Origin: a virus
DNA length: 52,623 bases
Reading direction: 5' to 3' (one strand)
Virus record (IMG/VR): IMGVR_UViG_3300042923_001758
Location: 1-52,623 of that record
Shown: piece by piece, positions 1 through 52,623 of the stretch
Layout of the letters: every line of letters begins with the position of its first letter
How positions within the stretch are numbered: the first letter of the stretch is position 1
Notes under the pieces: model-generated
Database searches by the model: none
The model's input: the letters and a program-made list of their open reading frames with translations, nothing else
Told to the model about the DNA's origin: nothing
Translations under genes and position numbers: made by a program

Positions 1-303
1 TTAGTATCTTTCTCTTGCATAGTAGAATAATTTTTCTATAATTTCTGTTATGCCGTAGCGAGCGTCTACGAATGTGATAAATTCTCCATAATTTGTATAG
101 GCTATAAATGCAGGAGTATCTGCTAAATTATCTATATAAATCCTAAAAGGCTTTTCTTCTTCTAAATATTCGAGGTATCCCCAATTGATAAGTATTTCGC
201 TTTCGCTAATATTGCTTATGCTCCAATCCCAATTTTCGTCCTTGCTGCTTAATTCCTTAATAATTTCCTCAACCTCTGACTTATACTCCATTAAATTAAA
301 CAT
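1..303 (-). CDS. Hypothetical small acidic phage protein
   Basis: I do not recognise this 100-residue protein. It is strongly acidic, rich in Glu and Asp with several Trp and Tyr, and has no membrane segment or obvious motif, so it is probably a small cytosolic phage protein. The ATG is preceded by a good GGAGG-type site. It follows ardA on the same strand after about 107 bases and may be co-transcribed from the ardA promoter. Small acidic proteins beside ardA often belong to early host-takeover or anti-defence regions, but nothing in this sequence shows such a role. The stop codon lies at the very edge of the window. Confidence 0.65.
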   Translation of the reverse strand: MFNLMEYKSEVEEIIKELSSKDENWDWSISNISESEILINWGYLEYLEEEKPFRIYIDNLADTPAFIAYTNYGEFITFVDARYGITEIIEKLFYYARERY

Positions 304-410
304 CTTCTAGCCCTCCGTGTTGTTCTTTTTGTGTAATCCTGTGACTTATTATATAGGTTATCAAAATGTTTTAGTATGGCGAGAGGCTTTCGCCCCTTCG
401 CCTATCCCCG

Positions 411-896
411 TTATCTAGGGAAATTTATTATTACTTTATCAGCTAACTCTATAAAGTTTACACCGTCGCACTCCATATCGTTTAAGTATCTGCTGTAATC
501 GAAATATCTTACAATATCGTCAGGGATAGTATCAAAGAAACAAGTTTCGTCTAAGTAGATAGAAACCGCATCCTCTTTATCTAGGTTGGTACCGTGTACC
601 ATATAGATCATATCATTAGATACCATTTCGATTGCTTCCTCTAGTGAGTACCCGCCTTGTTTAGCGATCTGGAGGACTAACTCGCTTTCGTATTCGTCGA
701 GCTCCTCGATTTTCTCGATAGCCTCTCGGATTTGGTATATGTAGCTGAATTTAATTTCTTCATAGTCAACCACGAGTATTTCGTCGTCTGCGTTCTTTTG
801 AATTTCTTCAATCGCGCTATCTAAATCCTCAGTACTTCCGATAGTGAACCATTTAAAATCATACTTTGAGATATTTTCTAAACATACATTAAACAT
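411..896 (-). CDS. ardA: ArdA-like antirestriction protein
   Basis: This 161-residue, very acidic protein has the layout of ArdA family DNA mimics, which block type I restriction enzymes by imitating bent B-form DNA. An N-terminal segment begins MFNVCLENISKYDFKWF. A DYEEI segment follows near residue 64, then an acidic helix (IEKIEELDEYESELV, about residues 80-95), an SLEEAIEMV helix, and a C-terminal segment with DIVRYFDYSRYLNDM. The length matches the family (about 165 residues). The ATG at 896 follows CGGAGGTTATCAAA. A clean sigma-A promoter lies about 50 bases upstream, unlike the surrounding operons, which suggests immediate-early expression. The family call comes from recognised sequence pattern only; no search was run. 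Confidence 0.75.
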   Translation of the reverse strand: MFNVCLENISKYDFKWFTIGSTEDLDSAIEEIQKNADDEILVVDYEEIKFSYIYQIREAIEKIEELDEYESELVLQIAKQGGYSLEEAIEMVSNDMIYMVHGTNLDKEDAVSIYLDETCFFDTIPDDIVRYFDYSRYLNDMECDGVNFIELADKVIINFPR

Positions 897-944
897 TTTG
901 ATAACCTCCGTAGTTGTGTAGTTTTATGTCGTCCTTACTCTTTT

Positions 945-973
945 ATTATATACCGATATCCGTAATACTTCAA
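945..973 (-). promoter_or_regulatory. Sigma-A promoter of ardA
   Basis: Read on the minus strand: TTGAAG, 17 bases, TATAAT. The -10 is perfect and the -35 matches 4 of 6. An AATACGTATT palindrome at 972-981 overlaps the -35 and could be an operator. It sits about 50 bases before the ardA start. Confidence 0.7.
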
Positions 974-1060
974 TACGTATTAACAATATTTTTACAGTAA
1001 GTATTGGTATAATAAACACCCGTATAAAATATTATTAATCTTGCTTCTAATATCTTCTTA

Positions 1061-1534
1061 TCAAATAACACCTATGCGAATGAACTCAAGGAGCTTATTC
1101 CCTAGCGCTCTTGACATTCCTTTATTAAATACACATCTTACTATAGTTATCTCGTTAATTGTATCGTCATCAAAATGTTTAATACCGTCCCACGATAATT
1201 TAAAGATATTCTGTGCCTCTATCTCAATTTCGTTGTTTACTACAGCAATTCCGAACGTTCCGTGCTCCCGATATCTGACGAGAGGTACCGCATAAAACGG
1301 GTCTTGACCACTTTTTGCATTGCGATTCTCGTTCTTTGTTAGCGGGATAACTTTTATTTTATCTGCTCTCCCTACTTCTTCATATTCTCCAACTACCATA
1401 GCAGGACGTATCCCCTTAATATTCCATACATTCGTATCGTATGCCCCGAGGTCTACGCCGATAATATCTCCATGACTTATTTTGATTTGTTCCTTTTTTA
1501 ACCTATCAAATATAGTTACTATATCCATTCTCAT
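1061..1534 (-). CDS. PemK/MazF-like family protein
   Basis: The 157-residue protein carries the beta-barrel signature of the PemK/MazF endoribonuclease fold: HGDIIGVDLG near residues 20-30, then GIRPAMVVGE, then KIKVIPLTKN. MazF-like enzymes cleave RNA, but phage copies also occur alone with other roles. No antitoxin-like gene is adjacent: the upstream gene is separated by a terminator and a promoter, and the downstream gene is ardA. It could be a solitary toxin-like effector or an enzymatically inactive relative. The ATG at 1534 is used with GAGGAG about 12 bases upstream; an in-frame ATG two codons later is also possible. The regulon element lies 31 bases upstream. Confidence 0.6.
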   Translation of the reverse strand: MRMDIVTIFDRLKKEQIKISHGDIIGVDLGAYDTNVWNIKGIRPAMVVGEYEEVGRADKIKVIPLTKNENRNAKSGQDPFYAVPLVRYREHGTFGIAVVNNEIEIEAQNIFKLSWDGIKHFDDDTINEITIVRCVFNKGMSRALGNKLLEFIRIGVI

Positions 1535-1564
1535 TTTATAAGCGTCTCCTCAAGTCTGTTTTTG

Positions 1565-1595
1565 AGTATTTAGTAAAATAAACTTGATTTGTTAC
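1565..1595 (-). promoter_or_regulatory. Early regulon element, copy A
   Basis: Minus strand GTAACAA, 14 bases, ACTAAATACT. This copy has CGTAAC where the other six have TGTAAC. It precedes the MazF-like gene and directly follows the terminator of the preceding operon. Confidence 0.65.
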
Positions 1596-1599
1596 GTAG

Positions 1600-1623
1600 A
1601 AAAAGCGTCCCTAAATGGAACGC
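1600..1623 (-). terminator. Rho-independent terminator after the dNMP kinase operon
   Basis: On the minus strand GCGTTCC pairs with GGGACGC across a 5-base loop and is followed by TTTTT. It ends the 1629-2880 operon just before regulon element A. Confidence 0.65.
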
Positions 1624-1628
1624 CATGT

Positions 1629-2021
1629 TTATTCGTCTATCTGTCTTGTTTTAGTTTTATGAGTCGAGCCCATATTATGAGTATATTTTAAAGAAAAAAA
1701 TTCTATTTTATCAGCCGGGAGCGGTGTCTCGTGTTTATCCCTAAATCTTATTTGAGTAGTGGACAGTACAGGGTATTCTTTCTTTTTTGATTTGAGTCTG
1801 TCTTTATCTCTAAAGTCGTCACCTAGAATAATATTAGATAGCCTAGTGAGTACGTAAGATTTTGGATATTCTCCTACTGCCTCAAAATACTCCTCTAAAA
1901 GCATATTGATAATCTTATTAAGATCAGCTATAGATATGCCGCGGTTATTCTCTAGGCTTTCTATAATAGTGTCTAGTTTTTCATTAATTGCTTGATAATC
2001 CAGCCCGATAAATCTGTTCAT
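1629..2021 (-). CDS. Hypothetical phage protein
   Basis: This 130-residue protein is not recognised. The N-terminal half looks helical (LDTIIESLENN, LNKIINMLLEEYF). The C-terminal half is basic and low in hydrophobic residues and ends with TKTRQIDE. There is no membrane segment, Cys cluster or nucleotide-binding loop. The ATG at 2021 follows AGGAGGGG. It is the last gene of an operon with the dNMP kinase-like and sigma-4-like genes and is closed by a terminator at 1600-1623. Confidence 0.6.
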   Translation of the reverse strand: MNRFIGLDYQAINEKLDTIIESLENNRGISIADLNKIINMLLEEYFEAVGEYPKSYVLTRLSNIILGDDFRDKDRLKSKKKEYPVLSTTQIRFRDKHETPLPADKIEFFSLKYTHNMGSTHKTKTRQIDE

Positions 2022-2033
2022 TATATACCCCTC

Positions 2034-2336
2034 CTATAGTTGTCTGCTAATGTTGTCCTCTATCTTTTTATCAATGTTAGATAGCTGAAAACTTACCCCC
2101 TGCTGCGTAATATTAAGCGCGTTTGCTACCTCTGTCTGCGTATAGCCTTTTAGATAATATAGGTCTAAAATGCCTGTCTGTCTGCCCGAAAAACCGCACT
2201 CGTTTATAAATTTATCTAAATCGAGGAGTATATCCGCTATACCCGAGAAATTACAGCTATTTATCATAACCGCTTTAAGTTTTTCGTAGCTCATTAATAA
2301 GGATTTAACACGCTCTACTGTATTCATTTTATGCAT
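2034..2336 (-). CDS. Sigma-70 region 4-like HTH protein
   Basis: The 100-residue protein ends in a helix-turn-helix typical of sigma region 4: FSGRQTGILDLYYLKGYTQT followed by EVANALNITQQGVSFQLSNI (about residues 48-90). The N-terminal 45 residues are helical and contain no recognisable region 2, so it cannot be a complete sigma factor by itself. It resembles ArpU-like and YvrI-like phage regulators that act on late genes. It overlaps the dNMP kinase-like gene by 8 bases and is translated from an ATG with GGAGG upstream; an in-frame second ATG lies three codons later. A late-gene activator is a reasonable role but is inferred. Confidence 0.65.
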   Translation of the reverse strand: MHKMNTVERVKSLLMSYEKLKAVMINSCNFSGIADILLDLDKFINECGFSGRQTGILDLYYLKGYTQTEVANALNITQQGVSFQLSNIDKKIEDNISRQL

Positions 2337-2880
2337 GATAATTTGCCTCCGCTCTGACGAGATATAAAACGCTTTCTATCTTTTGATAAAGCTCCTCTAA
2401 TGTGCCATTATTCGAAATTTGATAATCATAGAGCATGGCCTCCGCTTGCTCTTCGGTCTCGTGCTCTAAGTCCGCAGGATTAAAAATGTCCCCGTTCTCT
2501 ACTATTCTTTTAATCTGATCTTCACGGGTAACAGCTACTTTTACCACAATATAGCCATTATCTTTTAAATAAGTATACTCATTGAGTTGTCTTGTATCGG
2601 TAATAATAACATTTCCATATTGATTTTCTTTAAGATAATCGCTTATACTGCGGTCTGTGTAGTTAATCCATACGTTCGGCTCAAAGCTCCTGAAATATTG
2701 GCCTATTCCTTGATACATAGCCCGAGGTTTTCCCTCTGCTACTTTCTCAGGGAAATACTCATTTAAAATATTTCTGATACCCTCAGCAAAAGCAAAACGT
2801 CTAAATCCATAGTTTTCAATTAAATAATTACCAACCGTATCTTTACCACTCCTCATTTTTCCAACTAGTGCAATTTTCAT
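2329..2880 (-). CDS. Deoxynucleoside monophosphate kinase-like P-loop protein
   Basis: This 183-residue protein begins with a P-loop, VGKMRSGKDT (about residues 6-15), followed by YLIENYGFRRFAFA, the pattern of dNMP and adenylate-type kinases. A VIITDTRQLNEY segment near residue 92 resembles the Walker B and sugar-binding region of phage dNMP kinases. Such enzymes phosphorylate dNMPs to dNDPs with ATP, which fits the nearby thyX, dut and ribonucleotide reductase. It is the first gene of a three-gene operon. The ATG follows GGAGGTTTCAAG, and regulon element B lies 60 bases upstream. Confidence 0.65.
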   Translation of the reverse strand: MKIALVGKMRSGKDTVGNYLIENYGFRRFAFAEGIRNILNEYFPEKVAEGKPRAMYQGIGQYFRSFEPNVWINYTDRSISDYLKENQYGNVIITDTRQLNEYTYLKDNGYIVVKVAVTREDQIKRIVENGDIFNPADLEHETEEQAEAMLYDYQISNNGTLEELYQKIESVLYLVRAEANYHA

Positions 2881-2939
2881 CTTGAAACCTCCTAAACACT
2901 TGATTTTATGGGGCTTTGAGGTTTTCTCTCACTCCCTCA

Positions 2940-2970
2940 AGTAATTAGTAAAAAAAGTTGACTTTGTTAC
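2940..2970 (-). promoter_or_regulatory. Early regulon element, copy B
   Basis: Minus strand TGTAACAA, 14 bases, ACTAATTACT (one change from ACTAAATACT). It faces the dNMP kinase operon and physically overlaps the plus-strand promoter of the divergent XRE gene. Confidence 0.65.
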
Positions 2971-2986
2971 ATGGGCTATGTACAAT
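2958..2986 (+). promoter_or_regulatory. Sigma-A promoter of the XRE regulator
   Basis: TTGACT, 17 bases, TACAAT: both hexamers match the consensus at five of six positions. The -35 lies inside the spacer of regulon element B, so the two divergent promoters should compete for polymerase. Confidence 0.75.
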
Positions 2987-2998
2987 ATACTTATAAGC

Positions 2999-3020
2999 GT
3001 AATTCGTTTCAAAGAATTAC
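2999..3020. promoter_or_regulatory. Inverted repeat, probable XRE operator
   Basis: GTAATTC and GAATTAC flank an 8-base centre just downstream of the -10 of the XRE promoter, so a bound protein would block transcription start. The adjoining 13-mer TTATAAGCGTAAT (2991-3003) recurs at 46784-46796 upstream of terS, again next to an ATTAC half-site. Confidence 0.45.
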
Positions 3021-3045
3021 TACAAACTAACACGGAGGACACATA

Positions 3046-3468
3046 ATGGGCGAAATTGAAATATATAAAAAAGAAGATGGTTATAAGGGGTTGGTTCTTT
3101 CAGCATTAAGCGATGGCGGTAGACGTGTTTTAGACATGGCTACGGAAATAAGAATTACATGCAATTTGGACGAGCACCTTAAAGCGCTAGGTCTTACTCA
3201 AGCTGAACTCGCGCAGATAACAGGCATGAGGCAAGCGACCATCTCAGAGCTGGTTACTAAACGTAAAGCAAATGTTTCTATAGCTCATATGCTCGTTTTA
3301 ATGCTTATTCTCAAAATACCTAAATTCTCAGATATGTTCGAGATGACTTTCGACGAAGAAACAGTAGAACAAATGGCTAAAGATCGTAAGGCATGGGAGA
3401 AAAGCAAAAAGATACCCGAAGAAATGGCTGACCTTATGGTGGAAAATGTATTACGTAAAGTTAGATAA
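3046..3468 (+). CDS. XRE/Cro-CI family transcriptional regulator
   Basis: A 140-residue protein with a central XRE helix-turn-helix (LKALGLTQAELAQITGMRQA, then TISELVTKR, about residues 46-75) and a helical C-terminus rich in charged residues (EETVEQMAKDRKAWEKSKK). It is one of the few plus-strand phage genes and is divergent from the dNMP kinase operon. Its sigma-A promoter overlaps the operon's own element. The ATG follows ACGGAGGACACATA. The layout suggests a repressor or switch protein that is autoregulated through the inverted repeat at its transcription start. Whether it is the lysogeny repressor or a lytic Cro-like protein cannot be told from sequence. Confidence 0.75.
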   Translation: MGEIEIYKKEDGYKGLVLSALSDGGRRVLDMATEIRITCNLDEHLKALGLTQAELAQITGMRQATISELVTKRKANVSIAHMLVLMLILKIPKFSDMFEMTFDEETVEQMAKDRKAWEKSKKIPEEMADLMVENVLRKVR

Positions 3469-3474
3469 AAAATA

Positions 3475-3502
3475 CCCGCTGATTAGGCGGGCTTTTCTTT
3501 TA
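3475..3502 (+). terminator. Bidirectional terminator between convergent genes
   Basis: CCCGC, a 7-base loop, then GCGGG, with a T-rich tail on the plus strand and an A-run before it that serves as the tail on the minus strand. It separates the XRE gene from the convergent gene ending at 3500. Confidence 0.75.
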
Positions 3503-4051
3503 TATACAATGACACTCTTCACAAGGAGTCTCACAGTCACAAGGGACGAACTCCTTTTCTGTGAGCGTCATTTCAGCGATTAATATATTATTATTGAAAT
3601 ATCTTAAAAGTTGCTTGCTCTCCTCTGATTTAATCGCATATCTTACACCCTTAATATCTCCGCCCGATACCGCGTCAATCTCGGTGATCTCGTCATCAGC
3701 ATATTCTGACGAGATAGGTTCCGTAGGTAGTTCTATCTCCTCACCCTTTGCGAGCTTATGATAAACTTCGTCATAAAACGGCTGATCCTCGTTATCCTGC
3801 GCCCTTTCGATAGTGCCGTCCTCATTAGCGCTTACTACAACAATAAAAGGCTCAATATTTCCGTTATGCTCTACCGTCATGCGAACGGGTTCGCTGTATC
3901 CCTCAACCATAAAAGCCGTTTCAAATATGACTTGACTCAATTTTATGCTGCCTGTTCTTTGCCCCATCTTATTAAGTGTATCTATTAAAATGCTCTCAAT
4001 TATTTTACTGATTCCCTCTATTTTAATCTCACCGTTAATCTGTATTCTCAT
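3500..4051 (-). CDS. Hypothetical protein with a Cys-rich tail
   Basis: Not recognised. The 183-residue protein is acidic. Its first 90 residues look like an alpha/beta domain (MRIQINGEIKIEGISKIIES), followed by a Glu/Asp-rich linker. The C-terminus is a cluster of five Cys and one His (PCDCETPCEECHCI) that could bind zinc or another metal. It is the last gene of the dut-thyX operon and is closed by the bidirectional terminator at 3475-3502. The ATG follows GGAGGTAGTCATA. Its neighbours suggest a role in early phage metabolism, but nothing in the sequence defines one. Confidence 0.6.
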   Translation of the reverse strand: MRIQINGEIKIEGISKIIESILIDTLNKMGQRTGSIKLSQVIFETAFMVEGYSEPVRMTVEHNGNIEPFIVVVSANEDGTIERAQDNEDQPFYDEVYHKLAKGEEIELPTEPISSEYADDEITEIDAVSGGDIKGVRYAIKSEESKQLLRYFNNNILIAEMTLTEKEFVPCDCETPCEECHCI

Positions 4052-4056
4052 TATGA

Positions 4057-4332
4057 CTACCTCCGTCTATTGTTGGTGTTTTTATACTTGCATTTTCTTG
4101 ATTGCTTTCTAAAGGAGCTAAACTCCTCGGGAGTTGTAATCCTACGCATAGCCTCTATAAAATAAGGCTCATAGGGTATGACCTTTTGATAGTATAGTTT
4201 GATCATCAGCCGAGTGCCGTCCATATGCTTAAAATGTGAATGATACGTATAGGGTTTATTTTTACGGACTAAAGTAAAACCTCTGCCTTGAAGTATTCTG
4301 AATTCCCCATCCTCGAAAATACTTGAGCTCAT
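4057..4332 (-). CDS. Hypothetical small basic protein
   Basis: A 91-residue protein that I do not recognise. It is rich in Arg, Lys and aromatic residues (RKNKPYTYHSHFKHMDGTRL) and ends in a strongly basic tail (KQSRKCKYKNTNNRRR), so it could bind nucleic acid. There are no membrane segments. The ATG at 4332 follows GAGGGGGCGGAGCT. It lies between thyX and the Cys-rich gene with short spacers (24 and 5 bases) in one operon. Confidence 0.6.
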   Translation of the reverse strand: MSSSIFEDGEFRILQGRGFTLVRKNKPYTYHSHFKHMDGTRLMIKLYYQKVIPYEPYFIEAMRRITTPEEFSSFRKQSRKCKYKNTNNRRR

Positions 4333-4356
4333 AGCTCCGCCCCCTCTATAGAGTTT

Positions 4357-5028
4357 TTATATTATCTCTTTTTTAAGTGGTCTTATTCCGCAGGATTTCG
4401 CCTCGTCGCAGTATCCGAGGCTTACGCATTTAGGGGTCATATGATAAGCGATATAATCCCATCCTTGACCATCCTCCCTATTATCAAGCTCACTAAGCGC
4501 CTGTTTAATGTCTTTTATTAACTGTCTGACCTCATGATAAGCTCTTGAGCATAGTCTTAAATGTGCTAAATGTATAAGCGCTCTAGCGTTAATCTTAAAT
4601 GCGATTTTTGTAGTATGACCGAGCGGTAATATATTCGCTGTATCCTCTTGAGGAATATCGAGAGCAGCAAGTATTTTATAGGTCTCCTTGACCTGCTCCA
4701 TAAGCTCGGTATAAGCCTTTAATGCCTCGGAATTATTCGAGATTTTAGGCGGTATAAAATAGTCCATATTTTCATAATTGATATATCTTGTAGAGGCTTG
4801 CAGCCTACTTGTTCCGATAATATGAGTATAAATCTCACGGATAGCCCGAGCGGAGTATCCGTCAAGCTCTAACACAACGTCTACGAACTCAAAAGTCCTC
4901 GTATGGTTAGCCATTAGACAATGTTTAGCGATCCCCGCCGACGGTTCCGAGTCCCAACAAATAGCTGCTACCTCTCCGACTAACTCTAAAGGGTTCTTTG
5001 TATAGTCTAAAATTCTTACTCTACCCAT
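4357..5028 (-). CDS. thyX: FAD-dependent thymidylate synthase ThyX
   Basis: ThyX makes dTMP from dUMP using methylene-tetrahydrofolate, with FAD and NADPH doing the reduction. The 223-residue length fits the family. The STRYINYENMDYFIPP segment (about residues 80-95) and the later NARALIHLAHLRLCSRAYHE helix, which matches the conserved Arg-rich dUMP-binding helix, support the call. The usual RHR of the signature RHRxxSxxxxSxR is replaced: here it reads YTHIIGTSRLQASTRY, so the flavin-binding motif is divergent although the S...STRY part is intact. It overlaps dut by 8 bases, which couples removal of dUTP to synthesis of dTMP. The ATG follows AAAGGAGGACGTGATTA. Confidence 0.85.
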   Translation of the reverse strand: MGRVRILDYTKNPLELVGEVAAICWDSEPSAGIAKHCLMANHTRTFEFVDVVLELDGYSARAIREIYTHIIGTSRLQASTRYINYENMDYFIPPKISNNSEALKAYTELMEQVKETYKILAALDIPQEDTANILPLGHTTKIAFKINARALIHLAHLRLCSRAYHEVRQLIKDIKQALSELDNREDGQGWDYIAYHMTPKCVSLGYCDEAKSCGIRPLKKEII

Positions 5029-5497
5029 TAATCACGTCCTCCTTTTCGTTGCTTGAGCCAAAACCGCCCGATCTATGCTTGTGGATAACGGAGTCATTGT
5101 CAGCCGTAAGGTATTTCACAAATATGCCCTGCACTATTCGCTCGCCCTCCTGTATAACTACCATCCTGTCGCTCGTATTGCATAGCGCTATTCCGATATT
5201 GCCGTCGTTGTCCTCATTTCCATAGTAAGAGGAGTCAATTACTCCGACTTGATTTACGAGCTTTAATCCTTTTTTAGTCGCGATCGAGCTTCTAACGTAT
5301 AGATTTAAAACCTCGTCGCGCAGCATATAGGCTTTTATATTAGTCCATATAATCACTGTTTGATTTGGTTTAAAAAGTACGTCTATAGGAGAATAAAAAT
5401 CGTAACCCGCGCTCCTGTCGTCTGCTCTTTTTGGGAGCATTCCGTCTTTCTCGTAATGTAAAGCCTCAATAGTAACGTGTTTAAATCCTCTTTTCAT
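5021..5497 (-). CDS. dut: Trimeric dUTPase (dUTP diphosphatase)
   Basis: Hydrolyses dUTP to dUMP and pyrophosphate, keeping uracil out of DNA and feeding ThyX. All five motifs of the trimeric family are present in order in 158 residues: SAGYDFYS, RSSIATKKGL, GVIDSSYYGNEDNDGNIGI, GERIVQGIF and the C-terminal RSGGFGSS arm that closes over the active site. Motif 3 has a slightly longer loop than usual (GNEDNDGN). It is the first gene of a four-gene operon and overlaps thyX. Regulon element C lies 44 bases upstream of the ATG, and GGAGG is present. Confidence 0.92.
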   Translation of the reverse strand: MKRGFKHVTIEALHYEKDGMLPKRADDRSAGYDFYSPIDVLFKPNQTVIIWTNIKAYMLRDEVLNLYVRSSIATKKGLKLVNQVGVIDSSYYGNEDNDGNIGIALCNTSDRMVVIQEGERIVQGIFVKYLTADNDSVIHKHRSGGFGSSNEKEDVING

Positions 5498-5540
5498 GTT
5501 GTGCCTCCTAAAATGTTTTTGTTTGGAGCAGTCTCGCTCA

Positions 5541-5571
5541 AGTATTTAGTAAAGTTTTTAGGAGTTGTTAC
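5541..5571 (-). promoter_or_regulatory. Early regulon element, copy C
   Basis: Minus strand TGTAACAA, 14 bases, ACTAAATACTTGAG, in front of the dut-thyX operon. Confidence 0.7.
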
Positions 5572-5580
5572 ACGTAAAAT

Positions 5581-5609
5581 AAAAAAAGAGAGGAATAAAT
5601 CCCCTCTAT
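5581..5609 (-). terminator. Terminator of the ribonucleotide reductase gene
   Basis: On the minus strand AGAGGGGA pairs with TCCTCTCT (one G-T pair) followed by a T7 run. It starts within the last codon of the reductase gene. Confidence 0.75.
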
Positions 5610-7648
5610 CTAATAGGACACGCTCCGCCGGCACATTCTGACGTTTCAAGTTCGTGTTCCTCTCCATGCTCATATTTAGTTAAAAGACTCGCATTAAAAG
5701 ATACCATGCTGTTAATTCTATCTTTGTACTCCTCTTTTGATATTGTCTCATAAGGTAATAGAGGATAATAACTATCCTCAAGAGATAAGAAAGTAATACC
5801 GATTACGCTATCCCAATTTTGATATACCCATGCCTCCACGTCCTCCCATTCATTAGCTCTAACTGATACTGTGATACTGGCGTTATGATCTACGTAGCAC
5901 TCCATAAACATTTTATAAATTTCTAGTTGCTCGATAGCTGATACGTCGTATTTAGTTTTACCGTCAGGAGCTTTAACAGGGAACTCGATAACTAGCGTCG
6001 TCGCAGTCTCTATCGTCTGCCCGTTCTCGGGATGAACTGGATAGCCAAGCTCTTTACATACTTTTACTAGTGCGTCGTCTGCGTTTATTCTGATACGGCG
6101 AACATAATAAGGCGCATGACTAAAATGTAGCCCGCTTGATACTGTGGGGAGTAGCGAGAGAGTTCCCTCGGGTTTTATGGTTGTAATAAGCAGCGATTTA
6201 TTTAATCCTAACTCCTCCGCTATCCTATCCGCTGACAATCTCGCCACGTCTCGAAGCTCACGTAGCAGAGCTCTTTGTTCTTTGTTAGATAATCCGAGAG
6301 CATTAATCCCGTCTTGATAGCCTGTTAAAGATACCCCTAGCAGTCTGTCTCTTTTTAGCTGCTTATCCCATTCGGGAAGCTCAAGCTCTACAAGAGTCAT
6401 CCTATAGGACGCTCTCGCATTAAGATATTGAGCATTTAAAAGCTTCTTTCTGTCGAGTTCTCCATCCTTAACGAATGCCATAAGGTTAAGCGTTACAAGA
6501 TTACAAGTTTGTCTATCATCAAGAAGCACCTCTCCACATGGGTTCGTACCTTTAAAATTAGGATTCCTACGTTCTGCCTCACGACCATTATAAAAAGCAG
6601 GCTCACCGCTAAACCTCATTTGCTCAAACTGCCAAGACCAAAATTTACGTTTAGGCTTTTCAAAATGAATAATAGTATTGTTAGATAGTGTCCTATGGAT
6701 AATATCAAGATTAGGAACCCAATTCCCCATGGAGTCCTGCGAGTAAAGGCCATTTTTTGCTTTTATACATTCCTCGTCATTAGCGTCAATTAACCCGATT
6801 TCTGCGGAGCGTCTAACGCCTCCCACTACGACATTCTCTGCGATAATATTCGCAAAATCTAGCATATCTATAGCTCGTACTTTTCCGTAATCTTCCCTCC
6901 CGAGTCTTGTTTTTAATACCTTATCAAACTTTAAAAACATATTTTTTAAGCTATCGTGTCCCGACGCTGTCCCTCCGAACCGCGCTAATCTTTCACCTCT
7001 AGGTCTAACGCTATCGTAGTCTATAACAATCTCTAAAACATGTCTGTATTCTGATCTTGTAATAATGTCAAAGAATAATTTTAGAGCTTGAGTCCATCCC
7101 TCTTTAGAGTCCCCTACATGAATAATTGCTTGAGCGTTTTTGTGCGTAAATGTAAGCGCTGTCGCCTCTAATCTTTCCGATTTTTGTTTTGCGCTGTATG
7201 CTTTATGAGTGAGCACTACATATCTAATTTTAGGGAGATATTTTACGTCCTTCTCAAGAGCCCTAAATCCTGCGCCTGTTCCTACCATGAGCGCATAGAA
7301 TAACTCTTTTAATTTATCGAATGAGTCTAGGACTACTAAACTACAGTTGAAGTTTGCAAGTGCATGGTCGTTGACCGCAGGCGTTCCGCCTATCCAAAAA
7401 GTACGACCGCTTAAGAATGTACGTAGATTGTATATATTATCGAAAAGCTCCTCTGCCTCGGATATCGTTGTGTTTGGATCTAAACTGCAATTATATTCAA
7501 CCGCTCTTTGTACAGTCTCAAGCCATGTTTCGCGTCTACCTTTTTCTGCCAACCATCTGCTATAAGTACGATAATACACAAAGCTACCGAGCGGAGCCAT
7601 AACCTCACTATTTTTGTATCTGCTTAAAAATTCCTTTGTAAGTAACAT
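5606..7648 (-). CDS. nrdJ: Class II (adenosylcobalamin-dependent) ribonucleotide reductase
   Basis: A monomeric class II reductase like Lactobacillus RTPR, which uses coenzyme B12 to make the thiyl radical and reduces ribonucleoside triphosphates. The 680 residues are slightly shorter than RTPR (about 740). Visible features are the first substrate-site Cys in NFNCSLVVLD (near residue 100), the active-site block NPCGEVLLDDRQTCNLVTLN (radical Cys, catalytic Glu and the second redox Cys), and the C-terminal redox pair CAGGAC in SECAGGACPIR, which resembles the RTPR tail. Class II enzymes work with or without oxygen. It stands alone between element D and its own terminator. The ATG follows AGGAGGTAAGTCA. 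Confidence 0.9.
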   Translation of the reverse strand: MLLTKEFLSRYKNSEVMAPLGSFVYYRTYSRWLAEKGRRETWLETVQRAVEYNCSLDPNTTISEAEELFDNIYNLRTFLSGRTFWIGGTPAVNDHALANFNCSLVVLDSFDKLKELFYALMVGTGAGFRALEKDVKYLPKIRYVVLTHKAYSAKQKSERLEATALTFTHKNAQAIIHVGDSKEGWTQALKLFFDIITRSEYRHVLEIVIDYDSVRPRGERLARFGGTASGHDSLKNMFLKFDKVLKTRLGREDYGKVRAIDMLDFANIIAENVVVGGVRRSAEIGLIDANDEECIKAKNGLYSQDSMGNWVPNLDIIHRTLSNNTIIHFEKPKRKFWSWQFEQMRFSGEPAFYNGREAERRNPNFKGTNPCGEVLLDDRQTCNLVTLNLMAFVKDGELDRKKLLNAQYLNARASYRMTLVELELPEWDKQLKRDRLLGVSLTGYQDGINALGLSNKEQRALLRELRDVARLSADRIAEELGLNKSLLITTIKPEGTLSLLPTVSSGLHFSHAPYYVRRIRINADDALVKVCKELGYPVHPENGQTIETATTLVIEFPVKAPDGKTKYDVSAIEQLEIYKMFMECYVDHNASITVSVRANEWEDVEAWVYQNWDSVIGITFLSLEDSYYPLLPYETISKEEYKDRINSMVSFNASLLTKYEHGEEHELETSECAGGACPIR

Positions 7649-7690
7649 TGACTTACCTCCTGTGTGTTTAAGTCTGAGACATTAGCCTCA

Positions 7691-7721
7691 CTTATTTAGT
7701 AAAAAAACTGGAGGTTGTTAC
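7691..7721 (-). promoter_or_regulatory. Early regulon element, copy D
   Basis: Minus strand TGTAACAA, 14 bases, ACTAAATAAG, 43 bases before the nrdJ start codon. Confidence 0.65.
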
Positions 7722-7838
7722 ACAAAAAATTATTTTTTTGCAGTGAATAAGTATCTGCTTGTTTATGGATAGGCTAAAAAAAGTAATTGTAGAAAGGGTA
7801 TACTACTTTGATAGGCTTCCTAATAAAACTTTCTATAT

Positions 7839-7870
7839 AAAAAGCGAGAGTTTTTATGCTCCCGCTTTTT
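7839..7870 (-). terminator. Bidirectional terminator hairpin
   Basis: AAAAAGCGAGAG and CTCCCGCTTTTT form a 12-pair stem with one mismatch, with T-rich tails on both strands. It lies downstream of the secreted-protein gene and of the decayed RuvC-like fragment and isolates nrdJ from them. Confidence 0.7.
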
Positions 7871-7875
7871 ATACT

Positions 7876-7975
7876 ACTTTTTTTTATCACACTCTTTTAC
7901 GTGAAATAAACAATGCCTAGCTATAGCGGCGTTTTGTAATCGTTACCATAATCATGTGCTCCTCTGAAGGGGATA
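7876..7975 (-). pseudogene. Decayed 3' end of a RuvC-like resolvase gene
   Basis: Translated on the minus strand, this stretch contains RGAHDYGNDY, then LGIVYF and VIKKS, interrupted by stops. It lines up with the C-terminus of the intact RuvC-like gene at 8825-9316 (VGEQNYANDD, VGIVYLM, IIKKA), also at the DNA level (GGC ATT GTT TAT against GGC ATC GTT TAT). About 30 codons are recognisable, with one codon deleted and two in-frame stops. It is a relic of a second, diverged resolvase gene rather than a recent duplication. The rest of the gap 7649-8092 holds only the terminator and element D. Confidence 0.65.
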
Positions 7976-8092
7976 AATCACGCCAGTTACCGTGTGTCTA
8001 TTATGAAGATATAGTTTTCAAATGCAAAAAACAATGGCATATGTTAGTAATAAACTTGAGATATATTGAAAAGTATAGTGCTTATTAAACTA

Positions 8093-8629
8093 TCAATTTT
8101 CAAGTAGGAATTCTAATGTATTAAGTGTATCAATCCCAGCTATTCTAGCGCGAAAATATTCATCTAACAATCTAATTCGCAGTATATTAGGAGAAGTAGT
8201 CGTTAACACACTTAAAGAATATAAGCCATTTTTAACAAGATTCAGAGAGTTTAAAAGAAGTAACACCTGTACATTTTGATCACCAATAAGTGCAACTGTT
8301 CCCAGATAATCCGAAATATTTGAATTAAGTTCTTCTATTCTCCTATTAATAACTCCAATAGTATTTCTAAGCCTTTGTTCAAATTCAGGAGGATTAACTT
8401 GAGCAAATTGTGCTATATCGTATACTTGGCTCTGTATTGTTCTTATTTCATTAATGAATTGCCGAATAATTCTTGTATGTTCAGCAGGAGTGGGATAAAC
8501 AGGATCAGTAGGTTCAGCTACTTGGGGAGTTATTGGTGGAGAAGTGGCACTTATTGGCACTGAACCAAATATCACGGCAGTAGATAAAATAATAGATACT
8601 AATGTTTTGGATTTAACTAGATATTTCAT
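8093..8629 (-). CDS. Secreted helical protein of unknown function (cargo gene)
   Basis: I place the start at the ATG at 8629, behind TTGAGGTGCGAA, giving 178 residues that begin with a classical signal peptide: MKYLVKSK, then hydrophobic TLVSIILSTAVIFG, then cleavage near ISAT-S. A Pro-rich linker follows (SPPITPQVAEPTDPVYPTPA), then a helical domain of about 130 residues with heptad-like Leu/Ile spacing. There is no lipobox and no catalytic motif I recognise. It differs from its neighbours in function and lies between two decayed gene fragments, so it looks like a host-directed cargo gene expressed in the lysogen. A weak promoter precedes it. Confidence 0.65.
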   Translation of the reverse strand: MKYLVKSKTLVSIILSTAVIFGSVPISATSPPITPQVAEPTDPVYPTPAEHTRIIRQFINEIRTIQSQVYDIAQFAQVNPPEFEQRLRNTIGVINRRIEELNSNISDYLGTVALIGDQNVQVLLLLNSLNLVKNGLYSLSVLTTTSPNILRIRLLDEYFRARIAGIDTLNTLEFLLEN

Positions 8630-8675
8630 TTCGCACCTCAAATTATCTGTAGAATTTGATATACCTAAAGTATTC

Positions 8676-8705
8676 ATTACAGTAAATATTATTGCCCTCT
8701 TACAA
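8676..8705 (-). promoter_or_regulatory. Possible promoter of the secreted-protein gene
   Basis: Minus strand TTGTAA, 18 bases, TGTAAT, about 47 bases before the chosen start codon. The -10 differs from consensus at one position and the -35 at two. Confidence 0.35.
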
Positions 8706-8716
8706 TTATTATATTA

Positions 8717-8818
8717 AAAATCTTTAGTAAGCCTTACTCTATCCAACCCAATAGAATAGATACCATTCATACTTTAATTTGCTATTTCAGAATCTATTGC
8801 TATAAAATCAAATTCCAT
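8717..8818 (-). pseudogene. Decayed N-terminus of a DnaQ-like 3'-5' exonuclease
   Basis: The minus strand from an ATG at 8818 reads MEFDFIAIDSEIAN, a stop, then SMNGIYSIGLDRVRLTKDF and another stop. This matches the start of DEDDh exonucleases (pattern FVAIDFETAN...S.CSIG..V), including the first catalytic Asp and the position of the Glu. The rest of the gene is absent and the sequence runs into the upstream region of the secreted-protein gene. It begins 7 bases after the RuvC-like stop, so it was once the next gene of the replication operon and was probably truncated when the cargo gene arrived. Confidence 0.65.
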
Positions 8819-8824
8819 TAAGTT

Positions 8825-9316
8825 TTATGCAGCTTTTTTAATTATCCCTTTTTGCATGAGATAAACGATGCCTACAGCCACAGCATCGCTCTCGTCGTCG
8901 TTGGCGTAGTTCTGTTCCCCTACATAAGCATAGAGTTCGTCTGCTACTGCATCTTTGCTCGAAAATCCGTAGCCCGCGAGTATCTTTTTAATCGTTGTCG
9001 GTGGTATCTCCTCGACCGTAAGTCCCGTCTCTTTATGAGCGAGTAAGTCCGATATTCCTACGACTTTAAATAGTGTTTGTGTCGTTTGCGCGTACCTTGA
9101 AAAACCTTTCTCTCTCACAATCTCCGTAATAGGGTACGTCTTGAGTATCCGATTAAGCTCATCATATATAAAGGAAAGTCGCTCCCCGTGAGGAGCTTTT
9201 GACCTCTTTTTATTGTTAACGTGTGATTTGCAAACTAACTTTACTTTTCCTTTGTTGTCATACTCCAATACCGCAAAAGCGGGAGAGGACAGCGATAAGT
9301 CCATAGATAAAACCAT
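8825..9316 (-). CDS. RuvC-like Holliday junction resolvase
   Basis: The chosen start is the ATG at 9316 behind GAGAGGGGGGTTAAG, giving 163 residues. The RNase H-fold signature is clear: MDLSLSSPAFAVLEYD (first catalytic Asp near residue 5), a central Glu in IVREKGF, and a C-terminal DDESDAVAVGIVYLM with the closing acidic residues. It would resolve branched recombination or replication intermediates before packaging. It is the last intact gene of the operon beginning with DNA polymerase, after the Cas4-like nuclease and a small membrane protein. A decayed relative of its 3' end lies at 7876-7975. Confidence 0.75.
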   Translation of the reverse strand: MVLSMDLSLSSPAFAVLEYDNKGKVKLVCKSHVNNKKRSKAPHGERLSFIYDELNRILKTYPITEIVREKGFSRYAQTTQTLFKVVGISDLLAHKETGLTVEEIPPTTIKKILAGYGFSSKDAVADELYAYVGEQNYANDDESDAVAVGIVYLMQKGIIKKAA

Positions 9317-9330
9317 CTTAACCCCCCTCT

Positions 9331-9531
9331 CTATTGATGTCTTTTGGCTTTTAATATCTGCTTGAGCGCCCACCTAAACAAAATAATTGCTAGAAAACAC
9401 GTCCCGAAACCTATAGCGTAACCAAACGCATGCAGTACCAACATTAACAAAAAAGGTACTATAACCGTAGGAAATAGATAAATAACAAGTAGTATTAAAA
9501 CTGCAATTACTGTAATCATAACGTTCCTCAT
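9331..9531 (-). CDS. Small membrane protein
   Basis: The start is the ATG at 9531, which overlaps the stop of the Cas4-like gene (TAATG) with GAGGAGG about 10 bases upstream. The 66-residue product has a hydrophobic N-terminal segment (VMITVIAVLILLVIYLFPTV), a second hydrophobic stretch (FGYAIGFGTCFLAIILF), and a basic tail KQILKAKRHQ, so it probably spans the membrane twice. Its function is unknown. Sitting inside the replication operon rather than the lysis cassette, it could be an early superinfection-exclusion or host-membrane factor, which is speculative. Confidence 0.6.
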   Translation of the reverse strand: MRNVMITVIAVLILLVIYLFPTVIVPFLLMLVLHAFGYAIGFGTCFLAIILFRWALKQILKAKRHQ

Positions 9532-10448
9532 TATGCGATATCCTCCTCTTGTTTGCTGCATACCGTTTTATAAGGACAAAATAGGCATTTATCAAAATCT
9601 CCCGCAGGAGTTTCATTCTCTTTTACGGCCTTTGCAATCTTACTAAATTTGTTAAGCAGCGCATTTCTATCATCCTCTGTTACCTTAAGGTAAAATGTTC
9701 TAAAGTCGAGTTTTGCGTCTGCCCCTTTGTTCCAGTTATCTTTTGCTAATGACTCATACATGAGAATAAACTCGTCCATTCCAAATAGGATTGAATAGGC
9801 GACACATTGTTCTTTGTGGGAATCCTGTGCGTCTTTCATTTTAAAGTTTCCTACTGCTCCGATAGTGGTAGACTTTGTTTTAAACTCAAAGCCAACTTTA
9901 GAACCATCTTTCGTATACCATAGAACCCCGTCCATCATCCCCAGTAAAGCGAACTCTATCCCGTTATGCTTTAGCGTCTTGCAAGTTTGGAGGTTCTTTT
10001 CCCACGCTGGGAGACCGTTATTCATCCTTGCAACCTTAAAGCTCGGATCTTTTAAAAGATATTCTGCGTATAGTAAATCAGTCTGTACCGCCTCATGAAT
10101 TGCGCTCGCGTTTCTAGTCCAACGTCTTTGAAACGGGTACATAGTTTGTATATCTTGGGGGGCTTTAATTGCTTTATAATAGAGTTCTCTTTCACATTTA
10201 GAGGCACCCGATGGACTAAATCTAACCAACCCTTTTGGCACGTCAGCCCATACACCAATCTGTGAAACCTCATACTCTTTCTGTCTTAAAAGTAACTCCT
10301 CTATATTTTTTACAGGGTAATAGTCTATCTCGTGAAGTTGGCTAAAATGTTTATATATCGCTCCCGATAATTCAAAACCTCTAACGTCAATATCTCCTAA
10401 TACTTGAGCCTTGAGAGCTTTTGCCCCCTCTTTATTAACTAAACTCAT
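9531..10448 (-). CDS. Cas4/RecB-like PD-(D/E)XK nuclease with probable Fe-S cluster
   Basis: A 305-residue nuclease. The fold signature is GMMDGVLWYTKDG followed by VGFEFKTK (about residues 170-195), giving the Asp and ExK catalytic residues. One Cys lies at SPSGASKCERELYYK (near residue 84) and three at the C-terminus (CLFCPYKTVC), the four-Cys arrangement that binds a 4Fe-4S cluster in Cas4 and AddB-type enzymes. It probably degrades DNA ends during recombination-dependent replication. It is co-transcribed with DNA polymerase, 38 bases downstream of that gene. The ATG follows AGAGGAGACATTATC. Confidence 0.8.
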   Translation of the reverse strand: MSLVNKEGAKALKAQVLGDIDVRGFELSGAIYKHFSQLHEIDYYPVKNIEELLLRQKEYEVSQIGVWADVPKGLVRFSPSGASKCERELYYKAIKAPQDIQTMYPFQRRWTRNASAIHEAVQTDLLYAEYLLKDPSFKVARMNNGLPAWEKNLQTCKTLKHNGIEFALLGMMDGVLWYTKDGSKVGFEFKTKSTTIGAVGNFKMKDAQDSHKEQCVAYSILFGMDEFILMYESLAKDNWNKGADAKLDFRTFYLKVTEDDRNALLNKFSKIAKAVKENETPAGDFDKCLFCPYKTVCSKQEEDIA

Positions 10449-10486
10449 GATAATGTCTCCTCTCGGGTTCTGTTTTAAGTGTCAAT

Positions 10487-12784
10487 TTATGCTACAAGCT
10501 CGAACGCCCTACGTCCTGCTCCATTTTCTAACCATGTTCTTTTAGGAATACCCTCGCCCCATCTTATAGACACCTCAGTATCAACTTTATAAGGAACCTC
10601 AAGCGGGATAGTGTTCATCATTATGTGCTCGATTTCTGCTATCTCCTCCGCTGCTACAGTCTCGGGAACCTCTATCAAAATTTCATCGTGTACTGTAGCG
10701 AGTAGTTTCCACTCGTCACCCTTTTTCTCTAACCATTCACAAACGCCAATCATAGCGAGTTTCATAATGTCAGCGCTTGAACCCTGTATAACGGCGTTTA
10801 CACTCTGTCTTGCGACTCTGTTATAATCCTTTGCGATATCCCCATACTCACGCTTTAGCGCAAACGGTAGTTTAGTTTTCCATACCGAGCCCTCTAGCAC
10901 TTTGCCAAGTGCTTTTTCTACCTTTTCCGATACTGCCCTATACCTCTGTACCGTGTTTTTATGGCCTATAAATCTACGTTTACGCCCGTAAAGCGTTTCT
11001 ACATAACCAATATTGTCCGCCATTTTGTTAGTAGTGTCGATGAATTCTTTAACCTTTGGATAGGACTCGTAAAAGTCAGCGATAAATTCATCCGCCTCCT
11101 CTACAGTAATATCAAGCTGCCCTGCAAGGGTAAAGTTAGAGGTTCCATACATTACGGCGAGTAATCCTGTTTTCATCATCTTTCTATATTTGCTACCGTC
11201 TCCGCACTCCTCAATGGGCTTTTTAAATACCTTGCTCGCTAGGGTAGCATAAAGGTCTTTCCCGTCCTTGTACGGATAGCGGAGCTCCTCGTCTCCTGAT
11301 ATATGAGCAAGTACCCTCGGCTCAATCTGCGAGTAATCAATACCGATTATGAGTTTACCGTCAGGAGCTATGATAATCTTCCGAGCGTCATAAGGTAAGT
11401 TTTGGAGGTTCGGTTCACGACTTGCAAAGCGCCCCGTAACTGTTGCCGTTTGGTTAAATTGACCGTGGAGTCTGCGGTCTCTTTTGTGTACCTTTAACGG
11501 TAAAGGGTCTATATAGGTTGATAGAAGTTTGTTAAGCTCTCGATATTTGAGGAGAGTTGCTATTCCATTATGTTTTGTTTTAAGGATTTCTAGCGTGTCT
11601 GCGTCTACGCTCCTTTTATTGGATACGTCGGGGAGACCGAGCTCGTCGTAGAGCTTTTCTGCTAACTGCTGATTACTGTTAATATTGATACTCCCGAAAT
11701 AATAAAGGAGTTTAGACTCTAATTCTCTTACCTCTTTTGTTAACTTATCTCCGTAAGTTTTGGCGTAGTTTTGGTCTATCAAAAATCCGTTCTTTTCCAT
11801 TTCAATACATACGTTAGTTATCTTTTGCTCAATGTCAAAGTAGAGTCTTTTTAACTGCGGAACCCGATGCATCTGGTCGAGCTGCCATTTATAAAACTGA
11901 TAACATAGGTGTGTATCTTTACATGCGTAAATGTGCCCTATATCTAGCGGAGTTCCCTCAAACCCTCCGCGACCGAAAAGTTCTTCGTAAGTTGACGACT
12001 TATCATCAAAGCCGAAGTGCTTACCATATTTTGTGGCGAGCTTTTTAAGTGCGTAGCTCATTTCGTTCTCGTTAAGCAGCGTCATTCCGACCATAGTATC
12101 AAAGTGAATACCTCGAAGAATTACGCCATCATTACGCAGGATATGAGCGTCAAACTTTGCATTGTGGAGGATTTTTTTTAATCTCCTATTCTCAAGGTGA
12201 GACTTGATTTTCTTGAATACAAAACCTTTCGAGAGTTGCTTCTCTCCTGTTGTGTGTCCATAAGGGATATAACAATGCACATCTGCTTTTGGCAGCGTCA
12301 TGGACATTCCAACGGTGTAATCATTGTCGAAGTTAACACCTGTTGTTTCCGTATCGAAGCCGATTTCATCCTCATAATTTAATAGGTTAAGAATTTCGCA
12401 AAAATCCTGCTCCTCTACAATTAAGCGGTAGTTATCGGGCTTTTCTGCTATCATTTTCGCGATAGTTGCCTCTTTGCGTAACTCTCGGAGCGTAGCGTAT
12501 AGCTTTAGAGCATGAGTCTTTGTGAACTTATCAAGCGACTCGACATAGGTTCCCATTTCTCCTTTTTCTACCGCCTCTTTGACCGCGATCAATCTCTCAC
12601 TGTCTAGGTCTGATAGCTTAGTTTTTAAAATGGCTTTCTTTTCTGTTCCTGTATGGCTCTTGTAACCCTTTTCCCATATCTCGCCCCAAGTGGGAATATA
12701 CTTTGCAGCTTTCCTTTGTGCGTCTTTGACTCTTTGTTCTTTTTCCCTTTCGTCCTCCTGTGGCAAATTAATCTTAATTTCCAT
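10487..12784 (-). CDS. polA: Phage family A DNA polymerase with 3'-5' exonuclease
   Basis: I choose the ATG at 12784 (behind AAAGGAGCTGAATCA) over an in-frame TTG 18 bases upstream, giving 765 residues. The proofreading exonuclease motifs are Exo I FDTETTG (near residue 145), Exo II NAKFDAHIL and Exo III ACKDTHL. The polymerase palm follows: GRFASREPNLQNLP, motif A IGIDYSQIEPRVLAHISGD, motif B KTGLLAVMYGTSNF, and motif C ATVHDEILIEVP with the catalytic His-Asp. There is no 5'-nuclease domain, as in T7-type replicative polymerases. It is the first gene of a four-gene operon controlled by element E, which ends only 18 bases before the start codon. Confidence 0.92.
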   Translation of the reverse strand: MEIKINLPQEDEREKEQRVKDAQRKAAKYIPTWGEIWEKGYKSHTGTEKKAILKTKLSDLDSERLIAVKEAVEKGEMGTYVESLDKFTKTHALKLYATLRELRKEATIAKMIAEKPDNYRLIVEEQDFCEILNLLNYEDEIGFDTETTGVNFDNDYTVGMSMTLPKADVHCYIPYGHTTGEKQLSKGFVFKKIKSHLENRRLKKILHNAKFDAHILRNDGVILRGIHFDTMVGMTLLNENEMSYALKKLATKYGKHFGFDDKSSTYEELFGRGGFEGTPLDIGHIYACKDTHLCYQFYKWQLDQMHRVPQLKRLYFDIEQKITNVCIEMEKNGFLIDQNYAKTYGDKLTKEVRELESKLLYYFGSININSNQQLAEKLYDELGLPDVSNKRSVDADTLEILKTKHNGIATLLKYRELNKLLSTYIDPLPLKVHKRDRRLHGQFNQTATVTGRFASREPNLQNLPYDARKIIIAPDGKLIIGIDYSQIEPRVLAHISGDEELRYPYKDGKDLYATLASKVFKKPIEECGDGSKYRKMMKTGLLAVMYGTSNFTLAGQLDITVEEADEFIADFYESYPKVKEFIDTTNKMADNIGYVETLYGRKRRFIGHKNTVQRYRAVSEKVEKALGKVLEGSVWKTKLPFALKREYGDIAKDYNRVARQSVNAVIQGSSADIMKLAMIGVCEWLEKKGDEWKLLATVHDEILIEVPETVAAEEIAEIEHIMMNTIPLEVPYKVDTEVSIRWGEGIPKRTWLENGAGRRAFELVA

Positions 12785-12801
12785 TGATTCAGCTCCTTTC
12801 A

Positions 12802-12833
12802 AGTATTTAGTAAAACTTGATAGGGTTTGTTAC
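12802..12833 (-). promoter_or_regulatory. Early regulon element, copy E
   Basis: Minus strand TGTAACAA, 15 bases, ACTAAATACTTGA. The very short distance to the polymerase start leaves room only for the AAAGGAG site, which limits where transcription can begin. Confidence 0.7.
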
Positions 12834-12869
12834 ATAAATTAAGAGAAAAAGTTTTAAATAAGCAAGCGC

Positions 12870-12898
12870 AAAAAAAATAGAGCCCTTTTTAAGAGCTC
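12870..12898 (-). terminator. Terminator after the ssDNA-binding protein gene
   Basis: On the minus strand GAGCTCTT pairs with AAGGGCTC around an AAA loop and is followed by TATTTTTTTT. It ends the sigma-ssb operon directly before element E. Confidence 0.8.
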
Positions 12899-12940
12899 CT
12901 CAATACGTTATTTGTGATTTAAGTTATTACTATATAATAA

Positions 12941-13642
12941 TTAAATTACGCTGATATCCTCGTCCTCGGTATCAATCGGCGTTCCGTTATCCTCTGCTGC
13001 CGAGTCGCTAATCATTACATCAAAGAACTGTGCTACTGGAAAGCCCGCATCTTTTAAACTCTTTACTTGTCCCTCGTAGTCACGAGCTTGTAAAACTGCC
13101 TCATAGAATGAAACCTCTACCTCCTGACCATCGAACTTTTCAAAGCTCACTCTATCCTCGTCAGTTACCTTTTTCTCAGGAACTACTTTAAGAGAATAGG
13201 CCGTAGCTGTTTTTGTACCCTTACGACTGAATGTGAATACTGCCTCGCTAAAATCGTAGTCACTTGCGAGCTCCTCGATTTCTGCAATTAATGAGGTCGC
13301 TTGATTTTTTGATGCGTCGAATACCCTTAACTCTCCGCTCTTTAAATCCGAAAACGCGAATAAATAACGCTTTTTAGCATATATTCTCTCGAACTCCTCT
13401 ATTCCGCTTTTGCTTGCCTCACATAGAGCGCATTTCTTACCCTCGGGAGCAATACAAGGCTGCGTATAAATGCCGAGGTTAAAATCTCCGTGCGCCTTAT
13501 ACTCTACGTAATCCTCTGCTGATAATAGTCTCACTTTAATTGAGTCTCCATCCTTGAGTTTAAGGAACACGTTTTTAAGGTCAACCTTTTTTGTCTCTGC
13601 TGATTTTCTCGCATCCTTACCTTTTGCTGTAATAATTGACAT
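12941..13642 (-). CDS. Phage single-stranded DNA-binding protein (gp32-like)
   Basis: The 233-residue protein resembles phage T4-gp32-type ssDNA-binding proteins. It has a basic N-terminus (AKGKDARKSAETKKVDLKNV), a core with FLKLKDGDSIKVRLL, a possible zinc site (PCIAPEGKKCALC, about residues 62-75) and an acidic C-terminal tail (DTEDEDISVI) of the kind that recruits replication partners. It would coat ssDNA at the fork and in recombination. It lies 75 bases downstream of the sigma-like gene and shares its element F. The ATG follows AAGGAGAATGATAAT. Confidence 0.7.
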   Translation of the reverse strand: MSIITAKGKDARKSAETKKVDLKNVFLKLKDGDSIKVRLLSAEDYVEYKAHGDFNLGIYTQPCIAPEGKKCALCEASKSGIEEFERIYAKKRYLFAFSDLKSGELRVFDASKNQATSLIAEIEELASDYDFSEAVFTFSRKGTKTATAYSLKVVPEKKVTDEDRVSFEKFDGQEVEVSFYEAVLQARDYEGQVKSLKDAGFPVAQFFDVMISDSAAEDNGTPIDTEDEDISVI

Positions 13643-13716
13643 ATTATCATTCTCCTTAAGTTATATTTAGGGTGTCTTTTAATGTCCTAACCTTTTTTGG
13701 ACTATATAGGCAGCGG

Positions 13717-14382
13717 TTATACCGCGAATCCCCTTTCGTTAAGGAACTTTGAAAACAAGTCTTTTGCTCTTGAAACTCTTGTTCTTACGGTTCCGTAGCT
13801 TTCTGTTACATCTACATAAATGCTCAAGTATGCCTCTTTTTTAGCTTCTTTATCGTTGCTGTGCGTAAAGGTAGCCACAACTACCTCATACTCTCTCGGA
13901 TACTCTTTTTTAAACTCCGCAAGGATTACGTTTAAGAGATTGCTTTTGAGCTCTCTTTCAATGTTTAATTCAACGTCGGAGGACTTGTCCTCTATTAAAT
14001 CACCCATAAAGCCGCCCTCCTCACCGTCAAGCTCAAGATAAAGAGATAAATAGCCGTTTGTTGGAGAGTGTTTCTTGCTGCCTTGCTTTCTTATGATGTT
14101 ATTAGTATCAAGTTTCGCTACGCCATAGTACCAATTATTAAAGTTGCCTTTGCCCGCTTCGTATGAGTCTATAGCTTTTAAGAGTGACTCGAAAGATATT
14201 ATGCTTTCGATCTCGAAAGTATCTATAGAAAAGGCTCTCTGTTTATGCGTTACAACCTCTCGTAATACTCCGAGTACAATAGGTCTTACAATATTTACTA
14301 TCTCTGTGAATACTGCGTCGCTCTTTGTTGCTTTAAAGTCCTCTACCATTTGGTTCAATTGGATAATTTTAATCGCTGTCAT
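13717..14382 (-). CDS. Phage-encoded sigma-70-family-like factor
   Basis: Starting at the ATG at 14382 (AAGGGGGAT upstream; a TTG at 14412 is less likely), the product is about 221 residues. Residues 15-100 look like sigma region 2: VNIVRPIVLGVLREVV, then IESIISFESLLKAIDSYEAG, then KGNFNNWYYGVAKLDTNNII, where KGNFxNWxxG resembles the -10-recognition helix. Residues 165-215 look like region 4 (AYLSIYVDVTESYGTVRTRV, SRAKDLFSKFL). It is the best candidate to recognise the TGTAAC / ACTAAATAC element found before seven early operons, including its own. It is co-transcribed with the ssDNA-binding protein. The sigma identity is inferred from pattern and could be weaker than it looks. Confidence 0.6.
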   Translation of the reverse strand: MTAIKIIQLNQMVEDFKATKSDAVFTEIVNIVRPIVLGVLREVVTHKQRAFSIDTFEIESIISFESLLKAIDSYEAGKGNFNNWYYGVAKLDTNNIIRKQGSKKHSPTNGYLSLYLELDGEEGGFMGDLIEDKSSDVELNIERELKSNLLNVILAEFKKEYPREYEVVVATFTHSNDKEAKKEAYLSIYVDVTESYGTVRTRVSRAKDLFSKFLNERGFAV

Positions 14383-14411
14383 AATTTTTAAATCCCCCTT
14401 TGATTTGCTCA

Positions 14412-14443
14412 AGTATTTAGTAAAGCGACCCCCTGTTTGTTAC
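14412..14443 (-). promoter_or_regulatory. Early regulon element, copy F
   Basis: Minus strand TGTAACAA, 15 bases, ACTAAATACTTGAG, 30 bases before the sigma-like gene. It implies autoregulation if that protein recognises the element. Confidence 0.7.
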
Positions 14444-14501
14444 ATGGGTTTTGCTGTCACTTTTTGACATAACTAAATACAAGAGATTCAAAGGAAGGTA
14501 C

Positions 14502-14533
14502 AAAAAAAGCTCCTCAATCCGAAGATAAGGAGC
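14502..14533 (-). terminator. Terminator with TTCG loop
   Basis: On the minus strand GCTCCT pairs with AGGAGC, with an inner helix closing a TTCG tetraloop and a T7 tail. It lies at the far end of the non-coding region after the primase gene, directly before the sigma operon, so it may end a non-coding transcript. Confidence 0.7.
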
Positions 14534-14536
14534 ATA

Positions 14537-15053
14537 GCGCTTTTGTTAATTCCTACCAAACAACTAGGAATTAAACTTAAAAAAATACCCGAATGAGTAG
14601 GTAGTCCCCGTTAAAAGACCGCTATTCGTTCAGGAGCGCCGTTTGTTGAATACTGGCATAGTTTTTCGATATTTCTATCGAATGAAATAGACATAAGTAC
14701 GGGGAATATTTTAAATCTTTTTTGCTCTGTACTTGATGTCTAATGCCGATTTTGTATTCTCCCTATTTGAAGTCTTATATTCAGTTATGTACTATAGGGA
14801 TTTAAAAATTTCGTCTGTGCTCTATATTGTTTTAGAACACGAAACGGCTTGACTTTATTAGGTTTTCTAAATAATATGTTGTATGATTTTCTTTTATACT
14901 CAAAAGCGTATCAATGAACGTTCTCTTATACTAACACATTTCTTTTATACGGACTATAGTATAATAGAATGTAATTTATACCATAATACGTTATACTCTT
15001 AAGCGTAATGCCTTTATAGTAAAAATGCTTTATTTCGCTAGAAATTCGGGCAT
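14537..15053. other. Non-coding region downstream of the primase gene
   Basis: There is no open reading frame with a ribosome site here. The right part (14894-15000) holds TTATAC repeats. The left part contains several hairpins, for example TTCGATA/TATCGAA at 14665-14682, GTGCTCT/AGAACAC near 14822-14845 (one mismatch), and a short TACCT/GGGTA stem with a T7 tail near 14585-14605 on the minus strand. Terminators flank it on both sides (15054 and 14502). It could encode a small RNA, act as a replication origin, or both. Confidence 0.4.
14894..15000. repeat. TTATAC short repeats, possible origin iterons
   Basis: TTATAC occurs at 14894, 14926, 14945, 14976 and 14991 on the plus strand, with an inverted GTATAA at 14959. 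The flanking bases are often TCT or TTT before and TC after the motif. The region is very AT-rich and lies beside the primase-helicase operon. Iterons at a phage origin and tandem promoter elements are both possible. Confidence 0.4.
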
Positions 15054-15093
15054 AAAAAAAGAGGAGATTAGGCTCTTTAACAGCTTAATCTCC
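15054..15093 (-). terminator. Terminator of the replication operon
   Basis: On the minus strand GGAGATTA pairs perfectly with TAATCTCC, followed by TCTTTTTTT. It overlaps the last codons of the primase gene. Confidence 0.8.
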
Positions 15094-16039
15094 AAAGAAA
15101 ATGATGGATGGAACTTGTGTTTTTTACTACCTCTGATATCTGTTCGGGAGGGATTTCGTTTACGTCTTTATACTGGGGAGGAATTAAAAGCTCTTTAAGC
15201 TCCGCGACTCCTGCGAAACGCTCCGCTATCTGTCGTTTAAATTTCTGTCCTACTGTGTCGTTATCTGTTGCAATTACTAATTGCTCAATCGGTGAGTCGT
15301 AGATTAATTTGTGCTGCACGTCCGTGATATTTGCTCCCCCGAACGCTATCGCGGGTATCCCGTGAGACCAAAGATAAAGCGCGTCTATTTCTGCTTCGAC
15401 TACGTATACCTCATTGTAGTTTCCTCGGTAAATAAAGTTTAATCCGTAGACGTGACTTTTCAGTGCTTGCCCTCCGCTCATATACCAAAATCTTTTATCA
15501 CTCACGCTACGATATTTTATATTTATGACCTTTCCTTTAACGTCCATCCATGGTAGAGTTATCGCTTTCGATCCCCTGTCAAAACCTATTTTAAAAGCTT
15601 TTTGCACTTTTTCGGATATGCCTCTCCCTTCTAAATATCCATGTCTAAATTGATACTTCTTAAGCTCATCAAATGGTACTATGATTGGCTCTGGTTTATC
15701 TATCTCAATAGATAAAGTCAGTTTAAGTGCATCTGTATCCGCTAATATCTCTCCGTACTTTTCAACTAGATAATCCTCAACCTCCTCAAAGGATACATTC
15801 ATAAAGTAGGATAGCAGTCTTGTAAAATTACCCTTTTTCCAACGATCGTCCGTAGAGCCCGAGTCTATCCACATTCCATCCTCAAGATTAACCGCAAAAC
15901 TCGGACGACGCTCATCTCTAAATGGACTACAGGCGAGAAGTTTCCCACCTCTTTCTGATACTCTTTTAAGTGAGTCAACATATGGAGTGAGCTCCTCTAA
16001 ATAGTTAATGTCTAGCTCTTGTCCTTTTATCTTATACAT
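15077..16039 (-). CDS. DnaG-like primase with TOPRIM domain
   Basis: A 320-residue primase. The N-terminal 90 residues follow the layout of the CHC2 zinc domain (ACSPFRDERRPSFAVNLEDG), but only one Cys remains and the His and distal Cys pair are missing, so zinc binding is unlikely. The catalytic core has the DnaG-type FKIGFDRGSKAITLPW segment and a TOPRIM domain: EVYVVEAEIDALYLWSHG (catalytic Glu) and LVIATDNDTVGQ (the DxD motif). It would lay RNA primers for the phage fork together with the helicase. Its start overlaps the helicase stop codon. It is the last gene of the operon and is closed by the terminator at 15054-15093. Confidence 0.8.
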   Translation of the reverse strand: MYKIKGQELDINYLEELTPYVDSLKRVSERGGKLLACSPFRDERRPSFAVNLEDGMWIDSGSTDDRWKKGNFTRLLSYFMNVSFEEVEDYLVEKYGEILADTDALKLTLSIEIDKPEPIIVPFDELKKYQFRHGYLEGRGISEKVQKAFKIGFDRGSKAITLPWMDVKGKVINIKYRSVSDKRFWYMSGGQALKSHVYGLNFIYRGNYNEVYVVEAEIDALYLWSHGIPAIAFGGANITDVQHKLIYDSPIEQLVIATDNDTVGQKFKRQIAERFAGVAELKELLIPPQYKDVNEIPPEQISEVVKNTSSIHHFLWRLSC

Positions 16040-17328
16040 TAGAAATACTCTACCTCCCCTACAGCCTTACTTGTAGCTCTACTTTCTAAAATGTATCCTC
16101 TATTAAAATCACAATGCATCTCTAATTGTTTTCCTACGTGTGGCTCTCTACATTTAGCAAGTAGCAGCGCCCCCACTCCGTCGTGTTGGTCGAAAGTTAA
16201 GACTGTAGACGCGTCCTGTATTACCGCAATCGTCTCGGAGTATTGGTCAATACGTGGGGGAGTAACAATTCTTACGCCTGTTTCGTCCTCTGCTCTATTT
16301 TCCTTTTCTGCGCTAGTTGGCGTTTGATGAATAACGAGCCCTGCGACCTTGTGTCTCCCAAAAATTTGACGCAGCATACGGGAAGTATTAGCCATGTTGT
16401 TTCGGTTTCCGTCAGTTCCCTTATGTGTCATAAGGTTAAACCCGTCGATAATAACCATCTTTACATTAGGATTTGCTTGTAAATCTGACTCAATAACGCC
16501 TACGGTTAAGCCCTGTGGTAAATCCTCCATACACTTCACTATATAAGGAAATTTCTCATTCTCTGCCTTAAACTCCCCAAGGTATTTAAAATATTCCTCC
16601 TCGTTATTAAGCGTACCTCTGCGGATTGCAACGTTGTTAAAATGCCCGTTCAGCGTGTCTAGCCTAAATATCTGCTGTGACTTTGATAACTCGGGTGAGT
16701 AGTGAAGTACCCCGAAGTTATTACGCCAAGCTTCGACCGCTATCTGTGAGCCTATCCATGACTTACCCCTGTTCGTGTAGGCTTGCAGGAGAATATAGTC
16801 CCCAATCTCAAAACCTCCTCCGAGCCATTCGGTTAAGCTCGGATAAGGAGTCGGTATATACTGTCCTGTTCGTATCTCTTTGCTCTCCTCGTACCATTCT
16901 CGGCGCTCCTGTCCGTTCGTTGCGTAGTTGGTTCCTGTAGAGCTCGACGCGTTCGCCACGTCTTTAATTCTTACTGACTCCTCCGCCAGCCAATTAATAA
17001 ATTCGGTTCCGTTTAGAGTCTCGAACTTCTGCCCCGCCTGTTTTTGTAATAATTCGTATGCTTGACGTTTCGCTGTATTGGCCTTTAAGCTCTTACAAAG
17101 ATAGGGGAATGTATCGAATACCTCGGGCATATAGTCAAAGTCCTTATACTCAGCTACTACAGTCCTATAGTCGGGAGTTTCTCCGTACTGTCTGATATAT
17201 TCATTGATGAACTTATAAGCTTCTTTAAGGCTATAGAAGTCGTTCTCCTGTACGTTGTGCTTATTGAGTACGTACCCGTTACGCTCCTCTAATACCTTTG
17301 ATAATAATTTCTTTTCAATCAAGCTCAT
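16039..17328 (-). CDS. DnaB-like replicative helicase
   Basis: A RecA-fold hexameric helicase of 429 residues. A helical N-terminal domain (residues 1-120) is followed by PSLTEWLGGGFEIGDYILLQ and Walker A in AYTNRGKSW (near residue 187). A VKMVIIDGFNLMTH segment is the Walker B equivalent, and VAGLVIHQTPTS supplies the sensor Gln of the DnaB family. It unwinds DNA ahead of the phage polymerase and is loaded by the DnaC-like protein encoded just upstream. Both ends overlap neighbours: TAATG junctions with the loader gene and with the primase gene. The ribosome site GGGAGGATTATTCTA lies within the end of the loader gene. Confidence 0.85.
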   Translation of the reverse strand: MSLIEKKLLSKVLEERNGYVLNKHNVQENDFYSLKEAYKFINEYIRQYGETPDYRTVVAEYKDFDYMPEVFDTFPYLCKSLKANTAKRQAYELLQKQAGQKFETLNGTEFINWLAEESVRIKDVANASSSTGTNYATNGQERREWYEESKEIRTGQYIPTPYPSLTEWLGGGFEIGDYILLQAYTNRGKSWIGSQIAVEAWRNNFGVLHYSPELSKSQQIFRLDTLNGHFNNVAIRRGTLNNEEEYFKYLGEFKAENEKFPYIVKCMEDLPQGLTVGVIESDLQANPNVKMVIIDGFNLMTHKGTDGNRNNMANTSRMLRQIFGRHKVAGLVIHQTPTSAEKENRAEDETGVRIVTPPRIDQYSETIAVIQDASTVLTFDQHDGVGALLLAKCREPHVGKQLEMHCDFNRGYILESRATSKAVGEVEYF

Positions 17329-18098
17329 TAGAATAATCCTCCCTTTCTTTTGTCTGCTCCGACTAGCTCCACAGGCACCGCCATACCCTCTATACGGCTT
17401 GCTATTCTATCTCCTAACATGTCTACAAGTGCCTCTATAGTGATATTTGACGTGTATAAAGTTGTAAGCCCATTAGTTGCTCTCGTGTCAATTATCTCGT
17501 AAAGTTCGTTAAGATACGCCTCTGTACCACCCCTTACTGCGATATCATCGAGTATAAGCAGGTCTACGCTAGTCATAGATTTTTTGTATCTTGAAAACTT
17601 ATAGCTTGCTTTTTCCTTTACAGTAAAATCACCCTTAAATTGATCGTTGTAGATATTCTGATACTCGCTCGCTCTCATAAATAGCGCAGGATTAGAGTTT
17701 ATGCGGTTCTCCCCACTTACATGGAGTTTGACGCGCCATATTACAAACTCATTTAATAACGTAATTGCGGTTGTTGTCTTGCCAGTTCCTGTTCCGAACT
17801 TGTTCGCCTCTGTCGGTACTGAAAAGAGATAGAGTCCTACGTTTCTATCGAGAATAAACTCGCCCATGCTCTCGGCGTACTTCTTGATACGCTTATAAAC
17901 TTGCGGGTTATCTTTATCTATAGGAAGATTTTCGAGCCTACAATCGTCATACTTTTTCGGTACGTTCCTAGTGCGCCAAAATCCACCATCCCCGTTTAGT
18001 CCATGCATATAGGTGTAGTACGTACAAAGGGGATTGCAGCGCTCCTCATTCCCGTACTGCTTGCATTTAGAACTAAATATGCAATTATTTATAGACAT
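17328..18098 (-). CDS. DnaC/IstB-like helicase loader ATPase
   Basis: An AAA+ ATPase of 256 residues. It starts with a Cys-rich segment (NNCIFSSKCKQYGNEERCNP, four Cys in the first 25 residues) that may bind zinc. Walker A is GTGTGKTTT (near residue 105), Walker B is LLILDDI, and an LTTLYTSNIT sensor 1 and DRIASRI (box VII arginine finger region) follow, as in DnaC and DnaI. It would load the DnaB-like helicase encoded next. The ATG follows AAAGGGGAGGATTAAAAA, which also contains the stop of the initiator gene. Confidence 0.82.
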   Translation of the reverse strand: MSINNCIFSSKCKQYGNEERCNPLCTYYTYMHGLNGDGGFWRTRNVPKKYDDCRLENLPIDKDNPQVYKRIKKYAESMGEFILDRNVGLYLFSVPTEANKFGTGTGKTTTAITLLNEFVIWRVKLHVSGENRINSNPALFMRASEYQNIYNDQFKGDFTVKEKASYKFSRYKKSMTSVDLLILDDIAVRGGTEAYLNELYEIIDTRATNGLTTLYTSNITIEALVDMLGDRIASRIEGMAVPVELVGADKRKGGLF

Positions 18099-18114
18099 TT
18101 TTTAATCCTCCCCT

Positions 18115-18849
18115 TTATTCTCCGAATAAGCGCTTTAATTTGTCGCTAGTCGCCCTTTGAGCCTTATCTCTTTGCACGTTGTGCTGCTTAATTGTGGCTA
18201 CCTCTTTGCGTCTTTGAGCCACTACCTCCGCTGCTCTTTTAGCGAGCCAATTCGAGAGCATAGTAATTGACGGTCTAGGGTATTCACGTTTAGCCCATAA
18301 TTTCGAGTAGTCCTTAATTGAGACCTCTATAATCTCTGCGAGCTCGTCGTCCGAGAATTTCCCGATTAACCCTTTCTTAATGACTGCTATATCACGGCTC
18401 CAATTAATGACATAGCTTATGCTGAACTCCTCTTGATAAAGTCTAGCGAATAGTTTTGCGATATCTTTAGCTGTGAGCTTGTTCTGGTTAATCTCCTCTA
18501 TAAATACCTCTACATTTACGGTCTTACTTTCACCAATTGAGATATCCGTTAAAAAAATATCATTAACCTTAATTATTTCCCTCTGCTTTCCGTCCACTAG
18601 AGCAATAACTCTTTTTAATAACGGCTCACCGTTGTAATTAATGGTCTCTAATGATTTAATATCTGATCCCGTAGTTTTGCGGGTTCTGCCTGTTATCTCT
18701 GCAAGTCTTGTAATAGTCATCTTTGCAATCCCGTTATCATCTGAATTTGCTACGGTGTGAAGCAAGGTAAAGACTGCTCCGTTTGGTACTTTATCAAATA
18801 CTCCTAGTTTCACTATCTTACTAAATGCGTTGTTTGCCTTAACTGCCAT
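18115..18849 (-). CDS. Replication initiator with winged helix (DnaD/replisome-organiser type)
   Basis: 244 residues. The first 80 form a winged helix-turn-helix (VFTLLHTVANSDDNG, MTITRLAEITGRTRKTTGSD) like those of phage replisome organisers. The C-terminal part is helical and basic (RAAEVVAQRRKEVATIKQ, RATSDKLKRLF). As the first gene of the initiator-loader-helicase-primase operon, it most likely binds the phage origin and recruits the loader-helicase complex. The ATG follows AAGGAGGTTACAAC, and element G lies 101 bases upstream, leaving an unusually long leader. Confidence 0.72.
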   Translation of the reverse strand: MAVKANNAFSKIVKLGVFDKVPNGAVFTLLHTVANSDDNGIAKMTITRLAEITGRTRKTTGSDIKSLETINYNGEPLLKRVIALVDGKQREIIKVNDIFLTDISIGESKTVNVEVFIEEINQNKLTAKDIAKLFARLYQEEFSISYVINWSRDIAVIKKGLIGKFSDDELAEIIEVSIKDYSKLWAKREYPRPSITMLSNWLAKRAAEVVAQRRKEVATIKQHNVQRDKAQRATSDKLKRLFGE

Positions 18850-18949
18850 GTTGTAACCTCCTTAAAGTCAAACGATTAAGACCTACATAACTCGTCAATT
18901 CCTCAACTGCCGTTGAGATAATTAACTCGTTTTTTGCTAGTGCCTTTCG

Positions 18950-18980
18950 AGTATTTAGTAAGCTAATGTCTATTTGTTAC
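18950..18980 (-). promoter_or_regulatory. Early regulon element, copy G
   Basis: Minus strand TGTAACAA, 14 bases, ACTAAATACTCGA, heading the replication initiation operon. Apart from this element and the terminator at 19165, I see nothing else in the non-coding stretch 18850-19204. Confidence 0.7.
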
Positions 18981-19164
18981 ACGAAAGCCGTAGAAAAAAT
19001 AAGAAAAATATGTATAAACCTTGATATGACTAGGTTATAGAGCTTAAAAACTTTTTAGAGTTACTTGTCCACTCCCCGATTTTTTACCCCTTTTGCCCCG
19101 ATAATTTCGCATGAGTAATTTTAAAGAAGTGACTACTGCGCCCCCACAATCCTAAAAAAGAGCA

Positions 19165-19192
19165 CAAAAAAAGAGCCCTAGAAATAGGACTC
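19165..19192 (-). terminator. Terminator of the XRE-membrane protein operon
   Basis: On the minus strand GAGTCCTA pairs with TAGGGCTC around TTTC, followed by a T7 tail. Confidence 0.75.
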
Positions 19193-19204
19193 CGACGAAT
19201 AGGA

Positions 19205-19636
19205 TTAAATTTTTGCAATATGAGATATAAAAAACCATGAGATAACTAATAAAATACCCATAATAACCAAAAGTATCTTAATAATATATTTTGCTCTATT
19301 AAACCTTTTTCGCGCGTGGTGCTTTCCCGTTAAACATAGTGCAAGGAGCGATATAATAAGATCTACCGCCTCGGCGTAAGTCTGCGGAGGTCTTATCATG
19401 ATACGTGCGCTCTCCTTGTCTCCCTCGCCCTGCTTGTAGCGTACGGCGTAAAAGTGATCGTGATATTCCTCGGGTAGTTCCTCGAAGTTTTTAAGTCGCC
19501 TCGCAAGGCACAATATAATAATGATGATACCAATAAATGCCCCCCCAAATGCTACGACTATATCTTCAAGCATTACATAGGTTCCATATCCGAATACATC
19601 TATCATCCAATCAAAAAACCTGTCCGTAAAATCCAT
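19205..19636 (-). CDS. Membrane protein of unknown function
   Basis: 143 residues with one hydrophobic segment near residues 25-45 (DIVVAFGGAFIGIIIIILCL) and one at the C-terminus (YIIKILLVIMGILLVISWFF); a third stretch (VDLIISLLALCL) may also insert. Between them is a charged loop with EELPEEYHDHFYAVRYKQ. I see no catalytic motif. It is co-transcribed with, and 16 bases downstream of, the XRE regulator, from host-type promoters, so it could be expressed in the lysogen and act in superinfection exclusion. That role is inference only. Confidence 0.6.
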   Translation of the reverse strand: MDFTDRFFDWMIDVFGYGTYVMLEDIVVAFGGAFIGIIIIILCLARRLKNFEELPEEYHDHFYAVRYKQGEGDKESARIMIRPPQTYAEAVDLIISLLALCLTGKHHARKRFNRAKYIIKILLVIMGILLVISWFFISHIAKI

Positions 19637-19651
19637 TACGATAGTCGCCTC

Positions 19652-20014
19652 CTACCTTTCCTCTATATGCCTATATAGATTGTAGAGTTTGTCATACATT
19701 TCCTGCTTTCTGTCCTCGTTCAATTTGCTCCTCTGTACCTCCCCTATCGTTTTCTTAAGTGTTTTACCCTCTAGTGCCGCCCCTGTGAGTATCGGTTCTT
19801 TACCAAAACAAGAGAATAACTCCTCATCAGGTATATCCAAAAAGTTTGATATTTGTCTTATAGTATAATCGCTAGGGACTTTCAATCCTTGCTCTATTTC
19901 CAATAAATATATAGCTGATAGGTTTATTTGTTTTGCCATCTGTCTTACAGTAAAGTTTTTAAGCTCGCGATTTTTAGTTATAATTCCTTCCCTTTTAGCT
20001 CCATTTTTCTCCAT
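19652..20014 (-). CDS. XRE family transcriptional regulator
   Basis: 120 residues with an N-terminal XRE helix-turn-helix: ITKNRELKNFTVRQMAKQIN followed by LSAIYLLEIEQGLKVPSDYT (about residues 12-50), then a helical C-terminal region. It has its own sigma-A promoters, unlike the early operons around it, and lies between the lysis and replication blocks with a membrane protein gene downstream. That placement and the host-type promoters make it a second candidate for a lysogeny regulator alongside the XRE gene at 3046. The ATG follows GGAGGGAATAACGTAAA; an alternative ATG lies five codons later. Confidence 0.72.
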   Translation of the reverse strand: MEKNGAKREGIITKNRELKNFTVRQMAKQINLSAIYLLEIEQGLKVPSDYTIRQISNFLDIPDEELFSCFGKEPILTGAALEGKTLKKTIGEVQRSKLNEDRKQEMYDKLYNLYRHIEER

Positions 20015-20082
20015 TTTACGTTATTCCCTCCATCTCCCATTTTAAATTAGAGATTAACAATAGTATGAGTTTTTCCAATCTT

Positions 20083-20091
20083 ATTATACCA
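20083..20091 (-). promoter_or_regulatory. Extended -10 promoter (TGGTATAAT)
   Basis: A consensus TATAAT preceded by TGG on the minus strand, about 70 bases before the XRE gene at 19652-20014. No good -35 is needed for this class. Confidence 0.5.
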
Positions 20092-20115
20092 AAACCCCTT
20101 AATCACAAATAATTC

Positions 20116-20144
20116 ATTGTACAACATTAAATATAACTCATCAA
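20116..20144 (-). promoter_or_regulatory. Sigma-A promoter of the XRE gene
   Basis: Minus strand TTGATG, 17 bases, TACAAT, upstream of the extended -10 site, giving tandem promoters for the regulator. Confidence 0.6.
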
Positions 20145-20204
20145 TACTTTATACTCAAAAACGCATTAGACAAAGCAATCACAGCTTTATTTACCGTTCA
20201 CTAG

Positions 20205-20236
20205 AAAAAAAAAGAAGGGCGATTATTTCACCCCTT
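20205..20236 (-). terminator. Terminator after the lysis cassette
   Basis: On the minus strand AAGGG pairs with CCCTT and is followed by CTTTTTTTTT. It overlaps the last codons of the amidase gene; the stem is short. Confidence 0.55.
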
Positions 20237-21299
20237 TTAAAATCTTTGCTATAGCTGAGTATAAATTCTCCAATAATTGACGCTCCTCATTGGTTAAATC
20301 TAGTTTTATGGGTACCTGTATGATTTTCTCAATGACCTTTTCTACCACTTTCAACTCACTTGACTCCATACCCTTAACTTGCGGTGCGCGAGCTGACATA
20401 TAAAGAGCCTTACCGTTATCGTCAAATACCGAATAGCCTAAGTGCTTATCTGCGAGCTCTTTTGCGCTCTCTAGAACTTTATAAGCGCCTATCTGCGTAC
20501 TAGCGTCAGCCCATATTTTACGGACTCTATAGAATGTCTCTTCTTGGCTTATTGGCTGCGGTGCAGATTTTGGAGCCTCTACGGGTTTAGTCCATGTAAT
20601 ATTTACATAGTCCCTGTGAACGTAGCCCGTACCGCCGTTATATTTAACAACTAAAAAATCGTCCTGCCTGCCTGTGATATCTATACTTGTACCATTTTCA
20701 AGCTGTCCCTTTATAGAATATGAGGTACTAGCTCCTGCCCTAACGTTTAGGGTAGTCGTTGTTACTGTTCCCCTTTGTATAATATCAGCAGTCGGCGTGG
20801 TACTCGCTGCGGTTTTTGATGCTCCTGCTAACTTGACCTTAAACTCGTTCCATTTAGACCATGTTCCGCCGTTCATGGTCTGCGGGCAGTTCTTACGGCT
20901 TGCGTCGTAGTGTCTTACAACGCGTTCTACCGGTATGCCGTAGCTTTTCATTAAGTGGGCGATAAGCTCTATCGTATTTTGTACGGTCTTGCTGTAGTTA
21001 CCGTCGGAGTTAATACACATTTCAATACCGATTGAATTGCGGTTAGTTATGCCGTACTTTCCTCCTCCGTCTCCACAATGCCACGCCCCGTCTGTAACCT
21101 TAACTATCTGCATAATAGTGCTGTCGTCAACAAAATAATGAGCGCTTGCGTTCCTGTTTCCTCCGTTAAAGTATTTATAATGAGCCTCGGCGTTTGCCTT
21201 TGCTGTGCTGTTGCCTGTGTCGTGTATTACGATATAGCTCGGTTTGTTAACATTGGCTGTAAAGTTATATTTAACGAGCTTTTGAGTTATTGCTATCAT
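20223..21299 (-). CDS. Endolysin: N-acetylmuramoyl-L-alanine amidase with SH3b domain
   Basis: A 358-residue modular lysin. Residues 1-150 are an amidase_2 domain that cleaves the bond between muramic acid and L-Ala: SYIVIHDTGN (zinc His), SAHYFVDDSTIMQIV, GAWHCGDGG, NSIGIEMC and RHYDASRKNCPQTM with the remaining zinc ligands. A Thr/Ala linker leads to a bacterial SH3 domain (about residues 175-235: TTTLNVRAGASTSYSIKGQL) that binds the wall. A third C-terminal region (FYRVRKIWADASTQIGAYKV) resembles a SPOR-type repeat. There is no signal peptide, so release depends on the holin upstream. The ATG follows GAGGGGGAAATAGG. Confidence 0.9.
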   Translation of the reverse strand: MIAITQKLVKYNFTANVNKPSYIVIHDTGNSTAKANAEAHYKYFNGGNRNASAHYFVDDSTIMQIVKVTDGAWHCGDGGGKYGITNRNSIGIEMCINSDGNYSKTVQNTIELIAHLMKSYGIPVERVVRHYDASRKNCPQTMNGGTWSKWNEFKVKLAGASKTAASTTPTADIIQRGTVTTTTLNVRAGASTSYSIKGQLENGTSIDITGRQDDFLVVKYNGGTGYVHRDYVNITWTKPVEAPKSAPQPISQEETFYRVRKIWADASTQIGAYKVLESAKELADKHLGYSVFDDNGKALYMSARAPQVKGMESSELKVVEKVIEKIIQVPIKLDLTNEERQLLENLYSAIAKILKGVK

Positions 21300-21370
21300 C
21301 CTATTTCCCCCTCATTTTTTAGTAAATTAAAAGAGCTACGCGTCAACGCAGCTCTTTTCGGTTTTATAGT

Positions 21371-21601
21371 TTAGCCTCTTATTTCATCGTGGAATATTGT
21401 TGCTTGCTCACTTGCGCCGTCTTGTGCTTGTGGCGTATCTAGTGCCGTAGATTTAGCAAAGTAGTAAGAGATAACAGATACTACGACATACTCTACGAGT
21501 TTAGTCTCGATCTTACCCATAACCGCAAGAACGATAAAAAGTAACGTAACCGCTAAAGATATCATTTTTCGTACTTCTAATAACGAACTAAATTTCTCCA
21601 T
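21371..21601 (-). CDS. Phage holin
   Basis: 76 residues with a hydrophobic segment at about 12-28 (MISLAVTLLFIVLAVMG), a second at 32-48 (KLVEYVVVSVISYYFA), and a hydrophilic acidic tail. Size and topology fit small Gram-positive phage holins that open the membrane for the endolysin. It overlaps the upstream membrane/coiled-coil gene by 14 bases and lies 71 bases before the amidase. The ATG follows GAGGGAGGCAAATATC. Confidence 0.75.
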   Translation of the reverse strand: MEKFSSLLEVRKMISLAVTLLFIVLAVMGKIETKLVEYVVVSVISYYFAKSTALDTPQAQDGASEQATIFHDEIRG

Positions 21602-21875
21602 GATATTTGCCTCCCTCTAGTGTGATAACCTTTTCTTTAAGCTCTAAAATTTCTACTTTTAACATTTTGTTTTCCTCTACAAGCTCTCTTATTTCATCCT
21701 TAAGGCTACAAACCTCATTCTTGTAAAGAGTAACTAGCTCTTTTAATCTGCCATCTACGTACTCCTCTCGCTTTATAGCATAATCTTTGCTGGCGTTAGC
21801 TTTAGCAATAAAATACGTTATGACGCTTGTACCAATTGAGCCTATAAGTCCTATCAAAGCGGTACTGTTTTCCAC
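21588..21875 (-). CDS. XhlA-like membrane protein of the lysis cassette
   Basis: A GTG start at 21875 (AAGGGGGTTTGGAAT upstream) gives 95 residues: one N-terminal membrane segment (ALIGLIGSIGTSVITYFIA) followed by a long coiled coil with heptads (ELVTLYKNEVCSLKDEIREL, MLKVEILELKEKV). This layout resembles hemolysin XhlA-type accessory lysis proteins, though with the membrane segment at the N-terminus. It probably assists or antagonises the holin. It is the first recognised gene of the lysis operon. Confidence 0.65.
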   Translation of the reverse strand: MENSTALIGLIGSIGTSVITYFIAKANASKDYAIKREEYVDGRLKELVTLYKNEVCSLKDEIRELVEENKMLKVEILELKEKVITLEGGKYHGEI

Positions 21876-21908
21876 ATTCCAAACCCCCTTAATCGTTGTA
21901 TATAACGA

Positions 21909-22022
21909 CTACTCGGATTTAGCCTTCGACTCTCTGACCGTTATTTTGGAACCTCCTAACACATGATATAGGATGCATAAATGGTCATTTGAGTTAAATA
22001 AAGAGCTAAAATAAGCAGCCAT
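21909..22022 (-). CDS. Possible small protein (37 residues)
   Basis: An ATG at 22022 behind AGAGGAGCTA opens a 37-codon frame (MAAYFSSLFNSNDHLCILYH at its start) ending at a TAG at 21909. The ribosome site is strong but only about 3 bases from the ATG. It lies between the late element at 22031-22060 and the lysis genes, in a 265-base gap otherwise without genes. I do not recognise it. It could be a genuine leader gene or chance. Confidence 0.3.
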   Translation of the reverse strand: MAAYFSSLFNSNDHLCILYHVLGGSKITVRESKAKSE

Positions 22023-22030
22023 TAGCTCCT

Positions 22031-22060
22031 CTATAAACTAGGTACAAATCAGAGTATAAA
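22031..22060 (-). promoter_or_regulatory. Putative late element, lysis copy
   Basis: The plus strand reads CTAT, 8 bases, TACAA, 4 bases, GAGTATAAA. The same three blocks with identical spacing occur at 33694-33723. Both follow a terminator and precede a module (lysis and capsid), as expected for a promoter or activator site on the minus strand. Confidence 0.45.
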
Positions 22061-22101
22061 TACTACCTTTTTAATACCTATTTGATAACTTTTAAATAAA
22101 A

Positions 22102-22133
22102 ATAAAAAAGAGAGCCTCTAAAAGCACTCTCTT
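22102..22133 (-). terminator. Terminator after the tail module
   Basis: On the minus strand AAGAGAG pairs with CTCTCTT and is followed by TTTTATTTTT. It separates the tail operon from the lysis genes. Confidence 0.75.
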
Positions 22134-22140
22134 AATATTT

Positions 22141-22521
22141 TTAAGGCATATCCCACGGAACCGAGTCGAGACTTTCGAGCGTCTTTGCTCCGATAATCTG
22201 TGCTCGCATAGTATTAAAATTTCTCTTAATATCTGCCTCTTTTCTCTCGGGCTCTAACTCCCCAAGGTTCGCGTAAACATGCTCAATTTTAGAGTTTCTG
22301 CCTCGGAGCAGGGACTTAATACGATAACCCTTAAGCGAATTTAAAACCTCTTCCTCTGTATATTTATCTTTAAGCTGCTCGGTCGCAATATACCTAATCT
22401 TAACCCCTGATAAGGAACCTCCCGCCCAAGTTAAGTCTGTATTATTATTGACGCTTATATCTCCCATAAGCTCGATATGCTTATAGGGTGTAAAGTCGGC
22501 GTTTAAAAGTACGATATACAC
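22141..22521 (-). CDS. Hypothetical tail-module protein
   Basis: 126 residues starting at a GTG behind AAGGAGGGATAAGA, 12 bases downstream of the tail spike gene and sharing its operon. It is mainly beta-rich at the N-terminus (YIVLLNADFTPYKHIELM) and helical at the C-terminus (EADIKRNFNTMRAQIIGAKT). I do not recognise the family. Its position as the last gene of the tail module suggests a baseplate accessory protein or a chaperone for the receptor-binding protein. Confidence 0.6.
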   Translation of the reverse strand: MYIVLLNADFTPYKHIELMGDISVNNNTDLTWAGGSLSGVKIRYIATEQLKDKYTEEEVLNSLKGYRIKSLLRGRNSKIEHVYANLGELEPERKEADIKRNFNTMRAQIIGAKTLESLDSVPWDMP

Positions 22522-22533
22522 TCTTATCCCTCC

Positions 22534-25500
22534 TTATTTTTCGTAGGTGATTTCTAGCCTTGCCGTACTGTAGCAACGTGAATAATCGCTGTCGCTGCGT
22601 GAGGACGTATACAGCATAATACCTTTAGCCCATCCGCTATCGAACTGTGGTAAGCTGTTCGTTAAATCTACCCATGCGCCCGCTCCCCTTAAGAGTCCAA
22701 TAGTAGCGTGTCCTCTTGTGGTGTCGATTGTAGGCGTTCCGCTCGGCTGCCATCCGTGAGGGTGCGGTCTTACATAATGTGTAACTGCTGAGCTTGTTCC
22801 ATGAGAAGAGTTAACCCTCTGAATATACGCTCTTACCTTCTTAATCTTTGCTCCCTGAGCTTTAAGATTTGCGAAGTAGTCCCCAAAGAACCAATATCCC
22901 GCACGTAGTCCACTCGTTCCCCATTCAGACTGGAATACGTCCAAGTCAGTCGTCCACCATTTATTAGAGTCTATTTGCCACGATTTACTTGAGGCAGAGG
23001 TTATCGTTTCGACGTACTCTTTAACGACGGGAGCTACGGTTCCATTACCGAATATAATTCCTGCTTTTCCTGCGGGAATTGTTCCCGAATAAACGACTTG
23101 ACCTCCGAAGTTGGTAAAAGTATTTGATACCGTGCCATTAGGAATAGTGCTAAATATGGAGATAATAGAGGATGAATAGGCATAGATGCCGTAATCCATG
23201 CTTGAACCGTTCCCCCTACAGTTAAAAGCGTCTACTTGACTACCGTAAGCGCTGATAATGCCCGCAATATCCGCGTTATTTGTCTCGCAATAATCTACTT
23301 TACCCGTAGAACGTGAGAAGTAAATTCCATAAGGTATCGCATTCGGTGAAGGAGTAAGACAAACTAGAGTAGTATCAACCGCATAGACATATTTAGAGTT
23401 AATAACAAAGAGCGGCGATTCACTATTCATTGAGTTTTCAACCCTCAAATGATAGAGTGAAATATCAACGTTGCAACTCTGCAATTTCATATACCCATTG
23501 ATTACGCTCCTATAATCGTAATAGCTCCCGTTCTCTATCTCGGGAGTATCTGTTACATAATAGGCCTTTCCAATCTCGCTAGGTCTTGAGTCAAAAAAGG
23601 TATAGGTATTTGTCGAGCTGCCATTCACTAGATACGCCCTCTTTTTGTAGTAGGTACGACCGCCTGTGAAATAATTAATTGACTTGATACCGTATACGTC
23701 AACGTCAGCGCCTAAGTCTACACAAGCCCACTTATCCCCGCTACCCAAGTCGAACATGTTCGTGGCTAACTTATCGCCGTTATTAATTCGAGCAACATCG
23801 AGCGTCCCTGTTCCTGTCGTGGCGTTCGTTGTTCTTGCCTTGTTAAGCGCAATATTATTACCCGCCCTATCGTAAGCCTCGACCTCGACGATATGATAAC
23901 CTGCATTCACATTATTACCACCCTCGCAACGGAAATAAAGATATCTGCCCTTTGGAGGAGTCTCTCCAATAATCTTAATATTACCGCTGCCATTGAATCC
24001 GCTGACTAAAACCGAGCCTGTATAAACCCCGCGAGCTACGAAAATCTCGACCGTATGCTCTATATATTTAGGGAGCCTGTTAATGGCCTCCTGTATAGTA
24101 CGCAGCGGAGCTGTAGCCGTTCCATCATTAGAGTCATCTCCTAGCATAGATACATATATTTTAATTTTTTGGTCTGTAGTGTCAAAGTTAGGCATATAAG
24201 GATTAGTTACCCCGACAAGATTTGCAGGAGGTAATCCATATTTTTTACCATAAACCGTGTCCGCTTTAACCTCGGAGTATTCGGTACTATCGGCTGATAG
24301 AGTAATCACCGCTTGACCGTCGGAGTCTCTTATCTCTAGCTTACCGTGTCTTTGCTCTCCGCTTATAGTTGATACCTTCCCAAGTATAAGATTTCCCCCG
24401 TAAACTCTGTCCGCTATCATTGTTCCGCCCGTGATAGCGTCAGCGAAGATTTCACCGTCCTTGATAAAAGTATTTGATTTCCATTTTCCGAGCTGCTCGT
24501 CCCATTTAGCGACTGCAAATTTACCGCCTTTAATAATAACTGCGCTCCTAGGATTTCCCACACTAGGCTTATCATATACGTAAAGACCGTCGGTCTCTGT
24601 GAGGTATACGTAGCCTTGAGATCCGTTCATATCTACGTTGTTGATGTCCTTAACCTGCTCATACCATCCCGAACCGTAAGCGTCGCGTCTGCTATCCGTA
24701 TAGTCCGTTACATACTCCCCGAGCTCTAATTTAACGCCTGTCGTCGTAAATTCCCCCGTACAATTATCAAGCCCGATAACTACGATAAGTCGCGTTACTA
24801 TTGCAGCGTCGGGATGGGTAATGCGCATAGTATGACTTACCCTCTGCCATAATGAGGAACCCGAAAATCCTACGCCTGTATCAAATACGGTATAGGTTTG
24901 ACCCTGTGCGTCTACGTAATCCCACTCTACATAGAGGCGTAACTTTTCCCATGAGTTAGTATTCTCTATTACATTGTCGTATTTAATGAATGCTGATAGT
25001 GTGACATATTGGTCTTTAAATTGGTTAGGACTCTCTATATTCTGATAGATTTTATACTGACTGCTTTCGCCTGTACTGGACATTTTAAAAGCTCTGTCAA
25101 ACCCTGCGAGGTTTGTTACTGGTACTACGGAGTTATTACCTCCTATAATGTTCCAATATCTTGAGCTCTCTTTAAACTGCGTATTTAGTGCATAGTTTCT
25201 GCCTCCGATAATCCCAAGCTCTACGACTGCCTCTTGAGGAGGTAATCTGTCGATTTTATCATTAAGCGTCTCTATATCTTTTGATAAATCAGTCTGTATG
25301 ATTGACGGTTTAAAGTTGCCGAGAGTCAGCGTCATTTTCTGCGGGTCTGATAAAGACTTCTGTAACTCTATAACCCTTGCATAAAGTGATAATGCGGGAT
25401 TAAAAGTCTTATCTTTAATCGCTACTGTATCGCCTATAACTACCTTTTCATGAGATATCTTTGTAAGAGCTCCAAAGTCGATCGCCTCTACCTCATAAGT

Positions 25501-26397
25501 AACTCTTGGTGATTTATAGAGATTAAGGTAATTTTGAGCTTGAGCTTTAAGAGCGTTTGGCTCGTCGATATCATCAAAAATTACAGTTAAGACGCGGTGC
25601 CTTTTGGTTTCGTCTGCGTTTGTTCTCCCCCAATTACTTCGAGCTGTCTCGTCACCCACAAAAAGTACGTTATTATTAACGCTTGCTATCGTTAATCGAG
25701 ATTTAGGTTTACTCGTATCTGTAGTTTCTTCAGCTTTACCCAAAGGTAGAATGGCGGTCTTTAAATTATCAGTGTTAACTGTGCGCTTTATGCTACGCAA
25801 GTCCTTTGTATATTCTAATCTCTTGCCCAAACTGCACCCTCTTTTAGTGAACTTAATCTCGCGTTTTGTGATAGCATTTCCTATCACCGTGATATTAAAT
25901 TTAAGGTCGCATTTTACAAGAGTCACTATCTGATTAATGGCCTCAAGAACTGTCTTAAATTGGATATCCTCAAGGATTATAAGGTCGTTTAAATCGGTAT
26001 CGACTGTGCCTGTCCATCTAGTACCACTTAAAATTGTATCAATCCAAGTTTGAGCAGACTTTTTCTCTCCCCCTGCTCCCGTCTCTACGATATCGTCGAT
26101 AAGCTCCGTAAATGAGTGCTCGCAGTATACGTTTTTTACATGCCTGTCTGCGTGAGCCTCCTCAATATCTTTAATTACGAATAATTGCCACTCTCCTAGA
26201 ACGTCCTTAAACATGACATAGTTTTCCTCTGTTATATGGGTACTGTCCGCGTGATCTGCGGGTACCTCAAACTCAAAGATATAAGCTCCATTTAACTTCT
26301 CTACGTAGTTGTCATTATAAAAAGGACAAGCGCTAGGAGAGGCATTATCTAGTATAGTAAGTAATTTCTCACTTGATTTATCTAGTATATAAAGCAT
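22534..26397 (-). CDS. Tail-tip endopeptidase-like protein fused to a beta-helix tail spike
   Basis: The largest protein, 1287 residues. Residues 1-390 match the prophage tail-endopeptidase/minor structural family (LDNASPSACPFYNDNYVEKL, ENYVMFKDVLGEWQLFVIKD). Residues 400-570 look like a carbohydrate-binding beta-sandwich (SQYKIYQNIESPNQFKDQYV). From about 749 a right-handed beta-helix begins (IYVSMLGDDSNDGTATAPLR, TIQEAINRLP). It is interrupted at about 820-945 by a discoidin-like domain (GNNIALNKARTTNATTGTGT, KWACVDLGADVDVYGI) and then resumes. A GIIFGNGT stretch leads into a C-terminal sandwich. It probably binds and may degrade a surface glycan. The ATG follows AAGGAGGGGGCGTTTT. Confidence 0.82.
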   Translation of the reverse strand: MLYILDKSSEKLLTILDNASPSACPFYNDNYVEKLNGAYIFEFEVPADHADSTHITEENYVMFKDVLGEWQLFVIKDIEEAHADRHVKNVYCEHSFTELIDDIVETGAGGEKKSAQTWIDTILSGTRWTGTVDTDLNDLIILEDIQFKTVLEAINQIVTLVKCDLKFNITVIGNAITKREIKFTKRGCSLGKRLEYTKDLRSIKRTVNTDNLKTAILPLGKAEETTDTSKPKSRLTIASVNNNVLFVGDETARSNWGRTNADETKRHRVLTVIFDDIDEPNALKAQAQNYLNLYKSPRVTYEVEAIDFGALTKISHEKVVIGDTVAIKDKTFNPALSLYARVIELQKSLSDPQKMTLTLGNFKPSIIQTDLSKDIETLNDKIDRLPPQEAVVELGIIGGRNYALNTQFKESSRYWNIIGGNNSVVPVTNLAGFDRAFKMSSTGESSQYKIYQNIESPNQFKDQYVTLSAFIKYDNVIENTNSWEKLRLYVEWDYVDAQGQTYTVFDTGVGFSGSSLWQRVSHTMRITHPDAAIVTRLIVVIGLDNCTGEFTTTGVKLELGEYVTDYTDSRRDAYGSGWYEQVKDINNVDMNGSQGYVYLTETDGLYVYDKPSVGNPRSAVIIKGGKFAVAKWDEQLGKWKSNTFIKDGEIFADAITGGTMIADRVYGGNLILGKVSTISGEQRHGKLEIRDSDGQAVITLSADSTEYSEVKADTVYGKKYGLPPANLVGVTNPYMPNFDTTDQKIKIYVSMLGDDSNDGTATAPLRTIQEAINRLPKYIEHTVEIFVARGVYTGSVLVSGFNGSGNIKIIGETPPKGRYLYFRCEGGNNVNAGYHIVEVEAYDRAGNNIALNKARTTNATTGTGTLDVARINNGDKLATNMFDLGSGDKWACVDLGADVDVYGIKSINYFTGGRTYYKKRAYLVNGSSTNTYTFFDSRPSEIGKAYYVTDTPEIENGSYYDYRSVINGYMKLQSCNVDISLYHLRVENSMNSESPLFVINSKYVYAVDTTLVCLTPSPNAIPYGIYFSRSTGKVDYCETNNADIAGIISAYGSQVDAFNCRGNGSSMDYGIYAYSSSIISIFSTIPNGTVSNTFTNFGGQVVYSGTIPAGKAGIIFGNGTVAPVVKEYVETITSASSKSWQIDSNKWWTTDLDVFQSEWGTSGLRAGYWFFGDYFANLKAQGAKIKKVRAYIQRVNSSHGTSSAVTHYVRPHPHGWQPSGTPTIDTTRGHATIGLLRGAGAWVDLTNSLPQFDSGWAKGIMLYTSSRSDSDYSRCYSTARLEITYEK

Positions 26398-26420
26398 AAA
26401 ACGCCCCCTCCTTGAACTTG

Positions 26421-27173
26421 TTAGATATAAGCCTCTCTGAACGTAAACTCTAGGCTTGAAATAGCACTAGCAGGAACGACCGAAAAGCTGTTACTTTTAT
26501 ACTTTGTAAGATAGAGCCACTCACTAGAAAGGTCGATCTTATCCATAGATAGCGCTCCGTCAATCTTAACCTTTTTCCCCTCATTATCTATCTCTATAAC
26601 TGTACCCGCAGGGAACGACCCTACTAACTTGATACTATCGCCTGTTACTACGTCGTCAATCCTCGGATCTGTAACTCCTTCCGCAAGTGTAAACTTTACC
26701 AGCGGGTAAAATGGAGCTGTTCCGCTGTATCCTACCGTAAAGGATGGATCTGAGAAATTATTTTTATAGAGCGCTGCCGAATATGAGTGCGGGGCTGCGA
26801 GCATAAAATCGATCACGCCCTCCCCTACACTTATAAGGTCACTAATCGGTACCTCATTACTAATTATTGCGTAAAAAAGTTTTGACGGATTATCGTCAAG
26901 TATGAGTTCTCCTGCTCCGAACCCTTTTAAATCTGTTCCGCGCAGCCACTCCGCGAGCTCCTCTGCAAGAACCATAGGCGAGCGGTTATCTATTTTCACG
27001 ATAGCAACCTCAAGGGAGATAAATCTCTCCCCGAGCGTTGTACCGCTATAAATTACCCCTGCTCTTTGAGGTACATTAGTAGTCATTAAGTTTATTTTTG
27101 GTAGTGCTGAAAAATTGACGCTCTTAACCTTAATAAAGGATGGGAGCGCTGCTCCTCTATAACTAATCGCCAT
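26421..27173 (-). CDS. Distal tail protein (Dit)
   Basis: 250 residues of the siphovirus Dit family, which forms the hexameric ring joining the tail tube to the tip and spike. The N-terminal domain is typical: VPQRAGVIYSGTTLGERFIS, then LAEELAEWLRG and LILDDNPSKLFYAIISNEV. The C-terminal galectin-like part contains SVVPASAISSLEFTFREAY. Its order, tape measure then Dit then endopeptidase spike, is the standard siphovirus arrangement. The ATG follows AAAGGAGGGGCTTAAGAT. Confidence 0.85.
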   Translation of the reverse strand: MAISYRGAALPSFIKVKSVNFSALPKINLMTTNVPQRAGVIYSGTTLGERFISLEVAIVKIDNRSPMVLAEELAEWLRGTDLKGFGAGELILDDNPSKLFYAIISNEVPISDLISVGEGVIDFMLAAPHSYSAALYKNNFSDPSFTVGYSGTAPFYPLVKFTLAEGVTDPRIDDVVTGDSIKLVGSFPAGTVIEIDNEGKKVKIDGALSMDKIDLSSEWLYLTKYKSNSFSVVPASAISSLEFTFREAYI

Positions 27174-27176
27174 ATC

Positions 27177-29069
27177 TTAAGCCCCTCCTTTTGCTCTGCG
27201 TTCTCTTTGCTGTAATCTATATAATTTCTCGGCTACCTTATTAACGTCTGCCTCCTCACGGACTACAAGACTATCAACATGTACTGTCAAGTTACCGCCT
27301 CCCTCACGCGGCATATAGCGCGCCACAGCCTCCGCGAAAGGTGCCATCTTACGACGGTTTTGTAATGGTACGATACCCTCAGCTCCTGCCTCTCCCGCGC
27401 CTATAAGAGTTGAATTATCCAAAATACCCCCGCTCGCATTCCATTGTACGTTAACTTTTGGAAGCCCTTTACTCGCCCACTCTGTAGGATTAAGCGAACC
27501 CGAGTAACTAAATCTAGGAAGTCTTACGCTAGTAAACATACTAGAAAAAGCACTCCTAATTTTGCTCGTGATACCACTTACTGTATCCCATATACCGCGT
27601 ACCTTTGAGATAATACCGTTAATAACGCCTGACACTATCGAGCTGATCCCGTTCCATACACTTGAAAAGGTACTCTTAATGCCGTTAAGAACCTCCCCTG
27701 TCTTGCTCCTAATGTTCGTTATAGCACTCACCATACCATTAATAACGGGCTTGATTACACTGTTATAAATCCAATTCCAAGCTGCTTGAAAAACGGCCTT
27801 TACGGCGTTGATTATCGTAGTTACTACCGAGAGATAAAGCTTGATATATGCTATAATAAGATTAATTACGGGCTTAATAGCGTTGTTATAAACCCAATCC
27901 CATGCGGACTTACAAGCCTTTGCTATCTTGTCCCACACCTTAAGCATGAACACTTTAACCTCGTCCCAATTTTTAATTAAGAGATAACCAATAGCGATTA
28001 ACGCCCCGATTGCAAGGATAATAAGCGTGATTGGAGAAGTAAGGAATGCCATAACTGTTCCGAAAGTTGCTGACGCTGTAGTCGCTATAGTTGTCCATGA
28101 TGTGAATAGCTTTTCTGAAATAGCAGCCCATTTCATTTGTACGGCGAAAATACCTATAGCGATACTAAGAGTTCCAAGCATTATCCCGATAGCAGTAATC
28201 ACGTCTTTGTGTTCATTAAAAAATTGGCTTGAGTGCTTAACAAGTTTTACAACGTCCCCAAAGCCTCTCGCGAGTCCCTCGAGTGCAGGGATACCTTTTT
28301 CCTTAAAAGTATCTAAAAGATCTTTTGCGATTGGCAAAAGAACCTTGCCAATATTCTCCTGTATCTCCTCAACGCGAGCCTTCACAGCTTTGAGAGTATT
28401 CGCGTAACCATCTGCGGAACGTTCAGCATCTCCCTGTGCATTGGCAGTCTGCTTTACCATAACCTTATACCTAACTTGCGCCTTTGTTGCCTCGTCAAGC
28501 TCGTTCCATTTCTTTTTAATCCCCATTTCGTGCATAGCCTCGGCAAGTGTCGCCTCATTAATAGCAATACCGAGCTTTTTAGCTGCGTCGTGTTCACCGA
28601 GAAGTGCCGACTGCATAGCAGCTATGGCCTCGTCATCCTGCAAGTTATTAAAACTCGCAAGGTCATAGCCGAGCGTTACTACCGATTGAGATAGCGCGCC
28701 CGCTCCTTTCTCTGACATACCAAAGCCGATTAAAAGGTCGCCCATGTTAGATACTGCGCCTTTAATTTCGTTCTTGTTACGCCCGATTGCTTTCCCCAGT
28801 CCTTTCGCCCACTCGTCAATCTGTTTTCCTGTGGACTTAAATACAATGTTGAATTTATTCTCCATTTCCTCAACGCCGCTCGCCATTGTTAGGCAGCTTA
28901 CGCCGAAGTCTTTAATTTTATCTAGCGCGAAAGCTCCCGCCACGATCCCGCCGATTTTCTTTAATGAGGAAGTTAGTCCCTCCGTTGAGCCCTTTACTTG
29001 TGACATTCCTTTTTTGAGGCCGCCAGTATCTAGATCGACTTTAACCGCCACCTCTGACAAATACGCCAT
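27177..29069 (-). CDS. Tail tape measure protein
   Basis: At 630 residues this is a short tape measure protein; by the usual rule of about 1.5 angstrom per residue it implies a tail of roughly 95 nm. The N-terminus has the family pattern (VDLDTGGLKKGMSQVKGSTE), then helical repeats, then hydrophobic segments around 290-360 (TAIGIMLGTLSIAIGIFAVQ, ITLIILAIGALIAIGYLLI) that may enter the host membrane. Repeated AWxWxYNxxIKPVIN motifs follow, and the C-terminal AGEAGAEGIVPLQNRRKMAP is common in tape measure proteins. It lies between the tail chaperones and Dit. Confidence 0.92.
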   Translation of the reverse strand: MAYLSEVAVKVDLDTGGLKKGMSQVKGSTEGLTSSLKKIGGIVAGAFALDKIKDFGVSCLTMASGVEEMENKFNIVFKSTGKQIDEWAKGLGKAIGRNKNEIKGAVSNMGDLLIGFGMSEKGAGALSQSVVTLGYDLASFNNLQDDEAIAAMQSALLGEHDAAKKLGIAINEATLAEAMHEMGIKKKWNELDEATKAQVRYKVMVKQTANAQGDAERSADGYANTLKAVKARVEEIQENIGKVLLPIAKDLLDTFKEKGIPALEGLARGFGDVVKLVKHSSQFFNEHKDVITAIGIMLGTLSIAIGIFAVQMKWAAISEKLFTSWTTIATTASATFGTVMAFLTSPITLIILAIGALIAIGYLLIKNWDEVKVFMLKVWDKIAKACKSAWDWVYNNAIKPVINLIIAYIKLYLSVVTTIINAVKAVFQAAWNWIYNSVIKPVINGMVSAITNIRSKTGEVLNGIKSTFSSVWNGISSIVSGVINGIISKVRGIWDTVSGITSKIRSAFSSMFTSVRLPRFSYSGSLNPTEWASKGLPKVNVQWNASGGILDNSTLIGAGEAGAEGIVPLQNRRKMAPFAEAVARYMPREGGGNLTVHVDSLVVREEADVNKVAEKLYRLQQRERRAKGGA

Positions 29070-29114
29070 TTTTAGCCCCCCCTTTATAGTAAAAAAGCCG
29101 ATAGGTTTAGCTTC

Positions 29115-29473
29115 CTATCGGTCTGTAAGTTTAAATATGTCTTTTAATCTATCTTGTTCTGCCTCATGCTGTTCAATAGTCATTTTGGTTGCCTCTTTAG
29201 CGTTGCCTTGACTATCTAAGGCGTACTTGCTTGTGTAGAGCTTGTCGGGCTTTATAGGACGTTTATAGTTGCCCGAGCTATTCATTATTAGGGAAGTAAA
29301 CCACGAAGTCCGTACCATTTCTAAATCAAGTAAATCGTCCTGTACCTCAAGAGTCGCCTCTATCATATCCGCGAACTCATGTAAGGTTAGGTTGAATAAA
29401 ACGTCGGGAGTGAGCTTTAATAAACCGTACCCGTATTTTTTTATCTCGCTCCAACCTAAAGTGACTACTTTTT
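29115..29473 (-). CDS. Tail assembly chaperone, frameshifted C-terminal part (gpT-like)
   Basis: This frame is open back to the slippery site at 29471-29477 and has no start with a ribosome site at its beginning. After a -1 shift from gpG it continues KKVVTLGWSEIKKYGYGLLK, then LTLHEFADMIEATLEVQDDL and ends DIFKLTDR. The segment before the first ATG (29366) has clear protein-like composition, which supports translation through frameshifting. gpG and the longer gpGT bind the tape measure protein during tail assembly. An independent start at the ATG at 29366 is less likely. Confidence 0.75.
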
Positions 29474-29749
29474 TCCCTTATCTCCGAACGCTTTAGCGAT
29501 TGCATCCGTTACCTCTTGTAAATTATCCATATCTACCATATCGCCGATCATTTCGAGAGTAAGATCCTTATCCTCATGAACTAACCCCGCCCATAAAATT
29601 GATCGTATGTCAGAAATTTTCGCATTGTCTTGTAGGCTCTGGACGTTAACTCCAATTTCCTCAAGTTTTACAAGAGAATTAAGGTTGAATTTTAATACTC
29701 TCTCTTTATCTAAGGTGATTTTGATTTCTCCTCTTTGTTTGTTAGCCAT
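29465..29749 (-). CDS. Tail assembly chaperone gpG
   Basis: 94 residues, helical and acidic (KFNLNSLVKLEEIGVNVQSL), the size and position of the short tail assembly chaperone between the major tail protein and the tape measure gene. It ends GDKGKK at a TAG directly after the heptamer GGGAAAA, where a fraction of ribosomes would shift by -1 to make the longer form. The ATG lies behind a purine-rich site (AAGGGGGAAGTCAAT). Confidence 0.8.
   Translation of the reverse strand: MANKQRGEIKITLDKERVLKFNLNSLVKLEEIGVNVQSLQDNAKISDIRSILWAGLVHEDKDLTLEMIGDMVDMDNLQEVTDAIAKAFGDKGKK
29471..29477 (-). promoter_or_regulatory. -1 ribosomal frameshift slippery site (GGGAAAA)
   Basis: Zero-frame codons read AAG GGA AAA AAG TAG, so G GGA AAA is a proper X XXY YYZ heptamer located two codons before the gpG stop. 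The -1 frame is then open for about 119 codons. Confidence 0.8.
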
Positions 29750-29785
29750 ATTGACTTCCCCCTTTAGTTTTTAGTAGTTTTATAA

Positions 29786-30217
29786 TTACGCCTCTATACC
29801 TTTAGCCCTATTTAAAGGAGACGCTCCCGCGACTGATAGCGAATATGTCACGCAGTTGTCCTGTGGCATTTCGATAGGGAAGTCTGTTATAAATCCCTCA
29901 CCGCTTAATGTGTAGCCGTTTGCGTCGTCTGTTGCTCCGACTCTTACCTCCACCTTTACTTTTTTGTTATCCTCGAATGCTGTTTCGATTGCCTCAATTC
30001 CTGCGTCTCCAAGAATTACAAAACCGTCAAAGTCGATAGACCATTCTTTAAGACTTGTTACGATTTCAACCCATCCGCCACTCTGTTTGTTAGTAACGTC
30101 TATAGTTGACGCTGATCTATTCATAGTTGCACCTGTCTGACCGCCTACTACCATATAAACTCCTGTTGTCGTTTCAACCTTTACAAGTACGTCTACTCCT
30201 GCAACTTTATTAGACAT
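29786..30217 (-). CDS. Major tail protein
   Basis: The ATG at 30217 is preferred (AAGGGGGAATTTGAAA, about 9 bases spacing) over a TTG two codons upstream, giving about 143 residues. The sequence has the beta-rich pattern of TP901-1/phi13-type tube proteins: VAGVDVLVKVETTTGVYMVV, ASTIDVTNKQSGGWVE, KEWSIDFDGFVI and GEGFITDFPIEMPQDNCVTY. It polymerises around the tape measure to form the tail tube. It is placed between the head-tail joining genes and the chaperones, as expected. Confidence 0.85.
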   Translation of the reverse strand: MSNKVAGVDVLVKVETTTGVYMVVGGQTGATMNRSASTIDVTNKQSGGWVEIVTSLKEWSIDFDGFVILGDAGIEAIETAFEDNKKVKVEVRVGATDDANGYTLSGEGFITDFPIEMPQDNCVTYSLSVAGASPLNRAKGIEA

Positions 30218-30242
30218 TTTCAAATTCCCCCTTATCGTGTGT

Positions 30243-30599
30243 TTAGCCTATGAGTAACCTTACATTTATTGAAAATAGAGAGCGGTTATTCTCGTCCGTC
30301 CCTACATATTGAGGTTCTGACTGCTGCGCCTCTGATAGAACGAGCTGCTTATCTCCTATCATGCTATTAGTGCGTCTATCAAGAAACGTGATTAGGTTTC
30401 CCGCTAATCTCTCCGCCTCTTGTGCTTGCAGAGCTCTTACGTAAATCTGTACATAAGCGGAGGATACCGTCCCTCTCGGCGCTGTACCTCCCGTTATCTC
30501 CGCGATTATGCAAGTATCGGGAGCGTCCGTAGGAAATTTCAGCGGGTAAACTCTCGCTGCTGTATTTGCTTTTAAGAACCTTACAAAATCCATTAACAC
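30243..30599 (-). CDS. Tail completion / minor capsid-like protein
   Basis: 118 residues from a GTG start behind AGGAGGGGAAAGTC; an ATG two codons later is possible. The pattern MDFVRFLKANTAARVYPLKF with VSSAYVQIYVRAL and a C-terminal RSLFSINVRLLIG fits small tail-terminator-type proteins found just before the major tail gene in Gram-positive siphoviruses. Such proteins cap the tube and join it to the head. The family is assigned mainly from position and size. Confidence 0.65.
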   Translation of the reverse strand: MLMDFVRFLKANTAARVYPLKFPTDAPDTCIIAEITGGTAPRGTVSSAYVQIYVRALQAQEAERLAGNLITFLDRRTNSMIGDKQLVLSEAQQSEPQYVGTDENNRSLFSINVRLLIG

Positions 30600-30611
30600 G
30601 ACTTTCCCCTC

Positions 30612-31034
30612 CTACTTGCCTCTAAATTTGTCCGTTACCTTTTTAATCACTTTGCTCACATGCTCCGTATAGGCTCTATGCTCGCCATCTATAACACGTG
30701 TTAAGAATTTGTTACCCACCTTATAGCTCTTGCCCGACATACCTCTGACCGAGCCTTTTTGTAGCGAGCTTTTACCGAGCTTGTACGTTCCCTCGTGCAT
30801 ATATGAGGCGTAATTAAAACCGTTCTCTTTGACGATATACTTTACCGTTCCCGCGTATCTGCCCCCAACTTTTTTAACCTCTTTGTCATAGCTGCCCTGC
30901 AAAACCCCTCTATCTATTGGTGCAGCTCCCGAAGAAGTACGAGCAAGGTCGTTTACTACGTCCTGCATAGCGGATTGTAGTGCTCTGTCGAGCTCTGCTA
31001 GGAACTGTTTAGAGTTGTCCTTGTGCTTACTCAT
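30612..31034 (-). CDS. HK97 gp10-like head-tail joining protein
   Basis: 140 residues, basic, with the gp10-family pattern: an N-terminal helix (FLAELDRALQSAMQDVVNDL), PIDRGVLQGSYDKEVKK, then YASYMHEGTYKLGKSS and a helical tail. The motif G-x-L-x-x-S followed by Y-x-x-x-x-H-E-G is typical. It takes part in tail completion at the head-tail junction. The ATG follows GGAGGTTTAGGGC. Confidence 0.78.
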   Translation of the reverse strand: MSKHKDNSKQFLAELDRALQSAMQDVVNDLARTSSGAAPIDRGVLQGSYDKEVKKVGGRYAGTVKYIVKENGFNYASYMHEGTYKLGKSSLQKGSVRGMSGKSYKVGNKFLTRVIDGEHRAYTEHVSKVIKKVTDKFRGK

Positions 31035-31037
31035 GCC

Positions 31038-31367
31038 CTAAACCTCCAATACTGTAAAAAGTACGTTTCCGCCTAAGTCCTCGCGTAGTATAATATTGAG
31101 CGGTTTAAGTGCTCGGATATTACCGAGCCTGTCCGTAAATTTAACGGTATCAGAATAGGAGACATTAACTAGCCCCTGTAAAATCACTTTTGCCGAGATG
31201 ACTATTTCATTACCCTTTGCTCCGCTTATTACTTGATTACGGATTGAGTAGTCAATACGCGCTTTATACTCTATCTCCGTGCCGTTTGATGTGTGCTCTC
31301 CCCATTCATCAAGTCCCGAATTACTGATAATAGTTACTAGGTTATTCATAGGGATAAAGCCCATCAT
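31038..31367 (-). CDS. Head-tail adaptor/stopper-like protein
   Basis: 109 residues, mostly beta (MGFIPMNNLVTIISNSGLDE, NEIVISAKVILQGLVNVSYS, DTVKFTDRLGN), consistent with the small beta-barrel stopper proteins (gp16-like of SPP1) that plug the connector. Its start overlaps the stop of the upstream connector gene. The identification rests on gene order plus secondary-structure impression rather than a clear motif. Confidence 0.6.
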   Translation of the reverse strand: MMGFIPMNNLVTIISNSGLDEWGEHTSNGTEIEYKARIDYSIRNQVISGAKGNEIVISAKVILQGLVNVSYSDTVKFTDRLGNIRALKPLNIILREDLGGNVLFTVLEV

Positions 31368-31786
31368 TAGCGCCCCCTCCTTATGCCCGTTCTGTTAGTA
31401 TCTAATAGAGTTAAACCGTAAGAGCCGACTCGTCTTTTGATAAGAGCTCTCGGGTCTTTAGGATTAATTCCTTTTGACTTTAGGATTAAAGGAGCGATTG
31501 TCCTTTCGATATCCTCAAGCTGAACCGATATGCCCTCGACACTTAAGGAACTGACTCCCTGCTCGGAGCGTTCTACCATATCGTCTAGTTTTAACATCCA
31601 AAGCGCTTGATTTGCGATATCTTCCGTAGGAACCTCGCTAGAGTAATAATCTGAAAGTAATATTTTGAGTAGTCTATCCGCGTTATTAACTGTCTTTATG
31701 CGAGTGGCACTGTCCGCGTTATCCCATGCCTCCGAACGAAGAATATTCTCTGTGATATATTGAGAAACGTCGTTTACGTTAATCAT
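31367..31786 (-). CDS. Head-tail connector (gp6/gp15-like) protein
   Basis: 139 residues, largely helical, beginning MINVNDVSQYITENILRSEA with RLLKILLSDYYSSEVP and DIANQALWMLKLDDM, the layout of connector proteins such as SPP1 gp15 or HK97 gp6 that form a ring under the portal. The C-terminus is basic (RVGSYGLTLLDTNRTGIRRG). It overlaps the small gene upstream by 8 bases and the adaptor gene downstream by one base. Confidence 0.68.
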   Translation of the reverse strand: MINVNDVSQYITENILRSEAWDNADSATRIKTVNNADRLLKILLSDYYSSEVPTEDIANQALWMLKLDDMVERSEQGVSSLSVEGISVQLEDIERTIAPLILKSKGINPKDPRALIKRRVGSYGLTLLDTNRTGIRRGR

Positions 31787-32012
31787 TTTTTAGCGCCCCC
31801 ATTTTAGAGGTTGACTTTTTAGAAGGAGTCTTTTTCGGAGTTTCCTTACCATCTACGTTCCCCCCTGTTATTTCCTCTATTTTATAACCGAGCTCCTCGG
31901 CGATCCGCTTACCAAGCACTAAGTCCTCGAAAGTACCCACGCCGTTATAAAACCTTATCCCTGCTCTAAACCCGTTAAAGTTAGGGTTAGAAACCTTTAT
32001 TTTTATTGCCAT
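31779..32012 (-). CDS. Small capsid-associated hypothetical protein
   Basis: 77 residues, with a compact N-terminal part (NPNFNGFRAGIRFYNGVGTF, ELGYKIEEITG) and a Lys/Ser/Thr-rich basic tail (KKTPSKKSTSKMGALKND). Small proteins with this beginning are common immediately after the major capsid gene and may bind the capsid surface or DNA. The function is unknown. The ATG follows AGGAGGTCTACGG. Confidence 0.6.
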   Translation of the reverse strand: MAIKIKVSNPNFNGFRAGIRFYNGVGTFEDLVLGKRIAEELGYKIEEITGGNVDGKETPKKTPSKKSTSKMGALKND

Positions 32013-32088
32013 CCGTAGACCTCCTCTCCGTTTTGGTTAATAAAAAAGGGACGGGAGAAAAGCTCCCCTCCCTATCTAAAGAGTCTTA

Positions 32089-32961
32089 TTAAGCAGCTAC
32101 AATACCGTTTAATACTGCTGCTGTTTTAGGATTGAATACCGCCATACCGCAGTACCATTCGATACGTGTTCTTAATACAGGCATAGAGTCGATTTCGCCG
32201 AGGTCTCTAACTGAAAGAGAACCATTTTCGAGACCACAAACCGCGTCAAGAACGCCTGTTTTAACCGCATAGATTTTGCCTGCTGGTAAGATTGAGTCGT
32301 CAATAACTCTGATTTGAGCTCCTCCGTATCCTGAGACTGGTCTACCGAACGCGTCTTGTCCTTGTTCGATATAATGTTGACTACTCTGTAATAATTTTGT
32401 TACTAAACGCCTTGTAGCTTTACCCATGAATAAGAACTCTGCTCCGCCGTCTACTGCGTCGATAAGAGCGTTTAAATCATCAAGAAGTAATTTCCCGCCC
32501 GCGTCTTGCACGCTGATTTCTTGAGCTGTTCCTGCAAGTCTAACCTTAAGACCGTCGAACTCATTAGCTTGTCCTTCCAATGAATTATCTCCATTGAAGA
32601 ATTTATCTGCGTAAGTGTTAGCGACTGCTTTCGCTTTTAATTGCACTTGAATAGCTCTAATGTCGTTTACATTTGAACGAGTTTGAACAATAAATTTATC
32701 TACGTCAACGTCTCCACCAAGAATAACGAGCCCCTCTACTTTTTGTTCTGCTGCTCCTGCTCCTGCTGTGTAACCGCTGTTTACTGCTCTAAATTCAACG
32801 TTTGGAAGTGCTGTTTCAACGTTGTATTTGTAAGCGTTGCCCTCTATTGTCATAAAAGGAAGAACCTCGATAACCGCGTTTTCTTTAGCCATTGTTTCGA
32901 TAACGCCAGCTTGTAACATATCTGTTGAATACTTGCTTGCCTCTAATAATGTTAATGACAT
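32089..32961 (-). CDS. Major capsid protein (HK97 fold)
   Basis: 290 residues beginning SLTLLEASKYSTDMLQAGVI, then ETMAKENAVIEVLPFMTIEG, typical of HK97-fold coat proteins of Gram-positive phages that lack an N-terminal delta domain and use a separate scaffold. The middle carries FLFMGKATRRLVTKLLQSSQ and the C-terminal P-domain segment MPVLRTRIEWYCGMAVFNPK, a common feature of these coats. It is preceded by the scaffold gene. A strong RBS-like purine stretch lies upstream. Confidence 0.88.
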   Translation of the reverse strand: MSLTLLEASKYSTDMLQAGVIETMAKENAVIEVLPFMTIEGNAYKYNVETALPNVEFRAVNSGYTAGAGAAEQKVEGLVILGGDVDVDKFIVQTRSNVNDIRAIQVQLKAKAVANTYADKFFNGDNSLEGQANEFDGLKVRLAGTAQEISVQDAGGKLLLDDLNALIDAVDGGAEFLFMGKATRRLVTKLLQSSQHYIEQGQDAFGRPVSGYGGAQIRVIDDSILPAGKIYAVKTGVLDAVCGLENGSLSVRDLGEIDSMPVLRTRIEWYCGMAVFNPKTAAVLNGIVAA

Positions 32962-32990
32962 TTTAAAGTCCCCCTGTTTGGATTAGTTTT

Positions 32991-33593
32991 TTATTGTTTT
33001 TTCTTCGTGGAGTTGAAAGCGAATAATAATTTTTCTTTAGCTGATAGAGCGTTAACGTCGATATTAGGAGCCCCAAAATTCATTGGCTTTCCGATTTCTA
33101 CTGTTCCAGTAGCTTTCTTAAATAGCCCTTTTGACTCTGCTTTATTAATCCACGCCAATTTCTCCTCCGCCGACATCCCATCGGGTATTAACTCCTTGAA
33201 CTCGTCGGGAACGTCTTTTAATTTATTTTCAATGAGCTCATTAACTACTGTTTCTAGGTGTTTTGCGCGTTCCTCCGCTTGTGTTGACTTTGATTTGTAG
33301 CCGTCGATTTCTTTTGAAGTCTCTTTATAGAGCTTCTCAAACTCTCCGAGCTCCTCGGCTTTTTTCTTTTCCGTCTCTTGTTTGACCTTTTCAAACTCGG
33401 CTACTTTGTCCGCTAAATCCTTATACTTTTTATTGATTTCATCAAAGCGGGTTTTAGGTATCATAATCTCTTGAACCTTACTTTCGTTTAGTTCTCCGTC
33501 TGTTGGCGTTCCGTCACCCGCAGCCTTTAAATCAACGCTTGGACTCATTTCCTCCGCCATTTCGTACATGAATGTATTAAAAGTCTCGTTCAT
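32991..33593 (-). CDS. Capsid scaffolding protein
   Basis: 200 residues, very rich in Lys and Glu, with a long central coiled coil (KYKDLADKVAEFEKVKQETE, KSTQAEERAKHLETVVNEL) and a short C-terminal domain ending in basic residues (LLFAFNSTKKKQ), the hallmark of scaffolds whose C-terminus binds the coat protein. It sits directly before the major capsid gene, as in SPP1 and related phages. The ATG follows AAGGAGGACATTCA. Confidence 0.85.
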   Translation of the reverse strand: MNETFNTFMYEMAEEMSPSVDLKAAGDGTPTDGELNESKVQEIMIPKTRFDEINKKYKDLADKVAEFEKVKQETEKKKAEELGEFEKLYKETSKEIDGYKSKSTQAEERAKHLETVVNELIENKLKDVPDEFKELIPDGMSAEEKLAWINKAESKGLFKKATGTVEIGKPMNFGAPNIDVNALSAKEKLLFAFNSTKKKQ

Positions 33594-33641
33594 TGAATGT
33601 CCTCCTTGTTCGTTTTTTACGAGCTACGCCTCGCAGGATTT

Positions 33642-33671
33642 AAAAAACCTATAGATTGGTGGTCTATAGGT
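33642..33671 (-). terminator. Strong hairpin with T tail upstream of the scaffold gene
   Basis: On the minus strand ACCTATAGA pairs perfectly with TCTATAGGT and is followed by TTTTTTAA. It lies between the late element and the scaffold gene, so it must be read through or counteracted for capsid expression. Confidence 0.65.
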
Positions 33672-33693
33672 CTCCCATATATAAGGTCGTAAA

Positions 33694-33723
33694 CTATCCC
33701 CGTAATACAAGTTGGAGTATAAA
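33694..33723 (-). promoter_or_regulatory. Putative late element, capsid copy
   Basis: The plus strand reads CTAT, 8 bases, TACAA, 4 bases, GAGTATAAA, with exactly the spacing of the copy at 22031-22060. It lies between the terminator at 33738 and the hairpin at 33642. Confidence 0.45.
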
Positions 33724-33737
33724 AAACTTTAGAAAAT

Positions 33738-33766
33738 AAAAAAATCCCAAGCCTTTACGCTCGGGA
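33738..33766 (-). terminator. Terminator after the 35-residue gene
   Basis: On the minus strand TCCCGAGC pairs with GCTTGGGA around GTAAAG, followed by TTTTTTTATTTT. It splits the structural operon between the head-morphogenesis genes and the scaffold-capsid genes. Confidence 0.75.
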
Positions 33767-33808
33767 TAATTCGTTTTTTAGTTTCAAATTTTTCTTTAAA
33801 GTATTTAC

Positions 33809-33916
33809 CTACTCAAGATCTAATACAGGTAATTCCCACATACAGCTAAACGGCCACGTTTCAAAATCTGAACTCTCTATATAGTACATGCAGTCGATAC
33901 AATTTCCATCACACAT
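33809..33916 (-). CDS. 35-residue Cys-rich small protein
   Basis: An ATG at 33916 preceded by AAAAAGGAGGCATGGTATTTT opens a 35-codon frame to TAG at 33809. The product begins MCDGNCIDCMYYIESSDFE and contains four Cys (positions 2, 6, 9 and 25), suggesting a metal-binding or disulfide microprotein. It lies 42 bases downstream of the MuF-like gene and is followed by a terminator, which gives it the structure of a real gene at the end of a transcription unit. I recognise no family. Other features of the 365-base gap are the two hairpins and the late element. Confidence 0.5.
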   Translation of the reverse strand: MCDGNCIDCMYYIESSDFETWPFSCMWELPVLDLE

Positions 33917-33958
33917 AAAATACCATGCCTCCTTTTTTTGGAAGTATGGCCTAGAGTA

Positions 33959-34876
33959 TTAATTTCTATTCTCAAAATAGCCTCTAGCCTGTTCATCTTT
34001 TTCTCGTACAGATTTAGGCAAGAACTCAACGTCTCTAAATGAGTGCACGATATGCCTACAATTAGGATGGAATATCTCGCCTGTAGCTTTTACTTGTTCG
34101 TAAGTCGGGTATCCTTTAGTCCCACCATTAAGCGAGATAATCATACCCTCGTACTTTCCGCATGAGTCGTCAGCGTTATGCGTTGATATTATCGCTAGGT
34201 CGTAACCGCTCTCTTGTGCTTCATATCGCAAACCCTCTGTATGTGCTTGAACGAGTTTAGTACGAACTACCATATCACTATAATTGGAGAGCTGCCACTT
34301 ACGCCCCGCCTTATCTATGATACCAACAAAGCCCTGTTCTTTAAGAGATTTCGAGAGCCCTTTCGAGGATAGCTCTGCCTCAATTATTTTTCCTATAGTC
34401 CTGCGACCATCCTCTCTTAATGCGCCGTACTGGATGGACTTTCCGACTGTATCTCTTACGAGCTTTTTTAAATGCCTTGAGGTATTTTGCGTTGCAAAAA
34501 GGAGGTCGTCGTAAGTATCTGATATTAGAGCCTCAATCTTGTTTACTTTAAAAGATGAGGAGGCAATATTTTTAACCGCCTCACTTAAACTTGCATAAGC
34601 TCCGATACTCGCTAGGTGGTACGCCTGTCCATTTATAAAGGAGTCGGTTAAGCTCTCCTTAATATCTCCCTGTATCATTTTCTCAAGCTCTCCTAGTCTA
34701 GCCTCTATCCTACGGAGTATATAAATCTCCTCCTTTATAGAAGGGTTGTTGGGGTCTAATATAAGCGCCGATATGAGGTAATTATATAAATCTTTATAGC
34801 CCACTCTAAAATGCTCTAGGATTTTATTTACGTCTCTTTTATAGTTTGGTTCGGGGATCAATCTCATATTAGCCAT
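33959..34876 (-). CDS. MuF/minor capsid 2-like head morphogenesis protein
   Basis: 305 residues. The N-terminal half is helical (ILRRIEARLGELEKMIQGDI). The C-terminal half has the phage_min_cap2/SPP1 gp7-like features: SDMVVRTKLVQAHTEGLRY, a Cys in NADDSCGKYEGMII and a HPNCRHIVHSF motif near residue 270 that resembles the metal-binding end of MuF domains. It is a minor head protein bound near the portal and may be ejected with DNA. Its order directly after the portal gene is standard. The ATG follows AAGGAGGGTTATAA. Confidence 0.8.
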   Translation of the reverse strand: MANMRLIPEPNYKRDVNKILEHFRVGYKDLYNYLISALILDPNNPSIKEEIYILRRIEARLGELEKMIQGDIKESLTDSFINGQAYHLASIGAYASLSEAVKNIASSSFKVNKIEALISDTYDDLLFATQNTSRHLKKLVRDTVGKSIQYGALREDGRRTIGKIIEAELSSKGLSKSLKEQGFVGIIDKAGRKWQLSNYSDMVVRTKLVQAHTEGLRYEAQESGYDLAIISTHNADDSCGKYEGMIISLNGGTKGYPTYEQVKATGEIFHPNCRHIVHSFRDVEFLPKSVREKDEQARGYFENRN

Positions 34877-34888
34877 TTATAACCCTCC

Positions 34889-36451
34889 TTACATTTTCAT
34901 ATTGTCAAGGATTTCTCCCATTCTTTTGAACTTTTCATCTGTCGGATCTTGTGCTGCTGCCTCTGCTGCGATTGTCTCTCCCTGTTCCGCTACGTCGGCG
35001 GTAATCTCCTCATTAAAGATTGACGGGTCTGCAAACATTCCCGCTGCCTCCTGCTCCTCTTTAATACGCTCGATTTCATTATCGGCTTGCTCCTCTGTGA
35101 GCCCGTCCATAATCATAAGAGCTGTCTTTTGACTCATAGTCTGCGAGCCTTTTGTTCTAATCGCCATAATATTAGCTGTCTCTAGCTCGTCTTTTGGGAG
35201 TCCGTCGCCAAAGCGTAGGACAGGGATAGTTATTTCATAATCGGAACGACCGCCTACATTATGCTCTAATAGTTGCGCCACAATAAAGACCTGCTTAAGA
35301 GCTTTTTCGTAATACTGTCTTTTTCTATTGATTTTAGAAAGTAAGCTGTTCATTCTCCACTTTATAGCAAGCCCCGAGGAGCCACTTGTTCCGCTGTCCC
35401 CCTTACCGAGTGCCACTGTGGGGATTTCCGCCATCATAAAAAGCAGCTCTACTAATTTATCAAGTTCTGTAAATGCCTCCTGTAATTGTCCATTCCATGT
35501 TATATACTCAGGCATTACGTCATCCTTACCCATAATCTCAAATACTTTATTAACTGCTACTCTAAAAGTAGGATTTCCATCCTCGTCAGAACCTAATAAC
35601 CCACTAGGAACGGCGAGAGCAGGATCGCTATGCTTATCTAATATCTGTGATATCTGACTGATACGGTTATTGATTTCATCAAATATTGACTTATGCTCTG
35701 AAAGATCGTCTACCCCTTGCCAAGAGTCATCTAGTGAATAGTTTGGAACATGCACAATTAAAGGCATTGGAACGCCTGTTAAAACCGTAGTAAAAGACCC
35801 CTCTACAATTCCCGTAATAGTGAAAGAATCTACGTTACCCTGTGTGTCTGTGGAGATTGGCCTTATAGTATAGCGACCGTATTCGATATGCCCTGAGTAG
35901 TGGCTTTCAACGTCTAACACATATTTACCCCTATCAACTTGAATAGGTACGGCGATATGAAAAGCCTCTATCTTATTCGCGTCGTAAAGGTTAGGCTCGG
36001 GATAAACGTATTCAGCGTTTTGGTTTTCAATAATCGCCCTAAATGGGTCTAGCTCTTCGGGTAGCGCTCCGCCGTAATTTTGCCCCCAACGTATTTTATA
36101 AAACGCGTCTCCTCTGTAGGCGTTAGATAGTGAGCTCTCATAGTTTGTGATATTGAGGTCGTTATCTTTTACGATCCTATCTATCGCTTTTTGCTCGGGT
36201 GAGTCGTCTCTTTTACCCGCTGATACTTGCGCCGACTCTCCATAAAGGAAGTCAGCTGACTTTTTGCAGATAATTGATGGTAAATTGATAGAGACATATA
36301 AAAGATCTGACTCTTTACCCTGTACCTGCTTGTAAATCTCATGGTGCTTGCCAAGGAATAGCTTTTTATTCTCTTTATATCTCGCTACCCTGTCGCTATG
36401 TCCGTCCTGTGTAGGCGGGAAAAATTCACCTAGTTGGAAATATTTACTCAT
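34889..36451 (-). CDS. Portal protein (SPP1 gp6-like)
   Basis: 520 residues. Typical portal segments are YVSINLPSIICKKSADFLYG (residues 68-90), ITNYESSLSNAYRGDAFYKI, a wing region, KSIFDEINNRISQISQILDK, then GKGDSGTSGSSGLAIKWRMN and KINRKRQYYEKALKQVF forming the stem and tunnel helices. The C-terminal tail is acidic. It forms the dodecameric channel for DNA entry and exit and the docking site for terminase. It lies between terL and the MuF-like gene, each with about 12 bases spacing. Confidence 0.9.
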   Translation of the reverse strand: MSKYFQLGEFFPPTQDGHSDRVARYKENKKLFLGKHHEIYKQVQGKESDLLYVSINLPSIICKKSADFLYGESAQVSAGKRDDSPEQKAIDRIVKDNDLNITNYESSLSNAYRGDAFYKIRWGQNYGGALPEELDPFRAIIENQNAEYVYPEPNLYDANKIEAFHIAVPIQVDRGKYVLDVESHYSGHIEYGRYTIRPISTDTQGNVDSFTITGIVEGSFTTVLTGVPMPLIVHVPNYSLDDSWQGVDDLSEHKSIFDEINNRISQISQILDKHSDPALAVPSGLLGSDEDGNPTFRVAVNKVFEIMGKDDVMPEYITWNGQLQEAFTELDKLVELLFMMAEIPTVALGKGDSGTSGSSGLAIKWRMNSLLSKINRKRQYYEKALKQVFIVAQLLEHNVGGRSDYEITIPVLRFGDGLPKDELETANIMAIRTKGSQTMSQKTALMIMDGLTEEQADNEIERIKEEQEAAGMFADPSIFNEEITADVAEQGETIAAEAAAQDPTDEKFKRMGEILDNMKM

Positions 36452-36462
36452 AGATTACCCTC

Positions 36463-38175
36463 CTACATTCCATGTGGTTTTTTATAAAACACTCTGCGAT
36501 TATTAGCTCCCGCAAGCTCTACAACCGAGGCCAACGCATCGGGTAAGTCGTCGTGATCGTGTGCGGGGAATTGCTCTAGCATTTCTCGCATTAAGCGCTG
36601 ACTGTATTTAAGCCTTAAAACTCCGTTCTCGAATAAAGGTTCTAGCTGCTCAATACGCACCTCTTTTTTACCTTTTGGGTTGACTGCTTTAACTCTTGAG
36701 TGATAGATACCTCGTTTTGTGAGTTTGTCTCGTAGCTGACGAAACATATCGTATTGCGCCTGTACGGTCTCAACTCCTACTGTCCTCGGTTTGTACTGAG
36801 TAACCTTTTCTACTGCTACCTCTAGCGCCTCGTGCATTGGACACTTTTTCGCCCAAGCGTCAAGGACATATATAATCCCCGTTCTCTTATCACGCCCTAT
36901 CGTGACAATCGCGTTATAGTCTGAGCGGTTATTCTTACCGATTGCAATATCCCAAAAAGTATAGATATCAAGAGGTAAAAGTCTGTTAAATTGGTCATAA
37001 AGGTCTTTATCATCAAAGAATGAAAAGAACGACGGTTTAAATATTGCATTCTCGTCATCTATAGGCTTGTTAAGAAACTCGGAACCAAAGGCGCGAGTAC
37101 CGATATTAACTTTTTCCATTATTAATTTATAGTAAGGGAATCTACTCTCCCAAAGCGTCCGCACTCCCTTGTCCATCTGCTCTTTATGCTCGTCATAAAA
37201 AGCGATAGCCTCCTCCATTCGTCCGCTGTTCTCCTGCTCCCTGTATATCTCCTCGAACCTCTGCCAAAGCTCCTCATTATCGGGCTCTTGCACAATAGCC
37301 GAGTGAATACGCCCCTCAAAATCTGCTCTTGATAGAACCCCTGGAAGTAGCCCTTGACCGTGTACGAGCGTTCCCATGTAAATGATTGCAGTACGGCTCG
37401 GATCTCCAATCGGGATAATAACGGAGTTGAACCAATGGAGGTTTTTATCTCGGAGCTCTTTGGTGTTTGTGTTCTTTGAACTCTCAAGGTCGTCAAGGAT
37501 AATTAAATCAGGTCTAAAAGCTCCATGACGCGCGCCTCGTAGTTGCTTACCGATAGAGGCTCCCTGTACTCTTGTATTGGTTAGGGTAACGAACCCCTCT
37601 TGATTGTCTTTTAAATTCTCCCTTTTATTTGAGGAGAGAAAGTCGCCGAAATCCTTGCGCAGCTTTATATTAAACTTAAGTTGGTCTGATACCCACTCTA
37701 CGAACTTGCGAGACATAGACTCCGTTTCTGAAACGATAAGAATATATTTTCGGAGCTTAAAAATGATTTGGTGTACTGGAAAGACGTTTGATAAATATGC
37801 CGATTTTGCATGACCTCTAGGTACCGACCATGCGATACGTTTAGTCGGCTCTTCTGTAGAAAGAATGTTCAAGATACTACATAGCTCGCCGTGAAACTCG
37901 GGCGCGTCGCTTAGATGTGTTCCTATGGGAATGAGGTTATTTTCGTTTTCAGGATTACGCTCATCTGAAAAGTATTCATAAGTGAAGAATAAAACGTCGT
38001 ATTCGGAGCGCTTGATTCTGTACTGTTTTGTATAGGCTCTAATACCGTCCATAGCGTGAGTCTTTTCCTCGGGGGTTGCTGCCTCTTTGTACTTCTCTTT
38101 AAGACGCTTGATAATGCACTCCAGCTTTTCTATATCTGCCTTGTCCTGCTGTAGGTTTTTAAAATCTACACTCAC
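36463..38175 (-). CDS. terL: Terminase large subunit
   Basis: 570 residues from a GTG start (GGGAGGTAAACT upstream). The ATPase domain has a Walker A-like SVPRGHAKSA (Lys near 124), a Walker B LIILDDLESS, and a coupling motif region YMGTLVHGQG. The RNase H-like nuclease domain starts FWDIAIGKNNRSDYNAIVTI (first Asp), with VGVETVQAQYDMFRQL and a final HDHDDLPDALASVVEL (last catalytic Asp). It packages DNA through the portal and cuts the concatemer. Unusually, its small partner lies 7.7 kb away, beyond the cargo region. Hairpins at 38199, 38325 and 38384 isolate it from upstream genes. Confidence 0.92.
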   Translation of the reverse strand: MSVDFKNLQQDKADIEKLECIIKRLKEKYKEAATPEEKTHAMDGIRAYTKQYRIKRSEYDVLFFTYEYFSDERNPENENNLIPIGTHLSDAPEFHGELCSILNILSTEEPTKRIAWSVPRGHAKSAYLSNVFPVHQIIFKLRKYILIVSETESMSRKFVEWVSDQLKFNIKLRKDFGDFLSSNKRENLKDNQEGFVTLTNTRVQGASIGKQLRGARHGAFRPDLIILDDLESSKNTNTKELRDKNLHWFNSVIIPIGDPSRTAIIYMGTLVHGQGLLPGVLSRADFEGRIHSAIVQEPDNEELWQRFEEIYREQENSGRMEEAIAFYDEHKEQMDKGVRTLWESRFPYYKLIMEKVNIGTRAFGSEFLNKPIDDENAIFKPSFFSFFDDKDLYDQFNRLLPLDIYTFWDIAIGKNNRSDYNAIVTIGRDKRTGIIYVLDAWAKKCPMHEALEVAVEKVTQYKPRTVGVETVQAQYDMFRQLRDKLTKRGIYHSRVKAVNPKGKKEVRIEQLEPLFENGVLRLKYSQRLMREMLEQFPAHDHDDLPDALASVVELAGANNRRVFYKKPHGM

Positions 38176-38198
38176 AGTTTACCTCCCATCTATAACCT

Positions 38199-38223
38199 AA
38201 AATAAAAGGTAGTCCGAACTACC
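38199..38223 (-). terminator. Leader hairpin before terL
   Basis: On the minus strand GGTAGT pairs with ACTACC around TCGG, followed by TTTTATTTT. The 6-base stem is short. It lies in the terL leader, 24 bases before the start codon. Confidence 0.45.
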
Positions 38224-38324
38224 TATATACAAGTTAGAAAAGCGACTCTAAATACAAGCGATTGCGCCAAAATAGAACCTATGGCTCATAAGTGCGTAGC
38301 TTATAGGGAGCGGTAAAAAGCGTA

Positions 38325-38352
38325 AAAAACCCTCGCAGATTATTCTGCGAGG
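38325..38352 (-). terminator. Terminator upstream of terL
   Basis: On the minus strand CCTCGCAGA pairs perfectly with TCTGCGAGG around ATAA and is followed by GTTTTTT. Confidence 0.75.
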
Positions 38353-38383
38353 TTAAGAAATAAGAGTTGATCGAATTTTAAAC

Positions 38384-38415
38384 AAAAAAAGAGAGGCTAC
38401 AAAGCAACCTCTCTC
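38384..38415 (-). terminator. Terminator of the resolvase gene
   Basis: On the minus strand AGAGAGG pairs with CCTCTCT, extended by inner pairs, followed by a T7 tail. It overlaps the end of the resolvase gene. Confidence 0.75.
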
Positions 38416-38972
38416 GTTAATTCACGTCTATTTATTTCTCTATATAATGGAGCCTTTGTTACTCCTGTCTTTCGTGTTATCTCTGATACGGTATATCTAC
38501 CACTCGCCCAAAGCTCGACAGCTAAGTCCATCCTATCATTATTTACAGGGGGTCTCCCCATCCTAACACCCTTTTGTTTAGCGATGGCTAGTCCCTCTTT
38601 TGTACGCTCTACTATAATCTCTCGCTCAAACTGCGCTAGAACCGCCAGCATACCGAACATTAACCGCCCACTCGGGGTTGTTGTATCTATATTTTCCTTA
38701 AGACTAATAAGCTGTACTTCACGCTTCTTAAACTCCTCACATACTGCTATTAGTTGAGAGGTAGAACGTGAGAGACGAGTTAACTCTGCTACTACTACGA
38801 TATCTCCTTGAGAAAGCTCGTTCATCATTTTATTAAATTCAGGGCGATTTGTTTTACCTCCGCTCACTTTTTCAAAATAAATCTTATCAACTTCAAATTT
38901 ATTAAGTATTTCAGTTTGTCTGCCGAGTTTCTGGTCTATTGTTGACACTCTTGCATATCCTATTTTTGCCAT
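38397..38972 (-). CDS. Small serine recombinase (resolvase/invertase family)
   Basis: 191 residues. The catalytic domain is complete: IGYARVSTIDQ (nucleophile Ser10), the DELTRLSRS-type motif as VVAELTRLSRSTSQL, and MLAVLAQFEREIIVERTKEG leading into the E helix. A basic linker (KQKGVRMGRPP) and a C-terminal helix-turn-helix (YTVSEITRKTGVTKAPLYRE) bind DNA. It is distinct from the large integrase at the right end. It lies at the edge of the terS-terL cargo region and could have moved the cargo or could act as an invertase or phage regulator; no crossover site was identified. The ATG follows TAGGAGATGGTAAC. Confidence 0.85.
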   Translation of the reverse strand: MAKIGYARVSTIDQKLGRQTEILNKFEVDKIYFEKVSGGKTNRPEFNKMMNELSQGDIVVVAELTRLSRSTSQLIAVCEEFKKREVQLISLKENIDTTTPSGRLMFGMLAVLAQFEREIIVERTKEGLAIAKQKGVRMGRPPVNNDRMDLAVELWASGRYTVSEITRKTGVTKAPLYREINRRELTREVAL

Positions 38973-39025
38973 GTTACCATCTCCTATCTCTATACTTAAA
39001 GTTGTATTACGTATATAAGTATATA

Positions 39026-39054
39026 ATAATATAAAAGCTCTAAAATTTCAACAA
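39026..39054 (-). promoter_or_regulatory. Possible promoter of the resolvase gene
   Basis: Minus strand TTGTTG, 17 bases, TATTAT, about 55 bases before the start codon. The -10 matches 5 of 6. Confidence 0.45.
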
Positions 39055-39125
39055 AATTCGTCAAGACTTTAAATTATTACTTCTGCTGTCTTTCAAATAT
39101 TCTACCTGATACTATTAAAGTGTGT

Positions 39126-39131
39126 TATAAT
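39126..39131 (+). promoter_or_regulatory. -10 element (TGTTATAAT) of the DUF5050-like gene
   Basis: A perfect TATAAT with an extended TG on the plus strand, about 110 bases before the start. No convincing -35 is seen. Confidence 0.4.
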
Positions 39132-39242
39132 AAAAAATATTTCAAAATGCGTATAGTTCAAATAAATTAAAATGTTGTGGTAAATAAAACAAGAGTTCTA
39201 CTAATCAGATAAATAAAATATGTACTAATAAAAGAGGTAAAA

Positions 39243-40286
39243 ATGATGCATAAGAATAAAAAGACAAATAATCTGACGAAATTTATGCTTGTTATAATAG
39301 CTGCTATTCTTATATACCTAATAATTATGTGTGGTGTATTGATATTTGTATTAAATTCTTCAAATAGTAGAGAAGAAACAAACATTTCTATAAATGAATC
39401 AAAGACTTCTATACCAATAAATAATAAAGATAAAAATATTAGAGGTAATACAACAGGCAACATCCGAAATTCTGGACTAGCTGCTATTCAAGGAGACTGG
39501 ATTTATTATTCGAATTCTTCTGATGGAGCATCTATATATAAAATCAAGACTGATGGTACTCAAAAAATAAAATTAAATGATGTCCCAAGTACAAACATAA
39601 ATATAGTTGGTGATTGGGTTTATTATAAAAGCTTTAGTTCATCAACTATAGAAAAAATGAAAATTGATGGTAGTGAAAATACACAATTAAATGTAAAAGT
39701 AGACTCATACATAAATGTTGTAGGTGATTGGATTTATTATAATAATTTTGATGATGACCAAACATGTATATATAAAATCAAAACTGATGGTACTCAAAAA
39801 ACAAAATTAAATAATGAAACCAGCTATGATATTAATATAGTAGATGATTGGATTTATTATTCATCTGCTTCTGATGGCGATTCCTTATATAAAATCAAGA
39901 CTGATGGTACTCAAAGAAAAAAATTAAATAATTCCAAAAACCTAGGTATTGTTGTATACAACGATTGGATTTATTATGCAAATTATTCTGACTGGGGAAC
40001 CATATATAAAATTAGAATAGACGGTACTGATGAAACGCCCTTAAATACGCAGCTAAATACAGAAGCAAGTGCATACTTAAATGTTTCAGATGATTGGATT
40101 TATTATCAAAATCCTAATGATAACTTTTCCGTTTATAAAATAAAAATAGATGGTAGTGAGAATACAAAATTAAATAATACATATAGTGAGTCTATAAATA
40201 TAGTAGGTGATTGGATTTATTATAGAGATGAAAAAACTCTTTATAAGATGAAAATTGATGGAAGTGAAATCAGTAATGTCGATTAA
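39243..40286 (+). CDS. Membrane-anchored DUF5050-like beta-repeat protein
   Basis: 347 residues. A short basic N-terminus (MMHKNKKTNNLTKFM) precedes one membrane segment (LVIIAAILIYLIIMCGVLIF) and a low-complexity linker. Seven repeats of about 38 residues follow, each with the pattern (G/D)DWIYY...(I/L)YK(I/M)K(I/T)DG(T/S)...L, typical of DUF5050/beta-propeller-like extracellular domains. The protein should be anchored in the membrane with the repeats outside. It is on the opposite strand from its neighbours, is very AT-rich, and has its own promoter-like element, all signs of cargo unrelated to phage assembly. The ATG ATG start lies behind AAAGAGGTAAAA. Confidence 0.75.
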   Translation: MMHKNKKTNNLTKFMLVIIAAILIYLIIMCGVLIFVLNSSNSREETNISINESKTSIPINNKDKNIRGNTTGNIRNSGLAAIQGDWIYYSNSSDGASIYKIKTDGTQKIKLNDVPSTNINIVGDWVYYKSFSSSTIEKMKIDGSENTQLNVKVDSYINVVGDWIYYNNFDDDQTCIYKIKTDGTQKTKLNNETSYDINIVDDWIYYSSASDGDSLYKIKTDGTQRKKLNNSKNLGIVVYNDWIYYANYSDWGTIYKIRIDGTDETPLNTQLNTEASAYLNVSDDWIYYQNPNDNFSVYKIKIDGSENTKLNNTYSESINIVGDWIYYRDEKTLYKMKIDGSEISNVD

Positions 40287-40400
40287 TAGTATTAGTCTCA
40301 TTTAAAGAGAGTGTAAAATAATCTTTTTAAATTGCTTTCTATAATAATTAATTGTGTGGCAGAAAGGCAACAGTATGGCGTTTCTGACTTAGCTACAATA

Positions 40401-40474
40401 TAGTATGCATAAAAGCACATGTCAAAGCCCCTCTCATCAGAGGTTGCCCTTGACATGTGCTTTTATGCATACTA
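40401..40474. repeat. 25-bp perfect inverted repeat, likely bidirectional terminator
   Basis: TAGTATGCATAAAAGCACAT plus GTCAA (40401-40425) is repeated exactly in inverse orientation at 40450-40474 around a 24-base loop that itself contains CCTCT/AGAGG. It lies between the convergent DUF5050-like and Z1 genes, and A/T tracts flank the core stem, so it fits a bidirectional terminator. The arms also read TTGACA outward; on the minus strand TTGACA is followed at 17 bases by TATATT, a good promoter. Nothing else is seen in the gap 40287-40612. Confidence 0.6.
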
Positions 40475-40612
40475 AAGAAGAAGCCTTCCCTCAAACATAA
40501 TACTAAGTTCTCCGTATAATTCTGCTCCAGTTATAAAGTAAATTTTTTAGGCTCTCCCTAAATTCTTTGAATATCTTTCGTATGATTATCAGCTATATTC
40601 GTACTCTATCAA

Positions 40613-42490
40613 TTAAACGTTGTAATAAATAATATTGCCCGGAAGTTTAATATTGGGAATCCAAATCTTCTTACCATCCCAGCCTTTGTTTCCTGTTACT
40701 TTATACATAGTCAACACTACCTCATTAGGATAAGTATCACCAAGTTTTCTATCGTTTGGTGATAATAGAGTTCCCGTTCCTTTTGCTATGTCCCTATTTC
40801 TGCGGACGATTAACCTGCCTTGAGCTAAAGGATTTTCAGCAATGAATGTATTTATAAACCCTACAAAAGCCGAAATACTCCAATCATCCATCTCAGAACT
40901 GGTTTGTTCTAATAACCGCATAATAAGCTTTAAGCTTACTAAATATGATTCTTCAGAAAATGCCACTAACAACTGATCAAGCAAATCTACATCTTTATTG
41001 ATAGGATAAAAAGGAAAATAGTTTACACCTCCTGAAAATACGTCAACTGATTTTTTATCAAGTACGTTTTTTCGTGTTGGCTTTAATCCTGTAGGATAAT
41101 AAATCTTGATATCACAATTTTTGCTTTGTTTTTTAATCTGAGCTATTATACTATTGTTTGTTGTATTAATATCCGAAAATAGTTTATAAAGTATCGGAGG
41201 CATAAACACACGCATTAAAGCATGGTCTCTGTCATAACCAAACATACGGGCGTGCTGCCACATTGTATCAGCTTGAGGATTTTTTGCAACTCTGCAGTAA
41301 TAAATTGTCTGCAGTTGTGGGAACGTGACCCCCCTCCCTAGACTGTTTCCTCCAATTATAATATTTATATCATTTTCATATTTAACATTTTCATCGTAAG
41401 GAGTAAATGAATTAATTACTAAAACCTTCACCATATCATTTTCAAGCTGATTACATATGAAAGCAAATATATTGTTAAAAGGTTGAATATTTGTCTTTGT
41501 TGCTTTAAGATTTTCATACACAAGTCTAAAAGCATCAGCTGTTTCTGGTTCCTCATATGTTATAGAAATTTCATTAAGATAATCCCCAATTTTTTCAGCA
41601 AACTTACTATGCTGATCAGTACGAACACTAGGATGAATTAAAAAATTAGAAACTTTTCCTCCTTCTAAAAAAATGTGCGCAGATGTTATCAAATGCATCA
41701 TAAGTGCATTTTTTAATCCATTCTCTGGAAATTCATCATCTATTAATAGTTCATCTGCCTCATCATTGTCTGTAAAAATAAGGTATGGAGTTTGTTCATT
41801 ACCAAAGAAAAAGTTCCCACCCAAGTATCCTTGACCGGGTTCAAAGTAATATGTAAAATACGGTTTCCATCCGCTTTGAGCAGTCTGAAGCAGAATAGCT
41901 TGAGGAGTACCCGTGACTTGCATATATATACTACTAGAAGTCGTCCGTTTAATTTCATCCAATAACTTATTTATAGTGCTTCGCTTTTTTTGATTTACCA
42001 TTGTATTTAAACTGGCAGCGTCTGCTTCATCATCCACAATGAATAAGGGATTACCCGCACAAAAATTAGTTGAAGATATGTTATTTTTCCATTGTTTTAG
42101 TATCCTGCCATTTTTCTTTAATACAACAACTACAGGTTTTCGCAAGTTATTATTCACAAAAGATAAGTAATCATTTTCATCGCAAATGCAAAACTCACTT
42201 AGATCTTTCTGAGCTCTTCTAAAAGTCTGCTGTTGTAGCAAAATATTATCCGTTGTTAATAATAGAAAAATGCCGAATCCTTCATCAGCTGCAGCACTCA
42301 TAAGACCAAACATATGACTGGTTTTACCACTTTGAACGTCCCCAACTAAAAGACTAACAACGTGATCTTTAAAAGTAAAATTAGAAACATACTCTGGTAT
42401 AATATCTTTTACAGTTTTATTTATTGCATCTGCAAGCTGCTGATTACCTCGTTTAACTATTCTATCCAAATAACAGTTTAAATAATTCAT
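40613..42490 (-). CDS. Z1 domain superfamily II helicase-like ATPase
   Basis: The start chosen is the ATG at 42490, overlapping the nuclease stop (ATGA) with GGGGTG upstream, giving 625 residues. Motifs are Walker A GDVQSGKTSH (near residue 50), Walker B FIVDDEADAAS, motif III VTGTPQA, and the second RecA domain with IIIGGNSLGRGVTFPQLQTI and TMWQHARMFGYDRD. This combination defines Z1 domain proteins, which accompany restriction and MORC/MutL-type ATPase systems. It probably translocates on or remodels DNA for the nuclease encoded just upstream. It is the last gene of the operon and is closed by the inverted repeat at 40401-40474. Confidence 0.82.
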   Translation of the reverse strand: MNYLNCYLDRIVKRGNQQLADAINKTVKDIIPEYVSNFTFKDHVVSLLVGDVQSGKTSHMFGLMSAAADEGFGIFLLLTTDNILLQQQTFRRAQKDLSEFCICDENDYLSFVNNNLRKPVVVVLKKNGRILKQWKNNISSTNFCAGNPLFIVDDEADAASLNTMVNQKKRSTINKLLDEIKRTTSSSIYMQVTGTPQAILLQTAQSGWKPYFTYYFEPGQGYLGGNFFFGNEQTPYLIFTDNDEADELLIDDEFPENGLKNALMMHLITSAHIFLEGGKVSNFLIHPSVRTDQHSKFAEKIGDYLNEISITYEEPETADAFRLVYENLKATKTNIQPFNNIFAFICNQLENDMVKVLVINSFTPYDENVKYENDINIIIGGNSLGRGVTFPQLQTIYYCRVAKNPQADTMWQHARMFGYDRDHALMRVFMPPILYKLFSDINTTNNSIIAQIKKQSKNCDIKIYYPTGLKPTRKNVLDKKSVDVFSGGVNYFPFYPINKDVDLLDQLLVAFSEESYLVSLKLIMRLLEQTSSEMDDWSISAFVGFINTFIAENPLAQGRLIVRRNRDIAKGTGTLLSPNDRKLGDTYPNEVVLTMYKVTGNKGWDGKKIWIPNIKLPGNIIYYNV

Positions 42491-43545
42491 TTTGTCACCC
42501 CAAAATCCAAATACCATAAGTTAGGTATTGTTGTTTTTGTAAAAGTGAATGTATCACGTCCATATCGTCTCAGAGTTTCCTGTGTTACAGGTTCTCCAAC
42601 AGATAGTGCCCCTGCATTTTCCAATCTCCCCTTTAGCCATTTTCCCAATATTTTAAGATCACTCTCAGACCGAAAATTTTTACTGTAGTCTCCACTGATT
42701 TTACACTTAAATTTCCACCCATCATCTGTAATTACATCAAATAATGCTTCATCTGTCTTACTTTTGGGATAATGCATTTGATCTGTTATAGGCTTTGGTA
42801 CAATCAACTCAACTTCATACCAATGGCGTGGCTTAACAAGTCCGTTTTTACCAACACGTCCTCGCCCGAAAAATGCATTGAGATTGCTCTGAGGAGATAC
42901 TTCTGCACCTTTAATTGGAATATTAAAACATATCTCCGTTTGACTTGAAAGACATTGAGCCAATACTTTCGTATCAACTTTTTCAACATGTTCATGATTC
43001 TCAAGCAAAGGATTTTCTTTCTTAAATTGATCAATATCTAAAGCTGCAATATTTTCAGTTGACGTACGGTTAAGCTCATGAATAAACTTCTGCATTTGCT
43101 GTGCGTAATCTGCATCATCTATTAAAACTGAGGCTTCATATGTCCTGCTGTTACTTTCCACAATACTACTCAAATTGTTTGAACCAATTATACCCGCAAA
43201 AGATCCTTTAGCATCTCCATAAGAATACATTTTTCCGTGGAAACGAAAAGGAGTTACCAGTCGAACTTCCCCACATCCATTAGCCATAAGAAAATTGTTG
43301 AGGTCAATCGCAGTTTTGTATTCAACCGCTGTAAACTTATCCAGATAATGCATACCAATGGTAAGATTCATTCTTTCAATGTTATTCAATTCAACAGCTT
43401 TTTTTAGCTCTATTAGTGCCTCTGATGTTATATAACCAACAGCAATATCTAATTGGCTTGTACGCGGAAGCAGAGAATAAAAAGCATCAGAAAATCTTGA
43501 CATTTTCGTTCGCATCGGCGGATAGTTTGAGAATAATAGTTCCAT
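42487..43545 (-). CDS. NgoFVII-like (PLD family) restriction endonuclease
   Basis: 352 residues. The phospholipase D nuclease fold carries one HKD-type motif, FHGKMYSYGDAKGSFAGIIG then SNNLSS (about residues 103-130); such enzymes usually dimerise to form one active site. LDIAVGYITSEALIELKKAV at the N-terminus is typical of RE_NgoFVII family nucleases. The C-terminal half (HWYEVELIVPKPIT, KTDEALFDVITDDGWKFKC) is probably the DNA-recognition part. It lies 12 bases after the cytosine methyltransferase and overlaps the Z1 gene, so a type II-like restriction role is well supported by context. The ATG follows AAGGAGATGTCAGT. Confidence 0.78.
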   Translation of the reverse strand: MELLFSNYPPMRTKMSRFSDAFYSLLPRTSQLDIAVGYITSEALIELKKAVELNNIERMNLTIGMHYLDKFTAVEYKTAIDLNNFLMANGCGEVRLVTPFRFHGKMYSYGDAKGSFAGIIGSNNLSSIVESNSRTYEASVLIDDADYAQQMQKFIHELNRTSTENIAALDIDQFKKENPLLENHEHVEKVDTKVLAQCLSSQTEICFNIPIKGAEVSPQSNLNAFFGRGRVGKNGLVKPRHWYEVELIVPKPITDQMHYPKSKTDEALFDVITDDGWKFKCKISGDYSKNFRSESDLKILGKWLKGRLENAGALSVGEPVTQETLRRYGRDTFTFTKTTIPNLWYLDFGVTK

Positions 43546-43557
43546 ACTGACATCTCC

Positions 43558-44667
43558 TTATACCATTTCTTTTGTAACAAAATCCAAACGTTCTTTCACT
43601 GACAGCTTAGATAATTTTTCATAGACTTCGTATAAATCAACTTTTTCATAATCACCAGTAAATAAAGGCTTCAATCTTCTGGCAACTACCCTAACTCCCT
43701 CTGGCGGAACTGCATTGCCAATCTGTCTGCGAACTTCTGCAATGCTCCCTATGAATTTAAAATCATCTGGAAAAGATTGAAGACGAGCCCTCTCTCTATT
43801 CGTTAAAGGTCTAGGCTCTGGATAGTGATAACCCCATGTACCGCCACCTCCTGCGGCAATTATTGTTTTAGCTGGTTCGTCCAATTTAATTCTTCTATAT
43901 ACATGACTAATCATTCCTTTTACGTAAAGCGGATGATCTTTAGGGATATCTGTAAAATTTCCGCCCTCTGGTATTAACTCCAGCATTCTTTTTGTTTTAT
44001 CCATACAATTAATGTGCTCATTATTATATTTTACATTTTTAACTCCTTGTAAGGCTTCTCCTGCAGTTACATATGGAAGCGATGTATTGGGTCCATGTGT
44101 TGGCTTGGGATGAATAAAATTAAATCCTGTATCTATTCGCACCCCTACAATTAATAATCGTTCCCTGAATTGTGGAACTCCATATTCAGCAAAATTGTAT
44201 AGATGTGGTTTTACAACATACCCAGGTGCAATACTTTCAAAATCTTTAATAATGGTTTCAATGGCTTTTCTTTTGTTTGCAGTTAAGAGTCCCTTTACGT
44301 TTTCGGCAACAAACGCCTTAGGTCGCTTTGCATCAACAAATTCAAGAAAATGTCGATATAATCCTCCTCTTTTACCACTTAAGCCCGGCTGTTTCCAAAT
44401 TATCGAAAAATCCTGACACGGAAAACCGCCCAATATTATATCACCATCAGGGATAGTCTTGTCGTCGTATGGGTTTATTTCAGTTATATCTCCAAAGCGA
44501 ATTACATCACCAAAGTGCTCTTTGAATGATGCAACAGCCCATTCTGAAAAGTCATTTGCCCATATAGTATTATAGCCTTCTAAATGAAAGCCCAAGTCCA
44601 AACCTCCGCATCCTGAGAAAACGGACACGACGTTCGGCGAATAATTTTGTTTAATTTCGGTTTTCAT
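43558..44667 (-). CDS. DNA (cytosine-5-)-methyltransferase
   Basis: 369 residues with all core 5mC motifs in order: I FSGCGGLDLGF, IV GGFPCQDFS with the catalytic Cys, VI ENVKGLL, VIII QFRERLLIVGV, and X RQIGNAVPPEGVRV. The segment between VIII and X is the target-recognition domain and includes AAGGGGTWGYHYPEPRP, which may contact DNA. It protects host sites from the adjacent NgoFVII-like nuclease. A TATAAT at 44704-44709 just upstream suggests its own promoter, useful for methylating before cutting. The ATG follows AGAGGAGTTATTACT. Confidence 0.92.
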   Translation of the reverse strand: MKTEIKQNYSPNVVSVFSGCGGLDLGFHLEGYNTIWANDFSEWAVASFKEHFGDVIRFGDITEINPYDDKTIPDGDIILGGFPCQDFSIIWKQPGLSGKRGGLYRHFLEFVDAKRPKAFVAENVKGLLTANKRKAIETIIKDFESIAPGYVVKPHLYNFAEYGVPQFRERLLIVGVRIDTGFNFIHPKPTHGPNTSLPYVTAGEALQGVKNVKYNNEHINCMDKTKRMLELIPEGGNFTDIPKDHPLYVKGMISHVYRRIKLDEPAKTIIAAGGGGTWGYHYPEPRPLTNRERARLQSFPDDFKFIGSIAEVRRQIGNAVPPEGVRVVARRLKPLFTGDYEKVDLYEVYEKLSKLSVKERLDFVTKEMV

Positions 44668-44743
44668 AGTAATAACTCCTCTTTAGTTCTAGATTAGCCT
44701 CGGATTATATTTTAATTGCATTATTAATATAATTAGGCAATTA

Positions 44744-44947
44744 TTATTTATTGCGGACAAGTAGTTCATTAACGTCACAGTCAAATAGGAAACAAATTTT
44801 CTCTATCGTATCAAAGTCAATACGAGTAGCCTTGTCATTGTACAGGTTGGAAATAGTATTCCTCGACAAGCCTGTTTTTTCATGAACATCTTTTATTTTA
44901 TACCGATTTTTTCCCATCAAAGTTGATAGGTTACTCTTTATAGTCAA
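44744..44947 (-). CDS. XRE-type HTH regulator of the R-M operon
   Basis: I favour a TTG start at 44947, behind GAGGTGACGGAT (about 67 residues); a GTG at 44956 has a poorer site. The whole protein is a Cro-like helix-turn-helix: NRYKIKDVHEKTGLSRNTIS, NLYNDKATRIDFDTIEKICF, then FDCDVNELL. Its position upstream of the methyltransferase and nuclease genes is that of a controller (C) protein timing restriction expression. A TATAAT at 44980-44985 lies upstream. No duplicated operator was recognised, so autoregulation is inferred. Confidence 0.72.
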   Translation of the reverse strand: MTIKSNLSTLMGKNRYKIKDVHEKTGLSRNTISNLYNDKATRIDFDTIEKICFLFDCDVNELLVRNK

Positions 44948-44989
44948 ATCCGTCACCTCGTATATCCTAAATTCAGTTCATTATACTAC

Positions 44990-45826
44990 AAATATTAATC
45001 ACCGTATACTAGATTTTGTGCATAAAAATTAAAAGCAACTTTATTAATAATTTAATTTCCCCCTTATGCTGTGCGAATCACAAGCATATCTGAAAATTTA
45101 TAGAAAGCTATTTTCTAGCTAATACCATACTTTTTAACTTCTCATTTATCCTTTTAAAATAATGTTTACAATATAAAAAAAGTTTGGGATATACGTTCTC
45201 TCACTAACTGCCTTTTCTGCGACCTATTTGTTCATTGTTCTCATTGTAATCCTTCATAAACTTATGAACCTCCCGCACTTTTCATAAATCATGACTCTTA
45301 TTTTCTTTCACACAACAGGAATTAGCGCTCACCCAAATGAATACATCCCACAAACCGCACATATCGCTCCAATATATTTGCAGCCTCTGTTCTTATTTAC
45401 CTTTCATCCGTGTTGCCTTAATTCTTCTGTACGCCTCACTGGATTATACTCATACATGATTACTTTACTCTTCCTGCTGTTTCATCTAAATTATCATTTG
45501 AGTATTTAGTACGTTAAATCTCCTAAAAAATTTTTTATTACTTTTGCTCCATACGTACTAACAATTATCAAGATACCCCCAGCTACATATCATTGTTTAT
45601 CTGTTCCTCTCGCTAAGTTTCGACTAAAAAAATATCTTGTATATTTTTGATTGACTTGCAGTAGGGCGTGAGCCCCCCCTATCCCCCATACTCCCCCTCA
45701 TAGCTTTATTCGCATCAAAAGATTACCGAGTTTAGATACCCATTTTAGGGACTCTATAGACATTGATTTTGCGTACTAACCTATGGTGTCCCTAATATCA
45801 CGGTTTTAGGGACGATATGTATAAAT
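44990..45826. other. Non-coding region between the R-M cargo and terS
   Basis: No convincing gene was found; the plus-strand frame at 45291-45509 lacks a ribosome site and a protein-like composition. Visible elements are a degenerate copy of the early element (AGTATTTAGT at 45501-45510 without TTGTTAC), the C-run tract at 45673-45697, and direct copies of TTTTAGGGAC near 45738 and 45804, the latter paired with GTCCCTAA at 45788 to form a hairpin. Confidence 0.5.
45673..45697 (-). other. G-rich tract (G5, G5, G7), possible quadruplex
   Basis: The minus strand reads GGGGG, AGTAT, GGGGG, ATA, GGGGGGG in an otherwise AT-rich region. The seven-G run can supply two three-G runs, so a four-run quadruplex is possible. 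A GC-rich tract beside terS could also belong to a packaging or cos-type site. Confidence 0.45.
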
Positions 45827-45872
45827 AAAAAAAGAGGATACCCATAGTCTTGCGATAACTACGGATACCCTC
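45827..45872 (-). terminator. Terminator of the terS gene
   Basis: A 15-pair stem on the minus strand (GAGGGTATCCGTAGT with ACTATGGGTATCCTC, including G-T pairs) is followed by TTTTTTT. It stops transcription from terS before the cargo region. Confidence 0.82.
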
Positions 45873-45897
45873 ACTATTCAGTACTGCTTTTAACTTA

Positions 45898-46320
45898 CTA
45901 AATATCCTCGCCTAATAAATCGCGGTATTCCTCGTCTAAATCCTCTATAGTCCGCTCTCTAATCTCTACGCTCTCCTCTACTACCTGTTTGAGCTTACCT
46001 TGATTCTTGAGGAATAAATCAAGAGCCTTAAGTTTGTCGTGAGTTTTACCATTTACAATAATGCCTCTTATCTGATTATAAGCCTCGGAGATAAAGGCTC
46101 TTTGTACTTGCTCTGCTCTCTCCTCCATATGGTCTATAAAATGGTCATTATCTGTACGCCATAGATAAAGCGTCTTTGTATCTACATCTATTTCCTCTGC
46201 TATCTGCTCGTAAGTAAGACCATTCACATCACGAGAGACGATTAGCTCCACGGCTTTTCTCTGTCTCATATCGAGCATATCACGGGGATTGACTTTCTTT
46301 GGTCTGCCTCGTTTAGCCAC
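45898..46320 (-). CDS. terS: Terminase small subunit (phBC6A51-type HTH)
   Basis: The GTG at 46320 is preferred (GAGGGGGTTTTGTTA upstream), giving 140 residues; a TTG lies two codons earlier. The N-terminus is basic (AKRGRPKKVNPRD). A helix-turn-helix (GLTYEQIAEEIDVDTKTLYL, WRTDNDHF, about residues 36-62) binds DNA, and helical oligomerisation segments follow with an acidic C-terminus. This is the layout of small terminase subunits of Bacillus-group phages that recognise the packaging site. It stands alone with its own terminator, 7.7 kb from terL, and next to an iteron-rich region that is a plausible binding target. Confidence 0.75.
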   Translation of the reverse strand: MAKRGRPKKVNPRDMLDMRQRKAVELIVSRDVNGLTYEQIAEEIDVDTKTLYLWRTDNDHFIDHMEERAEQVQRAFISEAYNQIRGIIVNGKTHDKLKALDLFLKNQGKLKQVVEESVEIRERTIEDLDEEYRDLLGEDI

Positions 46321-46504
46321 TAACAAAACCCCCTCTATGAATTATTTTTCTCGGCATGTACGTCGGGCATTTCGCGGAATTTATCTTAATCACATATCAA
46401 GCATTCAGCGAGCCTCAGCGTGGGGGCATGACACTCGAAATGGAGCCGTTTGGAGCTCTCTATAGCTTATCGCTACCTATCGCTTTTTACTCCTAATTTA
46501 CGGC

Positions 46505-46885
46505 TATTTATTAACGCCCGATACGTCTTATTTAATGAGTAATTCTACGGCTATATACTACGTATATCTAACGCTTTATTTAACGTCTATTTAACGGTCT
46601 GATTTAGCACTTTATTATCGCTATATTACCGTAATATTTAACGTCCTATTTAACGATATCACGCTCTATAGTCGTACAATAATTCCCTAATTAAACGCTC
46701 CTACGTACTGCGCTATACTAACGCTATCTAATCGTTATTTAATACGGTATTTACTGTTATTAAATAGATTAGAGTGTTATTATTTATAAGCGTAATAATT
46801 ACCCTCTTGATTTATCAAAGGGTATATTACGGCTTAACTCTTATATCTAACTAAGATCTTTTATCTTTAATACGTTTATCTAACG
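46505..46885. repeat. Phased TATTTAACG repeats upstream of terS
   Basis: Exact TATTTAACG occurs at 46577, 46588, 46635 and 46647, and TATCTAACG at 46565 and 46877. Related forms (TATTAACG near 46509, TACTAACG near 46716) also occur. Neighbouring units start 11-12 bases apart and the two groups are 47 bases apart, close to whole helical turns. This looks like a protein-binding array (packaging site or origin). The rest of the gene-free stretch 46321-47193 contains only a CAAGGGCTTTAA-type inverted repeat (46927-46988), two TGTAAATTACTC copies (47042, 47076) and a hairpin at 47101-47126. Confidence 0.6.
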
Positions 46886-47193
46886 TTTTAAGCTCTATCC
46901 CTTATCCCTTACACTTATAAGACGCACAAGGGCTTTAAAAGACAAGTATTTTATAGATGTAATTTTAACCATACCCTTAAAGCCTTGATACTGTTAGGTT
47001 TTCATAAAACGACTCTACTTGTACCTTTTTCCGAGCAAACCTGTAAATTACTCACCTTTGGTATAAAAATTAGCGTGTAAATTACTCTCCAACGCAGAAA
47101 TTCCCACAATCCTAAGCCTGTGGGAACATAAATCATACTTTTCTATTTTCACCATAATTTCAACATGTATGGAGATGCTAACAGAAATATATA

Positions 47194-47343
47194 TTAGCCT
47201 TTACTTTTGTTTTTAATTGTATCTATTATAATTGGGGCTGCCACCATAACAGCTAAAGTGCCTATCTGTTTGATGATCTTACCAATCACATTACAAACTT
47301 TAACATACTTATAATTATTCTCATCTTTTTTTTCTTTATCCAC
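47194..47343 (-). CDS. 49-residue single-pass membrane peptide
   Basis: The GTG at 47343, behind AAGGAGGCGTTCATT, is clearly the start; a frame running 22 codons further upstream lacks a site. The product has a charged N-terminus (DKEKKDENNYKYVKVCN), one membrane segment (GKIIKQIGTLAVMVAAPIII) and a basic tail (KNKSKG). It lies 13 bases after the helical-protein gene and is the last gene of the GHKL-nuclease operon. Size and topology resemble membrane-active toxins or effectors, but nothing shows activity. I do not recognise it. Confidence 0.55.
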   Translation of the reverse strand: MDKEKKDENNYKYVKVCNVIGKIIKQIGTLAVMVAAPIIIDTIKNKSKG

Positions 47344-47356
47344 AATGAACGCCTCC

Positions 47357-48319
47357 TTACAAAATTTCCTCTCCAGTAAACTCCATTTCAATATTTTTAA
47401 GAGAATCAAAAGTTCTATATTCTTTTATCGTATCTATAGCATCTTTATATATATTAAAAGTAAAAGCATCTTTTTCGCCAAGCCACTTATTTATTTCTCT
47501 TTCAATAAATAAATTATTAATATCTACTTTTATTAGTGTATCCGTTATATCTTTGATATTAATATGTTCTCCTAATAAATCAAAGGCCATTATTTGATAG
47601 TAAGTAGCTTCTAAAATTACCTGCATATTTTTTTGCACTATAACTGCGTGAGCATTCATCTTCTCGAAATCCAAAGCTCCTATTAATGAATAAATTAATT
47701 TTATAAACTCCGTTTTTGGTACCTCTTGGAATTCACTAAAATACCCAAGTGTTTCATTAATTATTTTTCTTCTTCCTTGGTTCAAGTCGTTGATTGCACT
47801 ACTTAAAAGTTGTTGTCTTGCATTTTCATTCTTAACTAAAAATGCTTGCTGTATAGTATCTTGAGCCCCTTCAATTATACTAATCCTATCATTATGTTGT
47901 CCCTTTAAGATCAATTCAACTTTTTTATCAACTTGCTCTAATTGTTCAGAAAACTCCTGGAGTTTATTTTGCAATAACATATCATTAAATATAGGGTATG
48001 TTTCTTTAGGCATGGGAACTAAACGGGCTTGTTTTCTAATCCTTCCTTGTGCATCTTTTAAAGATGGCAAAATTTTACCATCTTTATCTGCCCATAAGGA
48101 TAATCCCTCTCCAGTAACTTCAAATACAGCTTTATACTCTTGTTTGCTTGTCAATTGTTTCTTCATTTGTTGTATCTGTGGTAGATAAGATACCACCTCG
48201 AGAATCCTGCCTCTTCGCTCTTTAAATGTTTGTGTATACCTTTTTTCAATATCTTGAGTATTAATGTTTCTTATAACTGGCTTATAATCTGCTTTTATTA
48301 CTTGTATTTCTTCATCCAC
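47357..48319 (-). CDS. Helical protein of unknown function in the GHKL operon
   Basis: 320 residues from a GTG start with GGAGCAAGATACA upstream. I do not recognise it. An N-terminal region (EIQVIKADYKPVIRNINTQD, RRGRILEVVSYLPQIQQM) is followed by a small beta segment (YKAVFEVTGEGLSLWADKDG), and the rest is helical with coiled-coil character (NKLQEFSEQLEQVDKKVELI). There is no membrane segment, P-loop or Cys cluster. It lies 116 bases after the GHKL-nuclease gene and just before the membrane peptide, so a linking or regulatory role in the same system is likely but inferred. Confidence 0.6.
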   Translation of the reverse strand: MDEEIQVIKADYKPVIRNINTQDIEKRYTQTFKERRGRILEVVSYLPQIQQMKKQLTSKQEYKAVFEVTGEGLSLWADKDGKILPSLKDAQGRIRKQARLVPMPKETYPIFNDMLLQNKLQEFSEQLEQVDKKVELILKGQHNDRISIIEGAQDTIQQAFLVKNENARQQLLSSAINDLNQGRRKIINETLGYFSEFQEVPKTEFIKLIYSLIGALDFEKMNAHAVIVQKNMQVILEATYYQIMAFDLLGEHINIKDITDTLIKVDINNLFIEREINKWLGEKDAFTFNIYKDAIDTIKEYRTFDSLKNIEMEFTGEEIL

Positions 48320-48435
48320 TGTATCTTGCTCCCTAAACTATGTCTATTTGTCTAATAAAAAGAGGCTATAATTGACTCAGATATAATTACAAGAAAATCT
48401 CACTTCAAATAAATATATATCCCTTAAATATATGT

Positions 48436-50379
48436 CTATTTAAAATATTGATTGTACTTTTTCTGTATATATTCAAAGCCCTGCATTTTATCTTCCATTC
48501 GATAAGATAATTTTTCTCTTAAAAAGTTATATTTCATTTTGTTAGCTAATATTAAATCGCTCCATCTCAAAACACTTATTACTATATTTCCATCTTTTGA
48601 TTCGTAATAATCACCTTGGTTTTTTTGGTTAGATTCTTGCAATTTGAAGCTAATGAATTCATCATAGTCTTTTGCTATTAAGATAAACCTCCATTTCGTT
48701 TTTTCTTTTGGAAACAACTTGTTTCCTGCGATTTTATAAGCATAATCCTCAATCTGATCTAACTCTACTTTTGAAAGTGTACATGAAGGTCGTTTTAACT
48801 CTATAACCAAGTTTTCTACTGTTTCTTCACGATTGGGATACTGTTGCCATAAACAAATGTCAGGAATACGAGTTAAATCTTCAATTGCTTCCTTTGGAAT
48901 ATCTGGAATCAAATCCTCTCTCCCTAACGCCTTTATATATTCTTTTAAAACATTTTTAAGGGAAACATCATCAACGCCGTAGGTATACTTTTCTCCAAAA
49001 ACCCATAACTCATTTAACAATATTTTATGAAATTGAGTACGTTCTTTAATCGGCTTGCTTATACTCTTGTCATATACCATATTCTCTAATCCATTTAAAA
49101 ATAATAATCTGTCAGATATTACTTTGGATGTATTAATTATAGCCGGTAAGGTTGTAAAACTTAATAACTCAACTAATTCATCTTGTTGTTCCTTTGATAA
49201 AGAAAATACTTCTGTTAAAATTTTAGTGACATTATCAGGACTACTTTTTAGAGCTTCTTTTATAAGCCTATAAGTTAATTTTTTTGACTCTTTATTAGCA
49301 CTTTTTATTTTAGGTGAGTACCTATTTATTTCTACAGCCAAAATATCAAAAATTTGCCTTTCTACTTTATCTATTTGGTCTTTCGGTTCACCCTCATAAG
49401 GATAGACTTGCTCGTTTTTTAAAACCTTAATTTGCTCAGTTGCTGTACGCGAAATTTCTTCTCTCATATATTCATTTATAAGTTCATTTACTTTTTCTAT
49501 AATTTCTCCATATCCGGGATTTAAAAGGGTTAGTGTATTACTCTTATGCAATTCATCAAAATACGCAGACATTATATAGGTAGAAATAGGGATAGCTTTA
49601 GAACAATTTAACGGCATTTCATCATAGACTACTCCACTTTCTCCGCATATATAAAGCTTTCGTTCAAAGGAAGAGTTCCATTGTATAATAAGTGCTTTAC
49701 AATAGTACTTTTTTTGCATGTAATCATATTCAATAATCTTTTCTTGCTTTTTCTCAATGTGATCATCTGGATTCAATATATTTTGATTATAATTTATAAC
49801 CAGCTCCTTATAAGCTAATAAATAAGGAGCAAATGTTGCAAGTAGATCTTGTTTTATCTCTTCTTCTTTTAATAAAACATTCGCTTTCTTTGCATCTACA
49901 TTTTCGATTCTAACAATTACTCCTGTTTCAGCTGAACTACTTTTAGCAGCAGTGGTTAAATCAAATTTCTTTAAATCATTAGAGCCACATAAGATATCAA
50001 ATTCTAATATCTCACCATTTGATGTATATTTACTATGCCATGTTATCTTATCTCCCAACGAAAAACCTTTATATCTACCTTGACCTAATTTACCGTGATA
50101 GATTCTCCCTTTAGGACTTGTTTGTGCATATGATTTTTGTGATTTTCCCAGGTTCCCAAATAAATTTTCAACATTATCATAGTCAATTCCATGACCGTTA
50201 TCTTCAACCCAAATACGTTCTATTGAATCTAACTCATTCACATCATATTTAATATTTATTTTGCTTGCATCTGCATCACAAGAGTTCCACACTAACTCCT
50301 TTAAAGCTTTCTTTGGGGCTTCTTGTGCGATTCTTGAAACAAGTTCTGGCGTTAGTTTAACTTCTATGCTCTTTCCCAT
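48436..50379 (-). CDS. GHKL ATPase fused to a PD-(D/E)XK (Shedu-like) nuclease
   Basis: 647 residues. N-terminal GHKL ATPase: the N box LKELVWNSCDADASK (Glu28, Asn32, Asp35), the G1 box VEDNGHGID (Asp60, Gly62, Gly64), and a G2-like HGKLGQGRYKGFSLG at 95-109, as in MutL, Hsp90 and MORC. A middle helical region spans 290-490. The C-terminus has FHKILLNELWVFGEKYTYG, IPDICLW (Asp507), VIELKRPS (Glu527, Lys529) and LDQIEDYAY (Gln542, Tyr546), the active site of PD-(D/E)XK nucleases resembling DUF4263/Shedu. ATP-driven clamping that gates DNA cleavage is a sensible model for defence. It is the first gene of its operon. Confidence 0.75.
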   Translation of the reverse strand: MGKSIEVKLTPELVSRIAQEAPKKALKELVWNSCDADASKINIKYDVNELDSIERIWVEDNGHGIDYDNVENLFGNLGKSQKSYAQTSPKGRIYHGKLGQGRYKGFSLGDKITWHSKYTSNGEILEFDILCGSNDLKKFDLTTAAKSSSAETGVIVRIENVDAKKANVLLKEEEIKQDLLATFAPYLLAYKELVINYNQNILNPDDHIEKKQEKIIEYDYMQKKYYCKALIIQWNSSFERKLYICGESGVVYDEMPLNCSKAIPISTYIMSAYFDELHKSNTLTLLNPGYGEIIEKVNELINEYMREEISRTATEQIKVLKNEQVYPYEGEPKDQIDKVERQIFDILAVEINRYSPKIKSANKESKKLTYRLIKEALKSSPDNVTKILTEVFSLSKEQQDELVELLSFTTLPAIINTSKVISDRLLFLNGLENMVYDKSISKPIKERTQFHKILLNELWVFGEKYTYGVDDVSLKNVLKEYIKALGREDLIPDIPKEAIEDLTRIPDICLWQQYPNREETVENLVIELKRPSCTLSKVELDQIEDYAYKIAGNKLFPKEKTKWRFILIAKDYDEFISFKLQESNQKNQGDYYESKDGNIVISVLRWSDLILANKMKYNFLREKLSYRMEDKMQGFEYIQKKYNQYFK

Positions 50380-50407
50380 CCTCTCACCCCTAACAGTTAA
50401 AAAATTA

Positions 50408-50431
50408 GGGCATAATAATATTATTATACCC
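50408..50431. promoter_or_regulatory. 24-bp palindrome over the -10 of the GHKL operon
   Basis: GGGCATAATAATATTATTATACCC is symmetric except for one position pair, and on the minus strand it contains GGGTATAAT, so a bound regulator would cover the -10. It lies about 30 bases before the start codon. No good -35 is seen. The remainder of the gap 50380-50783 is AT-rich and shows no gene. Confidence 0.5.
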
Positions 50432-50783
50432 TCTATCTATTTATTTAATTCTAATACATTTGAATATTCCATGCAATTATTTTTATCTTTATATTTCATT
50501 ATTACCTCGTTTTAAAATTCAATAAAGGCATTTTTTCTAATAATTTCTACCTTATCACTAATACATTAAATATTTTAATATAAAAAACTCTAGCAATTTA
50601 TTTTTTAATGTATTTACGTACAAACTTGATTATTTCAATAATCTAATACTCTCCTACCCATAGATCTGCTCAAATATAGCACACTATAACTTAATATTTA
50701 AATTTTATTTTCATGTAACAATTAACCTCTCCTTTTACTAAATCCTTGTGTGATTAAATATATAATTTAGAGGGGACGTTGAA

Positions 50784-50978
50784 ATGATCAAATATGAGTT
50801 TAAGAATAATAAATTAATACACATTGCAAATATCAGTTATGAGAACGCAGACGAATTAATAACAGAATTACTACTATTAAAAATGCTGAAAACTAAAGAA
50901 TTAATTACTCAAAGCGAATATGATAAAACTATAACTTTACTGAAAAGAGAAAAAACACTTAACATAAAAATAAATTGA
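50784..50978 (+). CDS. Small SHOCT-like protein upstream of the integrase
   Basis: 64 residues. The second half (LLLLKMLKTKELITQSEYDK, then TITLLKREK) has the pattern of SHOCT domains: a short helix pair with L-x-x-G/E-L-I-T-x-x-E-(F/Y). SHOCT modules mediate oligomerisation and often accompany recombinases. The ATG follows TTTAGAGGGGACGTTGAA, and the integrase gene begins 67 bases later on the same strand, so it may be a recombination directionality or accessory factor. The role is unproven. Confidence 0.55.
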   Translation: MIKYEFKNNKLIHIANISYENADELITELLLLKMLKTKELITQSEYDKTITLLKREKTLNIKIN

Positions 50979-51045
50979 CTCTCGTTATATGTATTAGTAA
51001 AATAATGGTATAGGACACAAACTGAAGCTAGAAAGGACTAGAATT

Positions 51046-52623
51046 ATGAACGTAGTATATTATGCAAGGGTATCCACGGAAGAAGAAGGGCAGCTTAATG
51101 CACTCAAAGCACAGATAGAAATGATTGAAGAACACATCGACTCACAGCCTGATTGGTATTTAGTAGATCGTTACGTAGACGAGGGCAAAAGCGCCACTAC
51201 GACCAAAGGCCGATTTGAGTATAATAGATTATATGAGGATTTATCAACTGATAAATTCGATATAGTTATCATTAAAGATGAAACAAGATTAAATCGAAAT
51301 CCTCTAAACTGGTATCAATTTATTGATAGACTTGTAACAAATGAGAAAAAATTATTCTTCTTAAGTGATAAGACCTTCTATAAGTCTGATAACGAATTAC
51401 TCATGGGAATGAAAGCAATAGTGGCGAGACAATACTCTAGAGATCTATCCGTTAAGATTAATAATTCGCAAAAACAGCGTATGAAAAAAGGTCGGGTAAT
51501 AACTAATGGACGAATGTGGGGATATGATCAAATTGATGGGCAGTTAGTTATAAACGAAAAAGAGGCTGAAATTGTTAGGTACGTTTTCCAGCGTTGCGTT
51601 GACGGTTTAGGTACTAGAAAAATTATACAAGAATTAGAGGCAAAAGGCATAAAGAACTTAAATGGTAATATGTTCTCCGCCACTACCTTAAAGAGAATGA
51701 TAAAGAACGAGAAATATAAAGGTGTACTTGTTTGTGGCAAAAGGCATAAAGATTTTGATACAAAAAAAGTGTCCACTGTCCCCGAAAGTGAATGGGTTAT
51801 CCATGATGAAGGTGTTCCTGCTATTATATCAGAAGAATTATGGCAGCAAGCAAATAACGCACATGCTAGCCGTAGAGCAAAGCATAGCACAACACATGGA
51901 CATATTACGTCAGAAAAGATAGCGGGCTATTATAGGGGTTCTCATACGTACAGTGGGCTCATTGAATGTGGCAAGTGTGGACGTTCGTATTGGCATCAGA
52001 TATATTCCACAAGTAAACGTGAGGCATGGCAGTGTAGCGGATATCGTACATTCGGTAAAAATTCGGAGTTTGGCTGCGATAATCCTCATGTTTTTGATGA
52101 AACTCTTGATAATATAGTTAAAGAAGCTATAATCTTCTTTCTAAAAAATAAAGAGACAAATATTCAAAAAGTTATTGCCCTCTTAAATCAGACCTTAGAA
52201 AATGATAATTTTGACAATGACATAAGTAGATTAAACCGTGAATATATTAAAATAGATGCTAAAAAAGATAAGCTAATTGATTTATTTTCAGAAGGATTAC
52301 TAAGCAAAGAAGAATTTAGAAGAAAAAAAGAAAGTTTGGATAATGAATCCCTTTCAATTACAAACCTTATAGCGGAGTATGAAAATAAGAATAAAAATTT
52401 AAAGGATAAAAAGCAGCGGCTTTTAAAGATCCAAAATTTAGCTCAAATACAGATAAGAAATAAAGATGAAATTACTGATGAAATGATTAAGGATTCAGTA
52501 AACAAAATAATCGTTCATAACAATGAGGAGATTACCGTAATTTTAAACGGTAATTTCCAAATTCAATCACAAAAAATAATCAATGATAAGTATACATATG
52601 CAGACGTGGCCACTACTAGATAG
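51046..52623 (+). CDS. int: Large serine integrase
   Basis: 525 residues. The N-terminal catalytic domain has VVYYARVSTEEEGQLNALKA (nucleophile Ser in ARVST) and IKDETRLNRNPLNWYQF. The recombinase domain follows (GRMWGYDQIDGQLVINEKEA, LNGNMFSATTLKRMIKNEKY), then a zinc ribbon (SGLIECGKCGRSYW, CSGY, FGCDN). A long coiled coil (DISRLNREYIKIDAKKDKLI) and a C-terminal tail complete it. Large serine integrases join attP and attB directionally without host factors; attP normally lies beside the gene, here probably just beyond the window or in the gap before it. The ATG follows AGAAAGGACTAGAATT. Confidence 0.92.
   Translation: MNVVYYARVSTEEEGQLNALKAQIEMIEEHIDSQPDWYLVDRYVDEGKSATTTKGRFEYNRLYEDLSTDKFDIVIIKDETRLNRNPLNWYQFIDRLVTNEKKLFFLSDKTFYKSDNELLMGMKAIVARQYSRDLSVKINNSQKQRMKKGRVITNGRMWGYDQIDGQLVINEKEAEIVRYVFQRCVDGLGTRKIIQELEAKGIKNLNGNMFSATTLKRMIKNEKYKGVLVCGKRHKDFDTKKVSTVPESEWVIHDEGVPAIISEELWQQANNAHASRRAKHSTTHGHITSEKIAGYYRGSHTYSGLIECGKCGRSYWHQIYSTSKREAWQCSGYRTFGKNSEFGCDNPHVFDETLDNIVKEAIIFFLKNKETNIQKVIALLNQTLENDNFDNDISRLNREYIKIDAKKDKLIDLFSEGLLSKEEFRRKKESLDNESLSITNLIAEYENKNKNLKDKKQRLLKIQNLAQIQIRNKDEITDEMIKDSVNKIIVHNNEEITVILNGNFQIQSQKIINDKYTYADVATTR

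Follow-up and report, generated by a model that had tools for sequence, protein, structure and literature searches.

The window analysed here, a stretch of 52,623 nucleotides, covers the greater part of a siphovirus-like prophage integrated into comM of a clostridial host genome. It contains eight copies of a two-box element, TGTAACAA-N12/13-TTACTAAATACTTGA. When the whole window was scanned with a PWM made of the boxes TGTAACAA and TTACTAAATACTTGA with a gap of 12-13 nt, the eight copies scored 31-37 bits and the next best site 15.2 bits. Seven copies are on the minus strand, where a first-pass annotation had placed them (1566, 2941, 5542, 7692, 12803, 14413, and 18951). Four of these seven are exact, and the other three carry CGTAAC, ACTAATTAC, or ACTAAATAA, one each. 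The eighth copy, on the plus strand at 50714-50745, had been missed. The copies and the genes that bear on their function are as follows.

1566-1596, minus strand: element copy (CGTAACAA...TTACTAAATAC), 31 nt before the start of 1061-1534 (left-end operon); terminator 1624-1604 directly upstream
1629-2021, minus strand: partner gene of the small sigma4-only protein (phrog_13088), kept beside it in phages 268TH002 and KLEB27-1
2034-2336, minus strand: small sigma4-only protein, 100 aa (phrog_5767 'sigma factor' 8e-11; phrog_3512 4e-7; Sigma70_r4 1e-5)
2941-2971, minus strand: element copy, ACTAATTAC variant, 60 nt before the dNMP kinase gene 2329-2880
5542-5572, minus strand: element copy, 44 nt before the dUTPase gene 5021-5497, which is followed by ThyX 4357-5028; terminator 5607-5587 upstream
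7692-7722, minus strand: element copy, ACTAAATAA variant, 43 nt before the B12-type ribonucleotide reductase gene 5606-7648
12803-12834, minus strand: element copy, 19 nt before the likely ATG (12783) of the DNA polymerase A gene 10487-12802; terminator 12899-12879 upstream
12941-13642, minus strand: ssDNA-binding-like protein behind the sigma gene, a synteny marker (phrog_9721 E 1.2e-6)
13717-14382, minus strand: putative phage ECF-type sigma factor, 221 aa, sigma2 + sigma4, the proposed reader of the element
14413-14444, minus strand: element copy, 30 nt before the ATG of the sigma-factor gene; terminator-like hairpin at ~14533-14509 upstream (by eye)
18951-18981, minus strand: element copy, 101 nt before the replication-initiator-like gene 18115-18849, then helicase loader, DnaB, and primase; terminator 19193-19172 upstream
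50714-50745, plus strand: element copy, heading a 64-aa ORF (50784-50978) and a serine integrase (51046-52623)

All eight copies are oriented in the sense of the genes behind them, 19-101 nt upstream of start codons, and no copy was found in front of the structural genes of the window, as the first-pass annotation had stated. Its broader claim that the element heads all early operons has one exception, the HTH-regulator gene at 19652-20014, which has no copy in front. As the integrase operon is among the set, 'sigma-dependent (delayed-early/middle)' describes it better than 'early'. A TTGAG/TCGAA stretch is found downstream of most copies, making the element longer than had been described. The exact form did not occur in 100 shuffles of the sequence, and the pattern GTAACAA-N11-14-TTACTAA occurred 8 times in the window compared to a shuffle mean of 0.02.

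What kind of signal is this? Several observations concern the space around the copies. A terminator directly precedes each of the copies at 1566, 5542, and 12803, another is found ~190 nt upstream of the copy at 18951, and a hairpin with a T run is visible ~65 nt before the copy at 14413. Measured against the reference TTGACA-16/18-TATAAT, no sense sigma-A-like site (9/12 or better) was found beside seven of the eight copies, the region of the 8th copy being judged by eye. The sole such site adjoining a copy is TTGAAA-17-TATATT (3012-2984), just upstream of the copy at 2941. Sigma-A-like sites also occur at 20158-20116 before the HTH gene, and the early region as a whole contains 50 compared to 52 expected, which is no excess. 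At the DNA polymerase gene, a Shine-Dalgarno sequence begins ~5 nt after the end of the element and leaves no room for another promoter between them. In other words, the element must be, or must overlap, the promoter. The copies do not have the build of a sigma-A promoter, nor do they look like a repressor operator, which would overlap or follow a promoter of its own and often contains a dyad.

The main competing explanation takes the element for the operator of a phage master repressor, with a site at each lytic operon that overlaps a host-sigma promoter. Mycobacteriophage L5 has repressor sites of a comparable kind, its stoperators. A repeated site at lytic operons is also found in the temperate phage SP-beta, where SPBRE is the operator of the repressor MrpR, a protein of tyrosine-recombinase fold (PMC10516654). 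The HTH regulator encoded at 19652-20014, in an operon of its own that lacks the element, could play such a part in the window. This explanation appears unlikely given that seven of the eight copies have no host-type promoter beside them and the polymerase copy leaves no space for one. Furthermore, the two boxes, the free spacer that varies by 1 nt, the nearness to the coding start, and the third block, which is conserved and start-like, are all typical of promoters. The first-pass annotation had already thought an operator less likely, and the copies indeed contain no dyad.

A candidate for the protein that reads the element is encoded behind the copy at 14413. Searched alone, the 221-aa protein gave a Sigma70_r2 match in Pfam with E 0.037 and 14.3 bits, below the cut-off of 24, and a weak match to phrog_1740 (E 0.006). 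Against genuine ECF sigmas from the host family, E ranged from 1e-3 to 6e-7, varying with search size. A profile built from 44 phage members without any known sigma (profile A4) matched SigW in the PDB at 3.9e-10 near full length (columns 17-198), WhiG at 4e-11, and other sigmas too. The AF2 model of the protein (pLDDT 82) consists of two helical blocks with a low-confidence linker between them, and nearly all of its top-ranking PDB folds belong to sigma factors, at E-values that are modest (3e-3 at best) owing to the uncertain arrangement of the domains (pTM 0.49). Judged from these comparisons, the protein appears to have the ECF-type (group 4) layout of the sigma70 family, that is, sigma2 and sigma4 without sigma1.1 or sigma3 in ~180-230 aa. 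No anti-sigma gene, which is typical of ECF sigmas but not defining, is adjacent; the neighbours are primase and ssb. An iterated profile located a homologue at one syntenic spot, the interval from primase to ssb/polymerase, in ~45 related phages, which are nearly all of those retrieved. The homologue in Bacillus subtilis phage 268TH002 is gp52, annotated as an RNA polymerase sigma factor. SepSecS and other stray Pfam matches on gp52 were dismissed as chance.

Outside the prophage the element is nearly absent from host DNA. Host background was judged from 0.32 Mb of host contigs and from genome-wide pattern searches. The best PWM match in the 0.32 Mb outside the prophage reached 17.7 bits. Within the host order, TGTAACAA-N11-14-TTACTAAATA was absent from 390 of 392 genomes; the two with the pattern were the window's own genome, in its prophage copies only, and a same-genus contig with a related prophage piece. 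Allowing 3 mismatches in 19 specified bases, a relaxed scan of the host genome added two 2-mismatch matches, both on one contig (C28), and three 3-mismatch matches. The reversed control pattern gave 5 and 1 matches, which places the three 3-mismatch extras at control level. One of the C28 matches precedes a further serine integrase by ~340 nt; the second adjoins a prophage-like resolvase gene 83% identical to window positions 38383-39065.

Further evidence comes from related phages. When the early region was compared with phage records at the nucleotide level, there was no match. Among viral contigs, the exact element was found in one 4-kb contig and the sigma4-only protein had no match. Relatives were therefore retrieved via the DNA polymerase. 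Their hosts are Heliobacteria, Thermoactinomycetes, Bacillaceae, Paenibacillaceae, and uncultured bacteria; they were seen as pieces of ~11-28 kb, except for 268TH002 (42 kb). Counting dyads de novo, with no use of the window motif, recovered in several of them a repeated element with the same two-box layout. An analogous element was found in 12 relatives, in which the GTnAC box is conserved, the spacer is free, and the second box is private to each phage.

L107: GTCACA...CGCAACAC, 8 copies
L108: GTCACA...CAACA/ACAC, 7-8 copies
L109: GTCACAA...GCAACATG, 6 copies
L115: GTCACA...CCACAAATA, 9 copies
L106: GTCACAA...CGCTATTTGA, 3-4 copies
L105: GTCACAA...CGGTTATTAAG, 3 copies
L103: GTCACAA...TGAATAAG, 2 copies
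L074: GTNACAA...GCGACATTGATAA, 2 copies
L024: GTCAC...CGTTG, 4 copies
L025: GTGACAC...GTGTGTAATAG, 4 copies
L112: GTGAC...TTCGTA, 4 copies
B. subtilis phage 268TH002: GTCC...TACGCATC, 4 copies

The relatives thus have 2-9 copies per phage compared to shuffle means of 0.00-0.14, counts that are descriptive where the pattern was set after seeing the sequences. In four relatives, a convergent copy lies in an odd place. Identity within and between phages was 0.93 and 0.73 for box1, 0.30 and 0.28 for the spacer, and 0.76 and 0.46 for box2, the between-phage value for box2 being the best of five shifts. Two contact points, with the -10 changing, would be expected to give such a pattern. It also bears on the operator explanation, against which it tells that box2 differs between phages that have a syntenic sigma gene in common.

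A further idea takes the element not for a sigma promoter but for the site of an activator or for an RNA signal in the 5' leader. Conservation does run past box2 into the presumed leader (TTGAG/GTGAA). Yet no Rfam family matched, the spacer shows no conservation, and the short gap behind each terminator would still have to hold a promoter, which makes this idea highly improbable.

Which sigma protein would read the element? Including the window, a copy precedes the sigma gene itself in 11 of 13 phages. In a sigma-anchored scan with shuffled controls, the result was clear for the window (7 vs <=3), L115 (6 vs 2), and L112 (4 vs 2) and suggestive for L108, L107, L106, and L025. The scan found no repeated element in many distant Bacillus and Paenibacillus relatives with a sigma-like gene, which were left out of the supporting count; either the link does not extend to all phages with such a gene or pieces of 11-22 kb give the scan too little power. 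An alternative reader would be a split sigma formed by the sigma4-only protein (2034-2336) and its partner (1629-2021) in place of the 221-aa sigma. The sigma4-only protein has the clearer sigma annotation, and its gene lies inside an operon that is also headed by a copy, the one at 2941. Nevertheless, it has no recognisable domain 2 for a -10 box, it is encoded at the end of the early region, often a place for late regulators, and it is the 221-aa sigma gene that carries the element in those 11 phages. The split sigma is thus quite improbable as the reader, and the sigma4-only protein is possibly a late regulator.

The closest known counterpart of the element is the late promoter of Salmonella phage 7-11, whose sigma gp47 has eight mapped late promoters of the form GTAAtg-(16)-aCTA (PMC8948821). 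All eight copies in the window, which belongs to an unrelated phage, have the form GTAACA-(15/16)-ACTA and agree with the gp47-type two-box consensus GTAA...-(16)-.CTA. In addition to the number of promoters and a near-identical bipartite sequence and spacing, the two systems have in common a sigma with domains 2 and 4 that would act on the host core; gp47-type transcription starts 6-9 nt past the -10 element. The phage-family profile matched gp47 with only 7.5 bits and E 2e-4 in a one-sequence search; the two sigmas, both sigma70-type, show no more than a distant likeness. In contrast to the prophage, 7-11 is a lytic podovirus that uses its promoters for late genes, and its sigma gene was found to have none in front (PMC8948821). 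Phage phiEco32 likewise has an ECF-like sigma, gp36, for middle/late genes, but this phage is lytic and gp36 uses single-box promoters (tAATGTAtA) and lacks domain 4 and a -35 box (PMC8948821).

Other systems resemble the window in part. SPO1 gp28 and gp34/33 are middle and late sigma factors (PMC9429907). They form a phage sigma cascade with its own promoters in a Gram-positive host, but SPO1 is a lytic member of the Herelleviridae and its sigma types are other than the window's. SPO1 sigma promoter sequences differ from the window element. The bacterial sigmas SigW and SigX have the sigma2-sigma4 layout, and the -35 box of SigX, TGTAAC, resembles box1; they differ in being host stress regulators with anti-sigma partners and in having -10 boxes unlike those of the window. 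The sporulation-like sigmas of Bacillus phages (SP10 g120, Wbeta, Fah) are also phage-encoded and occur in Bacillota, but they are SigF/SigG-like and act on host sporulation genes, and SP10 g120 is dispensable for the phage (PMC9429907). Phage sigmas, even ECF-type ones, are already known. In the open-access literature, no report was found of an ECF-type sigma with a replication, nucleotide, and integrase regulon in temperate Gram-positive phages, nor of a private -10 series.

Taken together, the element is very probably the promoter of the phage-encoded ECF-type sigma factor, which would be autoregulated. The view of the first-pass annotation that it is a sigma-type promoter other than sigma-A is borne out by the sigma gene behind one copy, the analogous elements in 12 relatives, and the likeness to the 7-11 promoters. 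The sequences, their positions, their co-occurrence, and the sigma homology were observed directly, and the following scheme is built on them. Sigma domain 4 would contact TGTAACAA as the -35 box, and domain 2 would contact (T)TACTAAATAC, 15-16 nt on, as the -10 box. The start region would be the TTGAG stretch, with transcription starts predicted 5-10 nt past ACTAAATAC. Once the phage is induced or has infected a cell, the sigma from 13717-14382 would capture host core RNA polymerase, and the loaded polymerase may fire all eight promoters together. The regulon would comprise replication initiation; the sigma's own operon, which includes ssb; DNA polymerase; ribonucleotide reductase; dUTPase/ThyX; dNMP kinase with the second sigma4-like protein; the left-end operon; and the integrase operon. 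Since the sigma gene carries the promoter, the sigma would amplify itself. Its first synthesis would have to come from read-through or a host promoter, for which the sigma-A-like sites at 3012-2984 and 20158-20116 are candidates. In the relatives, sigma and -10 box appear to have changed together into a private pair per phage, with the -35 GTnAC nearly constant.

Only tentatively, with doubt prevailing, can it be proposed that phages of this large temperate Gram-positive family commit to the lytic cycle via a self-amplifying ECF-type sigma switch, and that fast divergence of the sigma/-10 pair keeps prophages resident in one cell from firing the replication genes of one another. If true, this would be a sigma-based orthogonality comparable to repressor-based immunity classes. 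Few phage sigmas have mapped regulons, and most of these come from lytic phages. One temperate-phage family would offer a natural series of matched sigmas and promoters, with the -35 held and the -10 changing. Sigma-promoter co-evolution, a long-standing question, would become testable with about a dozen pairs, one of them from a B. subtilis phage. The switch would also account for how these prophages could turn on replication, and it would supply orthogonal promoters for Gram-positive hosts.

Four related phages, each with its own version of the element, carry two copies that face each other immediately upstream of a replication-initiator-like gene.

Convergent element pairs in four relatives
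L107: 3466(+) and 3581(-)
L115: 2834(+) and 2981(-)
L108: 3752(+) and 3862(-)
L109: 737(+) and 893(-)

The facing copies are 110-155 bp apart, and a GGGGGTTGTGA-like spacer is common to the plus-strand copies in three of the four. The placement of convergent promoters upstream of such a gene in these relatives suggests either an antisense leader or a role as an origin. Within the window, the A+T-rich intergenic region at 14860-15050, which is flanked by the primase and sigma genes and contains about five AGTATAARAGAA-like repeats, is a candidate origin or operator.

The element also stands at the head of the left-end operon (window 1061-1534 and 411-896), which encodes a weak MazF-like match and an ArdA antirestriction protein. 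A small sigma4-only protein (window 2034-2336) is paired with a phrog_13088 partner (window 1629-2021). The pair is conserved as gp84/85 in 268TH002 and gp92/94 in KLEB27-1, and is a candidate late-gene regulator.

In its host genome the window prophage interrupts comM (706 nt left of the window, at G000:C23:20830), and its integration enzyme is a serine integrase. Apparently the same gene is interrupted by a prophage in a same-genus genome (L044 10977-12305). The window's own genome holds a second prophage remnant (L127, G000:C28, 11878-15477), in which an element copy heads a serine integrase gene and a resolvase gene shares 83% identity with window 38383-39065.

The Paludifilum prophage locus contains two sigma-family members (L082 5831-6445(-) and 7095-7985(+)). 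In the B. subtilis phage 268TH002, the sigma gene comes immediately after aimR, with one element copy close to where aimR ends (L063 13967-16103). The sigma switch in this phage may be fed by arbitrium signalling.
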